Notes under the pieces: generated by a model
What the model saw: only the letters and a program-made list of their open reading frames with translations
Databases searched by the model: none
What the model was told of the DNA's origin: nothing
In this document: piece by piece, positions 1 to 64,000 of the stretch
Layout of the letters: every line of letters starts with the position of its first letter
Numbering within the stretch: the stretch's first letter is position 1
Program-made: the position numbers and the translations under genes
Assembly: GCA_002049455.2 (NCBI GenBank)
Contig: KV918794.1
Coordinates: 248,001 to 312,000 of the forward strand
Reading direction: 5' to 3'
From: Porphyra umbilicalis
Lineage: Eukaryota; Rhodophyta; Bangiophyceae; Bangiales; Bangiaceae
Length of the DNA stretch: 64,000 nucleotides

Positions 1-3000
1 CGGGCGGTGGCTGATCCAAAAGTCCGCGCTTTGTGCACAATCCGTGCGCCATGTCTTCTCCAATCAGCGTGCAGATTATCATCGGTGGCGACCAAAGTTC
101 ATATTTAACCAATCACAGAGCAGGTGTTGGGGCGCTGATCCGCGTCACTTGCCCGCCCAAACTGAGTCGTTCGCGGCGAGGGGACGCCCTCTCAGGCCTG
201 CAGGCCTCTGCAGGCTTCTGCCGGAGAGATTCCGTGATCGACATCGGCCTGCCTTCGTCCTGCCTCGGACGTCATCACCGGACGTCATCGACGGCTACTC
301 CATTCCACCATGGGCACAGCCCCCCCCCCTTGGTACCCACCTCGCATTGCCTGCCATGCCGCTACGTTCTCCTCCGCACGCGTCCACTGTTAGCAAGCAT
401 CCGCACGTGCCCCCCCCTGCCCCATGTGCTGCCCCCCCCCTGGCCTCCACCCCGCCCTCCTCCTCCCCCGTGACCGGCCGCCTCCTCTTCTGTGTTCTTT
501 TCTGTGTTTTCTTTACTTGATGTATTTCTTTCCCTGGACCCTTCTCATCGCCTCCCCCCCCGTCCCACCTCCGCCCCTTGTCGTGGAGTAGTCAGCTCGG
601 CCCTTCGTGGCCGGTGACTCAAGCGCCGCGTCCGCCGCAGTACCGTCGCTCCCCCTCCCCCCTCCCCACTCCACGCTCCCCCCTCCCTGCTCACCGCTCT
701 CTGCTCCCCTCTCGCCGCTTCCCCCTCCCCCCTCCGCCCCCCCCCCCTTCAGCACCTCATTCCCCGCGCACCATGGTCCTCACCATGCTGTCCATCCACC
801 AGTCCCTGTCGCCGTTGAGCAGCACCCCCGCGGCCGTCGTTGCCATAAAGTCCTTGTTCCGGTATTCCTTTTGACCTCGTGGATATCGATGAATGATACG
901 GTGTAGCGTTTGCTGCACGTCGCTTGGGATATCCTATAGGGTGACTCGGATAGGCAGAGCTGTTGAAGACTTGGGGTTGCTCGTCAGTCCTGAGGTGCGG
1001 TAACTCCAATCCTGGACTCCCGAGCCTGGGATCATGTGTCCGGGGGGGGGGTTGGTGTGGCCTGAATGGCCCTGTGGAGGTGAGAGCACGTGTGCGATTG
1101 CAGGTCATACAGGCAGGTCTACGTAGAGCACCCCTCAAGCCCCATTACAGAGGGTAGAGCAGTGGAGTGTCATTTCGCACTCGCAACCACCGCCCCGTGC
1201 TGTCCACCGTGCGCAGGGGTCCGCCGCCCGCTGCCGGGGGCTCCGGGCTGTACCCCGGCCGCCAGGTCGCTTCTGTGTCGCCGCGGAGGGGGGAGGAACC
1301 GGCGGGGAGGGTTGCGCGGGGACGGTCGGGGGGCGGCGCTGGCAGGCCAGGGGGGAGGGTGCGCTCGTCGCTAGCTGGTGAGTGCGCCCTGCTGCTGCCG
1401 ATTGGTGGGGGCGCACCGGGGTGGACCTGGGGCAGGGATAGGGCTCCAGGTGGGGCAGAGGGGGGGCTGCTCGTGGGATAGTGGCGTAGTTGGAGGTGCG
1501 GCCTAGGTCGGGCTGGAGGTGGGGCTTGGTTGAGGTTGGCGTCCAAGCCTGTGGTCAGCTATCACATACGACGGGGCAGCACGCAAACACCAACAACAAC
1601 GTTCAAGCGTTGGCGACCCATTGCACGGTTCTACAGTGAGCCTGCTGCCTGGGCTGTCAACGTTTCCACTCTCGCACTTGCTAGCAGTGCCCACAATAGC
1701 AGGAGGTAACAACAAAAGTGAACAAACACGCACTCAGAAGTGCCTAGATCTCCGTCACTGCCCCCTATCCACCCTTTCTGGCCCAGTGTTGGCCTTCTCG
1801 GGACAGCACAGCCTGGAGACAGGGCGTGCCGGCGCCTTGGCAGTCGCCCTCGTCAGCCTAAGGTGGCACGCACACAGTTGAGGGTGACACGCACACGGCT
1901 TTCGGACCACCCAATGGCGCGATTCGACAGGCCACTGTGGCCTCTGGCGATGGTTTGACCGGCATGATTCAGGCTCCAACACCTTCCACAACCTGAGGGG
2001 GTGCGGGCGCAACACACGTCACACACTCGAGCGGATTCGATCCGAATTGGTACCGAAAGGCCTCCACGTGTCTCGCTAGATTGCCTTGATTTGGGCGGTT
2101 TGGGCTCCGTTCACACGCTTTCCGTGACATGTTCGGCACGTATTCGACGGACGCCTCTTCATTTCGATACTGGCGACGACGCTGATACGTGTCCTTCGTT
2201 GGCAACCACGCAGTGCGGCCAACAACGTCGAGGCCAACGGCGCTCAGATCTTCGAAAGGTAGCCCACTCTATTTCACCCATTACATTGCCCGTTGGCAAC
2301 GCGTTGGCCCGTTGGCAACTGACCACTCGTAGGGCCACACGTAGCGGTTTCATTTCACCGTTTCAGACCGTTGGCCCGACATTGGTGGGAATGCTCTTAA
2401 GGCTGCTCTTCTGGGTCTGAGCATTACATAGCAGGGATGAAAAGACAAGCTGCAACGTGCTAAAATATGAGTGGTCGATATGAATTACCCCTCTCACAGA
2501 GGTCGTAGAGGCCGAAACAGGGGACGTCCCCTGTTTCGGCCTCTACGACCCCTGTGAGGGGGGTGACACCCGTCTCAATTTCGGCCTGAGAAGGCTCTGT
2601 GAGAGGGGTGCCTGACGATCCAGGATGACCCGTGGGCGGTGACTTGATCCGACGGATCACGTCTTGCCCGCGCGTTGCTGCGCCCGTCGTCCGGAGCCGA
2701 TTTTGTATGCGCCCGGGTGATCGCTGTGCCGTTGCCGTCTTCCAGTGGTGGGGCTCAATATGGCAAAGGAAAACAAAGACCGGACGTACGCTGTGTCGTA
2801 CGGTAGTTGCACGGTTCAGTGTAGGGTCAGTGCAGGGGGGGGGGCGTGGGGGGGAGGGGGGACGCGCGTACGTCCGAAACACACGGCGGGAAACAACGCT
2901 CATCCTCCCCCCCTATCCGCAAATATGCTCTTTTGGTCACCCCTGTGTCCTCCCCGCGGATACTCTTTCGTTCTTTTTCTCTTTTGCGAATACAGGGCAA

Positions 3001-3350
3001 CCATAGCAAACATTGTCGTCGCGTTCCGAGGCACAGTGTGGGCATACTACTGCATCAAGACTGCCCCGCATCTTCATATGCAATGATGGTCGGGGGGGTG
3101 TGCCAGCGTTATGTAATGCTTCCAGCAGGTCCCCGTGCATTCGTCTAGGCAAGCGGGGAAAGAAGAGACAGAATCTGCAGTTCTTTTTTTTTTTCCGAAC
3201 CACTTCCCGAGGGACACTGGCCATCTGTATGTAGATGTTGCTCCCTCGGCTACCTGTTTGCTGGTCAAAGAGCGTGCTCAGGAGTCGACGGTTCGTGCAC
3301 AAGGGTGCACAGCGCAAGAAAATGAGCCACAGAGCGCTCGGAGAGCATTA
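1..3350. other. Intergenic / unassigned region left of the pogo-like element
   Basis: No open frame here resembles a protein I recognise. Positions 300-770 are a strongly pyrimidine-rich tract with many C runs, and 2835-2880 is a G-rich mirror of this. Positions 1800-2450 are closer to balanced composition and contain short repeated words such as CCGTTGGC and GTTGGCAAC, which suggests old repeats. A strong palindrome at 2487-2609 is listed separately. I saw no tRNA-like T-loop motif and no reverse-transcriptase motif. Confidence 0.5.
2487..2609. repeat. 123-bp fold-back element with a perfect 50-bp palindrome core
   Basis: Positions 2501-2525 and 2526-2550 are exact reverse complements with no spacer, giving a perfect 50-bp palindrome centred on GGGAC|GTCCC. 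The outer 14 bases at 2487-2500 (ACCCCTCTCACAGA) recur exactly inverted at 2596-2609, and a further GGCCGAAA block is inverted inside both ends. This is the structure of a small fold-back or MITE-like element. I could not find a target-site duplication, so the superfamily is unknown. It could also be a solo palindrome left by an aberrant transposition. Confidence 0.75.
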
Positions 3351-3563
3351 CAGTCAATCCCCGACCTTATGGCTCGGCGTAGACGGGCACCTGCCACTAT
3401 ATCGAGTCGACTGAAGATCGGAATTGAGTCGGCACCTCCGGCCAGAACGAAACTTGAATGGGACGGTCGATCGTCGCGCTAGTAACGCTAAATAAGAGAT
3501 CACGAAAAAAGTAGGAACCGCAGAAGCGAGCCCAGCGGCGCCGGCGGCCAGCGTGTGGCCACC

Positions 3564-3621
3564 GACGTCGTGACCACCCCGTCCCCGCCGCTGTCGCTGA
3601 CGTCGTGACCACCCCGTCCCC
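3564..3621. repeat. Short tandem repeat, 35-bp period, about 1.7 copies
   Basis: The 23-base word beginning GACGTCGTGACCACCCCGTC occurs at 3564 and again at 3599, a period of 35 bp, just upstream of the transposase start. It may be a subterminal transposase-binding repeat or a local duplication; nothing else supports a function. Confidence 0.6.
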
Positions 3622-3749
3622 TCGACCATCGCCTGCGCCACTGCACTCCCTGTGATCACTGGACGGGGTTCGCCCCTCCCCCACACCCTTCCACTTGCAC
3701 ATATCATACCCCTCTCCAATCCCTCCCCCCCCTCGCCCTGGGCGTTGAC

Positions 3750-6380
3750 ATGGCGTCCGGGAGTGGCAGCGGACAGACGCTGCTGCAATCGATTGCATGT
3801 GGCCCGACCGTGGATCTGCAACGGATGGCGCTCGCTCTGCAAGCCAATCCATCCAGCGTGACGTTTGAGACGTTGGGCATCGAGCGCATGGAAGCGTTTT
3901 GCGGATCTGGGGACGCCATGGACTCTGATTCGTCCGATTCGGCCTCGAGCGGGCCCGATGAGATGACCAACCGGCGGCTTTCTACCCCCTACGGTGCTGC
4001 TATGGCGGCGGCGGAGGCGGCCTTCTCCCACGCGTGCCCCTCTCTTGTGCCTGTGGCCAGTTCCGGAATACGTGCCGCGGCCAGGGCTGCTGCGGCTACC
4101 GCCACTCATTTTGGGCCTCACCCAGCTGTGAGTAGTACTGCCGACCTAGGAGGCGGCCGCACCGCCGTCGTCGGCCGAGACGCGCTGACCGATGAGCAGG
4201 GGGCAGGTAGATCGGATGGCGGGGCTGCCCAAGACGTCACACCCTGTCCAACGCCGAGGACGGGTTCCCAGGCGGCTCCCTCGGCTTTCACGGATCACGC
4301 CGATCCCAGCACTCCATCAATTGAGCAAGAGCATCAGCCGATTAGTGCTCATTACGGAGGTCGAGGCCGTCGTCGACGTCGGCGTGGGCGGGGCGGTGGG
4401 GGAAGCTCGACCGGAGGACGCACCCGGCGGACGCGCGCTCAATTGACGATGCGCCACCGCTTGATGATCATACACATGGTCACGGCCGGGCTGACGTACA
4501 GCCGGGTTCGTCGGGAGCTTCCCATCAAGGTCAGCTACAACGCCGTGCGCAACACTTGGTACCGGCGCGCCATCTACCTCAGCGTCTTGCAGCTGGGAAA
4601 CGTGGACCTGGACGCTGTACGCTATCGCCCGCCCACGTACCCGCAGCTGGACGCTGCGCTATTGCGGTGGTTCTTGGCGGTCCGGGCGTGCGGTAAGAGG
4701 ACGGTTCCCGTAACTGTCGCCATGCTAAAGGAGCGGGCCGGCCAGCTGGCATCACAAATGGGCATCCAGGATTTCCGGGCCTCGACGGGCTACACCTGCA
4801 GGTGGGTGAAGCGCAACGACATCAGGAGCATCTGCCTCGTCGGCCAGGGTGCGTCGGCAGATCGGGCAGGCTCGGCTGACCGCATAGCCGAAGTGCGGGA
4901 AACACTACAAGGTGTAGCCCCCGGTTTAATATACAATATGGACGAGACCGGACTTTTCTACCGCTGTCTGCCACACCGCTCCAACGTGTCGGCACGAGAG
5001 CGCCGGACGGCGCGCGGGTCCAAAGCCATGCGGGCGAAGGACCGTGTGACTGCTGTGCTCTGCGTGAACGCAGACGGTTCCCACAAGCTCCCTATCACCG
5101 TTATCGGTAAGGCCGCGAGGCCCCTGTGCTTCCGCCCCCCGCACCCCCCCTGCCCCGTTCCCTACTTCAGCTAAACAAACTCCTGGATGGACGGGCCGAC
5201 GATGGTGGATTGGTTCACCTCGGTCTTTGTGCGGGAGGTGCGGCGCGTGACCAGCGAGCCCGTGTTCTTGGTAATGGACAACGCGCCGTCGCACTGCAAG
5301 CTGGAGGCCGACGGGGTGACCGTCGTCTGCCTGCCCCCCAACACCACTTCCCTGTACCAGCCCCTAGATATGGGGATCATCTCTGCTGTCAAGCGACGGT
5401 ATAAGGCGAGGCTGCTCCGACGACGCTTGCGGCAGCTGAACTCCCTGCTGGGCGCCGGCAGCGCGGCCTCTGGGGCACCATCTCGGCCAGGGCATTCCCC
5501 CCCCGAGCCACCCAGTCAACCGCATCCACCTCCCGCACCAGCTGCCCCCGCTCCCTCTCCCGCCCCGCTCGCTCCGTCATCCCGGCTGCCTCACCCCCCG
5601 ACAGCAGGTCCTCCTGCAGGCTCCCCGCCAACGTCTGCACTACCGCCTTCCCTTCGACCCGTGGCAGCTACTGGCGCCGCGCCGCCGGCGTCTTCTATGT
5701 CCTCATTGACCCCCCAGCGGCCTTTTATCTTCCTATCTCAACGGGGCGCACCTCGCCCCGTCGCTCTTTTCGCGCCCCCGGGTCGGGGGGTAACCTACCC
5801 TGTCGACGGCAACTCGCCCCCATCGGCCGCAGCCGCTGTCAGGGAGACGCGTTTAGCGCCGGTCTCTGGCATACCGTTTCACGCCCAACTCCTTGCCCTC
5901 CCCCCCCCACCCCCTCGACGCACTTTCGTCGGACCATTTCTTGCCAATCAGAGGGCACCTGCGACTGTACCTGTGGTGGAGGTGGCAACGGAGGTCGATC
6001 CCGGGGGCGACGACGGCGTAGACGACTCTCTCAACCTCATGGACGTCTGCCAGATGCTCAAGGCTGAGTGGGAGGCGGTTTCGGAGTCAACCATTGCGCA
6101 ATGCTGGCTGAAGGCCCATCTGCTGCGCGCAGACGTGGCCGCGACGCTCCGGGGTCGCCATGGTTTGTATCACTCTGGGCTTCTCCGCGTGGACGAGGAG
6201 GTGAGTGAGATTGTGAGCATGATGCGGGAGATATCGGCGGGGGAGGGACCAGACACGGGACAGCGCGCAGCGGAGCGAACGATGGACGCTGCGGAGTGGC
6301 TTGCGGTAGAGGAGCTGCCCGAAACTGTTTTCGATACTGCGGTGCAGAGCGAGAGCGAAGAGGTGGAAGAAGATGAGTAA
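3750..6380 (+). pseudogene. pogo/Tigger-type DDD transposase with one in-frame stop
   Basis: The frame opens at ATG 3750 and stays in register to the stop at 6378-6380, broken only by a TAA at 5172-5174 in the catalytic core. An N-terminal low-complexity leader is followed by a helix-turn-helix region (residues about 230-270, RRTRAQLTMRHRL...) and a CENP-B-like second DNA-binding half (about 290-360). The catalytic core follows: YNMDETGLF with D at 4941-4943, LVMDNAPSH with D at 5277-5279, and QPLDMGII with D at 5367-5369. The last two aspartates are 30 residues apart, typical of pogo DD29/30D enzymes. NADGSxKLPxxVIGKA and LPPNTTS are also Tigger/pogo hallmarks. A proline-rich insertion (about 5480-5930) precedes a C-terminal tail with the WxxVxxxTIxxCW motif seen in Tigger proteins. 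The enzyme would cut and paste its own element in the nucleus. Read-through of the stop or a sequence error is possible. Confidence 0.88.
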
Positions 6381-6389
6381 ACGATGTTT

Positions 6390-8260
6390 GTCTGGACATC
6401 CCACCGAGCAACCACGTCCCCCCTGCACTCGCCCGTGCGCGGGCGAGCACACGTGGAGCGGACCGTCGTTGACACCTATACGGCACCCTCATCCCCCGCT
6501 AACGTGCCCGTGCACGCGCTGGTCGGCCAGCAGCGGGCAGCCGCCATTTACCCCCCAGTGCAGACGTCCCCACCTCACACGCCCGTGGACGGACGAGCTG
6601 AAATGGAGCGGACCGCCACCAACGCCGACACCGCGCCCGCACCCCCCCCCCACATGTTCATGCACGAGCGGGCACACGCGAAGCGGACCGGATTCGCCGC
6701 CTACACGCCGCCCACGACCTATCGAGACACGCCCGTGTACGGCTTTGTCGGCGTGCCGCCGCCCGCCGCCACAACCATCACGGCACCAGCGTCCCCTCCC
6801 CACACGCGCATGCAAGGGCGGGATAGCGCATGACGGACCGCTGCAGACACCGACGCGTTTCCCTGTATCCACTCCCATCCGCCCGTGCACCGTCGGGTGA
6901 CGGCGTTTGGACAGCCGCAGGCGCCTACGGGGCGCGCAAATCCCCCGCCGCACCCTAATCCCCCGCCCACTTGCCCATGCAACGGCCGGTCGGCGAGCAG
7001 TCGACCGCTACCGATTGCGACAGACCGCATGGGTCCCCCCCCCACTCGCCAACACCCAAGTCGGTTGCCGGGCAGCCGACAGGCGCCGGCGCCAGCAGGG
7101 CGCGCAAATCCCCCCCTCCCCGGCCAAAACACGGTCGGACGGCGCACAGCCGACCGCCACCGACGCGGAAATGGCGCCCGAGTACCCCCCGGACACACCT
7201 GGGGTCGGGCCTGTTGGTGGGCTTCAGACCGCCCCCGACGCCGACACAGCGCGCGACTCCCCGCCGCACACACAAATGCACGGGCCGGTCGGCGGGCAGC
7301 CGACCGCCGTGGACGCCGACACGGCGACCGACTTCCCCCAGCACACGCAGACACACTAGCTAGTCGGCTGGAAACCGACCACCGCCGGCGCTGGCACGGC
7401 GCCCGGCTCCCCCCCCGCACGCGCCAATACAAGGGCGGCCAGGAGGACAGCCGGCCTCCGCCCGTGGCGACACGGCGCCCGAGTCGCACCTCAGCGTCCC
7501 TGTCCATGGTATTGGGGGCGGCAGACGACTGCCGCCGACGCCGATACGGTGGCCGACCCCCCCCTCCACACGCCAATACATGGGCCCCTCGGCGGACAGC
7601 CGACCGCCGGCAACGCCGACATGACACCCAAGTACCCCGCGCACACGATAATATATTGCCAGGTCGGCAGTCAGCCGACCGTGGCCGATGCCAACACGGC
7701 CCGCGACTCCCCCCCCTGCACGCCAACAGACGGACCCATCGGCGGGCAACCGACCACCGCCGAAGCGAACAAAGCGGCCGAATCCCGCCCCCACTCGCCT
7801 ACAGACAACCTGGTCGGCGGGCAGCAGACCTCCGCCGACACCGGCTCGGCGCCCGCGCCTCGCCCCCACACGACAATGCAACTGCCAGTTGGCGGTCAGG
7901 GTACCACCGCCGAGGCCAACACGGCGCCCGATTTTTTCCCCCACACGCCCGGTCGGCGGGCAGCCGACTGCCGCCCACGTCGACACGGCGTCCGAGTCAC
8001 TCCCCAAGGCTGTCGCTCAGTGGCCGGGCGGCGGGCAGCAGACCGCTGCCGCCGCCGACACGGCGCGCAACTGCCCCCCCCCACACGCCAAACAAGGGGT
8101 CGGTCGGCGGGCGACCGAGCGCCGCCGAGACAGAGACGGGCCTGCGTCCCCCCCCCACTCGCCGACACGAGGGCCTGTCGGCGGGCACCCCACAGCCGCC
8201 GACGCCGACACCTTGCCCGCGTCCCGCCCCGACACGCACTTGCACAAGCTCGTTGGCGCG
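6390..8260. repeat. 75-bp minisatellite, about 25 degenerate copies
   Basis: Landmark words such as CAGCCGACC recur at 7597, 7672, 7747, 7822 and 7897, an exact 75-bp spacing. One 64-bp step (7897 to 7961) marks an 11-bp deletion before the period resumes (8036). The spacing also holds near the left end (GAGCGGACC at 6456 and 6605, two periods). Because 75 is 25 codons and the unit has few stops, long open frames appear in several frames on both strands; I read these as by-products, not as a protein. The array starts within 10-30 bases of the transposase stop codon and lies within the presumed transposon ends. Confidence 0.85.
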
Positions 8261-9790
8261 GCAAGACGGGGCGGGCGTCGGGGGAAGGGATTCGCTGTTA
8301 TGAGAACGATGTTTCTGGAAGACATGGGACGCACGTGGCAGTCGTTTTATGGACATGGCCACGGTGTGTCGAAAGCGGCGGGAGTAGCAGACAAGTACGT
8401 GCCTGCCACCATTATGTCTTGTATTGTCATCGACTGGGTCTCAATACCAGCCCGACTCTAATACGTTGTGCCGGATACCTCCATCTGCTATGAACAGTGA
8501 CCACCACGAAAGAGGCACTGACCACGAAGAAAGAGGCAAATGAATCACATGTGTGTCGATTTGCAAGTCGAATGACTTCTGACAAAGGGCATCTCGCTGA
8601 CCCCCGCCGACCCCACCACCGCAGCGTCCTCCACCCTTCTCTCTACAACTGTACCCACCACTCGCCGTGGACGGCCACGCAAGAACATCGCACCGCTGGG
8701 TGGGGGAACTGAACGAAGAGGCCCCCGCCACCCCCGCCACAAAAAAACCATCAACAAGTCACTCGCCACCACCACCTTCATCACGGCCGCCGGCCTCTCC
8801 ATTGTCCCACGTACCGACGACCAGCCCGTTCCTTGCGTGTGCTCAATACTTCAGGCCTCCCCGTGCGACGGATTTGCTCTTGGTCTGGTTGCCTAGGATG
8901 AGGGGAGAGAAAAACACAGACCGTGAGCATTACGCAAGGAATGGAAAGGAGCAGGGGAGGCACAGAAGTATAACCCGACCGATGATGATTGACAGAAAGG
9001 AGGACAGAAGAGATGGGGACACATGCATGATCCGTAAGTGACTTGGCTTGAAAATGAAACAGGGGAGGACACGCAAACAATGGAGGGATAGCACGGGACC
9101 CACGTGGAGAAAACACAAAAGAGCACGAGATACCACGGCAGTGCTCTTCAACCATACGTACAGCGGCTGGTGATGTCCGGGCGACAGGATCAGGTGCTGT
9201 CGTGACGAGACAGCGGCCACCTACGGATGGCAAGCCACAGGCACCGTCAAACACGTGCAGCACCCACGAGCAACAGGGAGGAGAGGAGGGAAAGGAGGGT
9301 TGTGGTGGGAGGAAGGGCAGCGAGAAGGCGACGTGGTGGGGGGGACGAGGCACAGACCGCTTCTGCGTCGCAGACTTGGAACGCATCGGAGCAGAAGTCG
9401 ACCTGGCGTGGTGGCGGTTTCGGTGACCAGCTGTGAGCGAGTGCGACGTTCTTGGCAGGCCCAGACTCTCACAGTCAGCACTTGCGACGAGGCTCCAGCG
9501 TGGGCTACAAGTTCTGGAACGAAGCGTGTTAGGGATTATTTGACCACGTTTTAGCTCATTTGCCCGCTATTAAGGCAGCAAGAAGGACGCCTGTCGGGAC
9601 AACCTCATCCATCCACTCAGTCGATCTTGAAGACCACTGACCGAGACCCCATCCCATGACCCTCTGAAGCCCACACCTTCGGAAACGGAAGAACGCTGTT
9701 CCGGTCGACTGCCGCAGGTGGAATATCGGCGCACAACGATTTCCCGGCCATTTTGCGCCACAGGAGTGCCCTACCATCGGGGATTGACTG
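8261..9790. other. 3' portion of the pogo-like element, no gene seen
   Basis: About 1.5 kb between the minisatellite and the right terminal repeat. Frames here are short and show no recognisable domain. Positions 9000-9450 have lower GC and a purine-rich bias compared with the minisatellite. Confidence 0.4.
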
Positions 9791-10751
9791 TACCACAGTT
9801 GGAGTTGTGGATGTCTTGTCCTTGTGTGGTGTGCATCTCGTCCGTGCCTGTCGGAAGCAGGTCTGATACCACTTCGGTGCATGTCAATTTTCGTGAAAGG
9901 AGCTTGAAACAAGAACACCAGTAACGTCCCCTCGGGGCCAATGAGAGCGGATGACCTCGTCCACGTTGTAATCTTCAAGAAACTTCGGATGTAGAATCTG
10001 ACACTCCCCCTTGTGACCAATGAGCAGTCGTATTTGAGGGAGGAGCCAATCCAGGGCCGCAGTTCGCTTGAAAACCCAGAAGAGCAGGAACACTGGGTCT
10101 TAACTAGGCGTGACACGTGGGGGACCGCCCGCCACGCCGCGGCGGGGCGTCGACGCGGTCCCGACCGCCCCACGGGCTACCGCCCCACGGCGGCCGACCG
10201 CCCCCGTGGCGGCGGCGGCGTGGCGCCGCCCCGCCGCCCGCCCGCTCGCCGCGGGCGGCGCCCGCCCTCTCAAGCGCCGGCCGCGGCGGCCGCAGCGGCC
10301 GCGCCGGGAGCGGCGCAAACCACACGGGGCGCCCCCCCCGTCCACGCGGGGGTGGGAGTCGGCGCGACGACGCACGGCGCGCCGGCGGCGGCGGCAACCC
10401 CCCGCCCCGCGCGTCGCGCGCGCCGCCGCGGCGCCGCCCGCCGGCGGCGCCCGCCGCTGCGTGCGGGCGGCCGCCGACGCCGCCGCCGCCCGCGGGCCGC
10501 GACCGACCCCGCCGCCGCCCGTCGCCGCGTTGCAGTGTCTACAGGGCGCGGCGGGCCGCGGCGGCCGCCCGCCCCGGCCGGCACGCGGCCGCGCGTCGCG
10601 GGGCGCGGGGGCGCCGTACCCTCGACCAACAAAACAACAAGAAAAAATAACCCACGCCGCCACCGGGCGCGCGGGCGCCGCGCGCCCCCGCCGCTGCGAT
10701 TGGCGGCGACTGTCTGTACACGCCCCCCCCCCCCGGCGGCGGGCGCGCCGC
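9791..10751. other. Intergenic region downstream of SMC3; extreme-GC block
   Basis: Positions 9884-10093 on the minus strand hold a 69-codon open frame (LIGHKGECQILHPKFLEDYN segment) with natural-looking composition but no family I recognise; it may be a fragment of an older repeat. Positions 10120-10620 are an almost pure G+C block that leaves all frames open. No gene is supported; the 3' untranslated region of SMC3 should lie in the last part. Confidence 0.4.
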
Positions 10752-14840
<4,089 letters not shown>

Positions 14841-15518
14841 GGTTCTGGGGGGGGGTCTGGAAATGGGCAAGGAGGAGTCCAAGAGGTCAAGGTGGGGAGG
14901 GGGGGGGAGAGGAAGAGAGGAACAAAGAAATGTAGAACAATAGGAGAGATGATGGGGGAAGGAGAAGTCCAAGAAACCAGCCGCTACAGTTCCAGGCTCC
15001 TACAAGAGGCCAACCACAAGCCGCCCACGGCGGTGGTGTACCCAGCGGCCACTCCTACATACATCAGCGGCCAACAGCGCCGCCAGTCTGACACCGAGCA
15101 GTCAACACCGTCAGCAGCCGGTCGGCAGCAAAACGCGGTCGTCGTCCACCTCCCGAGGCGGTGGCGCTCGGACAACACGACCCCGAGCAGCCGTCGACCG
15201 CCCCGCCGAGCCGCGGCAACCGTCACGGCAGCAATCGGCAACGACGGCGAGGCCGATGCGACCACCGCACTGACGGCAAAGGGAGGGGGGCGCCCGCCTA
15301 CGAGCGCCCGCACCCGACCACCAGCCCCGCGGCATGTGACGACCGCGGCGGGGCTGCCGGCAGGCGGCGCGACGCGGCGTGGCGACCGTCGCGGCGGCCG
15401 CGGAGGCGCACCCGACGGCTGCACGGCAGCCGCGGTGCGAAAAAGTGGCGGGAACGGCACGCCCTGCGGCTGCACGAGCGGATAATTGTAATGAAATTGC
15501 ATGCCCCAGACCAGTGTG
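14841..15518. other. 5' region of SMC3; intergenic
   Basis: Contains the presumed SMC3 promoter and 5' leader, with a G-run/purine tract immediately upstream of its ATG (14845-14945). The rest, up to the transposon target site at 15519-15526, is GC-rich with no recognisable gene. Confidence 0.4.
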
Positions 15519-15544
15519 GACTGGCGTAGGGTTGCTCAGAACGC

Positions 15545-15620
15545 CCGGGGCGTCGTTAAGGGCGTCGTTAAGGGCGTCACTAGGGCGTCATTTGGGCGTC
15601 GTGCGCCCCTAACGCCCCAA
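15545..15620. repeat. Subterminal GGCGTC repeat array, left end
   Basis: At least six copies of GGCGTC, plus inverted GACGCC/AACGCC forms, occur within about 75 bp. A matching cluster sits at the right end (about 19705-19790). Known transposases of TIR elements often bind such clusters; here this is inference. Confidence 0.75.
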
Positions 15621-15717
15621 CTCAAAAGGGCGTCAGCAAGGCGTCGCGAAGAGAAAGTGTTCAGGGGTGCTGAGAACGAGCCGTGAACCCGAGGAGGACC
15701 AACCAGAGGTGGACCTG

Positions 15718-18551
15718 ATGAACGGCGACAAGAAGTACGTTGGCAGTGCGGCGGGTGGCGAGAGAACTGCTGATGCGATAATGCACCTGAAGCTGTCTCC
15801 GTACCACTGGGCTGTCCCTGGATCCACCTCGGGAGGCAAGGCTAACTGTGTTTTGCTCTGGACTGTTTGATTTCCAACCGTACAATCGTCTGTTGAGTGA
15901 TACAGATTGACGGCAGCCGACTTGCGGCGGGTGTTTCCCGGCAGGGTGTGGGCGTACGAGTGCTCGACGTGCCACCACCTCTTCCTGAAGCCACAGCAGG
16001 CATGGCGGCCTGGAGAGAGGGTGTGGCGCGCAAGGCGGACGACGACCTGGCGCGAGCCGTCGCGGCGTTGCCCGAATCCCAGTGCCGCAGGGGCACCTGC
16101 AACACCTGCTCTTGCCAGGGGCAACGATCCAAGGGGCGCTCATCAGCCAAGCAAGCTGCCTTGACGCGCCCCCCTCCCCCTGTAGCAGCGTGCGCCGCTC
16201 CTGAATTTTGCTCGAACGTATCCCCCTCACAGGTGCTGGAGCCAACGCAGCCTGTTGCCCCCCCTCCTACGTTGCCGCCACCTCAGGCAATCGCCTATCA
16301 AAACGCCTGTCCGAAGCCTGCGCGCCGGCCGCCAGCCCACCTGCCTGATTCTCCTGTACAAGCTGCCCACAACCCCCCCGGTATCCCCATTGAGCATCCG
16401 ACTGTCATGCCAAGCCCCCACCCCCTCACGCCCCATCACCCGGCTGCTCAGACCTGCAAGCAGTTCTTGGAGGCGCTGCTGGCTGGGCAATTCACCGGGG
16501 CAGAGGACCAGGCGTACTTGGGGAGGATTGCAAGCGCCGTCCTGCTCCATGGCACGCCTAACGTGCTGAAATTAACGCGTGGCAATGGCACCATTGCCGT
16601 CTACACGCGGAGGGTGACGCCCCGTCTGGTGCGTGTCAAGAAGAGCCAGACGAACAAACGACTGGCGGCTGCGCGAAAGGAGCTGCGGGCGGCATGCTCA
16701 GGCGCTGCTCTCGCGCGAGCGCCCCCTGACGAGGAGGTGGAGGGCGTGGCCGAGGCACCGCCGCGGGGCGCGCCGTCCGCGGAGGAGCAAGTGGGGCTAC
16801 TGGAGGTTGCAAGGCTGAGCCAGCAAGGGTTTGCTCTAATCCGGCGGATTTTTCGGGGGGCTCGCCTTGGCATGGCCAGCGTTGCCGAGCTGCGCGGGGC
16901 TCGCAAGAGGATGCAGGCGCTGCCGGTGAAGAAGGTCACAATCAACACTGCTGGTGCCTACATCACAAACCTCTCCTTGGCGGTGCAGGAGCGCGTTTCG
17001 TCGCTCTGTGGAGCCGAACAATTCATTGAGCGGCACATCTTCGACGACAATGGCAGGCCCGTGCCCAAGACTACCCTCTTTACAGACGCCGACTCGAGCA
17101 ACTTGGGCGTGCTGTCCGGCTGCCCCCCGCCTGAGATGAAGGACGTCCACCTTACTTTAGGTTTGGACAAGGGCGGCAGCCCGCCGTTGGTCAAAGTTGT
17201 CGTCGGGCTCATTAATCAGGAGCGCCCGAACGACCCCAACAACACAATTCTCGCTGCTGTTTGTCCATGCGACAAGGACAACTACGACGACATTGACTCG
17301 ATGCTCAAAACGCTGGTCCCGCAAGTCACAGAGCTGCTAGTGGGCGGTCTGCTGGTCGGAGGGGAGAGACGCGCCGTGCGATTGTTCCCCACGGGCGACT
17401 ATGATGCCCTGTGTACCGTGCTCGGGCACAAGGGTGCGAGCGCGACCATGCCGTGTCTCAAGTGCCTCAGCACTCGAGCACCCAGCGTCGAGCACGCCAC
17501 ATTGGACGCCCAGTACCTGACGCTCCAAGACGTCGTCGGCGAGAGGACCCTGCGGTTGGCGACGCAGTACTGCAACGTGGAATGGCCGGGCCAAGGCAGC
17601 GGAGGCCGTTGTACCGGCGGCGACACTGCCTCTGAACGCCAATTGGCTCATCTGTCCGTCCAGCGGCGACCTCTCCTGCCTGCTGATCAGCGGCAGATCG
17701 TTGTAATTCCATTGCACATTACCCTCGGTGTGACCGGACGATTACTCGTACTCGCCACCGAATGCGTAATTAAGTGCAACGGAGACGAGGCCGGGCTGCG
17801 CTTCGCGCACCGCTTGGCGGCGTTGCTACGGAACAACGTGGGCGTGAAGCCAGTTCCCTATCACGGGGGGGGGTTCATCGGCCGCGACTGCCACCGCATT
17901 GGTGACAGGAGTGATGCCATCTCCCAGCTGCTGTTACCCGACCTGACGGAAGAGTACCACACAGCTTACAAGCACGCGTGGCTGCTCTGGAACCGGGTGC
18001 GAAAGTCATTGAACCGGGCTGCCGTTGCGACTGCCGAGGAGGTCCGCCAGTTCCGAGCAGACACCACAGCTTTTGTCACGCACCTGAAGCGGGCGTTCCC
18101 GTGGCTGAGCGTTTCACCGAAGCTTCACCTGCTGCTTTGCCACGCTGCCGAATTCATGCAGCGCTATGGGAGCATCGGCTTGTATGGGGAGCAGGCTATC
18201 GAAGCATGGCACGGGCGCTACGGTCAGAGCGCGCGCAAGTATTGCTTTAGCTCTGAGCTGGCGTCGGCGGCGGCCTTTATGCGCGCAATGGCGCTGGCGC
18301 GGGACGCCAGTGAGTCGGACCTGGCGCGGTACGGGCCGACGCGCAAGTCGGCGGCGCGTGCAGCGCGCAATGCTACGAGCGCGGGCGACAAGCGGAGGCG
18401 GGAGAACCGGGAAGTAGTACCGGTTAGTGCATCCAAAGAAGACAAGGCTAAGAGGGACCGTGAGAAGTGGGCGGATGATTTGCATGCGAAGGTAGCTGAC
18501 ACCATGCGTGCACAAGTGCGGAGAGAAAACAAGAGAGCACGGAAAAGGTAA
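15718..18551 (+). CDS. Putative DDE-type transposase, unplaced family (copy A)
   Basis: Exon 1 is probably ATG 15718 to 15734, followed by a 171-nt intron (GTACGT donor at 15735, CAG acceptor ending 15905), giving MNGDKK-LTAADLRRVFPGRVWAY then a CSTC finger. One frame change at about 16000 separates this finger from the long frame that runs to the stop at 18549-18551; the same regions are continuous in the homologous copy at 37871-40958, so this copy has one frameshift. Landmarks in the long frame: GLDKGG (D at 17166-17168), GDYDALC (D at 17397-17399), GHKGAS..PCLKC, PYHGGGFIGRDCHRI, PKLHLLLCH and GLYGEQAIEAWHG (E at 18189-18191 or 18201-18203). I infer a DDE RNase H fold from the D, D, E landmarks and from the element structure. 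The C-terminus is basic. About 900 residues; nuclear; would mobilise the surrounding element. Confidence 0.8.
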
Positions 18552-19704
18552 AGGGCTGAGGAGTTGAGCTACACGCGCGAACAACTGGTGACACACAACC
18601 AGCCTGACGTGTATGGGAGGTCAAACAAAAAAAATTCAATCGAAATGTCGGGCGGGTGGTGCAGCAGCTGGTGGAAGACGATGGGGCAGTGGCAGGAAAG
18701 TGAGTCGCGAGCGCATCCGACCGATAAGACCCACCGCACACTCCACGAGCCGCGTCTCACACTCACTTGCGTCTTGCCGAGCGCCACCTCCCCACAGATG
18801 GGCCGCCAACCCACTTGCACACACACACAGTTCCCACAGGAAGCAGCATTTACCATCGCATAAGACACACAGAGGAGCGGGCGTGCCGCCAACCACCACC
18901 CACCGCCGACGCACACATACCCTCCACACTCCACGTGCCGTTGTCAACCGCCGCGCGTGCACCCCGACGAGGAAGAGAAAAAAGAGAGGAACGGATGGAG
19001 TTGCCCGGTCCAGCCGGCGCACGACGACATCGAGCCAGAGCCTGGGGTGGGAGAGAGAAAAGAGATAGAACCAATGCTGACCAGGAGAACAAGCATCAAG
19101 GAGGCAACAGGTCCAATCAATACAGGTGGCACGGCATCCGGGGGCGGGCGGGGCGTGGGGGAGGAGGCAACATGCAAAGAGTCAATGGCGAGGATGTGGT
19201 GTGAGAAACCGAGAAGTGCTCAATCATCGTCGAGAGGGTACGCCAGCTCGCCAGACAACGAAGCAGCTCGGGGCGGATGCTCAGACAATAGGCGGGCAAC
19301 GCACTTGGGTGGCCGTCTGCCGCAGTGCGCAACAGGAGGTGGCCGCGATGGCGTGCACACCATGTTGAAGCAATGGAGACCATGGGCGCGCGGGCGACGT
19401 AAACTCAAGTGTGCTCACGGCGCCTCGGTAAGCAGCGAGCAATCGCCTCGTGCGTTGTGAGTCGAACGGTTGCAGCTGTGTCCCACCCAGCTGGGGCCGT
19501 CGCGTCGTGCACACTGGCCGTGTCCTGGAAAAAGCGCGCAAACGGGCGGCCACGTTGTTTTCGCCGCCAGATCTGGCTCATATTCAACATCAAACTGACA
19601 GCACAAAAGAGAGCCAATAGATGGCGAGAATTGTGCTTCTATACCAATGGCTGGCCAGATTTGCACTAAGAGCCGCTCCACAGTGTATTAACTCGGCGTG
19701 TCGT

Positions 19705-19790
19705 GAGGGCGTTTTGGCTGCCTAATGGGGCGTCAGTAAGGCGTCTTATCCGTCGCGCGCCCCTGACGCCCCCGAAATAGGGGCGTCGTG
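19705..19790. repeat. Subterminal GGCGTC repeat array, right end
   Basis: Several GGCGTC and GACGCC words mirror the left-end cluster of the same element, just inside the terminal GCAACCCTA. Confidence 0.7.
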
Positions 19791-19843
19791 TGCAACCCTA
19801 GACTGGCGGACGGCACCAAGCGCCGCCGCACTTGACGCACGAG

Positions 19844-21663
19844 TAGGGTTGTGCAACACGCCCAAGGCGTGTTCACAGACACGCCCAGGGCGTGCTTTAT
19901 CGCATGTTTAGGGCGCGTCACGCCAGCACGCCTACCCAAACATGGGGCGTGTTTTAGGCGTGTTTAATTACAGGTTCATGTGCACTTATTAGGTTGGTTG
20001 CAGTGAGGTGGTCGTGTAAGGATTGCAACCGACTCGACCCCCACCGATTGACCGACATAAGAGCATTGCCAACAACTCAGGCTATCGCTATCGGCTATTC
20101 CATTCTAGAACCAAGTCCGCGTCCTTAGACAGCCACATGTACGTCAGCGGTTGGCTGCTGTGCTGTCATGAGCCTCATTACCCGCAGGTTTCCTTACACC
20201 AGGCCTTGTCTGGGCCCGATCAAGACGATATTTTCTGCCAGGACTTGATTCACTGCAGCGGCAGATGACAACTGTGGTGAGCAGCCGTATCAACCATAAC
20301 GAAGGCGCAAAGAACGCTCGTCGGCAGACGGACAAAGAAACAGGTCAAAATGTGCAGCGCTTGATGACGACCACGCCTAGAATGACGTTACTGTAGGACC
20401 ATTGCCATGCACGACAGCTCTTGCGGACGTTCCCACCACCTCTGCCCAGAAGAAACTGGCAGTCAATCTTGCAGACGTGGCGCACACGTTGCAGCCACGT
20501 GCTACTATTTGCTGTGAAACGGGTCGTTGATCCATCACAAGGGCCAATCAGAGGCCCCCGTGAGATTGCCTCGGCTATCCTAAAAGCTATTCCGACTCGA
20601 AATAGAAAAGCGATAGCCGCACAGCTATTCTTGGTCAGCGGAAGCCAGAATCAAGTAGGTACAGTCTTTCTCCAATGCTGTCCACCCTCTATGGCGATCG
20701 TATGACCAGAAAGTAGCCCGTACTTTTCGTGCAGAAGACGAGGATCGGGAGCCACGATCGCCGTTGATTGTACCGTAGAGACCGGTCGACCGCGTTCGTT
20801 GCTATCCCCCCCTGGACAAGAAAGGAAGCGACAAGAATGGAGAAAGACTGTAGTTCGATATCCATGGCCCGAACAAAAAAAGAGCTTCTTCGTCTAAAAA
20901 GTGGTGTTACGTCGGTCTTCAGGTGCTTAATGGGACACGTTGTGCAACGTGGCTTGAATATGGGGATAGCATCTCATTGTTAACAATGCTCCAACCAAGG
21001 TGGTGCTGCAAATGCGAGCTGCGCTTGCCAAAGAGGCGGCGCCGCGCCAGACGGTGTCACCGGGGTCCCGCATGGGCGATTTTGGTCAAGATGCCGGCGG
21101 AATGGTAGACCCCATGATGACTACGAGGACGAGTGGAGCCCCCCCCCCGCTGCCGACAACGAGAACGACGCTGACGTGGGTGCGGTCGCAGGCCTGGCAT
21201 CCGACGCCAGAAGCATACCGCAAGAGTTGGACGAGGTGTCCCAGGCATGCCGCGAGCGGGGAGAGGCGACAGCGAACGACGAAGCGTTGGAAGTCAACGG
21301 CGCCAGCCAGCCGCCTCGCCTCCGAGAGTCTGATCTTGTGAGCATTTGCGAGGCTTACGTGGCGCGGAGGGTCGGCACGGAGGGTGTCGCTGCTGCGGTG
21401 GGTGGGGCGTCGAGCGCGGCAGGCAGCGGCCGCGGTCCTCGTCAGACCAACGTGCTGCTCAAGGATGTGTTTGACACGACGTGGTAAGATTGTGTATCGT
21501 ATGGAGCGGTTTAGGCAGAGCATTGGTAGGTGCTACTTGGAGTTTTTATGGGTGTTACTTTAGGGCGTGTCGGGCGTGTTTAGTGATTAAGGGCGTGTTT
21601 AGGGCGTGTCTTAACGTGTCACGACCGCACGCCCTTCAAAAAGGGGCGTGTTGCACAACCCTA
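19844..21663. mobile_element. 1.82-kb non-autonomous DNA transposon with 8-bp target duplication
   Basis: Both ends read TAGGGTTGTGCAACACGCCC (19844-19863 and inverted at 21644-21663), a perfect 20-bp terminal inverted repeat. The element is flanked by the exact 8-bp direct repeat CGCACGAG (19836-19843 and 21664-21671). Subterminal arrays of GGCGTGT occur at both ends (about 19865-19970 and 21555-21650), parallel to the GGCGTC arrays of the neighbouring element at 15527-19800, whose ends also start TAGGGTTG. The interior is lower in GC than the host and has no frame with transposase motifs; a 103-codon open stretch near 21176-21487 has no ATG start or known domain. Most likely a non-autonomous relative moved by a transposase in trans. 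Confidence 0.93.
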
Positions 21664-21748
21664 CGCACGAGACACGGCAGACCCACCGACGAGGCACGAC
21701 GTGAGGCACTCTGCCCGAGCAGGGAGGCGCGGGGCGCCCCGCCCCCCC

Positions 21749-23107
21749 TCATGCTTTCTTGTCCTCCTCCCCATCCTTCTCCCCCTCTGGAAACAACAAG
21801 CTGGCGGCCACGCCGCCCCCCACGCACACGGTAATGACGCCGAGCGACGGCAGGATGCCGACCTCGTAACCGGCCACCCCCGCCATCATCTTGAGGCCGA
21901 CAAAGGCGAGGACGACCGCCAGGGCCGGCTGCAAAAACCGCAAATCTCCGATCGCTTCGGAGATGACAAAAAACAAACTCCGCAACCCGAGCACCGCCAT
22001 AATGTTGCTCGCGTAAATGACAAACGTGTGGGAGGAGATGCCGAGCACCGCCGGCACCGAGTCGAGCGCAAAGACGACGTCGGAAAACTCGACCGACAGC
22101 AGCACCAGCATCAGCGGGGTGGCCAACCGCGGGCCGTCGCCGCCAGGGCCCCCAGCGCCGCTCGTGAAAAACCGGTCCCCGTCATACGCGTCGCTAAACG
22201 GCAGCAGCCGCCGCGCAAAGCGCACGGTCGCGTTGTTGGCGACGTCCTCATCGTCGCCGCCCGCCCCCGGGATGAGCATCTTGGCGGCAGACACGAGGAG
22301 GATGCCCCCAAACACCAGCGACACCCACCGAAAGCGGCGGGTCAGGGCCTCACCCGCGACAATCATGACGCCGCGGAGGGACATGGCGCCAATGATGCCC
22401 CACTTGAGCACCCGCGCTTGCAGCCGCCGCGGCACGTGAAAGTGCTGGAAGAGGAGGAGGAAGACAAGCAGGTTGTCGACCGACAGGGAGTACTCGACCA
22501 CGTAGGCAGCGACAAACTCCAAGCCCCGCTCCGCGCCGAGCGTCGCCGCCACCCCCGCCGCCACAACGCCGGCGGCGGCCACCCAGCAGAGCGTGTACAG
22601 GATGTCGTCCCGCACGGCGGTGGGGTCGACGCCAGAACTCGCGCTCGACGCCGCGGCGGCGGTCGTCGGCGCCGTCGACCCGTCGGCCGATGGGGTGCTG
22701 ACGAGCACCGACACCTCGGCCGCGCCGGTGCCGCTGCCACCGCCATTGGCGGTGTTGCCGCCGCCGGCGCCGACGCTCGTGCTCCTCCTGCTGCCCTTGG
22801 GCGTGGCGGTCGGTGTGGCGCCTTTGGGCACCCCGTTGGTCGCGCCGCCGTCGCCACCCTCCAGTACCAACACCGCGTCTCCTCTGCCGGGCGCTGGCAC
22901 CACCACGGCGACGGGCGACAGGGCATTGTCCACGCCGCCGCCGCCGCCGTCGCCGCCCCTGCCGCCGGCCAGTAGCAGCGGGGCCCCCGCTCCGCCCTTT
23001 GGATTGGGCACACCCCCGGCGGCGGCGTCGGGGGCGGGGGTGGGGGGGAGCTTGACGGCCACCGCCCCCGGGGGCGGGGCCTCTGCTTCGACGGTGGCCT
23101 CGGCCAT
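21749..23107 (-). CDS. TerC-family integral membrane protein
   Basis: TerC proteins are polytopic membrane proteins; plant and algal members are known in thylakoid biogenesis and bacterial ones in metal export. The ATG at 23107 lies in a good initiation context (ACCATGG) and gives 452 residues. Residues 1-150 are low-complexity (Gly, Ala, Pro, Thr). The TerC domain follows: VEYSLSVDNLLVFLLLFQHF, WGIIGAMSLRGVMI, FGGILLVSAAKML, then after a loop ALDSVPAVLGIS, FVIYASNIMAVLGLRSLFF and a final hydrophobic helix before an acidic/lysine tail. These include the family's conserved acidic residues in membrane segments (SVDN, ALDS). No clear plastid transit peptide is visible, so an upstream exon or another start is possible; the frame is open further upstream without an ATG. 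Its stop lies only about 80 bp from the end of the 19844-21663 transposon. Confidence 0.9.
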   Translation of the reverse strand: MAEATVEAEAPPPGAVAVKLPPTPAPDAAAGGVPNPKGGAGAPLLLAGGRGGDGGGGGVDNALSPVAVVVPAPGRGDAVLVLEGGDGGATNGVPKGATPTATPKGSRRSTSVGAGGGNTANGGGSGTGAAEVSVLVSTPSADGSTAPTTAAAASSASSGVDPTAVRDDILYTLCWVAAAGVVAAGVAATLGAERGLEFVAAYVVEYSLSVDNLLVFLLLFQHFHVPRRLQARVLKWGIIGAMSLRGVMIVAGEALTRRFRWVSLVFGGILLVSAAKMLIPGAGGDDEDVANNATVRFARRLLPFSDAYDGDRFFTSGAGGPGGDGPRLATPLMLVLLSVEFSDVVFALDSVPAVLGISSHTFVIYASNIMAVLGLRSLFFVISEAIGDLRFLQPALAVVLAFVGLKMMAGVAGYEVGILPSLGVITVCVGGGVAASLLFPEGEKDGEEDKKA

Positions 23108-24453
23108 GGTTGCCCCGGACGGGGCGCGGGCGCCTCTCGGCAACACGAAGCAAGAGGAAGCGGAATCGCCAGCGGGAGGTGCGGTTAGCAGCAGCGAGAA
23201 GAAGAGTGTGGATGGCGCGGGAGGAACGGAGGCTGCGTCCAAGGCGAACGCACTTGCAGGGGGCTGGGAAGAAAAAATAAAAGAATGAGGAGAGCGCAAA
23301 GGCCACAGAAGCCTCAATGTGTGTGGTTGCGGCGGAGTCGGGTGGCCAGTTGCACAAGCTCCAACCGCTCCACGGTCGCCGCGGGGGGGGAAGCGAGACG
23401 TCGGGAGGGCACACTGGCAGACGCCACCGTCCGGCCACGACGCGGTGGAGCAGCCACAAGAAGGCGAGCAGGTTACGAGGGATGGAACCAGTGGCGGTGG
23501 TGGCGGCACGAGCCCACCAGCTGCATCCACCCAGCAGCCGGCCGGGCGGGTCGGGCGGGGCGGGGGGCGACGGGCGGAAGGAGATGAACGCAGCGGGCGT
23601 GCGGCCGACTCGTGCGGCGAAGGCACGCGTTGCACGCTCCTCCCCCCACCCGCCAATCCAGCGTGTGGTGGCAGCCCATGCGCGAGGCCGCCGAATTGGG
23701 GCGCCTGAAATAATTCCGCAGGGGTCGATGCGCGATGCGGGGTGGCCGGCAACGCCGCGTGCGCCCCGCGCGTGCGGGCCCCCGCGTGACGCGGATGTCA
23801 GGCCAACGGCCGACTGCCGACGAGGCTGTGCGGGCGGACGGGGGCGCACGCTGGCATTGACGTTTGCCGGGTGGCGAGCTCTTTTACTGGAGGAAACACG
23901 ACCAGCCCGTGCCCTCTCGACCGGTCCGACCACCGCGTTGGTGGTTCCGCCGCCCCTGGTGGCAGCGACGACGAAAGGGTGGGCGGGGCGCCGCGCCACC
24001 ACCACGGCCCCGGCCGACCCGGCCAGCGGAGCTTCCGTGGCAGTGGCTACCGCGTCGCGCGCGAGCTCGTCGTTCAACCCTGCTGCGGTCGCGCATGGTC
24101 CGCCACCCCCGTGGAGCCTTCGGAGAGCACCGCTGACGAGGCGCAGGTCTGCCCGCAAGCCGCCGCGCAGCGCTTTGACCCGACCGCCACCAGAGCATTC
24201 CCACTCAAGCCGTACTCCCCCCCTCCGCCTGCGGCTGCATTGGTAGCGCATGGATGCTCAGCTTGCGTTGCACACCGAGAGGGCCAACATGCTGTGTCGT
24301 GGGTACCAATAAAGGGGGTACGGGGGAGGGGGGCGGGCGGGACGACGAGCGTGAACGACAGTGGTGGCGACGGTAGTCCAGATGACGGTGGGTGGCCCCG
24401 ACACTGGTTTTCGTTTGCTGCTTAACCAGCGATCAGACGGCGGCGATGCCTTA
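23108..24453. other. Intergenic region upstream of TerC
   Basis: GC-rich sequence with long open stretches in several frames but no recognisable domain. It should include the TerC promoter and leader. Composition falls sharply after about 24290 on approach to the TA-flanked element. Confidence 0.4.
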
Positions 24454-25389
24454 CAGTCAATATCCGGTTATATGCGCTCCACTTATATGTCACGTGCTAT
24501 ATAACTGGGAGGATCGCGATCGACAACTTCCACGGGAACCATCGACAAATCTCGCGATCGTCCTCTGGAATGCAGCCCAGACAGGGGGAATTGGAAAAAC
24601 GTGACGGATTTGTCGCACACTGCACCCATCGATGTGAACATACCGTCATCCGTCCTTCCACCGATGACGCTGACAATCGTCCTGGGCCCCACCGTCGCCG
24701 ACACCACCGTCATCGACTCCACCGTCTTCTTCCCCACAGCGGTTGTCCAGCCACGTAGGGCCAGACTGGGTTGGACGAGGGCAAGGGAGGCCATGCCACT
24801 GAAGGCGACGGGAGTGACGCCTCGTCCAGCCGGGAGAGCGACGACTCGGACGGCGGAAGGAGTGGCGTGTTGGACGATGGAGGATGTAAATGAGTGGACT
24901 GCGGGGACAGTGCCGACTTGGACGGCGAGGGGCCTGACGGCTCGGACGGCGGGGGTCGTAATGGGCCCGAAAAGGAAGCGAGTGAGGACCTGTCGGACAG
25001 CAACGATGAATGATCTTCATAAACCCCTCGTCGTATCCTTCCTATTCTTTTTCTCAGAAAAGAAACTGATCATACTCCAGTCCCGTTTGAAGTCTGGTGG
25101 TTGCCAGCTCGAGGATGCTCAGAGTTGGTGTCGGATCGTGTCGCTGGAGGACGCGCGTGTGGAACTCGAAGTCATAGCAAATCCGTAATTGTACGCCCCC
25201 TTATGCGATCGACCAACTGAATTGGTCCTTAAATCCTGTGATCATGAGCCCCAGCAGCCCCTTTCTCGGTCAAAATGGCAGCGATCGGAAGTGAAACGAG
25301 AACGCCTCGCCGTGGTGCGCCGTGAGAATGCATTGCTGGCACGGGGGCTACAAAGTGCGCAAGGGTGCCATATAAGCGGATAGTGACTG
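24454..25389. mobile_element. 936-bp non-autonomous Tc1/mariner- or pogo-type element
   Basis: The left end CAGTCAATATCCGGTTATATG is matched by the inverted right end with only two mismatches over 21 bases, and both ends are flanked by TA (24452-24453, 25390-25391). The interior is AT-richer than the host and contains no transposase motif; a 195-codon open stretch on the plus strand (24601-25188) has no known domain. The first eight bases equal those of the pogo-like element at 3351, so that kind of transposase may move it. Confidence 0.88.
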
Positions 25390-25972
25390 TACCGTCAACG
25401 ATTACTAAATCATGATGGTGTCAGGGAACCAATGTCATACATAAGAGCCTGATTGCCAATCAGTGATTGGCACCACCTTCACTTGTAGCTGGAGCACCCT
25501 GTTATGTAAGTGGGTGGAATTTAAGAGGACAACCAGTGTACTGTCTACTTCCGCCATGCCCCTCTCTCGATTGGAGCCGATCCGAGGCCTCGGCGTGTCC
25601 CAAATAGTTGGGTTTGGGTCGTATCGAGCACAACTGCACCAGATTGTTTCGCGCTCGGTGCTCAGGCCTCGCGGTGCCTCGAGGACGAGCGCCGCGACGT
25701 GGTCATCGCCCAGAGCCGCTCCGCACTTGATCCTCTTGCTTGATTTTTTGTGCCCCCTGTCGGCGGCGCGCCGCCGACGAGAGCATTACCGCAGCCCGCT
25801 GGTGGTTGCCCTCGACGTGTTTCGCCGGCTTTGCCGCGATCATCGCGCGTGGCGTGCGTCGTCCAGGCGCTGGTGTGGGGCGGGCGTCTGGTGCGTCGGC
25901 TTTCTCCCCGCCGCCCCACTCCCGTCTCGCGCCGACCCCCTATTCGACCGTGTCTCCCTCCCCCTCTCCTCC
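25390..25972. other. Upstream region of the SWIB gene
   Basis: The first half is AT-richer (25390-25660); the second half returns to host GC. The reading frame of the SWIB gene stays open upstream to 25463 but there is no conserved protein sequence before the ATG at 25973, so I treat this as promoter and 5' leader. Confidence 0.4.
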
Positions 25973-26899
25973 ATGATGGCAGCGGCCTTTACTGGCGCCT
26001 GCGCGCCTGTGCTGGGGCAGGCGTTGGCGCCATGGCGGCTGGCGGTGAGCCGCTCACTGCGCGCCACCTCCAGCTCTTTTGTTGCCGCCAGGCCGCCGCC
26101 GATGGCGGCGCTCGTCGCGTCGCGGCGGGGAGCGATGGCGGCGCCCGCAGGCCGCTCCGCGGGCGCCCGTAGAGTGTGGTCCATGGCCGTCGTGGCGGAC
26201 GCTGAACCAGTGGCGCCGCGGCGCCTCAAGGGCGTCCACAAGCCCGTTGCCGTGACCGGGCCGCTTTTGGAATTTGCTGGTGTTCCCATCTCTACCCGCC
26301 CTGAGCTCATTCGCGCCATCTCTGCGTACGTCAAGAAAGCCAATCTGCAGCTAGCGGAGGATAAGCGGTACTTCAAGGTGGACCCCAAACTCCGCAAGAT
26401 CCTCGGTGTGGACGCGTGCGCCTTCCTGTCGATCAGCAAGTACCTGACGCCGCACCTGAAGAAGCCAGAGGACGTGAGCCCGGCTCTGGCAAAGCAGGCG
26501 TCTGAGATGGTGGACGCTGCCAACGCGGCGGCGGACAAGTTTGAAGCTGAGACGCCGTATGACGACGACGAGGTCACCGGGAAGAAGTCCTACAAGCGGA
26601 AGGCTAAGAAGAACTCCAACAAGGCCCTCGGGCCGGCGCGAGCCAAGGAGGAGGGCACGGGCATCTTCAGGCCCCTGAAGCTGAGCAAGACCCTCTCCAA
26701 GGTATGCGGCGCGGAGACCTTGAGCCGCCCGGAGGCGGTCAAGGCCATGTGGCGGTACATCAAGCTCAACAAGTTGCAGTCGCCAGGGGATGGCCGCGTT
26801 ATCATCTGCGACTCGCTGCTGAAGGAGCTGTTTGGGTGCGACAAGACCGATGCGTTTGCCATGAACAAGCTGCTCACGCCCCACCTGTCCAAGATGTGA
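25973..26899 (+). CDS. Two-SWIB/MDM2-domain protein, probably organelle-targeted
   Basis: From the ATG pair at 25973 the protein has 308 residues. Residues 1-70 are rich in Ala, Arg and Ser with few acidic residues, a typical plastid or mitochondrial presequence. SWIB domain 1 spans about residues 88-165 (FAGVPISTRPELIRAI ... SISKYLTPHLKK). A lysine-rich acidic/basic linker follows, and SWIB domain 2 runs from about 230 to the end (LSRPEAVKAMWRYI ... MNKLLTPHLSKM). SWIB/MDM2 domains are small helical protein-interaction modules found in chromatin remodellers, in topoisomerase fusions of Chlamydiae, and as small plastid-nucleoid proteins in plants. The duplicated domain and presequence favour an organelle-nucleoid or DNA-associated role; that is inference. 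The gene shows no intron. Confidence 0.9.
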   Translation: MMAAAFTGACAPVLGQALAPWRLAVSRSLRATSSSFVAARPPPMAALVASRRGAMAAPAGRSAGARRVWSMAVVADAEPVAPRRLKGVHKPVAVTGPLLEFAGVPISTRPELIRAISAYVKKANLQLAEDKRYFKVDPKLRKILGVDACAFLSISKYLTPHLKKPEDVSPALAKQASEMVDAANAAADKFEAETPYDDDEVTGKKSYKRKAKKNSNKALGPARAKEEGTGIFRPLKLSKTLSKVCGAETLSRPEAVKAMWRYIKLNKLQSPGDGRVIICDSLLKELFGCDKTDAFAMNKLLTPHLSKM

Positions 26900-27592
26900 A
26901 AGGCGCCTCAGCACTAGGAGCTGCCATCGCCCGGGGTGCGGTGGGATGTACGGGTGACGGGGAAAGGTGAACAAAGAGCAGAAGAATTGATCCGAGAGTG
27001 GGGTGAGGACGGGTAGCAGGGACTGTTGGTCTCACCCTTTTAGGGTTTCGCTCGTCGATCATGGCCAGCCGCGCGCGCGACTGCTGGGGGGGTTGTGCCG
27101 GTCCGCTTGCTCGGGGCGGCGTAGCCAGCGTTGTCAGCGAACCCGCGGGCTGCCCTGGTTTTCTGTCTGCTGTTTCGTAAGACGTGTCAAGCGCGCGCGA
27201 TACCCTTTGTTGTTCTTGGCAACCGTTCCTCAGCCACAGCAATGCACTGGTGGCGCATCAGAGCCACAGGCGGACAGCTCAGCTTCGATCCGAGCCCAGC
27301 CACGTGCAGCACGGGTACAAAAAAAAAAGTTGAGTCAGCTCGCCCGGCGAGCATGACATGTCGTTGCCCTACGACAACTCGCACGGAAGGGAAAAAGAAG
27401 CATAATACAACACAGAACCGCCACGCTCACCAGCCCGACGCACCAGCCAGCTGACCATGCCCGGGAACAAGCCCCACAACTACACCAGCAGCAGCCAACC
27501 AGGCCCCAACACCTGGCACCTGCCAACGCGTCTCTAATCCAACTCGCTGCCGGCTACACCACACCGACACCCACGCGACACGCCGACGACGA
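26900..27592. other. Convergent 3' region between SWIB and sulfotransferase genes
   Basis: Nearly 700 bp between two gene ends. Several short open stretches but none with a domain. Includes an A-rich tract near 27321 and should hold both 3' untranslated regions. Confidence 0.4.
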
Positions 27593-28929
27593 CTAGGCCC
27601 TCGACTTGACCGGGGCCGAGCAGTACGGGTTGTTTTCACCAAAGCGGCTGTCCTTGCGCAGGCCGACGCACTTGCAATTGTTGTTCCAGTCGTCAAACAT
27701 CCACCGGTAGCGCAGGCAACCGTAAAATGCGTCGCACAGGTCCTCCACGTTGGCCACCGCATCACACAGGCTGTCCGCAGTAGCTTTTTGGCGGTTGGGC
27801 GCGTGGTCCTCAAACGGCACGCCGAGGAAGCGGTACACCTGCGCCATGGAGTTGTTCCGCGAGTAGAGGTACTCTTCGTAGGGAAGGGACAGCACGCAGC
27901 CATCGGCTTGCAGCGCCGCCACCGCCCGCGTGATCAGGTTGTCGTTGTTGAGGAGGTCCGACAGCACGGTGTGGAAAAAGTCCATGTTGGCGATTTTGAA
28001 GGCACACCCGCCGTTGGCGCACTTGGACTCGAGCGTCTCCCCGTCACGGAGGCCTTCAATGACCGAGGTGTCCTGGAGGTACCGGTATCGGTACTCGCCG
28101 CTGGCCTGCTTGATCGTGTTGGCCCGAAAGTTCCAAATCAACCGCACGTCATACTCCTTGACAAGCGCACGCCACGCTTCTGGCTGCCGGAGCACGTGAG
28201 TGGGGCGGAGCTTGAAGCCGGGGATCTTGCCCTCTTTGATGCCCCTGTCGAAGAAGGCGCGCGTGTACTCCAGCGCCAGCGTCGTATTGGCCTCATACTC
28301 GTGATGGTCCACCGGCTCCGGCCCGCGCGGGTCAACGAAAATGTCCGTGTGTTGGCCCATCTCCGAAATGACCGCCGTCGAAGCCGAGTGACCCATGTAC
28401 ATGATGAAGAAGGCCTTGGCCCGCTTAGTGGGGTCCAGTGTCCGTGCCTGCGCCGCACATGGGGGCATCCGCGCAAGGAGCGTGGCCTCGTCCATGGGCG
28501 CTGGCGACGGCTCAGACGCCGCCACGTTGACGCTGACCGTCTCCTTGAGCGACGCGTCCAGCTTGGCGACCGCGTCCGCGCGGGCGGCCGCCACCGCCGC
28601 CTCAATCTGTCCAGACACCCGCAGGTGCTCCTTCTCCACTGCCGTATGGTCCGCCATGATGAGCGAGAGGTTGGCCAAAGCTGCCTCCTCAGACGTTGTG
28701 GCCGAAGAGGTGCACACTTGGCGTCGGGACCATTGCATGTGGGTGTCCATGCCGACATACACAAACGCCATCAGCGTCATCAGGACGTAAAACACAATCC
28801 CCTGCAATGCCCCGAGGCCGCCACAACACAAGACGCCCACGGGGTCAACAGACGTGAAGAAAAGCCGCAACGACGTACAAGCATACCAGGCATATACAGG
28901 AGCACATGTGCACGCCAGTGACCAGGCAT
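27593..28929 (-). CDS. Type II membrane sulfotransferase-like protein
   Basis: Probable exon 1 is ATG 28929 to 28879, then a 77-nt intron (GTACGT donor at 28878, TTGCAG acceptor ending 28802), then exon 2 from 28801 to the stop at 27593. The spliced product has about 419 residues. It begins with a short cytoplasmic piece and one membrane anchor (GIVFYVLMTLMAFVYVGM), then a helical stem (about residues 40-115). The catalytic part has FIMYMGHSASTAVISEM where the PAPS 5'-phosphosulfate loop is expected, RLIWNFRANTIKQASGEYRY resembling the 3'-phosphate-binding segment, and LPYEEYLYSRNNSMAQVYRF near the end, a common sulfotransferase signature. Cysteine-rich C-terminus. Such Golgi enzymes transfer sulfate from PAPS to glycans; in red algae sulfated galactans would be likely substrates (inference). 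The loop lacks the usual lysine/SGST pattern, so the acceptor and activity are uncertain. Confidence 0.78.
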
Positions 28930-30291
28930 AGCAAGAAAAAGAAAAGACAAAAAAGCGCGAGTAGCAACCGTCAGTCGTCCATCGACAGTGCGCAGCAACC
29001 CCACCCACGGCACGTGCCTGTCCGAGTGCAACACATGGCGCCGCTACCGCTGCCTTCACCGCCGCCGCCACAACTGTCCCAGAATGACCCGCCAGCGGCA
29101 CCCGCCAGCGGCACCCGCCGGCTGGAATTCACAGACCAGATCTCTCCCAAGCACGGCGCTCACAATGAGGGCTCCCCAGAGCCACACGGCACCACACCCC
29201 ACGACGACAAGTTCTACTCCCGACCCAGTCGTGCTGGCAACTCGACAGAACACCTTCCAACCGGGACACCCTTTGCAACGGCATGCCGCCCCACGCGAGG
29301 GCGGCCCCGCTCGCTTGCGCATCCCACGCGAGCCCCCGCGGCAACCATACCTGGCATGATGCGCCTTGCGCGGGGCGGGTGCTGAAGCGCGGCAGCGTCG
29401 TCGTGCCCGGACTCATCGTGCCGCCGTCAACGCGCACACGGGCGGGGCGGGCGCGCGTCGGTCTTCCACCCCCTTGACGGCCGCGCGCGCGTCGCGGCGG
29501 CGGTCGCGCTCGTCCCGCCGCGCCCCCCCCTCGACCCCCCCCGGGCAGTGGCGACGCGGGCGCGGGGGTGCGCTGCGTGGCCGCCGCGCCCGAACACCGG
29601 CGGTCGAGGTCACGGCTTCCCCCCCCCCGCGGCGTCAGCGGCCGGCGCGTGACGGCCAGGGACGATCCGGCGCGCACGCCCGAGGCGTCAGCGCGCTCGC
29701 CGCGGCGAGAGCGCAGAGGTGCCGCGTGGCAGCCCCCAACCGGCAGGCCGAGCCCCCCCCGCGGGCAGAGCCGCCGCGGCGCACAAGCGTTTGCGCGCCG
29801 CTGCTTAAGCAGCGGGCGCAGCTGCGACGGCGGCCGCCCAAACGCCGTCCACTGGCGCTGCGCAGCGGCTGGCCGGCTGCCCTGCCGACACGCCTGGTCG
29901 GCTGCACGCGCCAGGGGCGCGACGACCACCACCGCCTCTGGTCGCCGCGGAGGGGACCGCCACAACGGTCCCGATACCTGTGTAATCGAGTCGGCACCGT
30001 ACTGTACCGGCAAACAGACAGTCGTCCCCAAGTTGCCGACCAAACCCAGTGCACAGCGTATTTACAGTTTGTCAAGTGTGCTCCGGCTCTGCATGCATTG
30101 GGTATTGGCCCAAGCGCCGGCGCGGTTGGGTGCTCGCCTGTATCGCGTCTTCCACGCTCAAGTCGGCAGAACTGCCTGGCAAGGCGCAAGGCGCAGTGCC
30201 GACGCCCGACCCGCGCCGCTGCGACGCCCCATCTCCCGTTACCGCTGCGTCGCGGTCTGCTCTTGTTTGCAAGACAAGCTTCTTGCCGACC
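28930..30291. other. Divergent intergenic region between sulfotransferase and SCO1
   Basis: About 1.36 kb between two divergent genes, which should include both promoters. GC-rich open stretches cross it on both strands without conserved domains. I see no RNA gene. Confidence 0.4.
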
Positions 30292-31782
30292 ATGCAGACG
30301 ACCGGCCGTCTCCTTTTGGCCCGATCCGGCGGCGTCCGCTCCCTACCGGGCGCCTCGCTGGCAGCGGCGGTCGTCGCGCCTGCGGCACCCGCCGCCGCGG
30401 CGGCTGGCGGCCCGGCCGCCGCCGCCCGGTGGGTGGCGACAACGTCCCCCGCCCTGGCGGTCCCCCCGCCAGTGGTGCCGACGCCCGTGGCGCCTGCCGC
30501 CGCCGCCGCCGCGGGCGTGGCCGTTGGCGCGGCGGCGACCGCCGCCGGCGCCGCGTCTGCCGCCGCAACGACGGCGGCACGGGAGGCGGCGGCTGTGGCA
30601 GCGTCGCAGAGGCAGGGGGAGAGCGGAAAGAGTGGGGGGGCGGGGGGGGGTTCCGGCGAGGGTGGCGACGTGCCGCCCGGGGGGGAGGGCGGGGGCGCGG
30701 GGGGGACGGGTCCGTCGTCGAGGGGAAAGGGCGTACGTTTTTTTGGGGTTTTGTTGCGCCGTCGGCCAAGTATCAGTGCGACTGGGGGGGGGGCGGAGAG
30801 TTGCTGCTGCCGCCTCGAGGGGTGTCTGAGGGTGCGCGCCAGCGGTCGTCTCACAGCTGGCGTCCAGGTGCGTTCCACCTCGGCAGACTCGGTTGCGGGG
30901 TGGCAGTCTGCCCGTGCCGGCCAAGTTTAACTGACGCCAACAAGCTGCTTGATTGTCCTTGCCTTGGCTGTGCGGGTGCCCGGTCCCCTTTCACTCCCCT
31001 ATCTGCCCACGCAGCCGCTGTCCTGGCCCGGCCTCGCCGCCGCGCTCGCCGTCGGCACCGGCCTCCTCTACTACTACTCGGTGGAGAAGCGGGCCAAACT
31101 CACCCGCCTCGCCGCCCCCTCAACGACCGGCAAGGCGACCCTCGGGGGCCCGTTTACCCTCACCTCGGCGGCGGGCACGCCCGTCGACTCATCGTCGCTC
31201 CACGACGGCGCCTTTATGCTCCTCTACTTTGGCTTCACAGAGTGCCCCGACGTGTGCCCCGAGGAGATGACCAAAATCAGCACCGCCCTCGTGTCGCTCG
31301 CGCAGCGGGGCGTGCCGGTCGGCGCCCCGGCGGGCACCGCGGCGGCGGCGGCGGCGGCGGCGGCGGGCGCGGCCAAAGTCGGCGTCAACCCCGTCTTTGT
31401 GACCATTGACGCGGAGCGGGACTCGCCCGCCCGCACAGACGAGTATGCCAAAGCGTTTCACCCGGGGTGGGTCGGCCTCGGCGGGTCGGTCGACGAGACG
31501 ACGGCCGCCGCCAAGGCGTACCGCGTGTACTTTGCCAAGGGGGAAATCGAGGCGGACGGGGGGTACAACGTCGACCACTCGATCATTACGTACCTCGTCA
31601 ACCCAAAGGGGGAGTTTGAAGAGTTTTACGGCAAGAACGTCGGCGCGGCCGAGATGGCCGCCCGCATTGACGCGGCGCTCGGGCGGTGGCGCGCGCGGCC
31701 GGCGGGCGGGGCGCAGCCGCCGCCGGGCGCCGCGGGGGGGGCGGTGCGTCCGGCAGCGTCGGCGGCCACGCCCGCCGCCTAG
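30292..31782 (+). CDS. SCO1: SCO1/SenC-family mitochondrial copper chaperone
   Basis: SCO1 delivers copper to the CuA site of cytochrome c oxidase subunit II in the mitochondrial inner membrane. Exon 1 is ATG 30292 to 30732, encoding a mitochondrial presequence and a low-complexity Ala/Gly linker ending SSRGKG. A 282-nt phase-0 intron (GTACGT donor at 30733, CAG acceptor ending 31014) precedes exon 2 (31015-31782). The join gives GKG-PLSWPGL, matching the SCO family's GKGPVSW start. A membrane helix (LAAALAVGTGLLYYY) follows, then a thioredoxin-like domain with GGPFTLT, YFGFTECPDVCPEE (copper-binding Cys at about residues 224 and 228) and the distal histidine in YNVDHS. An alanine tract interrupts the domain before VGVNPVFVTID. 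Total about 402 residues, longer than usual because of the linkers. Confidence 0.95.
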
Positions 31783-32057
31783 GCGGGCTCGGCACGTGGG
31801 TGGCGGGCGCGCGGAGCAGAGTGGCGATTTTTTGCGACACCCCCCGCCGGCAGTGTACAAGACTCCATGGCGACCGCCGCGTAGGAGCGCGACGACGATT
31901 AAAAAAAAAAAAAAAAGGCAAAAAGAAAAAGGTTGTGGGCAACACCTACTCAACCGCCGCAGGCGTGTGGCCGGCACGGCGCCGCCCCCACCGCCCGGGG
32001 CACACAAGCCACGCGACCGCCGTGCCACGCCAGCGCCCCCCCCGCCCCCCCCCCCCC

Positions 32058-33210
32058 TCAGTCGGTCTTGCGCCCCCCCCCCGCCCATGACCCGCTGGCC
32101 AAGTTGCTCGCGTGCGTCCCCGCCATCTCCCGAATAAACTCAGAGCCGTCCCCCCCCTGCTTCTCCGCCAACGCCTGCAACGCCGGCAACACCGCGTCGC
32201 GCTCCCCCGACGCGCCAATGCTCGCGAGCGCCCCGACGGCGACCGCCGCGACGCCGAGGTCCTCCGTCTCGTCGGCAATGCGGATCAAAAAGGCAACGGC
32301 GCGCGCGTTGCCCGGCAGCGCCGCCTCGCCGTCGTCCGCCCCCCCCTTGGTCGGCGACCCGAGGGTGCCGAGCGCGCCGACGGTTGCGAGTTTGGTCACT
32401 GGGTCGGGCGCGCCCGTCAGCGCCGCCTCCATCGTGTCCATGGCGACGGTTGGGAAGGTCGCCCGCTCCGCGGGGAAATAAAGGGCGACGGCGGCGAGGC
32501 CCTTGACCGCCGACGCGCGCACCGTCGCGTCGGTGGACGTGGCGAGTTGGTGCGACAGCGCGGGCACCGCGTCCATGCCAATCATGCCGAGGGATTGGAC
32601 GGCGGCGCGCCGGTGCGCCACATCGTCGAGCGGCAGCAGCGCAATGAGGCGGTCAATGGTGTCGGGCGTGCGGTTGTCGGCAATGGCCAGGGACGCCTGC
32701 GGTGGCGGCACCCAGTCGCCGTGGGGGGGGGAGGGGGCGGACCACCGGCACGAGGGCGCAACGTGCAGAGGGGGGGACGGCCACGACGGAATTGGCCAGA
32801 GCAGACAGCACGGGCGCACGCGGTCAGCTCACTGGGGCGCCCGCGGGGGTCCACCACGCACGCAGCCTCCCCACACCGGCACGAGCGCGCGGCCGTCCTC
32901 CACGCAACCGACCCGCCCCTGTCCCGCAATCCACGGTTGCTCGCCCGCCGGCGCAACGTACCCGCTTGCGCATCACCTCGTTTTTGTGCCCGAGCCGCAC
33001 AAACGCCGCGTCCATGTCAATGGGCGCCGGCGCCTCGCCGGCGCCCTCGTCCGCCGCCATGCGCAGACATGCGGGGCGGTGCGGCCGCCGCGCGACGGCC
33101 GGCAAACCCTGGGTGGGGGCGGTGGACGTGGACACGGCCGCGGAGGCGGCCGCCCCGCGGCGCGCGCCGCCGACGGTGGCGGGGGGGGGGAGGAAGGCGG
33201 GCGACGCCAT
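32058..33210 (-). CDS. Plastid-type HEAT-repeat protein (PBS-lyase-like)
   Basis: Exon 1 runs from ATG 33210 to 32962, a phase-0 intron of 265 nt follows (GTACGT donor at 32961, CAG acceptor ending 32697), and exon 2 is 32696 to the stop at 32058. The spliced protein has about 295 residues. The N-terminus is rich in Ala, Arg and Thr and ends VARRPHRPACLRMAADEG, a likely transit peptide. After splicing, KNEVMRKR joins ASLAIADNRTPDTIDRLIAL, and about five HEAT-type helical pairs follow (RRAAVQSLGMIG, VRASAVKGLAAV, TKLATVGALGTLG, VAAVAVGALASIG). These resemble the E/F-type phycobilin lyase and NblB-like HEAT proteins of cyanobacteria and plastids. Function in pigment-protein assembly is possible but not shown; HEAT repeats are generic scaffolds. 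Confidence 0.82.
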
Positions 33211-34316
33211 CGTCGACGCGCTCGCGGATGTCGGTGGAGCACGCAAAGCAGACAGCGAGGGGGAGGAACGGTTTGGTGGCGTCCAGGGAGGCGCGACGAG
33301 GGAGTGCCAAGGGCGGGCAGTCGCGCGGGTGAGCGCGCCGGCGGGCGGGCGGGACGGCCGCTGGCGGGACGGCCCGGCGGCTTGTCCGTGGCGGCTGCAG
33401 AGCTGCGCCGGTGGGGGGAGGTGACGTTGGTCGTCCGGATCTGGGGCAGCTCCGCCACGGGCGGGCGTTGTGGAGGATCACACGCACTTTGTCATCCATT
33501 ACTCTGCCAGGTCGCCTAATTTCCAATGCGCAGCATGACTGCTAACAAACCTTGGGAGGCTACCTCGGGCCAGGCACCGTCTGCGCCACAGAACCAGCGC
33601 TCAACTGGACGTACTGTATCCTTGAGTCCAGGTGCCAAGCATCCTACCTCGTTGTCTTGAAAGAATGCATAGAAATATCGACTTGATGCCCGGCCCAAAA
33701 AAAGGGGTCTGGCCCGATTTAATTCCTGTGTTTTCATCATATATTCACATCCCCATCTACATTCCGGGTTGTACGGCATGGCGATCTCATGTTCCACTAC
33801 GGCAAGTCGGCGGCACGATGCTCCTCGCTCCCGACAATGCGGAGATGAGAGTGTCAGAGAAAGTCTCACTTGATCTGGCGAGGCCTATGCACCGAGACAG
33901 AAGGCCTCCTTCGCCCCGTGTGCTGCACATACAAAGCGACTCGCGAAGCCCATACAGAGGCGTGTCAGTCACACCAGGGGGCGTTTCGTACAAGGGGAGG
34001 ATGGCCGAAACAAGGTAGTTGGCTGCGTCAGAGGGGGTGGCGTCGGGTTGAATGGCTTTGCCATCGGCGAAGCAACGCCGTACTTCGAGTGTACCCGCTG
34101 CGAGTGTCGACGACTGTGACTGGAAGATAACAAAATATTGGCGTTGGCAACCGCAACGGTGGCGCAGCACATACTGCCGGTGGGCCTGAAGCAGGTACAG
34201 TAGTGCCTAAATCAGATTGAGGGGGATTGAGGAGGAAGGAAACGGTGGACACCCGGTACGAATGCAGTGGTCGCGGTGCGGTTGTGCAAGTGGTACAAAA
34301 GCACTGCACACGAAAC
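33211..34316. other. Intergenic region upstream of the HEAT-repeat gene; AT-richer island
   Basis: Positions 33211-33500 have host composition and should contain the HEAT gene promoter. From about 33510 to 34316 GC is clearly lower. Two minus-strand open stretches (33516-33869 and 33787-34170) have normal-looking amino-acid composition but no domain I can name. This island probably consists of old repeats and directly abuts the MITE at 34317. Confidence 0.4.
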
Positions 34317-34763
34317 ATATTGCTGATCCCCCAATTCTGTCCTCATCGACCAGGAACGGTTCCTGGCGGTACGGTTCTTGTGGAACTGGCCATCTATTGG
34401 TTAAACGCAGCGGTAAACAGCTGCTCAGCACGAATCTGAGACGTCCTATTGGCTCTCCCACCGCCACTTCCGTGCAGAACCGAGATCCTTCTTTTTCTTG
34501 AGATTTTCTTCCGATCCCTTCCGTGTCAAGGGAGCAACCGGCCCGCAATCGTTGGGATATCGAGATTTTCTGGGAGATACGCAGAAAAGTGCAGAAAAAC
34601 GAAGGCGTCGATTGTGCGATTGGGGGCCGTACGGGCACATTCTGTAAAGATCGGGCCGGACATGCACTGCTGTCGGACTGCTCGACCAATGAGAGATCTG
34701 CATTCATTGCCGTTCCACTACCGTTCCGGGGCGATGAGGACAGAATTGGGGGATCAGCAATAT
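34317..34763. mobile_element. 447-bp MITE with 44-bp terminal inverted repeats
   Basis: The first 32 bases (starting ATATTGCTGATCCCCC) are repeated exactly inverted at the right end, and the match continues to 44 bases with two mismatches. The outermost ATAT may include a TA target duplication (TA|TTGCTG ... CAGCAA|TA), which would suggest a Tc1/mariner- or PIF-like mover; the duplication is ambiguous. No coding capacity. The near-identity of the ends indicates a young insertion. It lies between the divergent HEAT-repeat and LSM12 genes. Confidence 0.9.
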
Positions 34764-35051
34764 CTCTCCGAAATATGATCCAAGTTCATCCAGGCAACGA
34801 AGACTCGCGGCGTTGTGCACGTCGCGGCCCAGCCACCTGCCAACAGCGACCACCCACGGGAGGGGGGGCCGGGTTGGCCACCCCGGCCGCTTGCCGACCG
34901 ACCCCACCGGTCGCTGGTGGACACCACCGGTGACGCCACCGCCCCGGTCCGCGCGCCGGTCCCCACCCGCGGCCGTGGCCGTGCCCCCCCCCGTCCCCTG
35001 CCCTCCCGCCGCCCCCTCCTGCCACCCCCCCGCCACCTCTCCGCGGCGGCC

Positions 35052-36262
35052 ATGGCAGCGTCGGCGCACCCCCCCCCGCCGCCAGGCTACCGCCTGGGCG
35101 CGGGCGTGCGGGTGACGCTCGGCGGCGGCGGCGGCGGCGGTGGCGGCCTGCCGTCGACTGTCGAGGGCGCCGTCGCCGCGTATGACGCGGCGTGCGACGT
35201 GCTCGCACTGCGGCTGCCGGGGGGGGGCTCCGCCTGATCCCGGGCCGCCTGATTGGGGGGGTCGTTGCCGCTCCGGCGGCGGCCGGCAGCCCGCCGGCGG
35301 CGGCGGCGGCAGCGGCGGTGGCGAGCGCGGGGGGTGTGCCCGCGGCGACGCGGGAGAAGCTGGCGGCCGCTGCGCGGCGGGTGGGGGAGGTGGTTGGCCG
35401 TGAGCGCGCGCGGGTGGGGGTGGGTGTCGGCGCAGACGGCCAGGCCGTGTTTGATGCGCTTGCCAAGACGTACGTTTTGTTGGTGAGGAGCTTGCATGGG
35501 GTTGCGCGGGACAGGGGCAGTGTTGCTGTGGGGGGCCGGGGGGGCAAGCGACGGCTGGCATGCGCCGCGAGGAGCTGCTGCGGCGATTTGGGAAGGTGGG
35601 AGCGCGATTGCGTGCGGTTGCATGCATGGACACGGGCGGTGGTTGTTGTGCACGCCTGCGGCCGGCAATTGTGGTGGTGGCTGTTGTCCGTCACCCGCTG
35701 TGGCAACAGCTTTGCGCTCCTGCGGGCGACATGTCCGTCTCATACGGGGGGTGCCAGTTGGGGATATGTGCGCCGTTCGTGGACGATGCATGGAGAAGCT
35801 AACCTGCCCCGTGCGCTCGTTTGGTTTTGATGTGTTTCGTTTTGGTGTCAAGCTGCTCTTCGTTATGGTATCTGTGTCCACGTACTTTTTCTTGGACTCC
35901 GTATTGTTGCTGCCCGTCTTCACGCTGCCTTCCCCGTTTTGCGCCCGAACAGTCTGCCCGTCTCGTGGCAGGGCACGACCATTACAATCCTGGACACCCT
36001 CCACCTACCGCCGCCCTACACCCCCGCTGCGCTGCGGCCCGTGTCGGCGGGCGGGGCGGTGGACGAACTTGCCCGCGTGCGGATGGTCTTGACGAACGAG
36101 CGGGCCAAGCTGGACCTACCGGCCGCCCCGGCTGCCGCACCGTCGGTGGCGACGGTGGCGGCACCGTTGGCCGTCACGCCGGTGACGGGTGCGGGGCCGA
36201 CCGCCGCCGTCGCGCCGGCGGTGAGGGGGGCGTGGCGCTCGAGGGGGCAGCCTCGAGTGTAA
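35052..36262 (+). CDS. LSM12: LSM12 homologue (LSm domain plus anticodon-binding AD domain)
   Basis: LSM12 is a two-domain RNA-associated protein, an ataxin-2 partner in animals and yeast. The ATG at 35052 opens MAASAHPPPPPGYRLGAGVRVTL, then STVEGAVAAYDAACDVLALRL, the LSm fold. The frame must change by one base in the G9 run at about 35219-35227 to continue into LRLIPGRLIGGVV. The AD region follows (AATREKLAAAARRVGEVVG ... GADGQAVFDALAKT). A 483-nt intron (GTACGT donor at 35470, ACAG acceptor ending 35952) splices AKT-LPVSWQGTTITILD, and exon 2 ends at 36260-36262. The AKTxxxxWxGxxIxIxD join matches LSM12 well, so the splice is firm. The one-base discrepancy in the G run looks like a run-length error. 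Confidence 0.85.
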
Positions 36263-37362
36263 GGCGGGTGGTTTGCGGTGGGGCAGAGGGGCGAGGAGCG
36301 GCGGGACAGGGGGGGTGTGGGGGGCGGAGGCTGGAGCGGTGGAGCGTGTCCTGCGATGGCGCCGCTGCTGGTGCGGCGGTCAGGTGCTCGCGTGGGCGGG
36401 TGGTGCCCGGGGGTGCCGCCGACGCCAGGTGGCGGCCGCCGATGGGGCGGGTGGGGTGGACGGGCGGCGGCCGCGTGGCGGGTGCGGCTGTCGGTGGGCT
36501 GGTGGACGGCGACGGCGCGACCGGACCAACGCCGGTAGAGCGACTAAGCGGCGGGGCGACTGTAGGCGAGCAAGACGGGGCGGCCTCACCACCTCGGCCG
36601 CAGCAGGAGTGGACGTACTCTCTGAGACGCGGTTGGGACGGGGGAGTTGAAGGGGAGAGGGGGCAACGAGGACAGGGGGGTGGTTCCATCGTCGACGCAT
36701 GTGGCCGCCTACGGTGGTGACGGCGGTTGGAGGCGCTTGCACTTACTTTTGTGTGCCGTGTGGAGTTGTGCAGAGGGTTTGCGGTGTCGAGGGGTGCGGC
36801 AAGAAGTGTCGAGCTCTGCCGCGACGCAGAGACGATGTGAAGGATAGTTGCTTCTGGGTGTCGGTGGTGGAGGTGGAAAGGGTAAACGGGGTGGTCGATC
36901 CGATAAACGTCAACAGCATCGGGCGCAATGGTCGAGTGCCGCGCACCACGCTGCATCGGGAGTGCACGGCGGGACCGGCGCATCATGCCGTTCGCTCCGT
37001 GCGTAGTGGGCCGCGTGCGTCGACGGTCTCTGTTCTGGTGATGCCCGCTTCATCAGCGAGTCCCACTTTTCGCGTCGCCGCGACGCGGCACTTTCGGCTC
37101 GCGTCGGCCCTACCTCCCCAAACCGCATCGCCGCCGTGTCTCCGGGGGGGGAAAGCGAAGAACGATCCCGTGGCGTGTCGCCGTCGCGGCGCCATTGTTC
37201 CTCAACCAAAGTACAGACCCGATGACAAACAAAAACAAAGAAGAATGCTGTCTGACTGTTTCTGCACAAAACAACTCCATGACGGTGCGGCCCGTGGTCT
37301 GTGATTTAACAACGGCCCCCACCTCCGTTGCACTCGCCCGCCGCAGCCGCCGACTCGCCCTC
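36263..37362. other. Intergenic region between LSM12 and the SDR pseudogene
   Basis: The first 300 bp are very G-rich; from about 36700 composition is more balanced. A plus-strand open stretch at 36699-37304 includes FCVPCGVV and CGVEGCGKKC, but I recognise no family and no good start. No gene is supported. Confidence 0.35.
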
Positions 37363-37527
37363 TTACACCGGGTAGACCACCCCCGTGACCTCCTCACTCT
37401 TGGCCCACAAAGCCGCCGCCGCCTCATCTGACACCACCAGCCCCGTGCGCGCCGACGAGCGCGTCGGGGGCCCCTTGGCATGGAAGAAGGATGGCTCCCA
37501 ATAGTCGTTGGCGGCTACCCCCGCCTC

Positions 37528-40500
37528 ACGCCTAGTTAAGACCCCCCTGAGCGGCTCTTTTGGATTTTGGACATCCTCATTGGGTCTCCCACACAATTAG
37601 GGCTTTCCATTGGCTGATGTCATCTCTGTCGGCTGATGTCAGATGCAGTGCACTTTCTTCCGTGAATATGCACTTCTCTTGCGCCGAAAGGTCCTCAGAA
37701 CCAATGAGCGCGCGATACGAGCTCGCAGCACTTTCACAGGATGGAATCCATTTCAACGTTGTCTTGATCTCAGGGCCGAGCTCTGCTCCATCCAGCCAAG
37801 CGCGTGGAAGTGCCCGATGCTCACAGCCCCCGAACAGCCAAACTGCAAACAGACCGCCATGGGCGGAAAATCACGATTTCTTAGAGAAAGCTACAATCAC
37901 CTGGTTGGCCTCATCAAACTGGTCGGTCGCCCACTTGGCCCGGTCCGCGGCCCTCTTCTCCAAAGTCGCCAGACACTCACGCCGCCAGGGCTTATTGCGT
38001 CGCAGCCGCCGGTCCCCTGGCCCAACGGCTTTGCGGGGCCCATGGCGCCGCTTGCGAATCGGCGCCTTCGCCCGCCTTAGAGCATCCGAGGCTAAACCGC
38101 TCAAAGCCATGGTCTGCACCAGCTTGCGACAGGAAAGTAAAGGCGTCTCCGCCGTAAACCGCGCCGCGTTCTGGTTGTAAAACCCATGCCAGGACTCGAT
38201 GGCCTGTTCTCCATACAGACCAGTGCTGCCCCACAGCCCCATGAACTCCCACGTATGAGAAAAGAGCACGTGGAGCTTGGGCGAAATGCTCAACCAAGGA
38301 AATGTTCCTTGGAGGAGTCTGACAAACGCCCGGGCGTCAATCTTGAACTGCCTCTGCTCAGCCGGGGGGATAATCGTTGCTCGATTGAGCGTGGACATGA
38401 GCCCCCGGAATAGCGTCCACGCCCGCTCGTAAGCGGCGAGCCACGTAGCTGGCAGGAGAGGCCGCAGAGCTCGCACGACTGCGTCGCTCCTTGACGCAAT
38501 GGCGTGGCAGTGCCGACCAATGAAGTTGCCTCCATGATATGGCACTGGCTCCACGCCAATCTCCACGCTCAACACAGCCGCCAGTGTGTGCGAAAACTGC
38601 CGTCCTGCTGCCACGCCTCGCGCTTGCGTGACAGCCTCAATAGCTAGTCGTAGCATCCGCAGCGTCAGCCCAATCAGCAAGTGCAGTGGAAGGGGCACGA
38701 TTTGGGAGGGTGGCACAATAATAACCGGCGTCCGCTCGATGGACAAATGGGTGTCCAGCCCAAGTCCTCCCGGAGTCTGCCCAGACGACTGGTACGCAGT
38801 ACGCATTTCCCTTAGATGGGCGGCCGTCCTCGGTGGGTGCGCTGCAGTCAAGTCTTGGATGGTCCCAAAAGCAGCCACCAGCACGCATCGGCGGTCACTG
38901 GAGCACTTAGTGCCCAAGCAAAAGGGGCATGGTAGCGATGAACTATGCCCCTTGTGGCCTGTCGTGTTACAAACAGCGGGGTAGTCACTGTTCACAAACA
39001 CGCGCATTGCCCGCCGATGGGGCCCAACCACCACCCCAGCCAGAGCCATTCGACGTAACTGCGCCTCATGTGGGGCTAGTATAGCCGCCACCTCGGGGTA
39101 CTTGTCCTTAGACTCAGGGCATACTGCCATGAGAAGGGTATTCCCCAGTCTGTTTGGACTGTCTTGGTTCAAAAACCCCATGACAACCTTCACAGAAGTT
39201 GGGTCACCTCCTCGGTCCAGGCCAACAGAGATATGGACATCTCGCATGTCGGCGGGAGGGCAGAAATCGTGGTACGTAGGTGTCCCATCTAAGGGAGCCT
39301 CGTAATCACGAGTCTGGGGGACGGGCACGCCCTGCGGATCAAACGACGGCCGTTCAATGAACAAGCCGGCGGACCACAGCTGGGCTAGCCGGCCTTCCAC
39401 TGCCCGCGAGAGGTGGGCCAGATGGGCGCCAGTGTCCAGTAAGGAAACCTCATTAGCGGGCAGTGCCGTCAAGGCGGCTCGCGCCGCCCGCAAGACAGGC
39501 AGACTAGCCATTGGGCTATGCACCCCACCAAAGAACAACCGTATTCGGTTGAACTTGATGTCGCTGAGTCCAATGGAAGCCAGCAGCCCGACTTGCTCAG
39601 CGGCAGTCGGGCGCGGTGGGAGTCTTTTGGTGCCCCGTTGCCCTGCGGCGCCACTCTGGGAACGCGCACCTGCCGCCAAGCGCTTATTGGTTTGGCTTCT
39701 GCCCACTTGCTGTTTGAGCACAGTGGGACGGCGAGTGTAAACGCTGACACGCCCATTAGGGTGTGACACCGACACGCTAGGTGGGCACGTCCTGCTAAGG
39801 ATAGCTGCCACAACCCGTTGAGGGGCCAGAGACCCAACCTCCGCCGGCGTCCGTGCCTCCCCCAGCCTCGTCAGAAACTGCTGCACCAAATCATCCGCAG
39901 AGAGGCGAGGGGATTGAGGGGAGATGGACGCCGCGCCGGATGGCGACGGCACAGCCGGGCTAGCTGCCGAGGTGTAGGTACCGTCAACCGGCGAGGCACA
40001 AACCGAACCGCCCAACTTCGCTTCGTCGCCTGTCTGGGCGGTCGGTAGCCGGTCGCAGCGGTGAGAGGGTGGCGAGAGGGATTGAAAAGCAGGTGACGAT
40101 GCGCTCTCCACTAAGCCCTCCCCAGAACAAGGCACAAGCGGCGCATGGGCGGCGCCGACAGAGCCAGTCCGGTCATCCGTCGCCTGTGACGGCAGCGAGT
40201 GGCCGCGACGGTGGGGGGGGGAGGGCGTATCACACATCTCGGCGGCTGGCATGGCCCGTGGCGCTGCCCCCGCAGGAGCCAACTCCACGCCACCTGACTG
40301 GCCGGACACCCCGGCACCGCCGCCACCCTGAAGCCTGACCGGCTGTGAGGGGTTAGGCTGACAGGAACCAGCAGCGGCGGCGGCCGCCAAGCCCGCCGCA
40401 AAACAGGGCGCGGGCGGCGCATCAGCTCCGCTGACAGAGCCACTGTTGTCAGCCGTCATGGATGCCGGCACCAAGCGGTGTCGCCGCTGCCGCGCATAGC

Positions 40501-41301
40501 ACGGGTCGCACAGGCGGTGCGGGACCCCGTGGGGGTCGGTGTAAGACCCCACCTTGCCCCGCCGAAACGGAAGACGTGCTGCTGCTCCAACCGCTGTAGC
40601 CGAATTGGCGCCGTCCTGGGTCAGCAGTGCGGCGTCGCGCCAGACCCGCGCTTGCTCTGTACGGTTGAGAAAAAATCCAGAACAAGTCGGACAGAAAAAC
40701 GCAAGCACTTTATCTGGAAAAGCAGCTGCCAGTTGGGCAGAGGAGAGCACACTGTGGCACGGAACAGCCAGAAATGAGCGGCGGGGGGGTGTTAGCTTCA
40801 ATGCCGCCTGCAGACGAAATGAGTATTGGTTGCATGGGGACTCTTGACACTTTCAGAGCCAGCTCCGAGCGGGGATCACAGCCGTGTGCGCAATGGATGG
40901 GTGACACCAGCTCCCGTCAAACGCCCCACGGAAAATTGAGAACGTACAGTGACAACATCGGGGACGCTGGTGAGCCTGTGCCACGGCGCAGCATGGCTGT
41001 ACAGGGCTGCTTCTCCGGCAGAGTCTTGTCTGACCCGGGGGCTCGGCCACTCAGTGTGAAGAGTGGAGTGGGGCAGGGGGGAGGGTGGGCAAGTGGTGGC
41101 ACAAGGGAAGAAGGGCCCCGCCGAAGGCAATCTTGCAGCAGGTCGACCTGCTGGCGAGCAAGACGCGGAGCCAATTTGCCTCTTCCATGTCGAGCCCGTG
41201 ACGGCCTCTCTCGCCCACACAAGATTCGTGGTGCTGTCGTCCAATTTGTGTAATGCGATTGTGGCTTTCAGATCCAAAAGAGCCACCTTAACTAGGCGAG
41301 G
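37528..41301 (-). mobile_element. 3.77-kb DNA transposon inserted in the SDR gene (same family as 15527-19800)
   Basis: The ends are inverted: GCCTAGTTAAG at 37530-37540 and its inverse at 41287-41297, with a second matching inner block GGCTCTTTTGGAT near both ends (about 37552 and 41270). The host word GAGGCG (gene sense) lies on both sides (37522-37527 and 41302-41307), and removing one copy plus the element restores the dehydrogenase reading (T-E-A-G-V). The duplication is six exact bases; eight bases would need two mismatches. The terminal sequence differs from the TAGGGTTG ends of the 15.5-kb element although the encoded proteins are homologous. One intact gene fills most of it (37871-40958). 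Confidence 0.88.
37871..40958 (-). CDS. Putative DDE-type transposase, unplaced family (copy B, looks intact)
   Basis: Exon 1 is probably ATG 40958 to 40948, then a 196-nt intron (GTACGT donor at 40947, CCACAG acceptor ending 40752), then exon 2 from 40751 to the stop at 37871, about 963 residues with no break. The intron has the same place and phase as in copy A, directly before the finger. Domain order: SSAQLAAAFPDKVLAFF then a CPTC finger and a second CDPC pair, a Pro/Ser-rich linker (about residues 100-330), RSQTNKRLAAG, MRDVHISVGLDRGG, SDYPAVC, GHKGHSSSLPCPFC, PYHGGNFIGRHCHAI, PKLHVLFSHTWEFM and GLYGEQAIESWHGFY, then a basic tail. Identity to copy A is patchy, highest around the D and E landmarks, so the copies are old relatives, yet this frame has stayed open. 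It may still be active or have moved recently. Confidence 0.85.
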
Positions 41302-41981
41302 CGCCTCGGTCGCGGCGTGCAACAGGCAGCATGCGCCGGCCTCCGCCGACCGGCTAAGGAAGGGCTTGAGGACGGCTATGAAAATCGACGTGGAAAGTTC
41401 GGGTGTGGCCTTGACCAACAGTGAGGTTGTGCACCACCCGGGCTGCGCCGCGACGTCCAAGACGGGGGAGCCAGCCGCGGCCAAGCGGCGCGCCAACTCC
41501 CGCGCAAAAAGTATGTTGGCCACCTTGGACCGCACGTCGGCGGCGGTTGGTGAGTACCCCTGCTCCATCGTCCAATCGACGAGGGACAGGTCGGCGCCAT
41601 GCCGCTGCGCGTCGGACAAAACGCTCACTACGCGAGCACCCGGCGTGGCCGTCAGCAGAGGCAACAGCAGGGCGTTGAAGATAAGCCCGTGGAGCTCCGT
41701 GTGGGCGGCGTTGAGCGCTGCCGCCCCGGCCTTGACCGACGTCAAATCCGACAAGCCGACCCGCCGGGGGTGACGTCGGTGCCCGCCAGAGCCACTTGGA
41801 TGCGAGTGACAGCATCGATGCCACGCTCCGCGTTGCGACAAGCAATTAGGACCGTGGCGCCGCGGCGGGCCAGGTGCTGCGCGCATTCAAAGCCAGTGCC
41901 CGAGTTGCCGCCCGTGACGAGAAAGGTTTTGCCAGATTGGGGCTCGAGGTCGGCCATGGTCCATGACGTCGACGGAGCCAT

Positions 41982-42624
41982 GACTGCGGCGCGGGCAGGG
42001 GATGAGAGAAGAGCGCCAGAGACGCGGGGCAGAACACGCCAGAAAAAAGAAGGGCAGTGGCCAGCGGCATGTGAGCGGGCGGACCTCCTCGGAAGGCGCT
42101 GTGAAGGCGACTAGCTCCAAGGGCGCCAAACCCAAACTGTTGAATGGCGGATGGAAAACGTTTAAGAGGCGGGCCTCCATGAGCACCAGGATAGATGGTA
42201 GAGCACTGTGTCTAAGGCGCTCGCCCGTACCATCGTCTGCTGTAGCAAGGCTCTGAGCTGTGCGGGACAGCTATTAATAGATCTGGCTGGGCGCGCCGTG
42301 ACGTGCTGACCGCGGACAGTCTTGAAAACAGTGGCTCAGCCTCAAGTGATTGGTATGAAAAACTTGGATAGTTCTTTACAGTATCAGAAGTACAGGGCAA
42401 TGCTCGTCGGGTTGGTCCAACCGTTGTACTCCGTCAGTATACTTGTCAGCTGACAAGACCCTGCCAGCGGTTCTTTCCCGGACTTGCCGTTGATCGCCGA
42501 CGCGGTACCGACGGTGCGCCGCGTCGCCAACAGCCCCTCCGTGGCGTCCTCACCCCCTCGCACTTTGGCTGCACACTCCGCCCCGCCCAGACTTTTTGTT
42601 TGCTGTTCCTTCGGTTCGACCATC
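41982..42624. other. Divergent intergenic region between the SDR pseudogene and CCT2
   Basis: 640 bp. The middle part (about 42250-42450) is AT-richer. The CCT2 promoter and leader should be here. No gene or RNA motif seen. Confidence 0.4.
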
Positions 42625-44762
42625 ATGTTTGGCGGTGGGGGTGGTGGCGCCGCTGGCGGCATGCCGTTTGGCATGAATGTCGTGCCGTCTGTCTTGCAGC
42701 AGGGCGCGTCGGAGGATCGCGGGGAGGGAGCCCGGATGAACGCGTTTGTCGGCGCGCTGGCGGTGACGGACTTGGTGAAGACCACCCTCGGTCCCAAGGT
42801 GCGTTTGGAGGAGCTTGGAGGGACATTTGGAGCTGTGTTCGGTTTCCTTTGAGTAGCATGCCGCTGGATGGCAGCCCCTCGTTTGTCAAGTGGCATCCCA
42901 ACAGGATTCTCTAGCGGGGTTGTGTTGGTGTGGCCTTTGGCAAGCTTGGTCTGCGCTGCTGCGCTGGCGTTGCTTCACTGGCTTCACCGGTTGTGGTACC
43001 CCATCTGTCGCCCGTGGCAGAGGAATATTGAGTTGGGGTCATCCACAGGGCTGTCGCTGACTGGCGCTGCTTTCTTGGCTGCTTTTTGTGCTGCGGTGAC
43101 TTGTTTTTTTTACGCTCGTTGGTTGCATGGAGCAGGGTATGGACAAAATCCTTCAGAGCACGGGTGGTGACGTGCAGGTGACGAACGATGGGGCGACAAT
43201 CCTCAAGTCGATTCATATTGACAACGCGGCTGCCAAGGTATGTGCTTTTTGCTGGTCTCTTCGATGGTTCTGGGCGTCTCTTTTTGAGTAGACGGCATAA
43301 GCCTCTGCGTCATATTTGGTGAGCTGACTGGTTAGATTCTGGGTCATTTGGTGTATCGTGGTATCCTTGTTTGTCTGTCATTGACGTGACGCTGGTACAG
43401 GTACTTGTGGATATCTCCAAGACACAAGACGACGAGGTGGGTGATGGCACCACCTCGGTTTGTTGCCTGGCGGGCGAGCTCCTGCGTGAAGCCGAGAAGC
43501 TGCTCGACCTCAAAATGCACCCGCAGACGGTCGTCTCGGGGTACCGGCTTGCTGCCACTGCGGCGGCCAAGGCTCTGGAAGCGGCGGCGGTAGACCATGG
43601 CACGGACGTTGACGCGTTCCGTGTGGACTTGCTGAACATCGCTCGCACGACGCTCTCGTCCAAGGTCCTGTCCCAGGCCAAGGAACTGTTTGCCAAGATC
43701 TCGGTCGACGCGGTCCTTCGTCTCAAGGGCTCGACCAACTTGGACCATGTTCAGATTATCAAGAAGGCTGGTGGCTCCCTGGCCGACTCGTGGTTGGAGC
43801 CGGGCTTCATCCTGGAGAAGAAGCTAGGTGTTGGCCAGCCCAAGCGCATTGAGAACGCAAACATCCTGATCGCCAACACGGCCATGGACACAGACAAGGT
43901 CAAGATCTACGCGTCGCGGGTGCGGGTCGACTCGCTGACGCGGGTGGCCGCTATCGAGCAGGCCGAGGCGGAGAAGATGACTGCCAAAGTCAACAAGATT
44001 CTGGCGCACGGCTGCAACGTGTTTATCAACAGGCAGCTCATCTACAACCGGCCGGAGCAGGCCTTCACGGCGGCGGGCGTAATGGCTATTGAGCACGCCG
44101 ACTTTGACGGCGTCGAGCGCCTTGCTCTTGTGACTGGCGGTGAGATTGTGTCGACTTTTGATGACCCTAGCGCGGTTTCGCTCGGCCACTGCGACGTGGT
44201 TTCAGAGGACATGATTGGGGAGGACGCGGTCATCCGCTTCTCTGGGTGCAAGTCGGGCGCCGCCTGCACCATTGTGCTGCGGGGCGCTACGGGCCAGCTG
44301 CTGGATGAGGCCGAGCGGTCGCTCCACGACGCCCTGTGCGTCCTCTCCCAGACGGCGGTCGACACGCGCACGGTCCTGGGCGGTGGCGCCGCTGAGGCGC
44401 TCATGGCGCGGGCGGTGGATGAGCTGGCGCCGACGGTCGCGGGCAAGGCCAGTTTGGCTGTAGAGGCGTTTGCACGCGCCCTCCGCGCCCTTCCCGCCAT
44501 TATTGCGGACAATGCCGGGTACGACTCGGCGGAGCTGGTCGCCCAGCTCCGCGCCGCGCACGCAGCGGGAGACGCCGAGGCCGGGTTGGACATGAACCGG
44601 GGAACGATTGGGAATGTGCGGGCACTGGGCATCACCGAGAGCTTCAAGCTCAAACGTCAGATGCTGTCTTCGGCGGTGGAGGCGGCTGAGATGATCATCC
44701 GGGTGGACGACATCATCAAGGCCGCGCCGCGGGCTCGGGACAATCCGCACCCTCACATGTAG
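42625..44762 (+). CDS. CCT2: Chaperonin CCT/TRiC subunit beta
   Basis: CCT2 is one of eight subunits of the cytosolic ring chaperonin that folds actin, tubulin and other proteins with ATP. Three exons: 42625-42798, 43136-43237 and 43401-44762, with GTGCGT...GCAG and GTATGT...ACAG introns of 337 and 163 nt, both phase 0. The spliced protein has 545 residues. Exon 1 encodes [17 protein letters not shown] and LVKTTLGPK; exon 2 [20 protein letters not shown]; exon 3 starts [20 protein letters not shown], the group II chaperonin nucleotide-binding motif. MNRGTIGN and the end [19 protein letters not shown] are typical of the beta subunit. Length agrees with the family (about 535). A glycine-rich N-terminus is the only extension. 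Confidence 0.97.
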
Positions 44763-45379
44763 GCGTCGGCCGTGCCAATAAAATCTGGCAACCACAGCGC
44801 AGGGCGCGTTACATGTGGAGCGGGCAGTTGTGTTCTCGGCAGGACACTTGGCGTATGGCGAAAAGCCCGCGCGCTTGATATCCTTGCAGGCTCATTGTCC
44901 GCGAAGAGCTGATCGAGACGTCGCGTGTGGACGAGAGCGCTGCAGTGATCGGTGCACGTCCAGCACGTGACTGTCCAGGTGACGGCCATACGTCGAGCAC
45001 ACAAACTAGAAGCAGCTGTACATTGCGTGCAACGGCGATGTAGGCGAGCAACCGATCGCAGAACACGCGAAGCCATTGACCGCATTGCCTGCAGTCCAGC
45101 GGAGCTGCACGCATATCCGTCAGCGTCAGGACGCGTCACGGAAGAGACCTGTGGACATTCGGAATGGGGGAATGGCAGACCACCAGCTGCTGCACCGCCA
45201 AACTTGCTGCTCAGAAAAGAGAACCATGACGCTTGCATAATGGGACCGCCAAAAAACATTATACACAGTGTGGAGAATCGAGAGCCGAAGCGTCGGGCCC
45301 CACCGCTCGCCGCTCGGCAAGGGGCGTAACCACCCGAACACGCAGATCGACACATCCCCTTGTCGAGCACACGCGGCGG
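44763..45379. other. Convergent 3' region between CCT2 and PSMA2
   Basis: 617 bp separating two gene ends. An AATAAA-like word (CCAATAAAATC) lies about 15 bp after the CCT2 stop and is a plausible polyadenylation signal. No further gene seen. Confidence 0.45.
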
Positions 45380-46339
45380 CTACTCTACCTCGCTGAGGTA
45401 GTCCTTGACCTCCGCGGGCGTCAGCTTCTTGAACTTGAGGTCATCTGATACGATGCCAACCTCAATGTTGTTCTCCGTCACCTGCCCTTCAAAGCCCTCC
45501 TTGATTGTGAGCAGAGCGGTGTGGATGGCATCTTCCAGCTCCATGTCGTCCGAGTACCGCTTCTCCAGGAAGGTCTTGCCGTTGACCATGTTCTTCCCAA
45601 TGGCCGACGCCTTCCAAGCAAAGTACGAGCCCGACGGGTCGACCTGGTACAGGTGCGGTCCTTCATCGTCAAAGCCCGCAACCAGCAGGGATACCCCAAA
45701 CGGCCGCACACCGCCCGACTGCGTAAACTCCTGCATCACCGACGCGACTTGCCGCACCAGCTGGCTGACGGGAATGGACTCCTTGTAAACGCGGTAGTAG
45801 GACTGTGCATAGTTGCGCGCCTTCTTCAGCAGTACCCGCGAGTCGGGGCCCATGCCCGCGTACACCATGCCAATGTTGGCAGTGATTGACGTCACCTTAT
45901 CGATAGTCGACTCGTCCATCAACGGGCTCGGCAATCGCTTCTCTGTTGCTAGTACAATGCCATTCTTGGCTGTCGCGTGGTTACGGTTCGCGCGGGGGGC
46001 AGGAAGGGAAATCAAGTGGCAGGGGACGAGCAAAAAGCAACTAGAGCATTAGAAACGGAAACCATGGTCGGCCTACACGTACCAGCAGCGATGCCAGCTG
46101 AGCAGCTGGCCGCCAGCGAGATCAAGACCTGCGAGCGACAAGCGACAGCAGCAATCAGGCGCACATCGCGACGCCTCACGAGCATTTCACACCTGGTAAT
46201 GGGGAAGGCTTCACAGCGTACCCTTGATGCCCAGCGACGTCGCGCCAGCCGCCACGGCGTTCAGCGCGTACTCGATCTGCACGAGCTTCCCGCTGGGGCT
46301 GAAAGTTGTCAGCGAAAAAGAGTAATCGGACTCCCCCAT
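45380..46339 (-). CDS. PSMA2: 20S proteasome subunit alpha-2
   Basis: Alpha-2 is part of the outer ring of the 20S proteasome core. Exon 1 (46339-46222) encodes [19 protein letters not shown] then [10 protein letters not shown], the alpha-subunit signature. A 252-nt intron (GTACGC donor at 46221, GACAG acceptor ending 45970) splits a codon and joins LGIK to [11 protein letters not shown]. Exon 2 (45969-45380) carries [62 protein letters not shown] and ends [14 protein letters not shown]. Length 235 residues against 234 in animals. Alpha subunits lack the catalytic threonine, as here. It diverges from the trehalose gene, with only 558 bp between start codons. Confidence 0.97.
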
Positions 46340-46897
46340 GGTGGCCCGCTACGAAGCAACAGGCACGGTATCCGATGGAATCGGGGTTCAGCCGAACAAG
46401 AGCCCCACAAGCAGAACACGACGGCCAAACGTGCCAATGACACGAACGCCCGCAGAGCAGAGATGGGGCAGGACAGCCAAGCGCGACCAAGTCGATGCCG
46501 CCAGCAGGCCGACCGGGGAAACGGGTGGCAGTAGCATAGAGCGGATCATCAGCAGGACAGCAACCCTTGTTGTAATTGTCAGGGCCCGGTCGCAGGTGGA
46601 GAGTAAGTTCTTCCGTCTGCATTTGTGTGACGGTCTTTCGTCAACTGTAAAGAACCGGAGCTTCATCGCTGTGGTGACCAATCAACAGCGTGGCCACACA
46701 AGTGGCGCTCTCATGCCCTATCGTCAAAATCTCCACCATCGGGGCAGAACCGCGGAGCCCTCGCTGTGTTTTGTGCCTCGACGAGCGCTGCCCGCTGCCC
46801 CTGTCTTGCACCCGCTCGGCAGCGGTGGCCCACGACGGAGGCACGGGAGCGGCTGCCTTCTGTGGTGCGGCACGACACGCTGCGGGCGCGTTGCAGC
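46340..46897. other. Divergent promoter region of PSMA2 and the trehalose gene
   Basis: 558 bp between the two start codons, so regulatory sequence for both genes must be here or within the first introns. Composition is slightly lower in GC than the genes. I cannot point to specific binding sites. Confidence 0.5.
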
Positions 46898-49800
46898 ATG
46901 TCGTTCCCTTCCTCCTCTGTCTCCAACTCGCGCGTGACGTTTGTGTTGCGCTGTGCAACCGAGTTCGGTCAACGGTGCGTTTTTCTTGCGCCTCGCATCC
47001 GCCGCCCATTGCGTCTCGGGCACCGGCGTGGAACAATGGCCCTGGTTCGCTGCCTGGAAGCAGGGTCTGCGGTTGCTACTTGGTCCCCATCACGCTGTTG
47101 GTGGATGCACCAGTCATCCTTCTGTGTCGGACGGTTTAGAGGTGGCGTCGAATGCCATTTCCCAGAACGGGGGTGCCTGCGTGTGCTTCCCCTCGTTCTA
47201 GTATTCCTTGGGCCCTGTTCTTGAGGCGGCATGGGCACTGGCGACCGCGTGTACTGACTTAACATCTGTATTCTACTCTTGGCTGATCTCGGATCTGTTG
47301 TGGTATTGGTGTGCGCGCTCGCAGGGTGCGTGTCATTGGAAATGACTCGCGTCTCGGTGGCTGGGACCCGCGTCGTGGCGTGGAGCTGACAACCTCGACG
47401 GGTGCGTGGCCATCATGGCGCGTCTCCGTTGACCTTCCCGCCGGACACAAGGTGGAGTACAAGTACGTCGTGCTGCAGAGCAACCCCAGCGCCCTCGCCG
47501 GTGACACCCTCGTGGTCGGCAGCCCTGACGGCCCCGGTATGAAAGCGCCCACGCCTATTGCTGGGGGAGGCGCAGAGGGCAGCGGCTCGGGTAGCAGCGC
47601 GGGCATCCTCAGTCCCGAGTCGGTGGACGGCACCATGCAATGGGAGCTCTTTGAAGAGAACCGCACCCTCACCACCCGCTCCGGCCAGATGATCGTGAAC
47701 GACGGGGAGTTTGGGAAGTGGAACGACAAGGAAGAAGGTCGAGTCAAGTGCTTTCTCACGACGGACGAGGGGTTTGGCGATTCCATCGAGAGCTTGGTCA
47801 TCGTGCTTTACCGTCTGCCCATCATTTCGAAGCGCGACCACACTACGGGGGCGTGGGACTTCAAGTGGGATGACGACGCCCTGTACCTCACGTCGACAGG
47901 CTTGCGAAAGGGCCTGGAGCAGCTCAAGGTGGCGCCCCTGTGGGTCGGCATCCTAAACTCGGATGAGGAGGTGCCGATGCGAGAGCGAGACGGTGTGGCC
48001 GACCGTCTGCTGGAGGAGTTTAACTGCGTTCCGGTCTTCATCCCGCACGATACGCTCAAGCAGTTCTATGAGGGCTTCTGCAAGGGCGTCTTGTGGCCGC
48101 TCTTCCACATGGTGTCTACGGCAACAGACCACACGCAGCACACTACTCGCTTCGATGACCGGCTCTGGCGGGTGTACATGAACGTCAACCGGATGTTCCG
48201 AGACAAGGTGGTTGAGGTGTACGACGGCGACCGGCAGCTGATTTGGGTGCACGATTATCACCTGATGTTGCTGCCTCAGGCGCTGCGCTCGCGCTTATCG
48301 GGGGTGAAGATTGGCTTTTTCCTGCACATCCCGTGGCCCTCCTCGGAGGTCTATCGTGTGCTTCCGTGGCGGAACGAGCTTCTCAAGGGTATGCTATCGG
48401 CCACCCTGCTCGGCTTCCACCTGTTTGACTATGCTCGTCACTTCCTCTCCGCGTGCGTGCGGCTGCTCAATCTCGAGCATGAGGCCAACCGGGGCTCGCT
48501 TGGCCTCGAGTACGACGGTCGCCACGTCATGCTGCGCGTCAGCCACATCGGCGTCGACCCCGAACGCTTCTCCGAGGGCCTCAACGAATCGTCTCTGGCT
48601 GACCGGGTGGCCGAGTTCAAGCAGCGGTTTGCTGACTGCATGGTCCTCGGCGCAGTGGACGACTTGGATCTGATCAAGGGGATCTCTCTCAAATTGTTGG
48701 GATTCCAGCGGTACCTGGACACTGCGCCTAACATGCGGGGAAAGGTCGTGCTTGTGCAAGTGGCCATCCCCAAGGCCGCCCGCGTCAAGGAGTCGGTCCG
48801 CAACGAGATCCGGGAGCTGGTGGCCGCCATCAACGATAAGCACGGTGACGGGTCGGGAAGGCGACCAGTGTGGTACCTGGAGGAGAGCATCAGCTTTGAG
48901 AGCCGCCTGGCCCTGTACAGCATCATGGACGCGCTGGTGCTGACACCCATCCGAGACGGCCTCAACCTCATCCCGTACGAGTACATCGTGTCGACCTCGG
49001 AGGGCAAGGGTCAGCTTGTCCTCTCGGAGTTTACGGGCTGCTCCAGGGCACTCTCCTCGGCCGTGCGTGTCAACCCGTGGGACATTGAGGAGCTGCGCGG
49101 CGTGCTGGACATGGTCGTACAAAAGGCTCTCAGCAAGGCGCCCGAAGTGGAGCTCAAGCGTCGGGCCGACAAGTCGTACGTGTCGGCCCACTCGTCCCAG
49201 CAATGGGCGCAATCCTTTCTGCACGATCTGAAGGAGGCGTCGGAGCCAGCACGGGCGGTCGTGAAGGTCGGTCCGCTCGCCGGTCTGCCGGGCGTCCTCA
49301 CGTATGATGAGTTCACCCTCCTCAACCGCTCCTCTGTCCTGCGTGCCTATAAGGCTGCCAAGAGGCGCCTCTTCCTCTTTGACTACGACGGGACGTTGAC
49401 CTCCATCACCGAGCAGTCCTCCCAAATGGCTCACGCGTGGGCGCGGCCGAACGAGAGTGTGGTTGCCAACTTGGACACGCTGTCCAAGGACCCGCTCAAC
49501 GACGTTTACATCATGTCGGGCCGCAAGACGGAGGTACTGGAGGCCGGCCTCAACAACTCCCCCGCCATTGGGATTGCGGCGGAACATGGTTTCTACTTCC
49601 GCAAGAAGAACTCGACAGAGTGGAACAAGCTGCTCGAAGACGCAGACCTGTCGTGGATGGAGCTGGCGTTGCGGATTATGCTCATGTACACCGACCGCAC
49701 AGACGGATCGTACGTGGAGCAGAAGAAGGCGGGCCTCGTGTGGCACTACCTCGACGCGGACCGGGAGTTTGGCTCGTGGCAAGCCAAGGAGATGCGCGAC

Positions 49801-50295
49801 CACCTCGAGTCGCTCCTCTCCCCCTTCTCTGTGCAGGTGGTATCTGGCTACGGGTGGCTTCAGGTCCGGATGTCGGCAATGAACAAGGGCGTCACGGTCG
49901 AGACCATCCTGCGCGACATGCCCGAAGCGCCGGACTTTGTGCTGTGCTGCGGCGACGACCGTACGGACGAGGACATGTTTGCATACCTGGACACCCACCT
50001 GGACCCGTCTGTGAAGCAATTCACCTGTACAGTGGGCGTCAAGCCCAGCCACGCGCGCTACTACCTGCACTCGTCCAACGAGGTCGGCGCGCTGCTCGAG
50101 ACGCTGGTCACCGGGGCTTACCCCCGCGGCGGGCGCTCCCGCCACGGCGGTTCAATGTCCCTGGCCGACATGGTCGCGGACGACGAGCCGAGCCCCCCAC
50201 CGCCGCCGCCGCAGAGCAATAACGGGCCACGGCCGGCGGCCAACTCGTCGGGCCAAAAGAGGCGAGGCCTGGCATCCTCCTTGTCGGGCCTGTAG
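46898..50295 (+). CDS. Trehalose-6-phosphate synthase/phosphatase with N-terminal CBM20
   Basis: Exon 1 (46898-46974) starts MSFPSSSVSNSRVTFVLRC; a 350-nt intron (GTGCGT donor at 46975, CGCAG acceptor ending 47324) joins FGQ-RVRVIGNDSRLGGWDP. Together this is a starch-binding CBM20 domain (about residues 10-100, with LGxW and VEYKYVV). The GT20 trehalose-phosphate synthase domain spans about 170-660 (WVHDYHLMLLP, GFFLHIPWPSSE, LTPIRDGLNLIPYEYI). The HAD-type phosphatase domain spans about 705-935 (FLFDYDGTL, IAAEHGFYFR, CGDDRTDEDMF). Proline/asparagine-rich tail. 1015 residues. The enzyme makes trehalose-6-phosphate from UDP-glucose and glucose-6-phosphate; both phosphatase motifs are intact, but as in class II plant TPS proteins either activity could be reduced. 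CBM20-TPS fusions are known from several algae and oomycetes and suggest a link to floridean/cytosolic starch. Confidence 0.93.
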
Positions 50296-50861
50296 CGGCT
50301 CTGTTATCGTGCGCCTCACCCCCGTTCCCTCTCTTTATCCTGCTCTGGTTGGTGTGCACCCGCTCTGGTTGGCTGCACGGCGTCTGATGGCCGCCTCGTC
50401 TCTATTTGTGTCAGGTTTTTTTCGCTGCGCCGCCCGGCACGGGGCGGCTTGTGGGGGGTGACTTGTGGTGGCCACTGCCGATGTCGACTGGGCCTGGCCG
50501 CGGTCCGGCCATGGGGTTAAAACGCTTCTCTGGGCGTGGGCACCGTAGAATTCTTGCTTTCGTACGCTTCGGACCAGGCGCCCGATCACGAGCGATGCAT
50601 CACCCGACCGCCGAGGAGGAAGATGGGACGAAGGCGAGCGCGAGGCAGTGAGAGGTACAAGCGGCACCCCATATCCAGAGCCGTCTCCCTGTGCCCATTG
50701 GCGGCCGCACCCGGACATGGAATCCGCCACACCGGCCTTGCGCTGTGCGCGTCGGCGCCACCGCCGGCGCGCACGCGGTCGGCGGCCGCGGCACTGAGAG
50801 CGGGAGACGCTGCCGCATTGTGGCACCCGTGCACCCCAACAGACGGTACACCAGCGGCCTG
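50296..50861. other. Convergent 3' region after the trehalose gene
   Basis: About 570 bp without recognisable genes, between the trehalose gene stop and the presumed stop of the PRKRIP1-like gene. Confidence 0.35.
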
Positions 50862-51569
50862 TCATTGACCCGCCCTACCTTCCCCGTCGACGGCTCCTCC
50901 CTCGGCAGCCACTGCCTCCTCACCATCCCCGTCCATGGCTTTGCCGCCGCCGACCTCCCCGGCGGTAGCCTCCTCCCCCGCAGCCGCCTCGTCGGCCGCC
51001 TCGTCTGCCGCACCCGCCCCGCCGCCGACGGCCGCACTCTCGGCCGCCACCCCACCGCCGTGGTCCCGAGCGCCGGTCTCTTCCCGCACCGCCGCGGTGC
51101 CCCCCCCCCCCCCCCCCCAACCGACCACCCTCCTCCACCCCCTCCTCCCCATCCGTCTCGTCGGCGGCGGCACCCCCCCCCGCCCCAGACGCGGCTGGCA
51201 CCGGCCGCCCCCCCCCCCCGCCGCCGCCACCGCCCCCCCCCCCCCACCGCCGTCGCCGCCGCCGCCGCCTGCTTTTGCCGCTTGCGCCCCCGCGAGCGCT
51301 CCTTCTTCCGCGCCCGCTTGGCCGCCCGCCCCCGCGCCCGCCCGTCGGCGGCGGCCGCCCGCCCCGCGGCGGTCGCCGCGTAGGCCGCGTCCGCCGCCGC
51401 GTCGGTGGCGGCGGCGACCATGCCCGCAATGCGCGCCTGCTCCCGCCGCCGCTGGTGGCGGTACACGTGAAAGTCGCCGCTGCCGGCGCCGGCCGTGGAG
51501 CCCGCCACGTTTTGCGCGTCGTGGGAGGTTGGCACGGGGGGGGGGGGGGGGGGGGTCGCCGGGCGCCAT
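50862..51569 (-). CDS. PRKRIP1-like spliceosomal / dsRNA-binding protein
   Basis: The recognisable core is NVAGSTAGAGSGDFHVYRHQ followed by RRREQARIAGM and, later, RAAKRARKKERSRGRKRQKQ. This corresponds to the [20 protein letters not shown] motif and basic helix of PRKR-interacting protein 1, known as a component of the catalytic spliceosome. The best start is ATG 51569 (MAPGD then a proline run). The frame must shift by one base in the C run at about 51537-51556 to enter the core frame. The C-terminus is uncertain: an acidic tail (DEAADEAAAGEEATAGEV) in the starting frame ends at 50862, so a second one-base change is implied in one of the G/C runs between about 51050 and 51270. Domain identification is good; the exact gene model is not. 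Confidence 0.62.
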   Translation of the reverse strand: MAPGDPPPPPPRANLPRRAKRGGLHGRRRQRRLSRVPPPAAAGAGAHCGHGRRRHRRGGGRGLRGDRRGAGGRRRRAGAGAGGQAGAEEGALAGAQAAKAGGGGGDGGGGGGAVAAAGGGGGRCQPRLGRGGVPPPTRRMGRRGWRRVVGWGGGGGGTAAVREETGARDHGGGVAAESAAVGGGAGAADEAADEAAAGEEATAGEVGGGKAMDGDGEEAVAAEGGAVDGEGRAGQ

Positions 51570-52372
51570 GGCGGGGGGCGGGCGGGGGGGGGGGGGGGGG
51601 GGGGGGAGGGCGCGACGCCGCCACCGGCAGTCGGATGGCCGGTGGCGGATCACGGCGGGGCGGGCGGGGCGCAGGGCGGGGGGGCGGCGGCGCACACAGG
51701 GGAGTGCGGTGGTGGTTGGGGGCGTGGGCACGGTGCGCAGCGACCGCGCGGGTGAGCCAGAGTTTGTAGGCGCGACGAGGTGGAGACGCTGCGTCGGATT
51801 GGGGTCGCCACCAACGCGCGCGGCACCAAGACACGTGGTGATCCAGCCGCCCACGTCAGACACTTAGGTGGGTCTGCGTCGGAACCGCGATGAATAATTA
51901 TGACGAGTTGCCTGTTCGTGGCGGGTGTTGGATTACAGCCATGACCTGGCGATCGCGGTGCACCCTTTTTCAAAAAAAAGTCGCCGGGCGGGTGCCGCGC
52001 CATCGCGGCCCAATCGGCGGCCGCCTTCCCGCCATCCCCGTCCGTCGCCGGGCACGACGCGCGGCGCCGGGGCCGTCGCCCGCCGCGTCCTCGCTGTCGC
52101 CCGCGCGTCGGCGGGTGCCCACCCCCCCCCCGCGCCCCACCCTCGACGCCTCCCACGCCGCTCGGCGGTGCGGCCCCCGCCCTCGGCGACCGCTGTGACG
52201 GTCGCCGCCCGCCACGGTCGCCGCCCGTGGCCGCCACCCCCACCGCCCCCGCGCTCGACGGCACGGGCCGTGGTCCCCCCCCGTCTTGACCGCCCCCCCC
52301 CCCCCCCCCCCCCCCCCCCTCCCTCGGTCCGGCCCCCCGCGGCGCCGCCTCCCCCCCCCCCCCCCCGCCACC
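51570..52372. other. Divergent intergenic region between PRKRIP1-like and LCB1 genes
   Basis: Very long C and G homopolymers (51580-51610 and 52290-52370) dominate; the central part (51860-51990) is less biased. Both genes' promoters should lie here. No gene supported. Confidence 0.4.
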
Positions 52373-52656
52373 ATGGCCACCCCCGCCATCACCCCCGTCG
52401 TCGGCTCCCTCGTGTCGGCCGCCGGCGGCCTCGTGCGCGCGTGGGTGTCGATGGACCCGGTGCACCACGGCCTCGAGGTGCTCTTCCTCGTCCTCGCCGC
52501 CCACCTCGCCACCCAGTCCGCCTACGCCCCGTCGCGGCGGCGGCGGTGGCTCCCGCGCCTGGGGGAACTCCTCGGCCGCCGCCGCCGTCGGGGGGGGGGG
52601 GGGGGCCCGCCGCCCGTGGCGCCGTCGACAGACGCGACGCGCGCGGCGGCGGCGGT

Positions 52657-52694
<38 letters not shown>

Positions 52695-54797
52695 GCGGCG
52701 GGCGCGGCGGCGCCCCCTCACCGACGCGGAAATCGGGGACCGCCTCGCCACGTGGGCGCCCGACGCGCTGCACGTGGACACCAACGACGCGCGGACGGCG
52801 GGCGGCCGCGCCGCCGCCGCCGCCGCCATTGCGTCGACGGTCGCGTCCGAGGCGGCCGCCGCCGCCCGCACGCCCGTCTTGTTGTCCCCCCCCGGCCCGA
52901 CCGTCACGGTGCGGGCGGCGGCGGTCGGCGGCGGCGGCGGCGCCCCCCCCCTCGGCGGCGTCACCAACCTCGCGTCGTTCAACTACCAGAGCTTGGCCGC
53001 CCACCCCGCCGTCACGGGCGCCTGTCGGGCGACGCTGGGGGCCCTCGGGTGTGGCTCGTGTGGGCCGCGCGGCTTTTACGGCACCGCCACGCCGCACCTG
53101 CTCGCCGAGGCGGCGCTCGCGCGGCACGCGCGGAGCCGCGACGCCATCCTCTACTCGTTTGGGGGGGCGACCGCCTCGTCGGCGGTCCCCGCCTTTTGCA
53201 AGCGCGGCGACGTGTGCGTGGCGGACGCGGGCGTCGGGCCGGATTTGGTGCGGGGGATGGTCCTCTCGCGCGCAACGATTGTGTGGTTTCCCCACGGGGA
53301 TATGGGCGCCCTCGAGGCCGCGCTCGCGGCGGTGACGGGGGGGGTGCCGGCGGCGGTGGGGGCGGCGGCGGCGGCGGTGGCGGCGGTGGGGGCGGCGGCG
53401 GCGGGGGGGGTGGCGCCGTCCGCCGCCGCAGCGCCCGCGGCGGCGGCGGCGGCGCCACGACGCAGCGCCGCTTCATCGTCACGGAAGCCGTGTCGTCGAC
53501 GTATGGGGACGTGCTGCCGCTCGGCCACGTCGTGGCCCTCCGCCGCGCCTACCGCTTCCGCCTCATCCTCGACGAGTCCCACTCGCTCGGCGTCCTCGGC
53601 GACGGGGGCGGGGGGCTCCTCGCCGCGGCGGGCGTGGCGTCGTCTGACGTGGACGTGCGCGTGGCGGACCTCGGCGCCGCCTTTGGGACGGTTGGGGGGG
53701 TGTGCGTCGGCGCCGAGCCGGCGGTTGTTGACCACCAGCGCCTCTCTGGGGCGGGCTACTGCTTCTCCGCCGCCCAGCCGCCCTTCCTCGCCACCGCCGT
53801 GGTGGCCGTCACCGACATCCTCGCGGCCGACGGCACGGCGCGCGTCGGCCGCCTCGGCCGCAACGTCGCGGCGCTGCGCGGGCGCCTCACAGCCGCGGGC
53901 GTCCTCCCCCCGGGGTGGGTCGTGCACGGCGGCACGGGCGGCTCGGCGTTGCTCTTTATCCGCCGCGCGGCAACGGCAGCGGCGGCGGCAGCCGCCGCCG
54001 CCGCCGCCGCCGACGAGGAGGAGGACGACGACGACGATGCCACCGCCGCCGACGGCAGCGGCAGCGGCAGCAGCAGCGGGGACGACGACGGGCGGCCGCC
54101 ACCGAGCCCGGTGCGGCCGGGCGTGACGGGCGGGGGGATTGTTAGCGGCGGCTCCGCGGTGGCGGGGGGGCGGGGGACCCCCCGCGGCGGCGGCGGCAGC
54201 GGCGGCGGCGGCGGCGGCGGCGGCGGGCGCGGCGGCAGCAGCGGCAGCGGCAGCAGCGGCAGCGACGGCGGCGGCAGCGGCGGCAGCGGCGGCGGCGGCG
54301 GCGGCGGGCGCGCCCCGACCGACCGCGCGCTCGCCGCCGCCGCCGCGCGGCGCGCCGAGGAGGCGGCGCTCGACGCGGTGGCGGCGCGCCTGCTGACTGC
54401 GGGCGTCTTTGTGGCCGTCCCAAAGTACGTTGGTGGGGAGCTGACGGCGCCGCCGCCGGCGCTGCGCCTGGCGGTGCAAGTCGACCACGAGGCGCGGGCG
54501 CTGGTGGCGGCGGCCGACGCCATTGGCGCCGCGTTGGCGGGGATGGGGGGGGGGAGCCGCCGCTGGGCAGCGTGTAGGCGGGCGATTGGCAGGGGGCTGG
54601 GGGGGGGGGTGGGGGTTCGACAGAGACTCCATGACAACCTTTTTTTTTTCGACCTCTGCGACGTCAATAGCTGTGCGCGTCGGCACCGAGGTCGCGAGGT
54701 GGCAGAGTGTGCCGCGCGCTCCAGGTATGGGGTGATGGACGGGGGCGACCAAAACACAGAGAGTGACAGCCAGAGGCCAACATTACTAAACACATGA
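52373..54797 (+). CDS. LCB1: Serine palmitoyltransferase subunit LCB1 (non-catalytic)
   Basis: LCB1 pairs with LCB2 in the ER to condense serine and palmitoyl-CoA, the first step of sphingolipid synthesis. ATG 52373 begins MATPAITPVV and a membrane helix (GLEVLFLVLAAHLA). The fold-type I core follows: LASFNYQSLAAHPAV, GCGSCGPRGFYGTATPHLLAE, DAILYSFGGATASSAVPAF, DESHSLGVLG and DHQRLSGAGYCFSAAQPP, the last being an LCB1 hallmark. The PLP lysine is absent, as expected for LCB1. Two one-base frame changes coincide with G runs (about 52587-52603 and 53335-53420); all three segments match the family. An unusual Asp/Ser/Gly-rich insertion fills about 53975-54315. Homology ends at about 54545; a G run there could hide a nearer stop at 54575-54577, so the last 70 codons may not be real. 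Confidence 0.9.
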
Positions 54798-54915
54798 GAC
54801 GGAGCACCACGCACACTCTTCACAGGTGGGACTCCCTCCCCCCGACCCAGTGTAAAATAGACGGAAATGCAGGCGAGAAGCAACACACAAAAAACAAAAA
54901 TCCAACACCCCCACC

Positions 54916-57900
54916 CTAAGCCTCCGCAACCACATTGTTGAGCTTCAAGTTGAGGCCGCCTTCGTTGGCCTTCTTGAGCGCCTCCGCGCCACCAACGACG
55001 ACCACGTTGCCCTTGGCGTTGACCTCCTCGAGGGCCTCGCCGAGCTCGTGAAAGTCCTTGACGGTCGCGTCGAGCACCTGCTCGCGGCGGCCCTGGCGGA
55101 ACTCGTCCGTCTCCTTGGTCAACAGCCGCACGGAGGAGGCAAAGCCCTTGGCGTCGGGCAGCTGGTAGCTGTCGAGCGCGCCAATCATGCCAATGACCGA
55201 CTTGGTCATTTCCTCATCCGTCAGGTCGACGGAGCGGAGCCACGCGGCGGCGCCCTTGTACGATTGGATGGTGCCCTCCACGTTGGGGTCCCGGTACGAG
55301 AGGTAGGCAAACTGGCCCGAGCGGGCGTCAAGGCGGCAAAAGCCACCATACGCGCCGCCCTGCACGCGCACCGTGTCCCACAAGTAGCTCGTGCCGAGGT
55401 GCTTGGCGGCCAGCGAGTGCGCGCCGGTCGGGCGGAAGCCGAGGTCGCACAAGTTGGTCGCGAGGCCCACATAGTTGACCGTCGACGGGACAATAATGCC
55501 CTCATTGACGGCCGGCAGCAGTGGCGTCTTGACCGTCCACGGGGAGCCCGACCCCGACGGGTGCGCCGGCAACGCCGTCACAAACGACTCGATCGATGGG
55601 CGGACGGTGCGGTAGTCATCGGCAGTCGTGGTCACGTTGATGAGGAGGTCCTCCTGCGAGACGACCGAGTCGAGGATAGCCCGCATGTCGGCCTGCACCG
55701 ACGGCCAGTCGCTGTCAATGCGCTTGAGCAGCGACCGCACGGCAACCAGGTAATCAATGCCGCCCATCTGCTCGTCCGCCCACGAGCCTGCGCGGTTCAT
55801 GGCGTTGAGGCGCGTGGCAGCAACCGTGTGACCCGAGCCGGCAATGCCCGACTCGAGGCCCGACCGCTCCTCAATGAGCAGCTGCCGCAGGCGCTCCTTG
55901 TTGCTCACGTCCACGTCGAGGAGGATCTCGCGGGCGAGGTCGAGGAGCTTGGGGATCTGAGACACCATGCCCTTGCCGCGGACAATCAGGCGGGACATGG
56001 CCGGGCCATTGCCGTCGGCCGACACCATCTGCGTGATGAACGTCGACGAGCGCAGGCCGCCCGTCTCGCGCCCAATCTCCTGCTGCAGCGACACAAAGTC
56101 GCGCTTGGTCGTCCCGAGCTCGGTGAGGGAGCCGGAAAAGATGCTCATCAGCGGCAGCAGCCGGGCGGGGAGCTTGTCCATCGACAGCATCATGTCAAAG
56201 TAGACGACGCCATTGGTGAAGAGCGGGTGGTTCAGGACCGTCGCCCCCGACGAGCCAATCGTCTCCTTCTCGTATGACACCGTCTTGGCAGCACGGTTCA
56301 GGTCCTTGCGCGTGAGCGTCGGGATGGTTGCGAGCGCCTCGGGCGCATCAACGGCCGCCTGCTTGGCCTTGAGGCGCAGCGTCGAGTCGACAATGTTTTG
56401 GCGGTCCGCGTCGGTAAAGCCCTTGGTCACCGCGGCAATGCGCGCCTGCTCCGCCGCATCCTCCTTGGCAGTGTACTGCTCGTCGGGCGTCAGCAACAGG
56501 CTCGCACGGTGGGTGTTGTTGAGGAAGTACTCCTTGGCAAGGTCCTGGAAGACGGGCTTGCCCGCCGCCAGGTCCGCCTTGAGCGCTGCCAGCGGGGCCT
56601 CAAACTTGAGCGCCTGCAGCGGGTCCGCGTCGTGCAGCCACGTGGTCATGGCGCGGAGCATAAAGGAGAGCCCCTTGGGGAAGGACCCCGTGTTGTTCTC
56701 CCGCAGACGGAACTCAATGGTGTTGAGGCTCGCGTCAATCATCTCCTTGGAGAAGCCCTCGTCGGCAACCTTTTGCAGCACGTCCGTGACAATGGCCTCC
56801 ATCTTGGCCTGCCCGTCCGACTTCATGCCCTTCAAGCCGACCGAGAAGGACATTTGGCGGAGATCCATCTCCAAGCCACCACCGACCACGTCCTCGCCCA
56901 GCTGCGAGTCTGTCAGCGCCTTGCGGAGCGGGCTCGCCGACATGGCCAAGAGGATGTGGTTGAGCACAGACAGTTCGAGCAGCTTCTCCGGCTCAGTCGA
57001 GTCGATCGGCGTCAGCAGCCAGTTGACCGTCGCCATGTACTTGGACGTCAGGTCGCCCGAACCCGCGTCATAGTCAAACGAAAAGTTGCGGGGCGCGTCC
57101 CACCGCTTTTGCAGGTCAATGTGGCTGTCCACGGGGGAGGCGTCGAATTCGGCGAGGAACTCATTGGCCTTGGTCAACCGCTTCTCCTCCGCATCGTCGC
57201 CATAAAACCACATGCGCGCGTTGGACGGGTGGTAGTAGCGGGCGTGGAAGCCCGAAAACTGCTCCCACGTCAGGTCTGGGATGTTGCGCGGGTGGCCCCC
57301 CGACTCGACGCCGTACGTGTTGTCTGGGAAGAGCACACGCTGCGAGTACTCGCCGAGCACCCGGTCGGGCGACGAATAGGCGCCCTTCATCTCATTGTAG
57401 ACGACGCCCTTGATCGACACGGGCCCCGACGCCGAGTCGGCCTCCAGGTGGTGGCCCTCCTGCGCGAGCGTGTCGGGCGTGAGGCGCGGATGAAACACCG
57501 CGTCCATGTACACGTCGACCAGGTTGTAGAAATCCTGCTCGTTGCACGACGCCACCGGGTAGCACGTCTTGTCCGGATACGTAAAAGCGTTGAGGAAGGT
57601 GTTGAGGGACCCCTTCATCAGCTCCACAAACGGCTCCTTGACGGGGTACTTGCGGCTGCCGCACAACACCGAGTGCTCGAGCACGTGCGGCACGCCCGTG
57701 CTGTCGGTCGGGGGCGTGCGAAAGACGACCCCAAACGTCTTGTTCTCATCCCCATTGAGCACCGACATGAGCTGCGTGCCCGTGCCCTGGTGCTTCCACA
57801 CCCGCACCGTCGACGCCATCTCCTTCACATACTCCTCCCGCTCGAGGGCAAAGCCAGAGACGACATCACCGACCGACCGGGGGGTCACCGCGACCGTGTC

Positions 57901-58209
57901 GGCGGGCGTGGGCGCAGACGCAACCATGCGCGGGGTGGCGGCGGCGGCCGCCGCAGCCGCGGGTGCCGCCCCCGCCGCTGCGGTCGCGTGCGTCCGCAGC
58001 GGCGCGCCGCGAAAGGTCGATACCGCCGCCGAGGCGGCCGCGACCGACGGCCGCAGCGATGACGCGGCGGCGGTTGCCGACCGGCGCGTGGCGGCGCCGA
58101 CGCGGCCGGCGCCGACCGTCGGGACAAAGGCCATGACGGGCGTGCGGGGGGGGGATACGCGGTACAACAGGCCGACGCGCAGAGTCCGCGCGGCCAGGGC
58201 CGGGAGCAT
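54916..58209 (-). CDS. PREP: Presequence protease PreP (M16C metalloprotease)
   Basis: PreP degrades cleaved transit peptides inside mitochondria and plastids. The ATG at 58209 (MLPALAARTLRVGLLYRVSP) is chosen because upstream in-frame codons contain no ATG; it gives 1097 residues. Residues 1-105 are rich in Ala, Arg, Ser and Thr and form a dual-type organelle presequence. The inverted zinc motif HVLEH lies at about residue 175 in VPHVLEHSVLCGSRKYP, followed by GSLNTFLNAFTYPDKTCYPV, and the remaining M16C domains run to the C-terminus (GGAYGGFCRLDARSGQFAYL, LSYRDPN). The length matches the family (about 1000 plus presequence). No intron or frame problem is seen. It converges with LCB1, with 118 bp between. 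Confidence 0.96.
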   Translation of the reverse strand: MLPALAARTLRVGLLYRVSPPRTPVMAFVPTVGAGRVGAATRRSATAAASSLRPSVAAASAAVSTFRGAPLRTHATAAAGAAPAAAAAAAATPRMVASAPTPADTVAVTPRSVGDVVSGFALEREEYVKEMASTVRVWKHQGTGTQLMSVLNGDENKTFGVVFRTPPTDSTGVPHVLEHSVLCGSRKYPVKEPFVELMKGSLNTFLNAFTYPDKTCYPVASCNEQDFYNLVDVYMDAVFHPRLTPDTLAQEGHHLEADSASGPVSIKGVVYNEMKGAYSSPDRVLGEYSQRVLFPDNTYGVESGGHPRNIPDLTWEQFSGFHARYYHPSNARMWFYGDDAEEKRLTKANEFLAEFDASPVDSHIDLQKRWDAPRNFSFDYDAGSGDLTSKYMATVNWLLTPIDSTEPEKLLELSVLNHILLAMSASPLRKALTDSQLGEDVVGGGLEMDLRQMSFSVGLKGMKSDGQAKMEAIVTDVLQKVADEGFSKEMIDASLNTIEFRLRENNTGSFPKGLSFMLRAMTTWLHDADPLQALKFEAPLAALKADLAAGKPVFQDLAKEYFLNNTHRASLLLTPDEQYTAKEDAAEQARIAAVTKGFTDADRQNIVDSTLRLKAKQAAVDAPEALATIPTLTRKDLNRAAKTVSYEKETIGSSGATVLNHPLFTNGVVYFDMMLSMDKLPARLLPLMSIFSGSLTELGTTKRDFVSLQQEIGRETGGLRSSTFITQMVSADGNGPAMSRLIVRGKGMVSQIPKLLDLAREILLDVDVSNKERLRQLLIEERSGLESGIAGSGHTVAATRLNAMNRAGSWADEQMGGIDYLVAVRSLLKRIDSDWPSVQADMRAILDSVVSQEDLLINVTTTADDYRTVRPSIESFVTALPAHPSGSGSPWTVKTPLLPAVNEGIIVPSTVNYVGLATNLCDLGFRPTGAHSLAAKHLGTSYLWDTVRVQGGAYGGFCRLDARSGQFAYLSYRDPNVEGTIQSYKGAAAWLRSVDLTDEEMTKSVIGMIGALDSYQLPDAKGFASSVRLLTKETDEFRQGRREQVLDATVKDFHELGEALEEVNAKGNVVVVGGAEALKKANEGGLNLKLNNVVAEA

Positions 58210-59230
58210 GGGGGTGGCGGGCGTCTGTGGGCACACACGGACTGTCCCGTCGCAGTGCCGAGGTAGATATGGGCGTCGCGGTGGGGGGGGGGGAGGGGGT
58301 CAACGAGCCGAGCGATGGCGGTGGACAGGCGCAGACCGGGCGATGCTGGAGGATCCCCACGCTGGCGCTCCAATGGGCGCCGGCGGTCAGCGCACGCTCC
58401 ACGGGCACTGGCGGCGGTCACAAGTGGTTTCCAGATCCAATCGGCGCCGCAGAAAGCCGCTTGTGGGGCTGTCTGAGGCGCGCTCATGAGACACGTGGCA
58501 ATCTGGCGTCGCCCTGATTGGCGTTGCCCGACGCGCCAACCAGCTCACGGATTAGTGGAACCACAGCACACTCAGTCGGTGATTCTGGCGGAGTATGCAC
58601 CAAATCAGTGACAATGCCGAGTGGAAGACGGCAAGCCAGGCGTCGACGTCACAGCCACGCTTTGGTTGTGTTCAGAGTCCTCCCTGTCGATGGTTGTGGG
58701 GGAGCGGTCGCCGCCGCTGTCGACTGCGCCTGGCGGAGGCACTGCCTCATCCGGCGGCAGCGCCACGATAGCCGTCCCCACAGCTGCCCGAAAACGGTGC
58801 TGTTGGTGACGCTCGCCCGTGGGAGGGGTCGATGTGTCGCGAGATGCTCCCAAGCTGTAGTGACGACGAGCGAGCCACTCCAGTCGGCGAGAGCGCTCGC
58901 CAAAGCGTGGCGTCACTGCTGCGACACGCTGTCGGCGGCAGAAAACGTTGGGGGCGGCGAGACATTTATGCGCGGGTTGCCCAGTCCGGCAGCCGATGAC
59001 CCTCAGTCGTTGGCGCGCCCGACGACGCGTCTGTTTTTTTTTTTTTGTCTCAGTGCACTTGAGCTTGTCTTGTCCCCACGCGCTTCGTTCGTAGCAGCGC
59101 TACTGTGAGAGCAGGGAGCTCGAGACACCAGTGAGGTGGAACACCGGGCTCGGTTGTCGGCCTACACCGTCCACTCAACGGTCTGAGGATCTACAGCGAG
59201 CTACTTTTCCAGTAGCAGAGTCATGAGGAT
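58210..59230. other. Intergenic region upstream of PreP
   Basis: About 1 kb containing the PreP promoter. Open stretches on both strands (58518-59108 plus; 58605-58916 minus) lack known domains. A T15 tract lies at 59033-59046. Confidence 0.4.
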
Positions 59231-60295
59231 CTACTCGGGCAGTCCATACACCTCCTTCACGAGCCGGTGCACGAGGTCCCCCGCACGCTGAGCGGCCTTC
59301 AGCCAGGCGATGGCCACTCTCGTAGCATCCACAGACTCCCTGGCCACCGCCACCGCGGCGCACGCCGCGACCAATTTCCCAGAGAGTACCTCGTTCATTG
59401 CAAATAAGACCTCCCCTGCCTCTGCCAGACAGTCGGGAAGAGCCACACCCGCCCCAACCCCGCCCGTCGCGTTGGAAGCGGGGACCGGTGTCACCCAGGC
59501 GAGTGCTTCCATGGAAGGCGAGGACGCCCCCTGGTCCACCGAAGGCGGCGTCAACACAGCGACAAGTACCAGCCCACGAGCGCGCATGTACGCCGCGACC
59601 GCCGCGCGCTCTGCCGCCGCGCGCGCGGCATCCCGCCCAACGGGCAGGGGGCAACGCGGGTCACTTTCCGCCGCGGCTCGCCAACCTTGCCGCGGGGCCC
59701 ACCGCAGTGGCCTTGGCGATTGCAGTACAAAGAGGTGGGCACAGGTCTCCCCGCGCGCGCCCCGCGCGCCCGCAGCGGACAGCCACGCCCACGTGGACGA
59801 GCCCAGGTGCGGGCACGAGCGAGCAAAAGACACGAGTGACGCCGCGCGAGCCACGCCGGCGCTCGTGACGGTGTTGAGCAGCGCCGACCGCCGCGCGCAC
59901 CCGCCCGCGGTGCCACACGCGTCGGGGGGGCACGCCCGGCAGCCGCCAGTCTCCTCCATGGCCTCCCACGAAGCCGCCGCCGTGGCCGCCACCCCCCCAT
60001 CATCGGCAGTCACGGCGCTCAGGGCGGTTGCCACGCGGGTGGCGGGGGCTGTGAAGACGATTCCGCCAATGGCGCCGAGCAAAGCGCGCCGGAGGGGGGT
60101 GCAGACGGCAGCGGCGGGCGCCGCAGCCGCCCACGTGGAGCGGTCGACGAGTAGCAAGTCTGGCGTAGGAAGAGCAGACGAGGTTGGCGAGGCCATCATC
60201 GGTGGGGCGCTGCCGCGCACATCTGTGGCGCAGGAGCGCAGGAGGCTCGCGGCGATGGCGGAGAGCATCTCGGGGGGTAGGTCAGTGAAAATCAT
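59231..60295 (-). CDS. Hypothetical protein with F-box-like N-terminus
   Basis: The 354-codon frame starts at ATG 60295. The first residues MIFTDLPPEMLSAIAASLL resemble the start of an F-box (LPxEMLxxIxxxL), and PTPDLLLVDRSTWAAAAP fits the next F-box helices. The remainder is alanine-rich with a cysteine cluster (GGCRACPPDACGTAGGCARR, residues about 117-136) and a helical C-terminus ending KEVYGLPE. Clean codon use over the whole length and an uninterrupted frame argue for a real gene. If F-box is right, it would be a substrate adaptor of an SCF ubiquitin ligase; this is tentative. The adjacent repeat island begins just upstream of its ATG. Confidence 0.65.
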   Translation of the reverse strand: MIFTDLPPEMLSAIAASLLRSCATDVRGSAPPMMASPTSSALPTPDLLLVDRSTWAAAAPAAAVCTPLRRALLGAIGGIVFTAPATRVATALSAVTADDGGVAATAAASWEAMEETGGCRACPPDACGTAGGCARRSALLNTVTSAGVARAASLVSFARSCPHLGSSTWAWLSAAGARGARGETCAHLFVLQSPRPLRWAPRQGWRAAAESDPRCPLPVGRDAARAAAERAAVAAYMRARGLVLVAVLTPPSVDQGASSPSMEALAWVTPVPASNATGGVGAGVALPDCLAEAGEVLFAMNEVLSGKLVAACAAVAVARESVDATRVAIAWLKAAQRAGDLVHRLVKEVYGLPE

Positions 60296-62123
60296 GATGG
60301 AAGAAGGGGGAGGGGTCCAGAGTCGCCACGAACCCGTGACCAGCGTGACTGAGGACGGGTGGGCAGGGCGAGCCGGCGAGTGGACTCAACCAATACGACT
60401 ACGGCCAAGTGATCGGTATGACGTCGGGTTGGTGTTGCGCGGTGGGACCAGGTGTTGGCGCCATGCTGAAGGGAATTCCCCGCTTCCGGAAGCGGTCGTG
60501 GTCTGCAGGGATGGAATTGCGGGATGGGGCCAGGTGCACCTGGCGGTGCCAGGCTGGCGCTGGCGCTGCAAGAAAAAAAAACGGGATACCTCGGGTTTTC
60601 TGCCCCTGAATCCCGGGACGCACGGGATCCCGGACCAAATCGGCAGCCAGAACCCGATTTACCCGGGATTCCAGGCACTGGAATTTATGTTTCCCGTGCT
60701 GAGACTGAAGCTGCCCTCTCGACCACTCCTGGACACCCAGAAGCTGGAGGACAAAACAGCAGACTCTGAATCCTACAATTTTTGCCGAAGTGTCATTGAG
60801 AGCTCAGATAGCACAGTGGTAGAAAGGCGAGACAGAGGGGTAGTCTAACAATTCAGTGAAGCGTTCGACGTCATCGCAGTTCGAGGCTTGCTAAAAGTTT
60901 AGTCACCGCCCCTCCATTTAGCAGAGCGGCATTTGGCGAACTAGTTTTCTGCAAGATTACACATTACTTACAGTTATTTTCAGCCAATCATTTTTGAAAC
61001 GTGGCGGCCTGTGAGCAAATCGGAATCCTAAGGATCCTGGGTTGTCAGTCATGGCTCTCCTGAAGGGCTGTGGAGCACCCTGCATTCACATATATCCCGG
61101 AAAAGCCGGTATATTGAGGGCGCTTGACGGTCGTCTGAGAGGGGTTTTCTTCTCCATCAATTTGGGATTTCGGGGACCCAAAACTCGGGATATACCGGGC
61201 GATTTTTCTTGTAGGGGCGTGGTGGCGCCACGCTGAAGTGAGGCGGTCGTGGTCTGCAGGGATGGACATATGCGCCCCATGTGTCCGTCGGGGCGGCGAG
61301 GGAGGGCGTGGAGAGCATGGATGGCGAGGGGTGCTCCCTCCCACCTGAAAAGATGGCGTTGCGACGTCTGCCAGGTCTGTGAGGGGGGCGAGCATTCGTG
61401 GGCACACTGGGAGGACCCTCTGAGGCTCGAGGAAGCCGCCGGTCCTTTCGGTCGCTGTGGCGCCACTGTTGAAAAAGTAGCCTGTCATATTTTCGGCATT
61501 TCTGCAACGTCTTTCAAAATTTCGTGGCTGCCCCGCGACCGCTCCGCGCCACCACGGGGTGCTCCATCGCGACTTGCCCGCGGGCGGTATCCCTACAGTT
61601 CTGCCGTCCCTATCGCCTCTACCTCAGCCACGAAGCCAGTGCAGTCCGGCATCCCCAGCGGTGGTCGGTCGTACTGCCCGCGGCACCACGGGGACGGCGG
61701 CGCTCCGCCGCCGACGTTGCAGACGGCCGCCGCCCGGCGGCGGATGCCGCGAGGCGGTGGTCGAGGGGCGACTGCGGCGGCGCGCCGCCACCAAAATCGG
61801 CCGCCACGGGTACGAAAGCAACGGTGGCGGCGGCGGCGGCGTGTTCGTGCCATCCCGCCCTTGACGGTGCGGGCGACGGCGGGGCGGTCGCTGGCGGCAG
61901 GCGCACCTGCGCGTGGTCGCATTGCAAAAAAAAGGGCCGTGCCGACACAGCCGTAGGCTGCCAGTGGCCGCCCGTCGCCGACTGCGCCGCACTGGAGCGA
62001 CCACCCGAGGCAGGCGGCGGGGTGGCAAACGGACCGCCGCGCCAATACGGACGGCGACGTCGTTTCGCCGGCGCCTGTCCCTCGCCATCCCCTCCCCCCC
62101 CCCCCCTCCCCCCGCACCCTCGC
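60296..62123. other. Repeat-rich island between the F-box-like and leucine-rich genes
   Basis: Contains the repeat structure listed at 60453-61266 and an AT-rich core (60840-61040) unlike the flanking host DNA. From 61520 to 62110 GC is very high again with open stretches in all frames and no recognisable domain. Confidence 0.45.
60453..61266. repeat. Direct repeats enclosing an imperfect inverted repeat; probable unclassified element
   Basis: A direct repeat (GGCGCCAYGCTGAAG followed by GCGGTCGTGGTCTGCAGGGA) occurs at about 60457-60512 and again at about 61229-61264. Between these, a segment starting TGCAAGAAAAA at about 60567, with CGGGATA and CGGGTTTT words, is imperfectly inverted near 61150-61216. 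Several CCCGGGAT-type words repeat inside. The AT-rich core has no gene. This looks like a non-autonomous repeat, perhaps a nested pair; the superfamily is unknown and I found no clear target duplication. Confidence 0.55.
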
Positions 62124-64000
62124 TCACCACTCAAAAACGGGCGGCACAGGCGACACCTCGTCCGCCTCCGCCTCCACCCAGTCCACCTCACGGTAGGCCG
62201 CCCGCAGCCGCCGCCGCGGCCCCGCGCCGCCACCCGTTGCGGCGGCGCGGCCCGCCGCGCCCGGCCGCCCCCCAATCACGGCGACGCGCGACAGGCGCGG
62301 CAGCGGCGACGCGTAGCCGACCGGGAATACGTCTGGGTCGTAGGTCCGCGCCGCCCCGTCGAGGTCCCACACCCCAAAACAGCGGGTTAACGTCACCGAC
62401 GTTAGTGGCGGCAGCGAGCGCCGGGGCGTATGGTCGGTACCACCGCTGTCGCCGTCGCCGTCGGTGTTGGCGACAACGTCGTCACCGTCAATACCGGCCC
62501 CTCCCCGCCCTTGCGCCCGCCCAAACGCCCACAGCAGCAAGGGGAGACCCCCGCCCGTCAGCAGGTACCCGCGCAGCTCCAACTCGACGAGGCCCGTCAG
62601 CCCCGCCGCCACCCCCGCAACGTCGACGCGCGGCAGCGCCCAGCGGCCCGGCGCAGATCCAGAATCGAGGCGCAGGCGCACCAGGCGCGCCGTCACGGCC
62701 GCGGGCGCGGCAGCGACCGCCGCCACCCCCGCCGCGCCGACATTGGCCAACGCCAAGTGCCGCACCGTCGGTCCGCCGGGGTGGCCGAGCAGCCCGCCGA
62801 CGGCGCCACCGTGTGACCCGCTGCGAAAGCGGAGCGCCCACGTCAGGGCGGGGGGCAGCGCCGGGACCGACTCCCGGAGCGCCTCCACGACCGCGACGTC
62901 GGCCTCGCGGGGGGGCAACACCAGCCGCCGGTAGGCGCGGCAGCGCCACAGCCCGGTGCCACCGTCACCGCCACCGCCGCCGTCGGCGTCGGCGTCGACG
63001 CCCCCCTCCCCCCCCCCCGACGCACGCGCGCCAGCGCCGGCAGCACCGCCGACGCGGCGGGCCCCGCGCCGACCCACCCCCCCAAATCGAGCGTGTGGAG
63101 GCCCCGGAGGCGCCCCAGGGGCGCGAGCACCGCCGCCGCCCCGTCCCACGGGGACCCCACGGCGACGCGGGCGAGGCGCGGGCACGCGTCGGCAATGGCG
63201 CCGACCGTCGCTGCCGTCACCCCGGGCGGCAGCTCGATGGAGCAGAGGGTGGCGAGCGGGTGCGCGCCGCGCCCGCCGCCCCACCGGGGGGGGGGGGGGC
63301 GACCACCGCCGCGAGCGCAACGGCGGCGGGGGAGGGCGCGCCCCGCCGGGCGACCGCCCAGCCGGCGGGGGGGGGGTCCACCCGAGGTGCACGAGGCGTC
63401 CGCCCGCGGCCGCGGTCCACACCGCTTCCGCCGGGGCGGCGTTAGCGGCGTCTGCAGCAGCGGCGGTGGTGTCGGCGGCAACGCCGCCGCCGGCATCCGT
63501 GGCGGGTGGCCACGGAGGGGTCTCCCCCCCCCCCCACTCTAGTGGGGGTACACCACCCCCCCCCCCTCGGGCGGCCCCCCCCCCCACGGCGGCGACAGCA
63601 CGAGGGCGCGCACCCCCCCCCCCCCACCGCCACCGCCGTTGCGCGCGGCAGCGGCGGCCCCGACACGACCGCCCACCCCGCCAAGCGGCGCCCGCCCAGC
63701 GCCGCCGCCAACCCCGCATCGACCGCCGCCGCCGCCCGCGGCGGCAGCGCGGACCGCGCCGCCCCCACCGCCGCCGGCAGCGCCACGACCACATACCGCA
63801 GGCCGCCGCACCGCCGCAGCGCCGGCCACAAGCGCCCGTCGAGGCGGTCGAGTGCAGCGTCGAGGCGGACCGCCGCCGCCGCCGACGCGGCGGTCGCCCC
63901 GTCCGACGCCCCTCCCGTGCCTGCCCGACGCGGCGGCGGGCGGCGCAGCGCGGGGTCCCACAGCAGCGGCAGGTAGACGCCCGTGAGAGCGTCGGTAAAG
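62124..64000 (-). CDS. Leucine-rich (LRR/F-box-like) protein, partial, running off the right edge
   Basis: The C-terminus is clear: VRHLALANVGAAGVAAVAAA, RLVRLRLDSGS, GLTGLVELELRGYLLTGGGL, LTSVTLTRCFGVWDL and LSRVAVIGG are spaced like irregular leucine-rich repeats, ending VPPVFEW at the stop 62124-62126. Upstream, LATLCSIELPPGVTAATVGAIADACPRLARVAVG and LRGLHTLDLGGWV continue the repeats in another frame, and DALTGVYLPLLWDPALRR with LRRCGGLRYVVVALP occurs near the edge in a third. Frame changes coincide with G/C runs at about 63010, 63290, 63365 and 63530-63620. The start lies beyond the window. Substrate-recognition LRRs of F-box proteins are a reasonable comparison, but no F-box is visible here. 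Confidence 0.6.
   Translation of the reverse strand, partial: LPTLSRASTCRCCGTPRCAARRRVGQAREGRRTGRPPRRRRRRSASTLHSTASTGACGRRCGGAAACGMWSWRCRRRWGRRGPRCRRGRRRRSMRGWRRRWAGAAWRGGRSCRGRRCRAQRRWRWGGGGARPRAVAAVGGGAARGGGGGVPPLEWGGGETPPWPPATDAGGGVAADTTAAAADAANAAPAEAVWTAAAGGRLVHLGWTPPPPAGRSPGGARPPPPPLRSRRWSPPPPPVGRRARRAPARHPLLHRAAARGDGSDGRRHCRRVPAPRPRRRGVPVGRGGGGARAPGAPPGPPHARFGGVGRRGARRVGGAAGAGARASGGGEGGVDADADGGGGGDGGTGLWRCRAYRRLVLPPREADVAVVEALRESVPALPPALTWALRFRSGSHGGAVGGLLGHPGGPTVRHLALANVGAAGVAAVAAAPAAVTARLVRLRLDSGSAPGRWALPRVDVAGVAAGLTGLVELELRGYLLTGGGLPLLLWAFGRAQGRGGAGIDGDDVVANTDGDGDSGGTDHTPRRSLPPLTSVTLTRCFGVWDLDGAARTYDPDVFPVGYASPLPRLSRVAVIGGRPGAAGRAAATGGGAGPRRRLRAAYREVDWVEAEADEVSPVPPVFEW

What the first reader, a model, noticed from the sequence alone, without database searches (positions are those of the whole stretch)
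15519..41307. A DDE-type transposase family I cannot place, with two divergent coding copies
The proteins of the elements at 15527-19800 and 37528-41301 share a layout: CxxC finger, RSQTNKRLAA-like segment, GLD(K/R)GG, (G/S)DY..(L/V)C, GHKG.S..PC..C, PYHGGxFIGRxCHxI, PKLHxL..H, and GLYGEQAIExWHG. The D, D and E landmarks and the terminal structure suggest an RNase H-fold transposase. It lacks the sequence signatures I know for hAT, KDZ, MULE, CACTA, PIF, piggyBac or mariner. Short D-G-G and PCxxC patterns recall uncharacterised repeat proteins of invertebrates and fungi. TAG-starting ends and 8-bp duplications are hAT-like, so a deep branch near hAT is one option, a new superfamily another.
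Basis: partly seen in the sequence, partly recalled or inferred. Interest (0 to 1): 0.85.

Follow-up and report, generated by a model that had tools for sequence, protein, structure and literature searches.

The report
Chapaev-type (RAG1-like) transposons, red alga
The two unplaced genes most likely encode transposases of Chapaev-type jumping genes, distant relatives of the enzyme that shuffles vertebrate antibody genes, present in many copies in what looks like a red seaweed genome; the kind is known, though the host looks unusual.

Summary
The two proteins and their shared motifs are real, and the family is large: 61 matching stretches and 639 terminal sequences in the source genome. The 8-bp duplication and TAG ends do not belong to it. 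They belong to a separate 382-bp element (two copies without transposase fetched, each with its own 8-bp duplication) in which one transposase element, E1, is nested, its left end lost. The family's own ends are CACGCC(T/C/G)AGTTAA with 4-bp duplications (15 of 22 end pairs; shuffled mean 1.1; none of 6 bp or more). Pfam DUF1280, published as the Chapaev transposase, is the only match (E<=0.1) in 7 of 7 further members. C(2)C, LH and H(4)H motifs are present, at RAG1 spacings where compared. A core profile hits only RAG1/RAG1L in the PDB (4 of 4, E 0.043-0.39). Foldseek hits at E<=0.001 are all RAG1, RAG1-like or Transib (23 of 23; 17 of 17) from low-confidence models; the best hAT hit listed is 0.19. 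Phycobilisome linkers and GC-rich DNA suggest a Bangiales host. Verdict: Chapaev (CMC/RAG-class) DNA transposons, a new lineage of a known superfamily; not hAT, not a new superfamily.

The parts
15519..15526 (.). left copy of the 8-bp duplication GACTGGCG made by the enclosing MITE, not by the transposase element
   Evidence: MITE copies without transposase
15527..15663 (+). left part of the enclosing 382-bp-type TAGGGTTG...CAACCCTA non-autonomous element (right boundary approximate)
   Evidence: 40 full or nearly full matches in the genome, the window's own included; complete copies without transposase L082 and L083
15664..19700 (+). E1: Chapaev-type element, left end deleted (homology to copy L038 starts at 15664; L038 continues about 290 bp further left to its TIR), right end intact
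15897..18551 (+). E1 transposase open frame, 884 codons plus stop (first ATG at 16002). D424, D501, C520/C523, L606-H607, H744/H749, E769 (E765 is the E of GEQ). The first N-terminal finger of other copies is not in frame
   Evidence: (DUF1280 E=1.1e-4, below its cut-off)
19687..19700 (-). E1 right terminal inverted repeat, CACGCCGAGTTAAT, starting at 19700 and reading leftwards
19701..19800 (+). right part of the enclosing MITE, ending CAACCCTA
19801..19808 (.). right copy of the 8-bp duplication of the enclosing MITE
37527..41300 (-). E2: full-length Chapaev-type element, 3,774 bp, same length as copy L010; ends CACGCCTAGTTAAG and CTCGCCTAGTTAAG
37871..40852 (-). E2 transposase open frame, 993 codons plus stop. 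D546, D623, C642/C645, L723-H724, H861/H866, E886 (E882 is the E of GEQ). No Met before residue 132, so the true start is unresolved (upstream exon or worn copy)
37527..37540 (+). E2 terminal inverted repeat CACGCCTAGTTAAG (3' end of the transposase gene)
41287..41300 (-). E2 terminal inverted repeat CTCGCCTAGTTAAG, 1 mismatch (5' end of the gene)
10099..10112 (-). isolated perfect copy of the E2-family end; no partner found within about 5 kb to its left

Best explanation
[quoted passage not shown] The transposase is inferred to recognise ends beginning CACGCC(T/C/G)AGTTAA, to cut just outside the CAC, and to insert the excised element at staggered positions 4 bp apart, giving the 4-bp duplication. 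It is inferred to mobilise related non-autonomous elements (0.8-1.5 kb) that carry the same ends. Shown here: ends, 4-bp duplications, an insertion with a paralogous empty counterpart, copy number, near-identical copies, motif spacing, DUF1280 match and RAG1-type fold match. Inferred: cleavage chemistry (RAG/Transib-like nicking and hairpin formation, recalled), zinc binding, trans-mobilisation and current activity. The 8-bp duplication around E1 belongs to a 382-bp-type MITE in which E1 sits.
For: Duplications: 15 of 22 end pairs have an exact 4-bp repeat; the longest repeat is 5 bp in one of them and none reaches 6. With partners shuffled, 4-bp matches average 1.1 and never exceed 7 in 10,000. 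Of 4 E1-family copies checked, C144 (GCGG) and C288 (AGTT) have 4 bp, C31 has a C run (up to 5 bp), and L038 has none. Nested copy L010: an E2-type element inserted into an E1-type copy with duplication GGTG; the window E1 shows the paralogous empty site. Ends: 639 with at most 1 mismatch against 25 for the reversed control. Four near-identical copies (99.1-99.5%) carry the CACGCC end at the same point in four different flanks. Family: DUF1280 is the only Pfam match at E<=0.1 in 7 of 7 further members, 1.7e-8 to 0.0089, 2 of 7 over cut-off; 25 genome matches, 24 marked over cut-off (two only with neighbours in the frame), 0 of 14 control genomes. Published: DUF1280 corresponds to Chapaev transposases and groups with RAG1 (PMC3985635, passages); Chapaev has 3-4-bp TSD, CAC..GTG ends, and C(2)C, LH, H(4)H motifs (PMC4079192, passages). 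Spacings match the RAG1 sequence printed: D to C 19, H to H 5, H to E 20. PDB profile search with A2: 4 of 4 hits RAG1 or RAG1L, E 0.043-0.39. Foldseek hits at E<=0.001 all RAG1, RAG1-like or Transib: 23 of 23 for E2, 17 of 17 for E1.
Against: Both structure models have low confidence (pLDDT 58.5 and 58.0, pTM 0.39 and 0.38), and alignments to RAG1/Transib are loose (query TM-score 0.19-0.36, rmsd 15-22 A). The PDB profile E-values are marginal; with the full-length alignment A1, RAG1L and RAG1 fall to 0.4 and 0.73 beside an unrelated hit at 0.89. DUF1280 matches only about 65 of 220 profile positions; 5 of the 7 members and E1 score below its cut-off. For E2 alone, three unrelated families score better than DUF1280 (0.017, 0.039, 0.089 against 0.29), none over its cut-off. 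E2 lacks an exact boundary duplication. 7 of 22 end pairs show no 4-bp repeat: four reuse an end that has the repeat in another row (one of these, L047, looks like a genuine element without it), the others are E2, L053 and L062. The L of the LH motif is S or V in 2 of 10 aligned members. No Chapaev reference sequences were available for a tree.
Confidence: 0.85

Rival explanations
1. A separate, unnamed lineage of the same wider CMCT/RAG class (sister to Chapaev or to Transib) rather than Chapaev itself.
For: Only about 65 positions of DUF1280 match; RAG1, RAG1-like and Transib are the structural hits, and no structure named Chapaev is among the rows shown. PMC12730594 (passages) says C(2)C and H(3-4)H are shared by the whole class.
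Against: 4-bp duplications, the LH motif, H(4)H and DUF1280 together are those listed for Chapaev. Transib's 5-bp duplication (recalled) is not the rule here, and Pfam shows no match to models of other CMC lineages for E1 or E2.
Confidence: 0.12
2. One reading: a deep hAT-like branch with TAG ends and 8-bp duplications.
For: 8-bp duplication GACTGGCG and TAGGGTTG ends do flank E1.
Against: Those ends belong to an enclosing MITE found without transposase. 0 of 22 family end pairs have 8-bp repeats. No hAT Pfam family is listed at E<=10. Hermes appears only at E 0.19 for E1 and not among the 50 best rows for E2.
Confidence: 0.01
3. A categorically new transposase superfamily.
For: PDB search with the E2 sequence alone found one unrelated hit at E 1.5, and the E2 Pfam match alone is not significant.
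Against: As for the best explanation: DUF1280, RAG1-class fold, motif spacing, ends and duplications.
Confidence: 0.01
4. Domesticated host genes that descend from a transposase rather than mobile elements.
For: Long intact frames in several copies.
Against: Dozens of copies, many with stops, matching ends, 4-bp duplications, a nested insertion and MITEs with the same ends.
Confidence: 0.01

Closest known systems
Chapaev DNA transposons (CMC; Pfam DUF1280, PF06918)
   Same: CAC..GTG ends, 4-bp duplications, DDE with C(2)C, LH and H(4)H, DUF1280 match
   Different: Host is a probable red alga, whereas the passages read place Chapaev/DUF1280 in animals; sequences are divergent, with only about 65 residues recognised by Pfam; open frames of the longer copies are 884-1,024 codons against 556 aa for the silkworm element in PMC4079192
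Transib / RAG1 (RAG-like transposases)
   Same: Only fold matches at E<=0.001; same D-to-C(2)C spacing (19), H(4)H and H-to-E spacing (20) as the RAG1 sequence
   Different: 4-bp rather than 5-bp duplication (5 bp recalled); a RAG2-like partner was not looked for
EnSpm/CACTA, Mirage, Plavaka, ESTA, Lanisha (rest of CMCT)
   Same: CA..TG ends in most cases and C(2)C..H(3-4)H motifs according to PMC12730594
   Different: the duplications quoted there for TET-bearing EnSpm, Plavaka and ESTA are 2-3 bp; no Pfam match to such models listed at E<=10 for E1 or E2
hAT (Hermes)
   Same: RNase H-fold transposase with a helical insertion (recalled)
   Different: 8-bp duplication and hAT domains not found for this family; fold match far weaker (E 0.19). 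The enclosing 382-bp MITE is hAT-like by ends and 8-bp duplication only

Membership tests
Chapaev | 3- to 4-bp target-site duplication | tested here: met
   15 of 22 end pairs have an exact 4-bp repeat (5 bp in one of them); shuffled mean 1.1; E1 family: 2 of 4 exactly 4 bp, 1 a C run of up to 5, 1 none
Chapaev | terminal inverted repeats with 5'-CAC...GTG-3' termini | tested here: met
   CACGCC(T/C/G)AGTTAA ends, 639 against 25 control; boundary fixed by four flanks. E2's 5' end reads CTC
Chapaev | DDE with C(2)C, LH and H(4)H motifs | tested here: met
   all three in E1 and E2 with spacings; C(2)C and the H of LH invariant in the 10 rows of A1, L of LH in 8 of 10, H(4)H in all but the truncated row
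Chapaev | sequence similarity to the Chapaev transposase family (DUF1280) | tested here: met
   only Pfam match at E<=0.1 in 7 of 7 members, 2 of 7 over cut-off; 24 of 25 genome matches marked over cut-off; E1 1.1e-4 and E2 0.29, both below cut-off
Chapaev | N-terminal Chapa zinc-binding domain (PMC4411706) | not tested
   paired cysteines are present near the N-terminus of most full-length rows, but no Chapa profile was available
Chapaev | groups with Chapaev in a transposase phylogeny | not testable with these tools
   no Repbase sequences on hand
RAG/Transib class fold | RAG1-type catalytic core | tested here: met
   23 of 23 and 17 of 17 Foldseek hits at E<=0.001, from low-confidence models
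Transib | 5-bp duplication (recalled) | tested here: not met
   1 of 22, in a C run
hAT | 8-bp duplication made by the element itself | tested here: not met
   0 of 22; the 8-bp repeat belongs to the enclosing MITE
hAT | hAT Pfam domains / Hermes fold | tested here: not met
   no hAT family listed at E<=10; Hermes E 0.19 against RAG1 2.1e-6
EnSpm/CACTA | CACTA-type ends, 2-3-bp duplication, Transposase_21 domain (partly recalled) | tested here: not met
   ends CACGCC; 4-bp duplication; no such Pfam match listed
KDZ (Zisupton) | 8-bp duplication (PMC12730594) | tested here: not met
   0 of 22

The most novel reading that the evidence does not exclude
These red-algal elements form a distinct deep lineage of RAG1-class transposases, outside the animal Chapaev clade, still recently mobile (copies about 99.4% identical). 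The RAG1/Transib/Chapaev class would then reach Archaeplastida, either by old descent or by transfer between kingdoms.
Probability: 0.3. Interest if true: 0.55.

Novelty: new member of a known kind. Interest (0 to 1): 0.38.

Why it matters
Chapaev transposases are relatives of RAG1, so each well-documented lineage outside animals bears on how old and how widespread the RAG-type catalytic core is. The passages I read place DUF1280/Chapaev in animals, and my searches of the held library gave no paper that I could see reporting it in red algae; most of the hits were seen as listings only. That library lacks most subscription journals and Repbase Reports, so this is not proof of absence. The case also shows how nested insertion can give a transposon false ends and a false duplication length.

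Tried and rejected
Taking 15527-19800 as the transposase element: rejected, because copy L038 is homologous only to 15664-19699, the family TIR sits at 19687-19700, and the outer ends occur alone as a 382-bp element. Automatic TIR plus duplication search on E2: no convincing result, because its duplication is degenerate.

Single-sequence PDB search with E2: one unrelated hit, E 1.5. NCBIfam: no match at E<=1 for E1 or E2. Scans of viral contigs and genome contigs: 15 and 18 pattern stretches, none confirmed as a relative. VIA-align library: not available. Papers PMC3093488 (Yuan and Wessler) and the P. umbilicalis genome paper are not held. The full-length profile A1 does worse than the catalytic-core profile A2 against the PDB. 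The literature search with Chapaev and five red-algal terms (any two) matched 1,662 papers; none of the 10 listed mentions Chapaev. Searches gave listings from which nothing was used. PMC5982333 mentions Chapaev only in its reference list; the one 'alga' passage of PMC12730594 was not clearly among those shown.

Full report
WHAT WAS CHECKED. The window lies in an unnamed 83.8-Mb genome. They align at 36% identity, and most of the listed motif residues are invariant or nearly so in a 10-sequence alignment from the same genome (A1). The family is large. A DNA pattern for the PYHGG-FIG segment has 48 exact matches with 0 in the reversed control. The E2 protein has 61 matching stretches, some of them pieces of one element; 46 of 7,549 first-look candidates were scored, so this is a lower bound.

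THE 8-BP DUPLICATION BELONGS TO SOMETHING ELSE. TAGGGTTG ends with the duplication GACTGGCG do flank E1 (15519-15526, 19801-19808). But the 96.6% identical copy L038 is homologous only from 15664 to 19699, and a family end, CACGCCGAGTTAAT, sits at 19687-19700. The outer left stretch 15527-15663 has 40 matches in the genome, the window's own included, with 40 of 296 candidates scored. Both are complete 382-bp TAGGGTTG...CAACCCTA elements without a transposase, and each has its own perfect 8-bp duplication (ATCCTGGC, TTGTACAG). E1 is therefore a transposon nested in such a MITE. Its left end is lost: L038 continues about 290 bp further left to a CACGCCCAGTGAAG end.

THE FAMILY'S OWN ENDS AND DUPLICATIONS. 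E2 runs from 37527 to 41300 with ends CACGCCTAGTTAAG and CTCGCCTAGTTAAG. Such ends occur 639 times with at most one mismatch, against 25 for the reversed control. Among the window and the loci then held (L001-L068), 22 distinct end pairs with at most 3 mismatches in the two ends together were found. 15 have an exact 4-bp direct repeat; the longest repeat is 5 bp in one of these (a C run), and none reaches 6. Shuffling the right flanks gives a mean of 1.1 four-bp matches and a maximum of 7 in 10,000. Of the 7 pairs without a 4-bp repeat, four reuse an end that has the repeat in another row (one of them, L047, aligns full-length with other elements and may be a real element without the repeat), and the others are E2 itself, L053 and L062. 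In the E1 family, of 4 copies checked, C144 (GCGG) and C288 (AGTT) have 4 bp, C31 has a C run of up to 5 bp, and L038 has none. One E2-type copy (L010, 96.9% identical) is inserted in an E1-type copy with duplication GGTG, and the window E1 shows the uninterrupted sequence as a paralogous empty site. Four copies at 99.1-99.5% identity carry the CACGCC end at the same point in four different flanks; L033's alignments with the other three start at 579-587, and the end starts at 587. This argues for recent movement. Elements of 0.8-1.5 kb with the same ends form their own groups, whose full-length pairs are 92.6-98.5% identical; they are probably mobilised in trans (inference).

WHAT THE PROTEIN IS. 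Pfam gives one relevant family, DUF1280: E1 at 1.1e-4 (22.3 bits, cut-off 25). For E2 alone it is weak (0.29), behind three unrelated families at 0.017-0.089, none over its cut-off. In 7 of 7 further members it is the only match at E<=0.1 (1.7e-8 to 0.0089), 2 of them over the cut-off. Searching the genome with DUF1280 gives 25 matches, 24 marked over the cut-off (two only with neighbours in the frame), and none in 14 control genomes. The match covers about 65 of 220 profile positions, around the first D. PMC3985635 (passages read) states that DUF1280 corresponds to putative Chapaev transposases present in animals and groups it with RAG1. PMC4079192 (passages read) gives the Chapaev hallmarks: 3-4-bp duplication, CAC/GTG termini, and C(2)C, LH and H(4)H motifs. 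All are present in E1 and E2 or their close family; in A1 the L of LH is S or V in 2 of 10 rows.

RAG1 KINSHIP. A profile of the catalytic core (A2, 12 sequences) finds 4 sequences in the PDB at E<=10, all RAG1 or RAG1L (0.043-0.39). The best alignment is collinear from before the second D, through C(2)C, LH and H(4)H, to the E. Spacings are identical in E1, E2 and the printed RAG1 sequence: D to first C 19, H to H 5, and H to E 20 if the E is the second one of GEQAIE. The single-sequence search (one unrelated hit, 1.5) and the full-length profile (RAG1L 0.4, RAG1 0.73, one unrelated 0.89) are weaker.

STRUCTURE. AlphaFold2 models of the E2 core (pLDDT 58.5, pTM 0.39) and the E1 core (58.0, 0.38) are of low confidence. 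Both show strands b1-b2-b3, a helix, then b4, with the first D at the end of b1 (core position 207 / 221) and the second just after b4 (284 / 298). Foldseek against the PDB gives 23 hits at E<=0.001 for E2 and 17 for E1. All are RAG1, BbRAGL (only) or HzTransib, over 470-679 columns. Hermes, the hAT transposase, first appears at E 0.19 for E1 and is not among the 50 rows listed for E2. Query TM-scores are low (0.19-0.36) and rmsd high (15-22 A), so this supports a class, not atomic detail, and I could not measure whether D, D and E meet.

HOST. The genome has 10 matches to the light-harvesting family and 12 to phycobilisome linkers, 4 on contig C665 and 8 on other contigs. This points to a red alga. 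The window's 4-kb segments have 61-75% GC. PMC7423979 (passages read) gives 64-68% GC for Bangiales genomes and 37-57% for other red algae. A Bangiales host is thus likely; Porphyra umbilicalis (66% GC there; about 88 Mb, recalled) fits but is not shown.

HOW IT MOST LIKELY WORKS. A RAG/Transib-like transposase pairs two CACGCC-starting ends, cuts outside the CAC, and joins the freed ends to a target with a 4-bp stagger. The ends and the duplication length are shown by the copies and the empty site; the cutting chemistry is inferred from the RAG/Transib class (recalled).

LITERATURE. Searches: Chapaev with Porphyra, 0 papers; with 'red alga', 2 papers, listing seen only, one Chapaev mention each; CMC-Chapaev with 'alga', 0; Chapaev with 'alga', 7 papers, listing seen, of which I opened passages of two. 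Nothing that I saw reports red-algal Chapaev. Repbase and most subscription journals are not covered.

VERDICT. Chapaev-type DNA transposons: a new lineage of a known kind, in a host not named in the passages read. The finding's hAT and new-superfamily options fall.

Noticed in passing
window 19844-21663: A second TAGGGTTG...CAACCCTA element, 1,820 bp, with a perfect 8-bp duplication CGCACGAG; its 167-aa open frame has no Pfam match at E<=0.001.
   Followed up: partly
G000:C98:88405-100802 (outside the window): Six hits to the transposase pattern at a spacing of about 2,479 bp, which suggests a tandem array of a unit that carries an E1-like transposase piece.
   Followed up: no
L010 (G000:C225:1759-7737): An E2-type element inserted into an E1-type element, with 4-bp duplication GGTG.
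   Followed up: yes
L033 position 509-587 (G000:C9) and L057 (G000:C10): Chapaev-type elements inserted in or next to copies of the 382-bp MITE, so insertion into or beside this MITE has happened more than once.
   Followed up: partly
window 10099-10112 (-): A perfect Chapaev-type end without a partner within about 5 kb to its left.
   Followed up: partly
window 21752-23797 (-), 25445-26896 (+), 30931-31779 (+): Host genes in single open frames between the two elements: TerC family, a protein with two SWIB stretches, and SCO1/SenC.
   Followed up: partly
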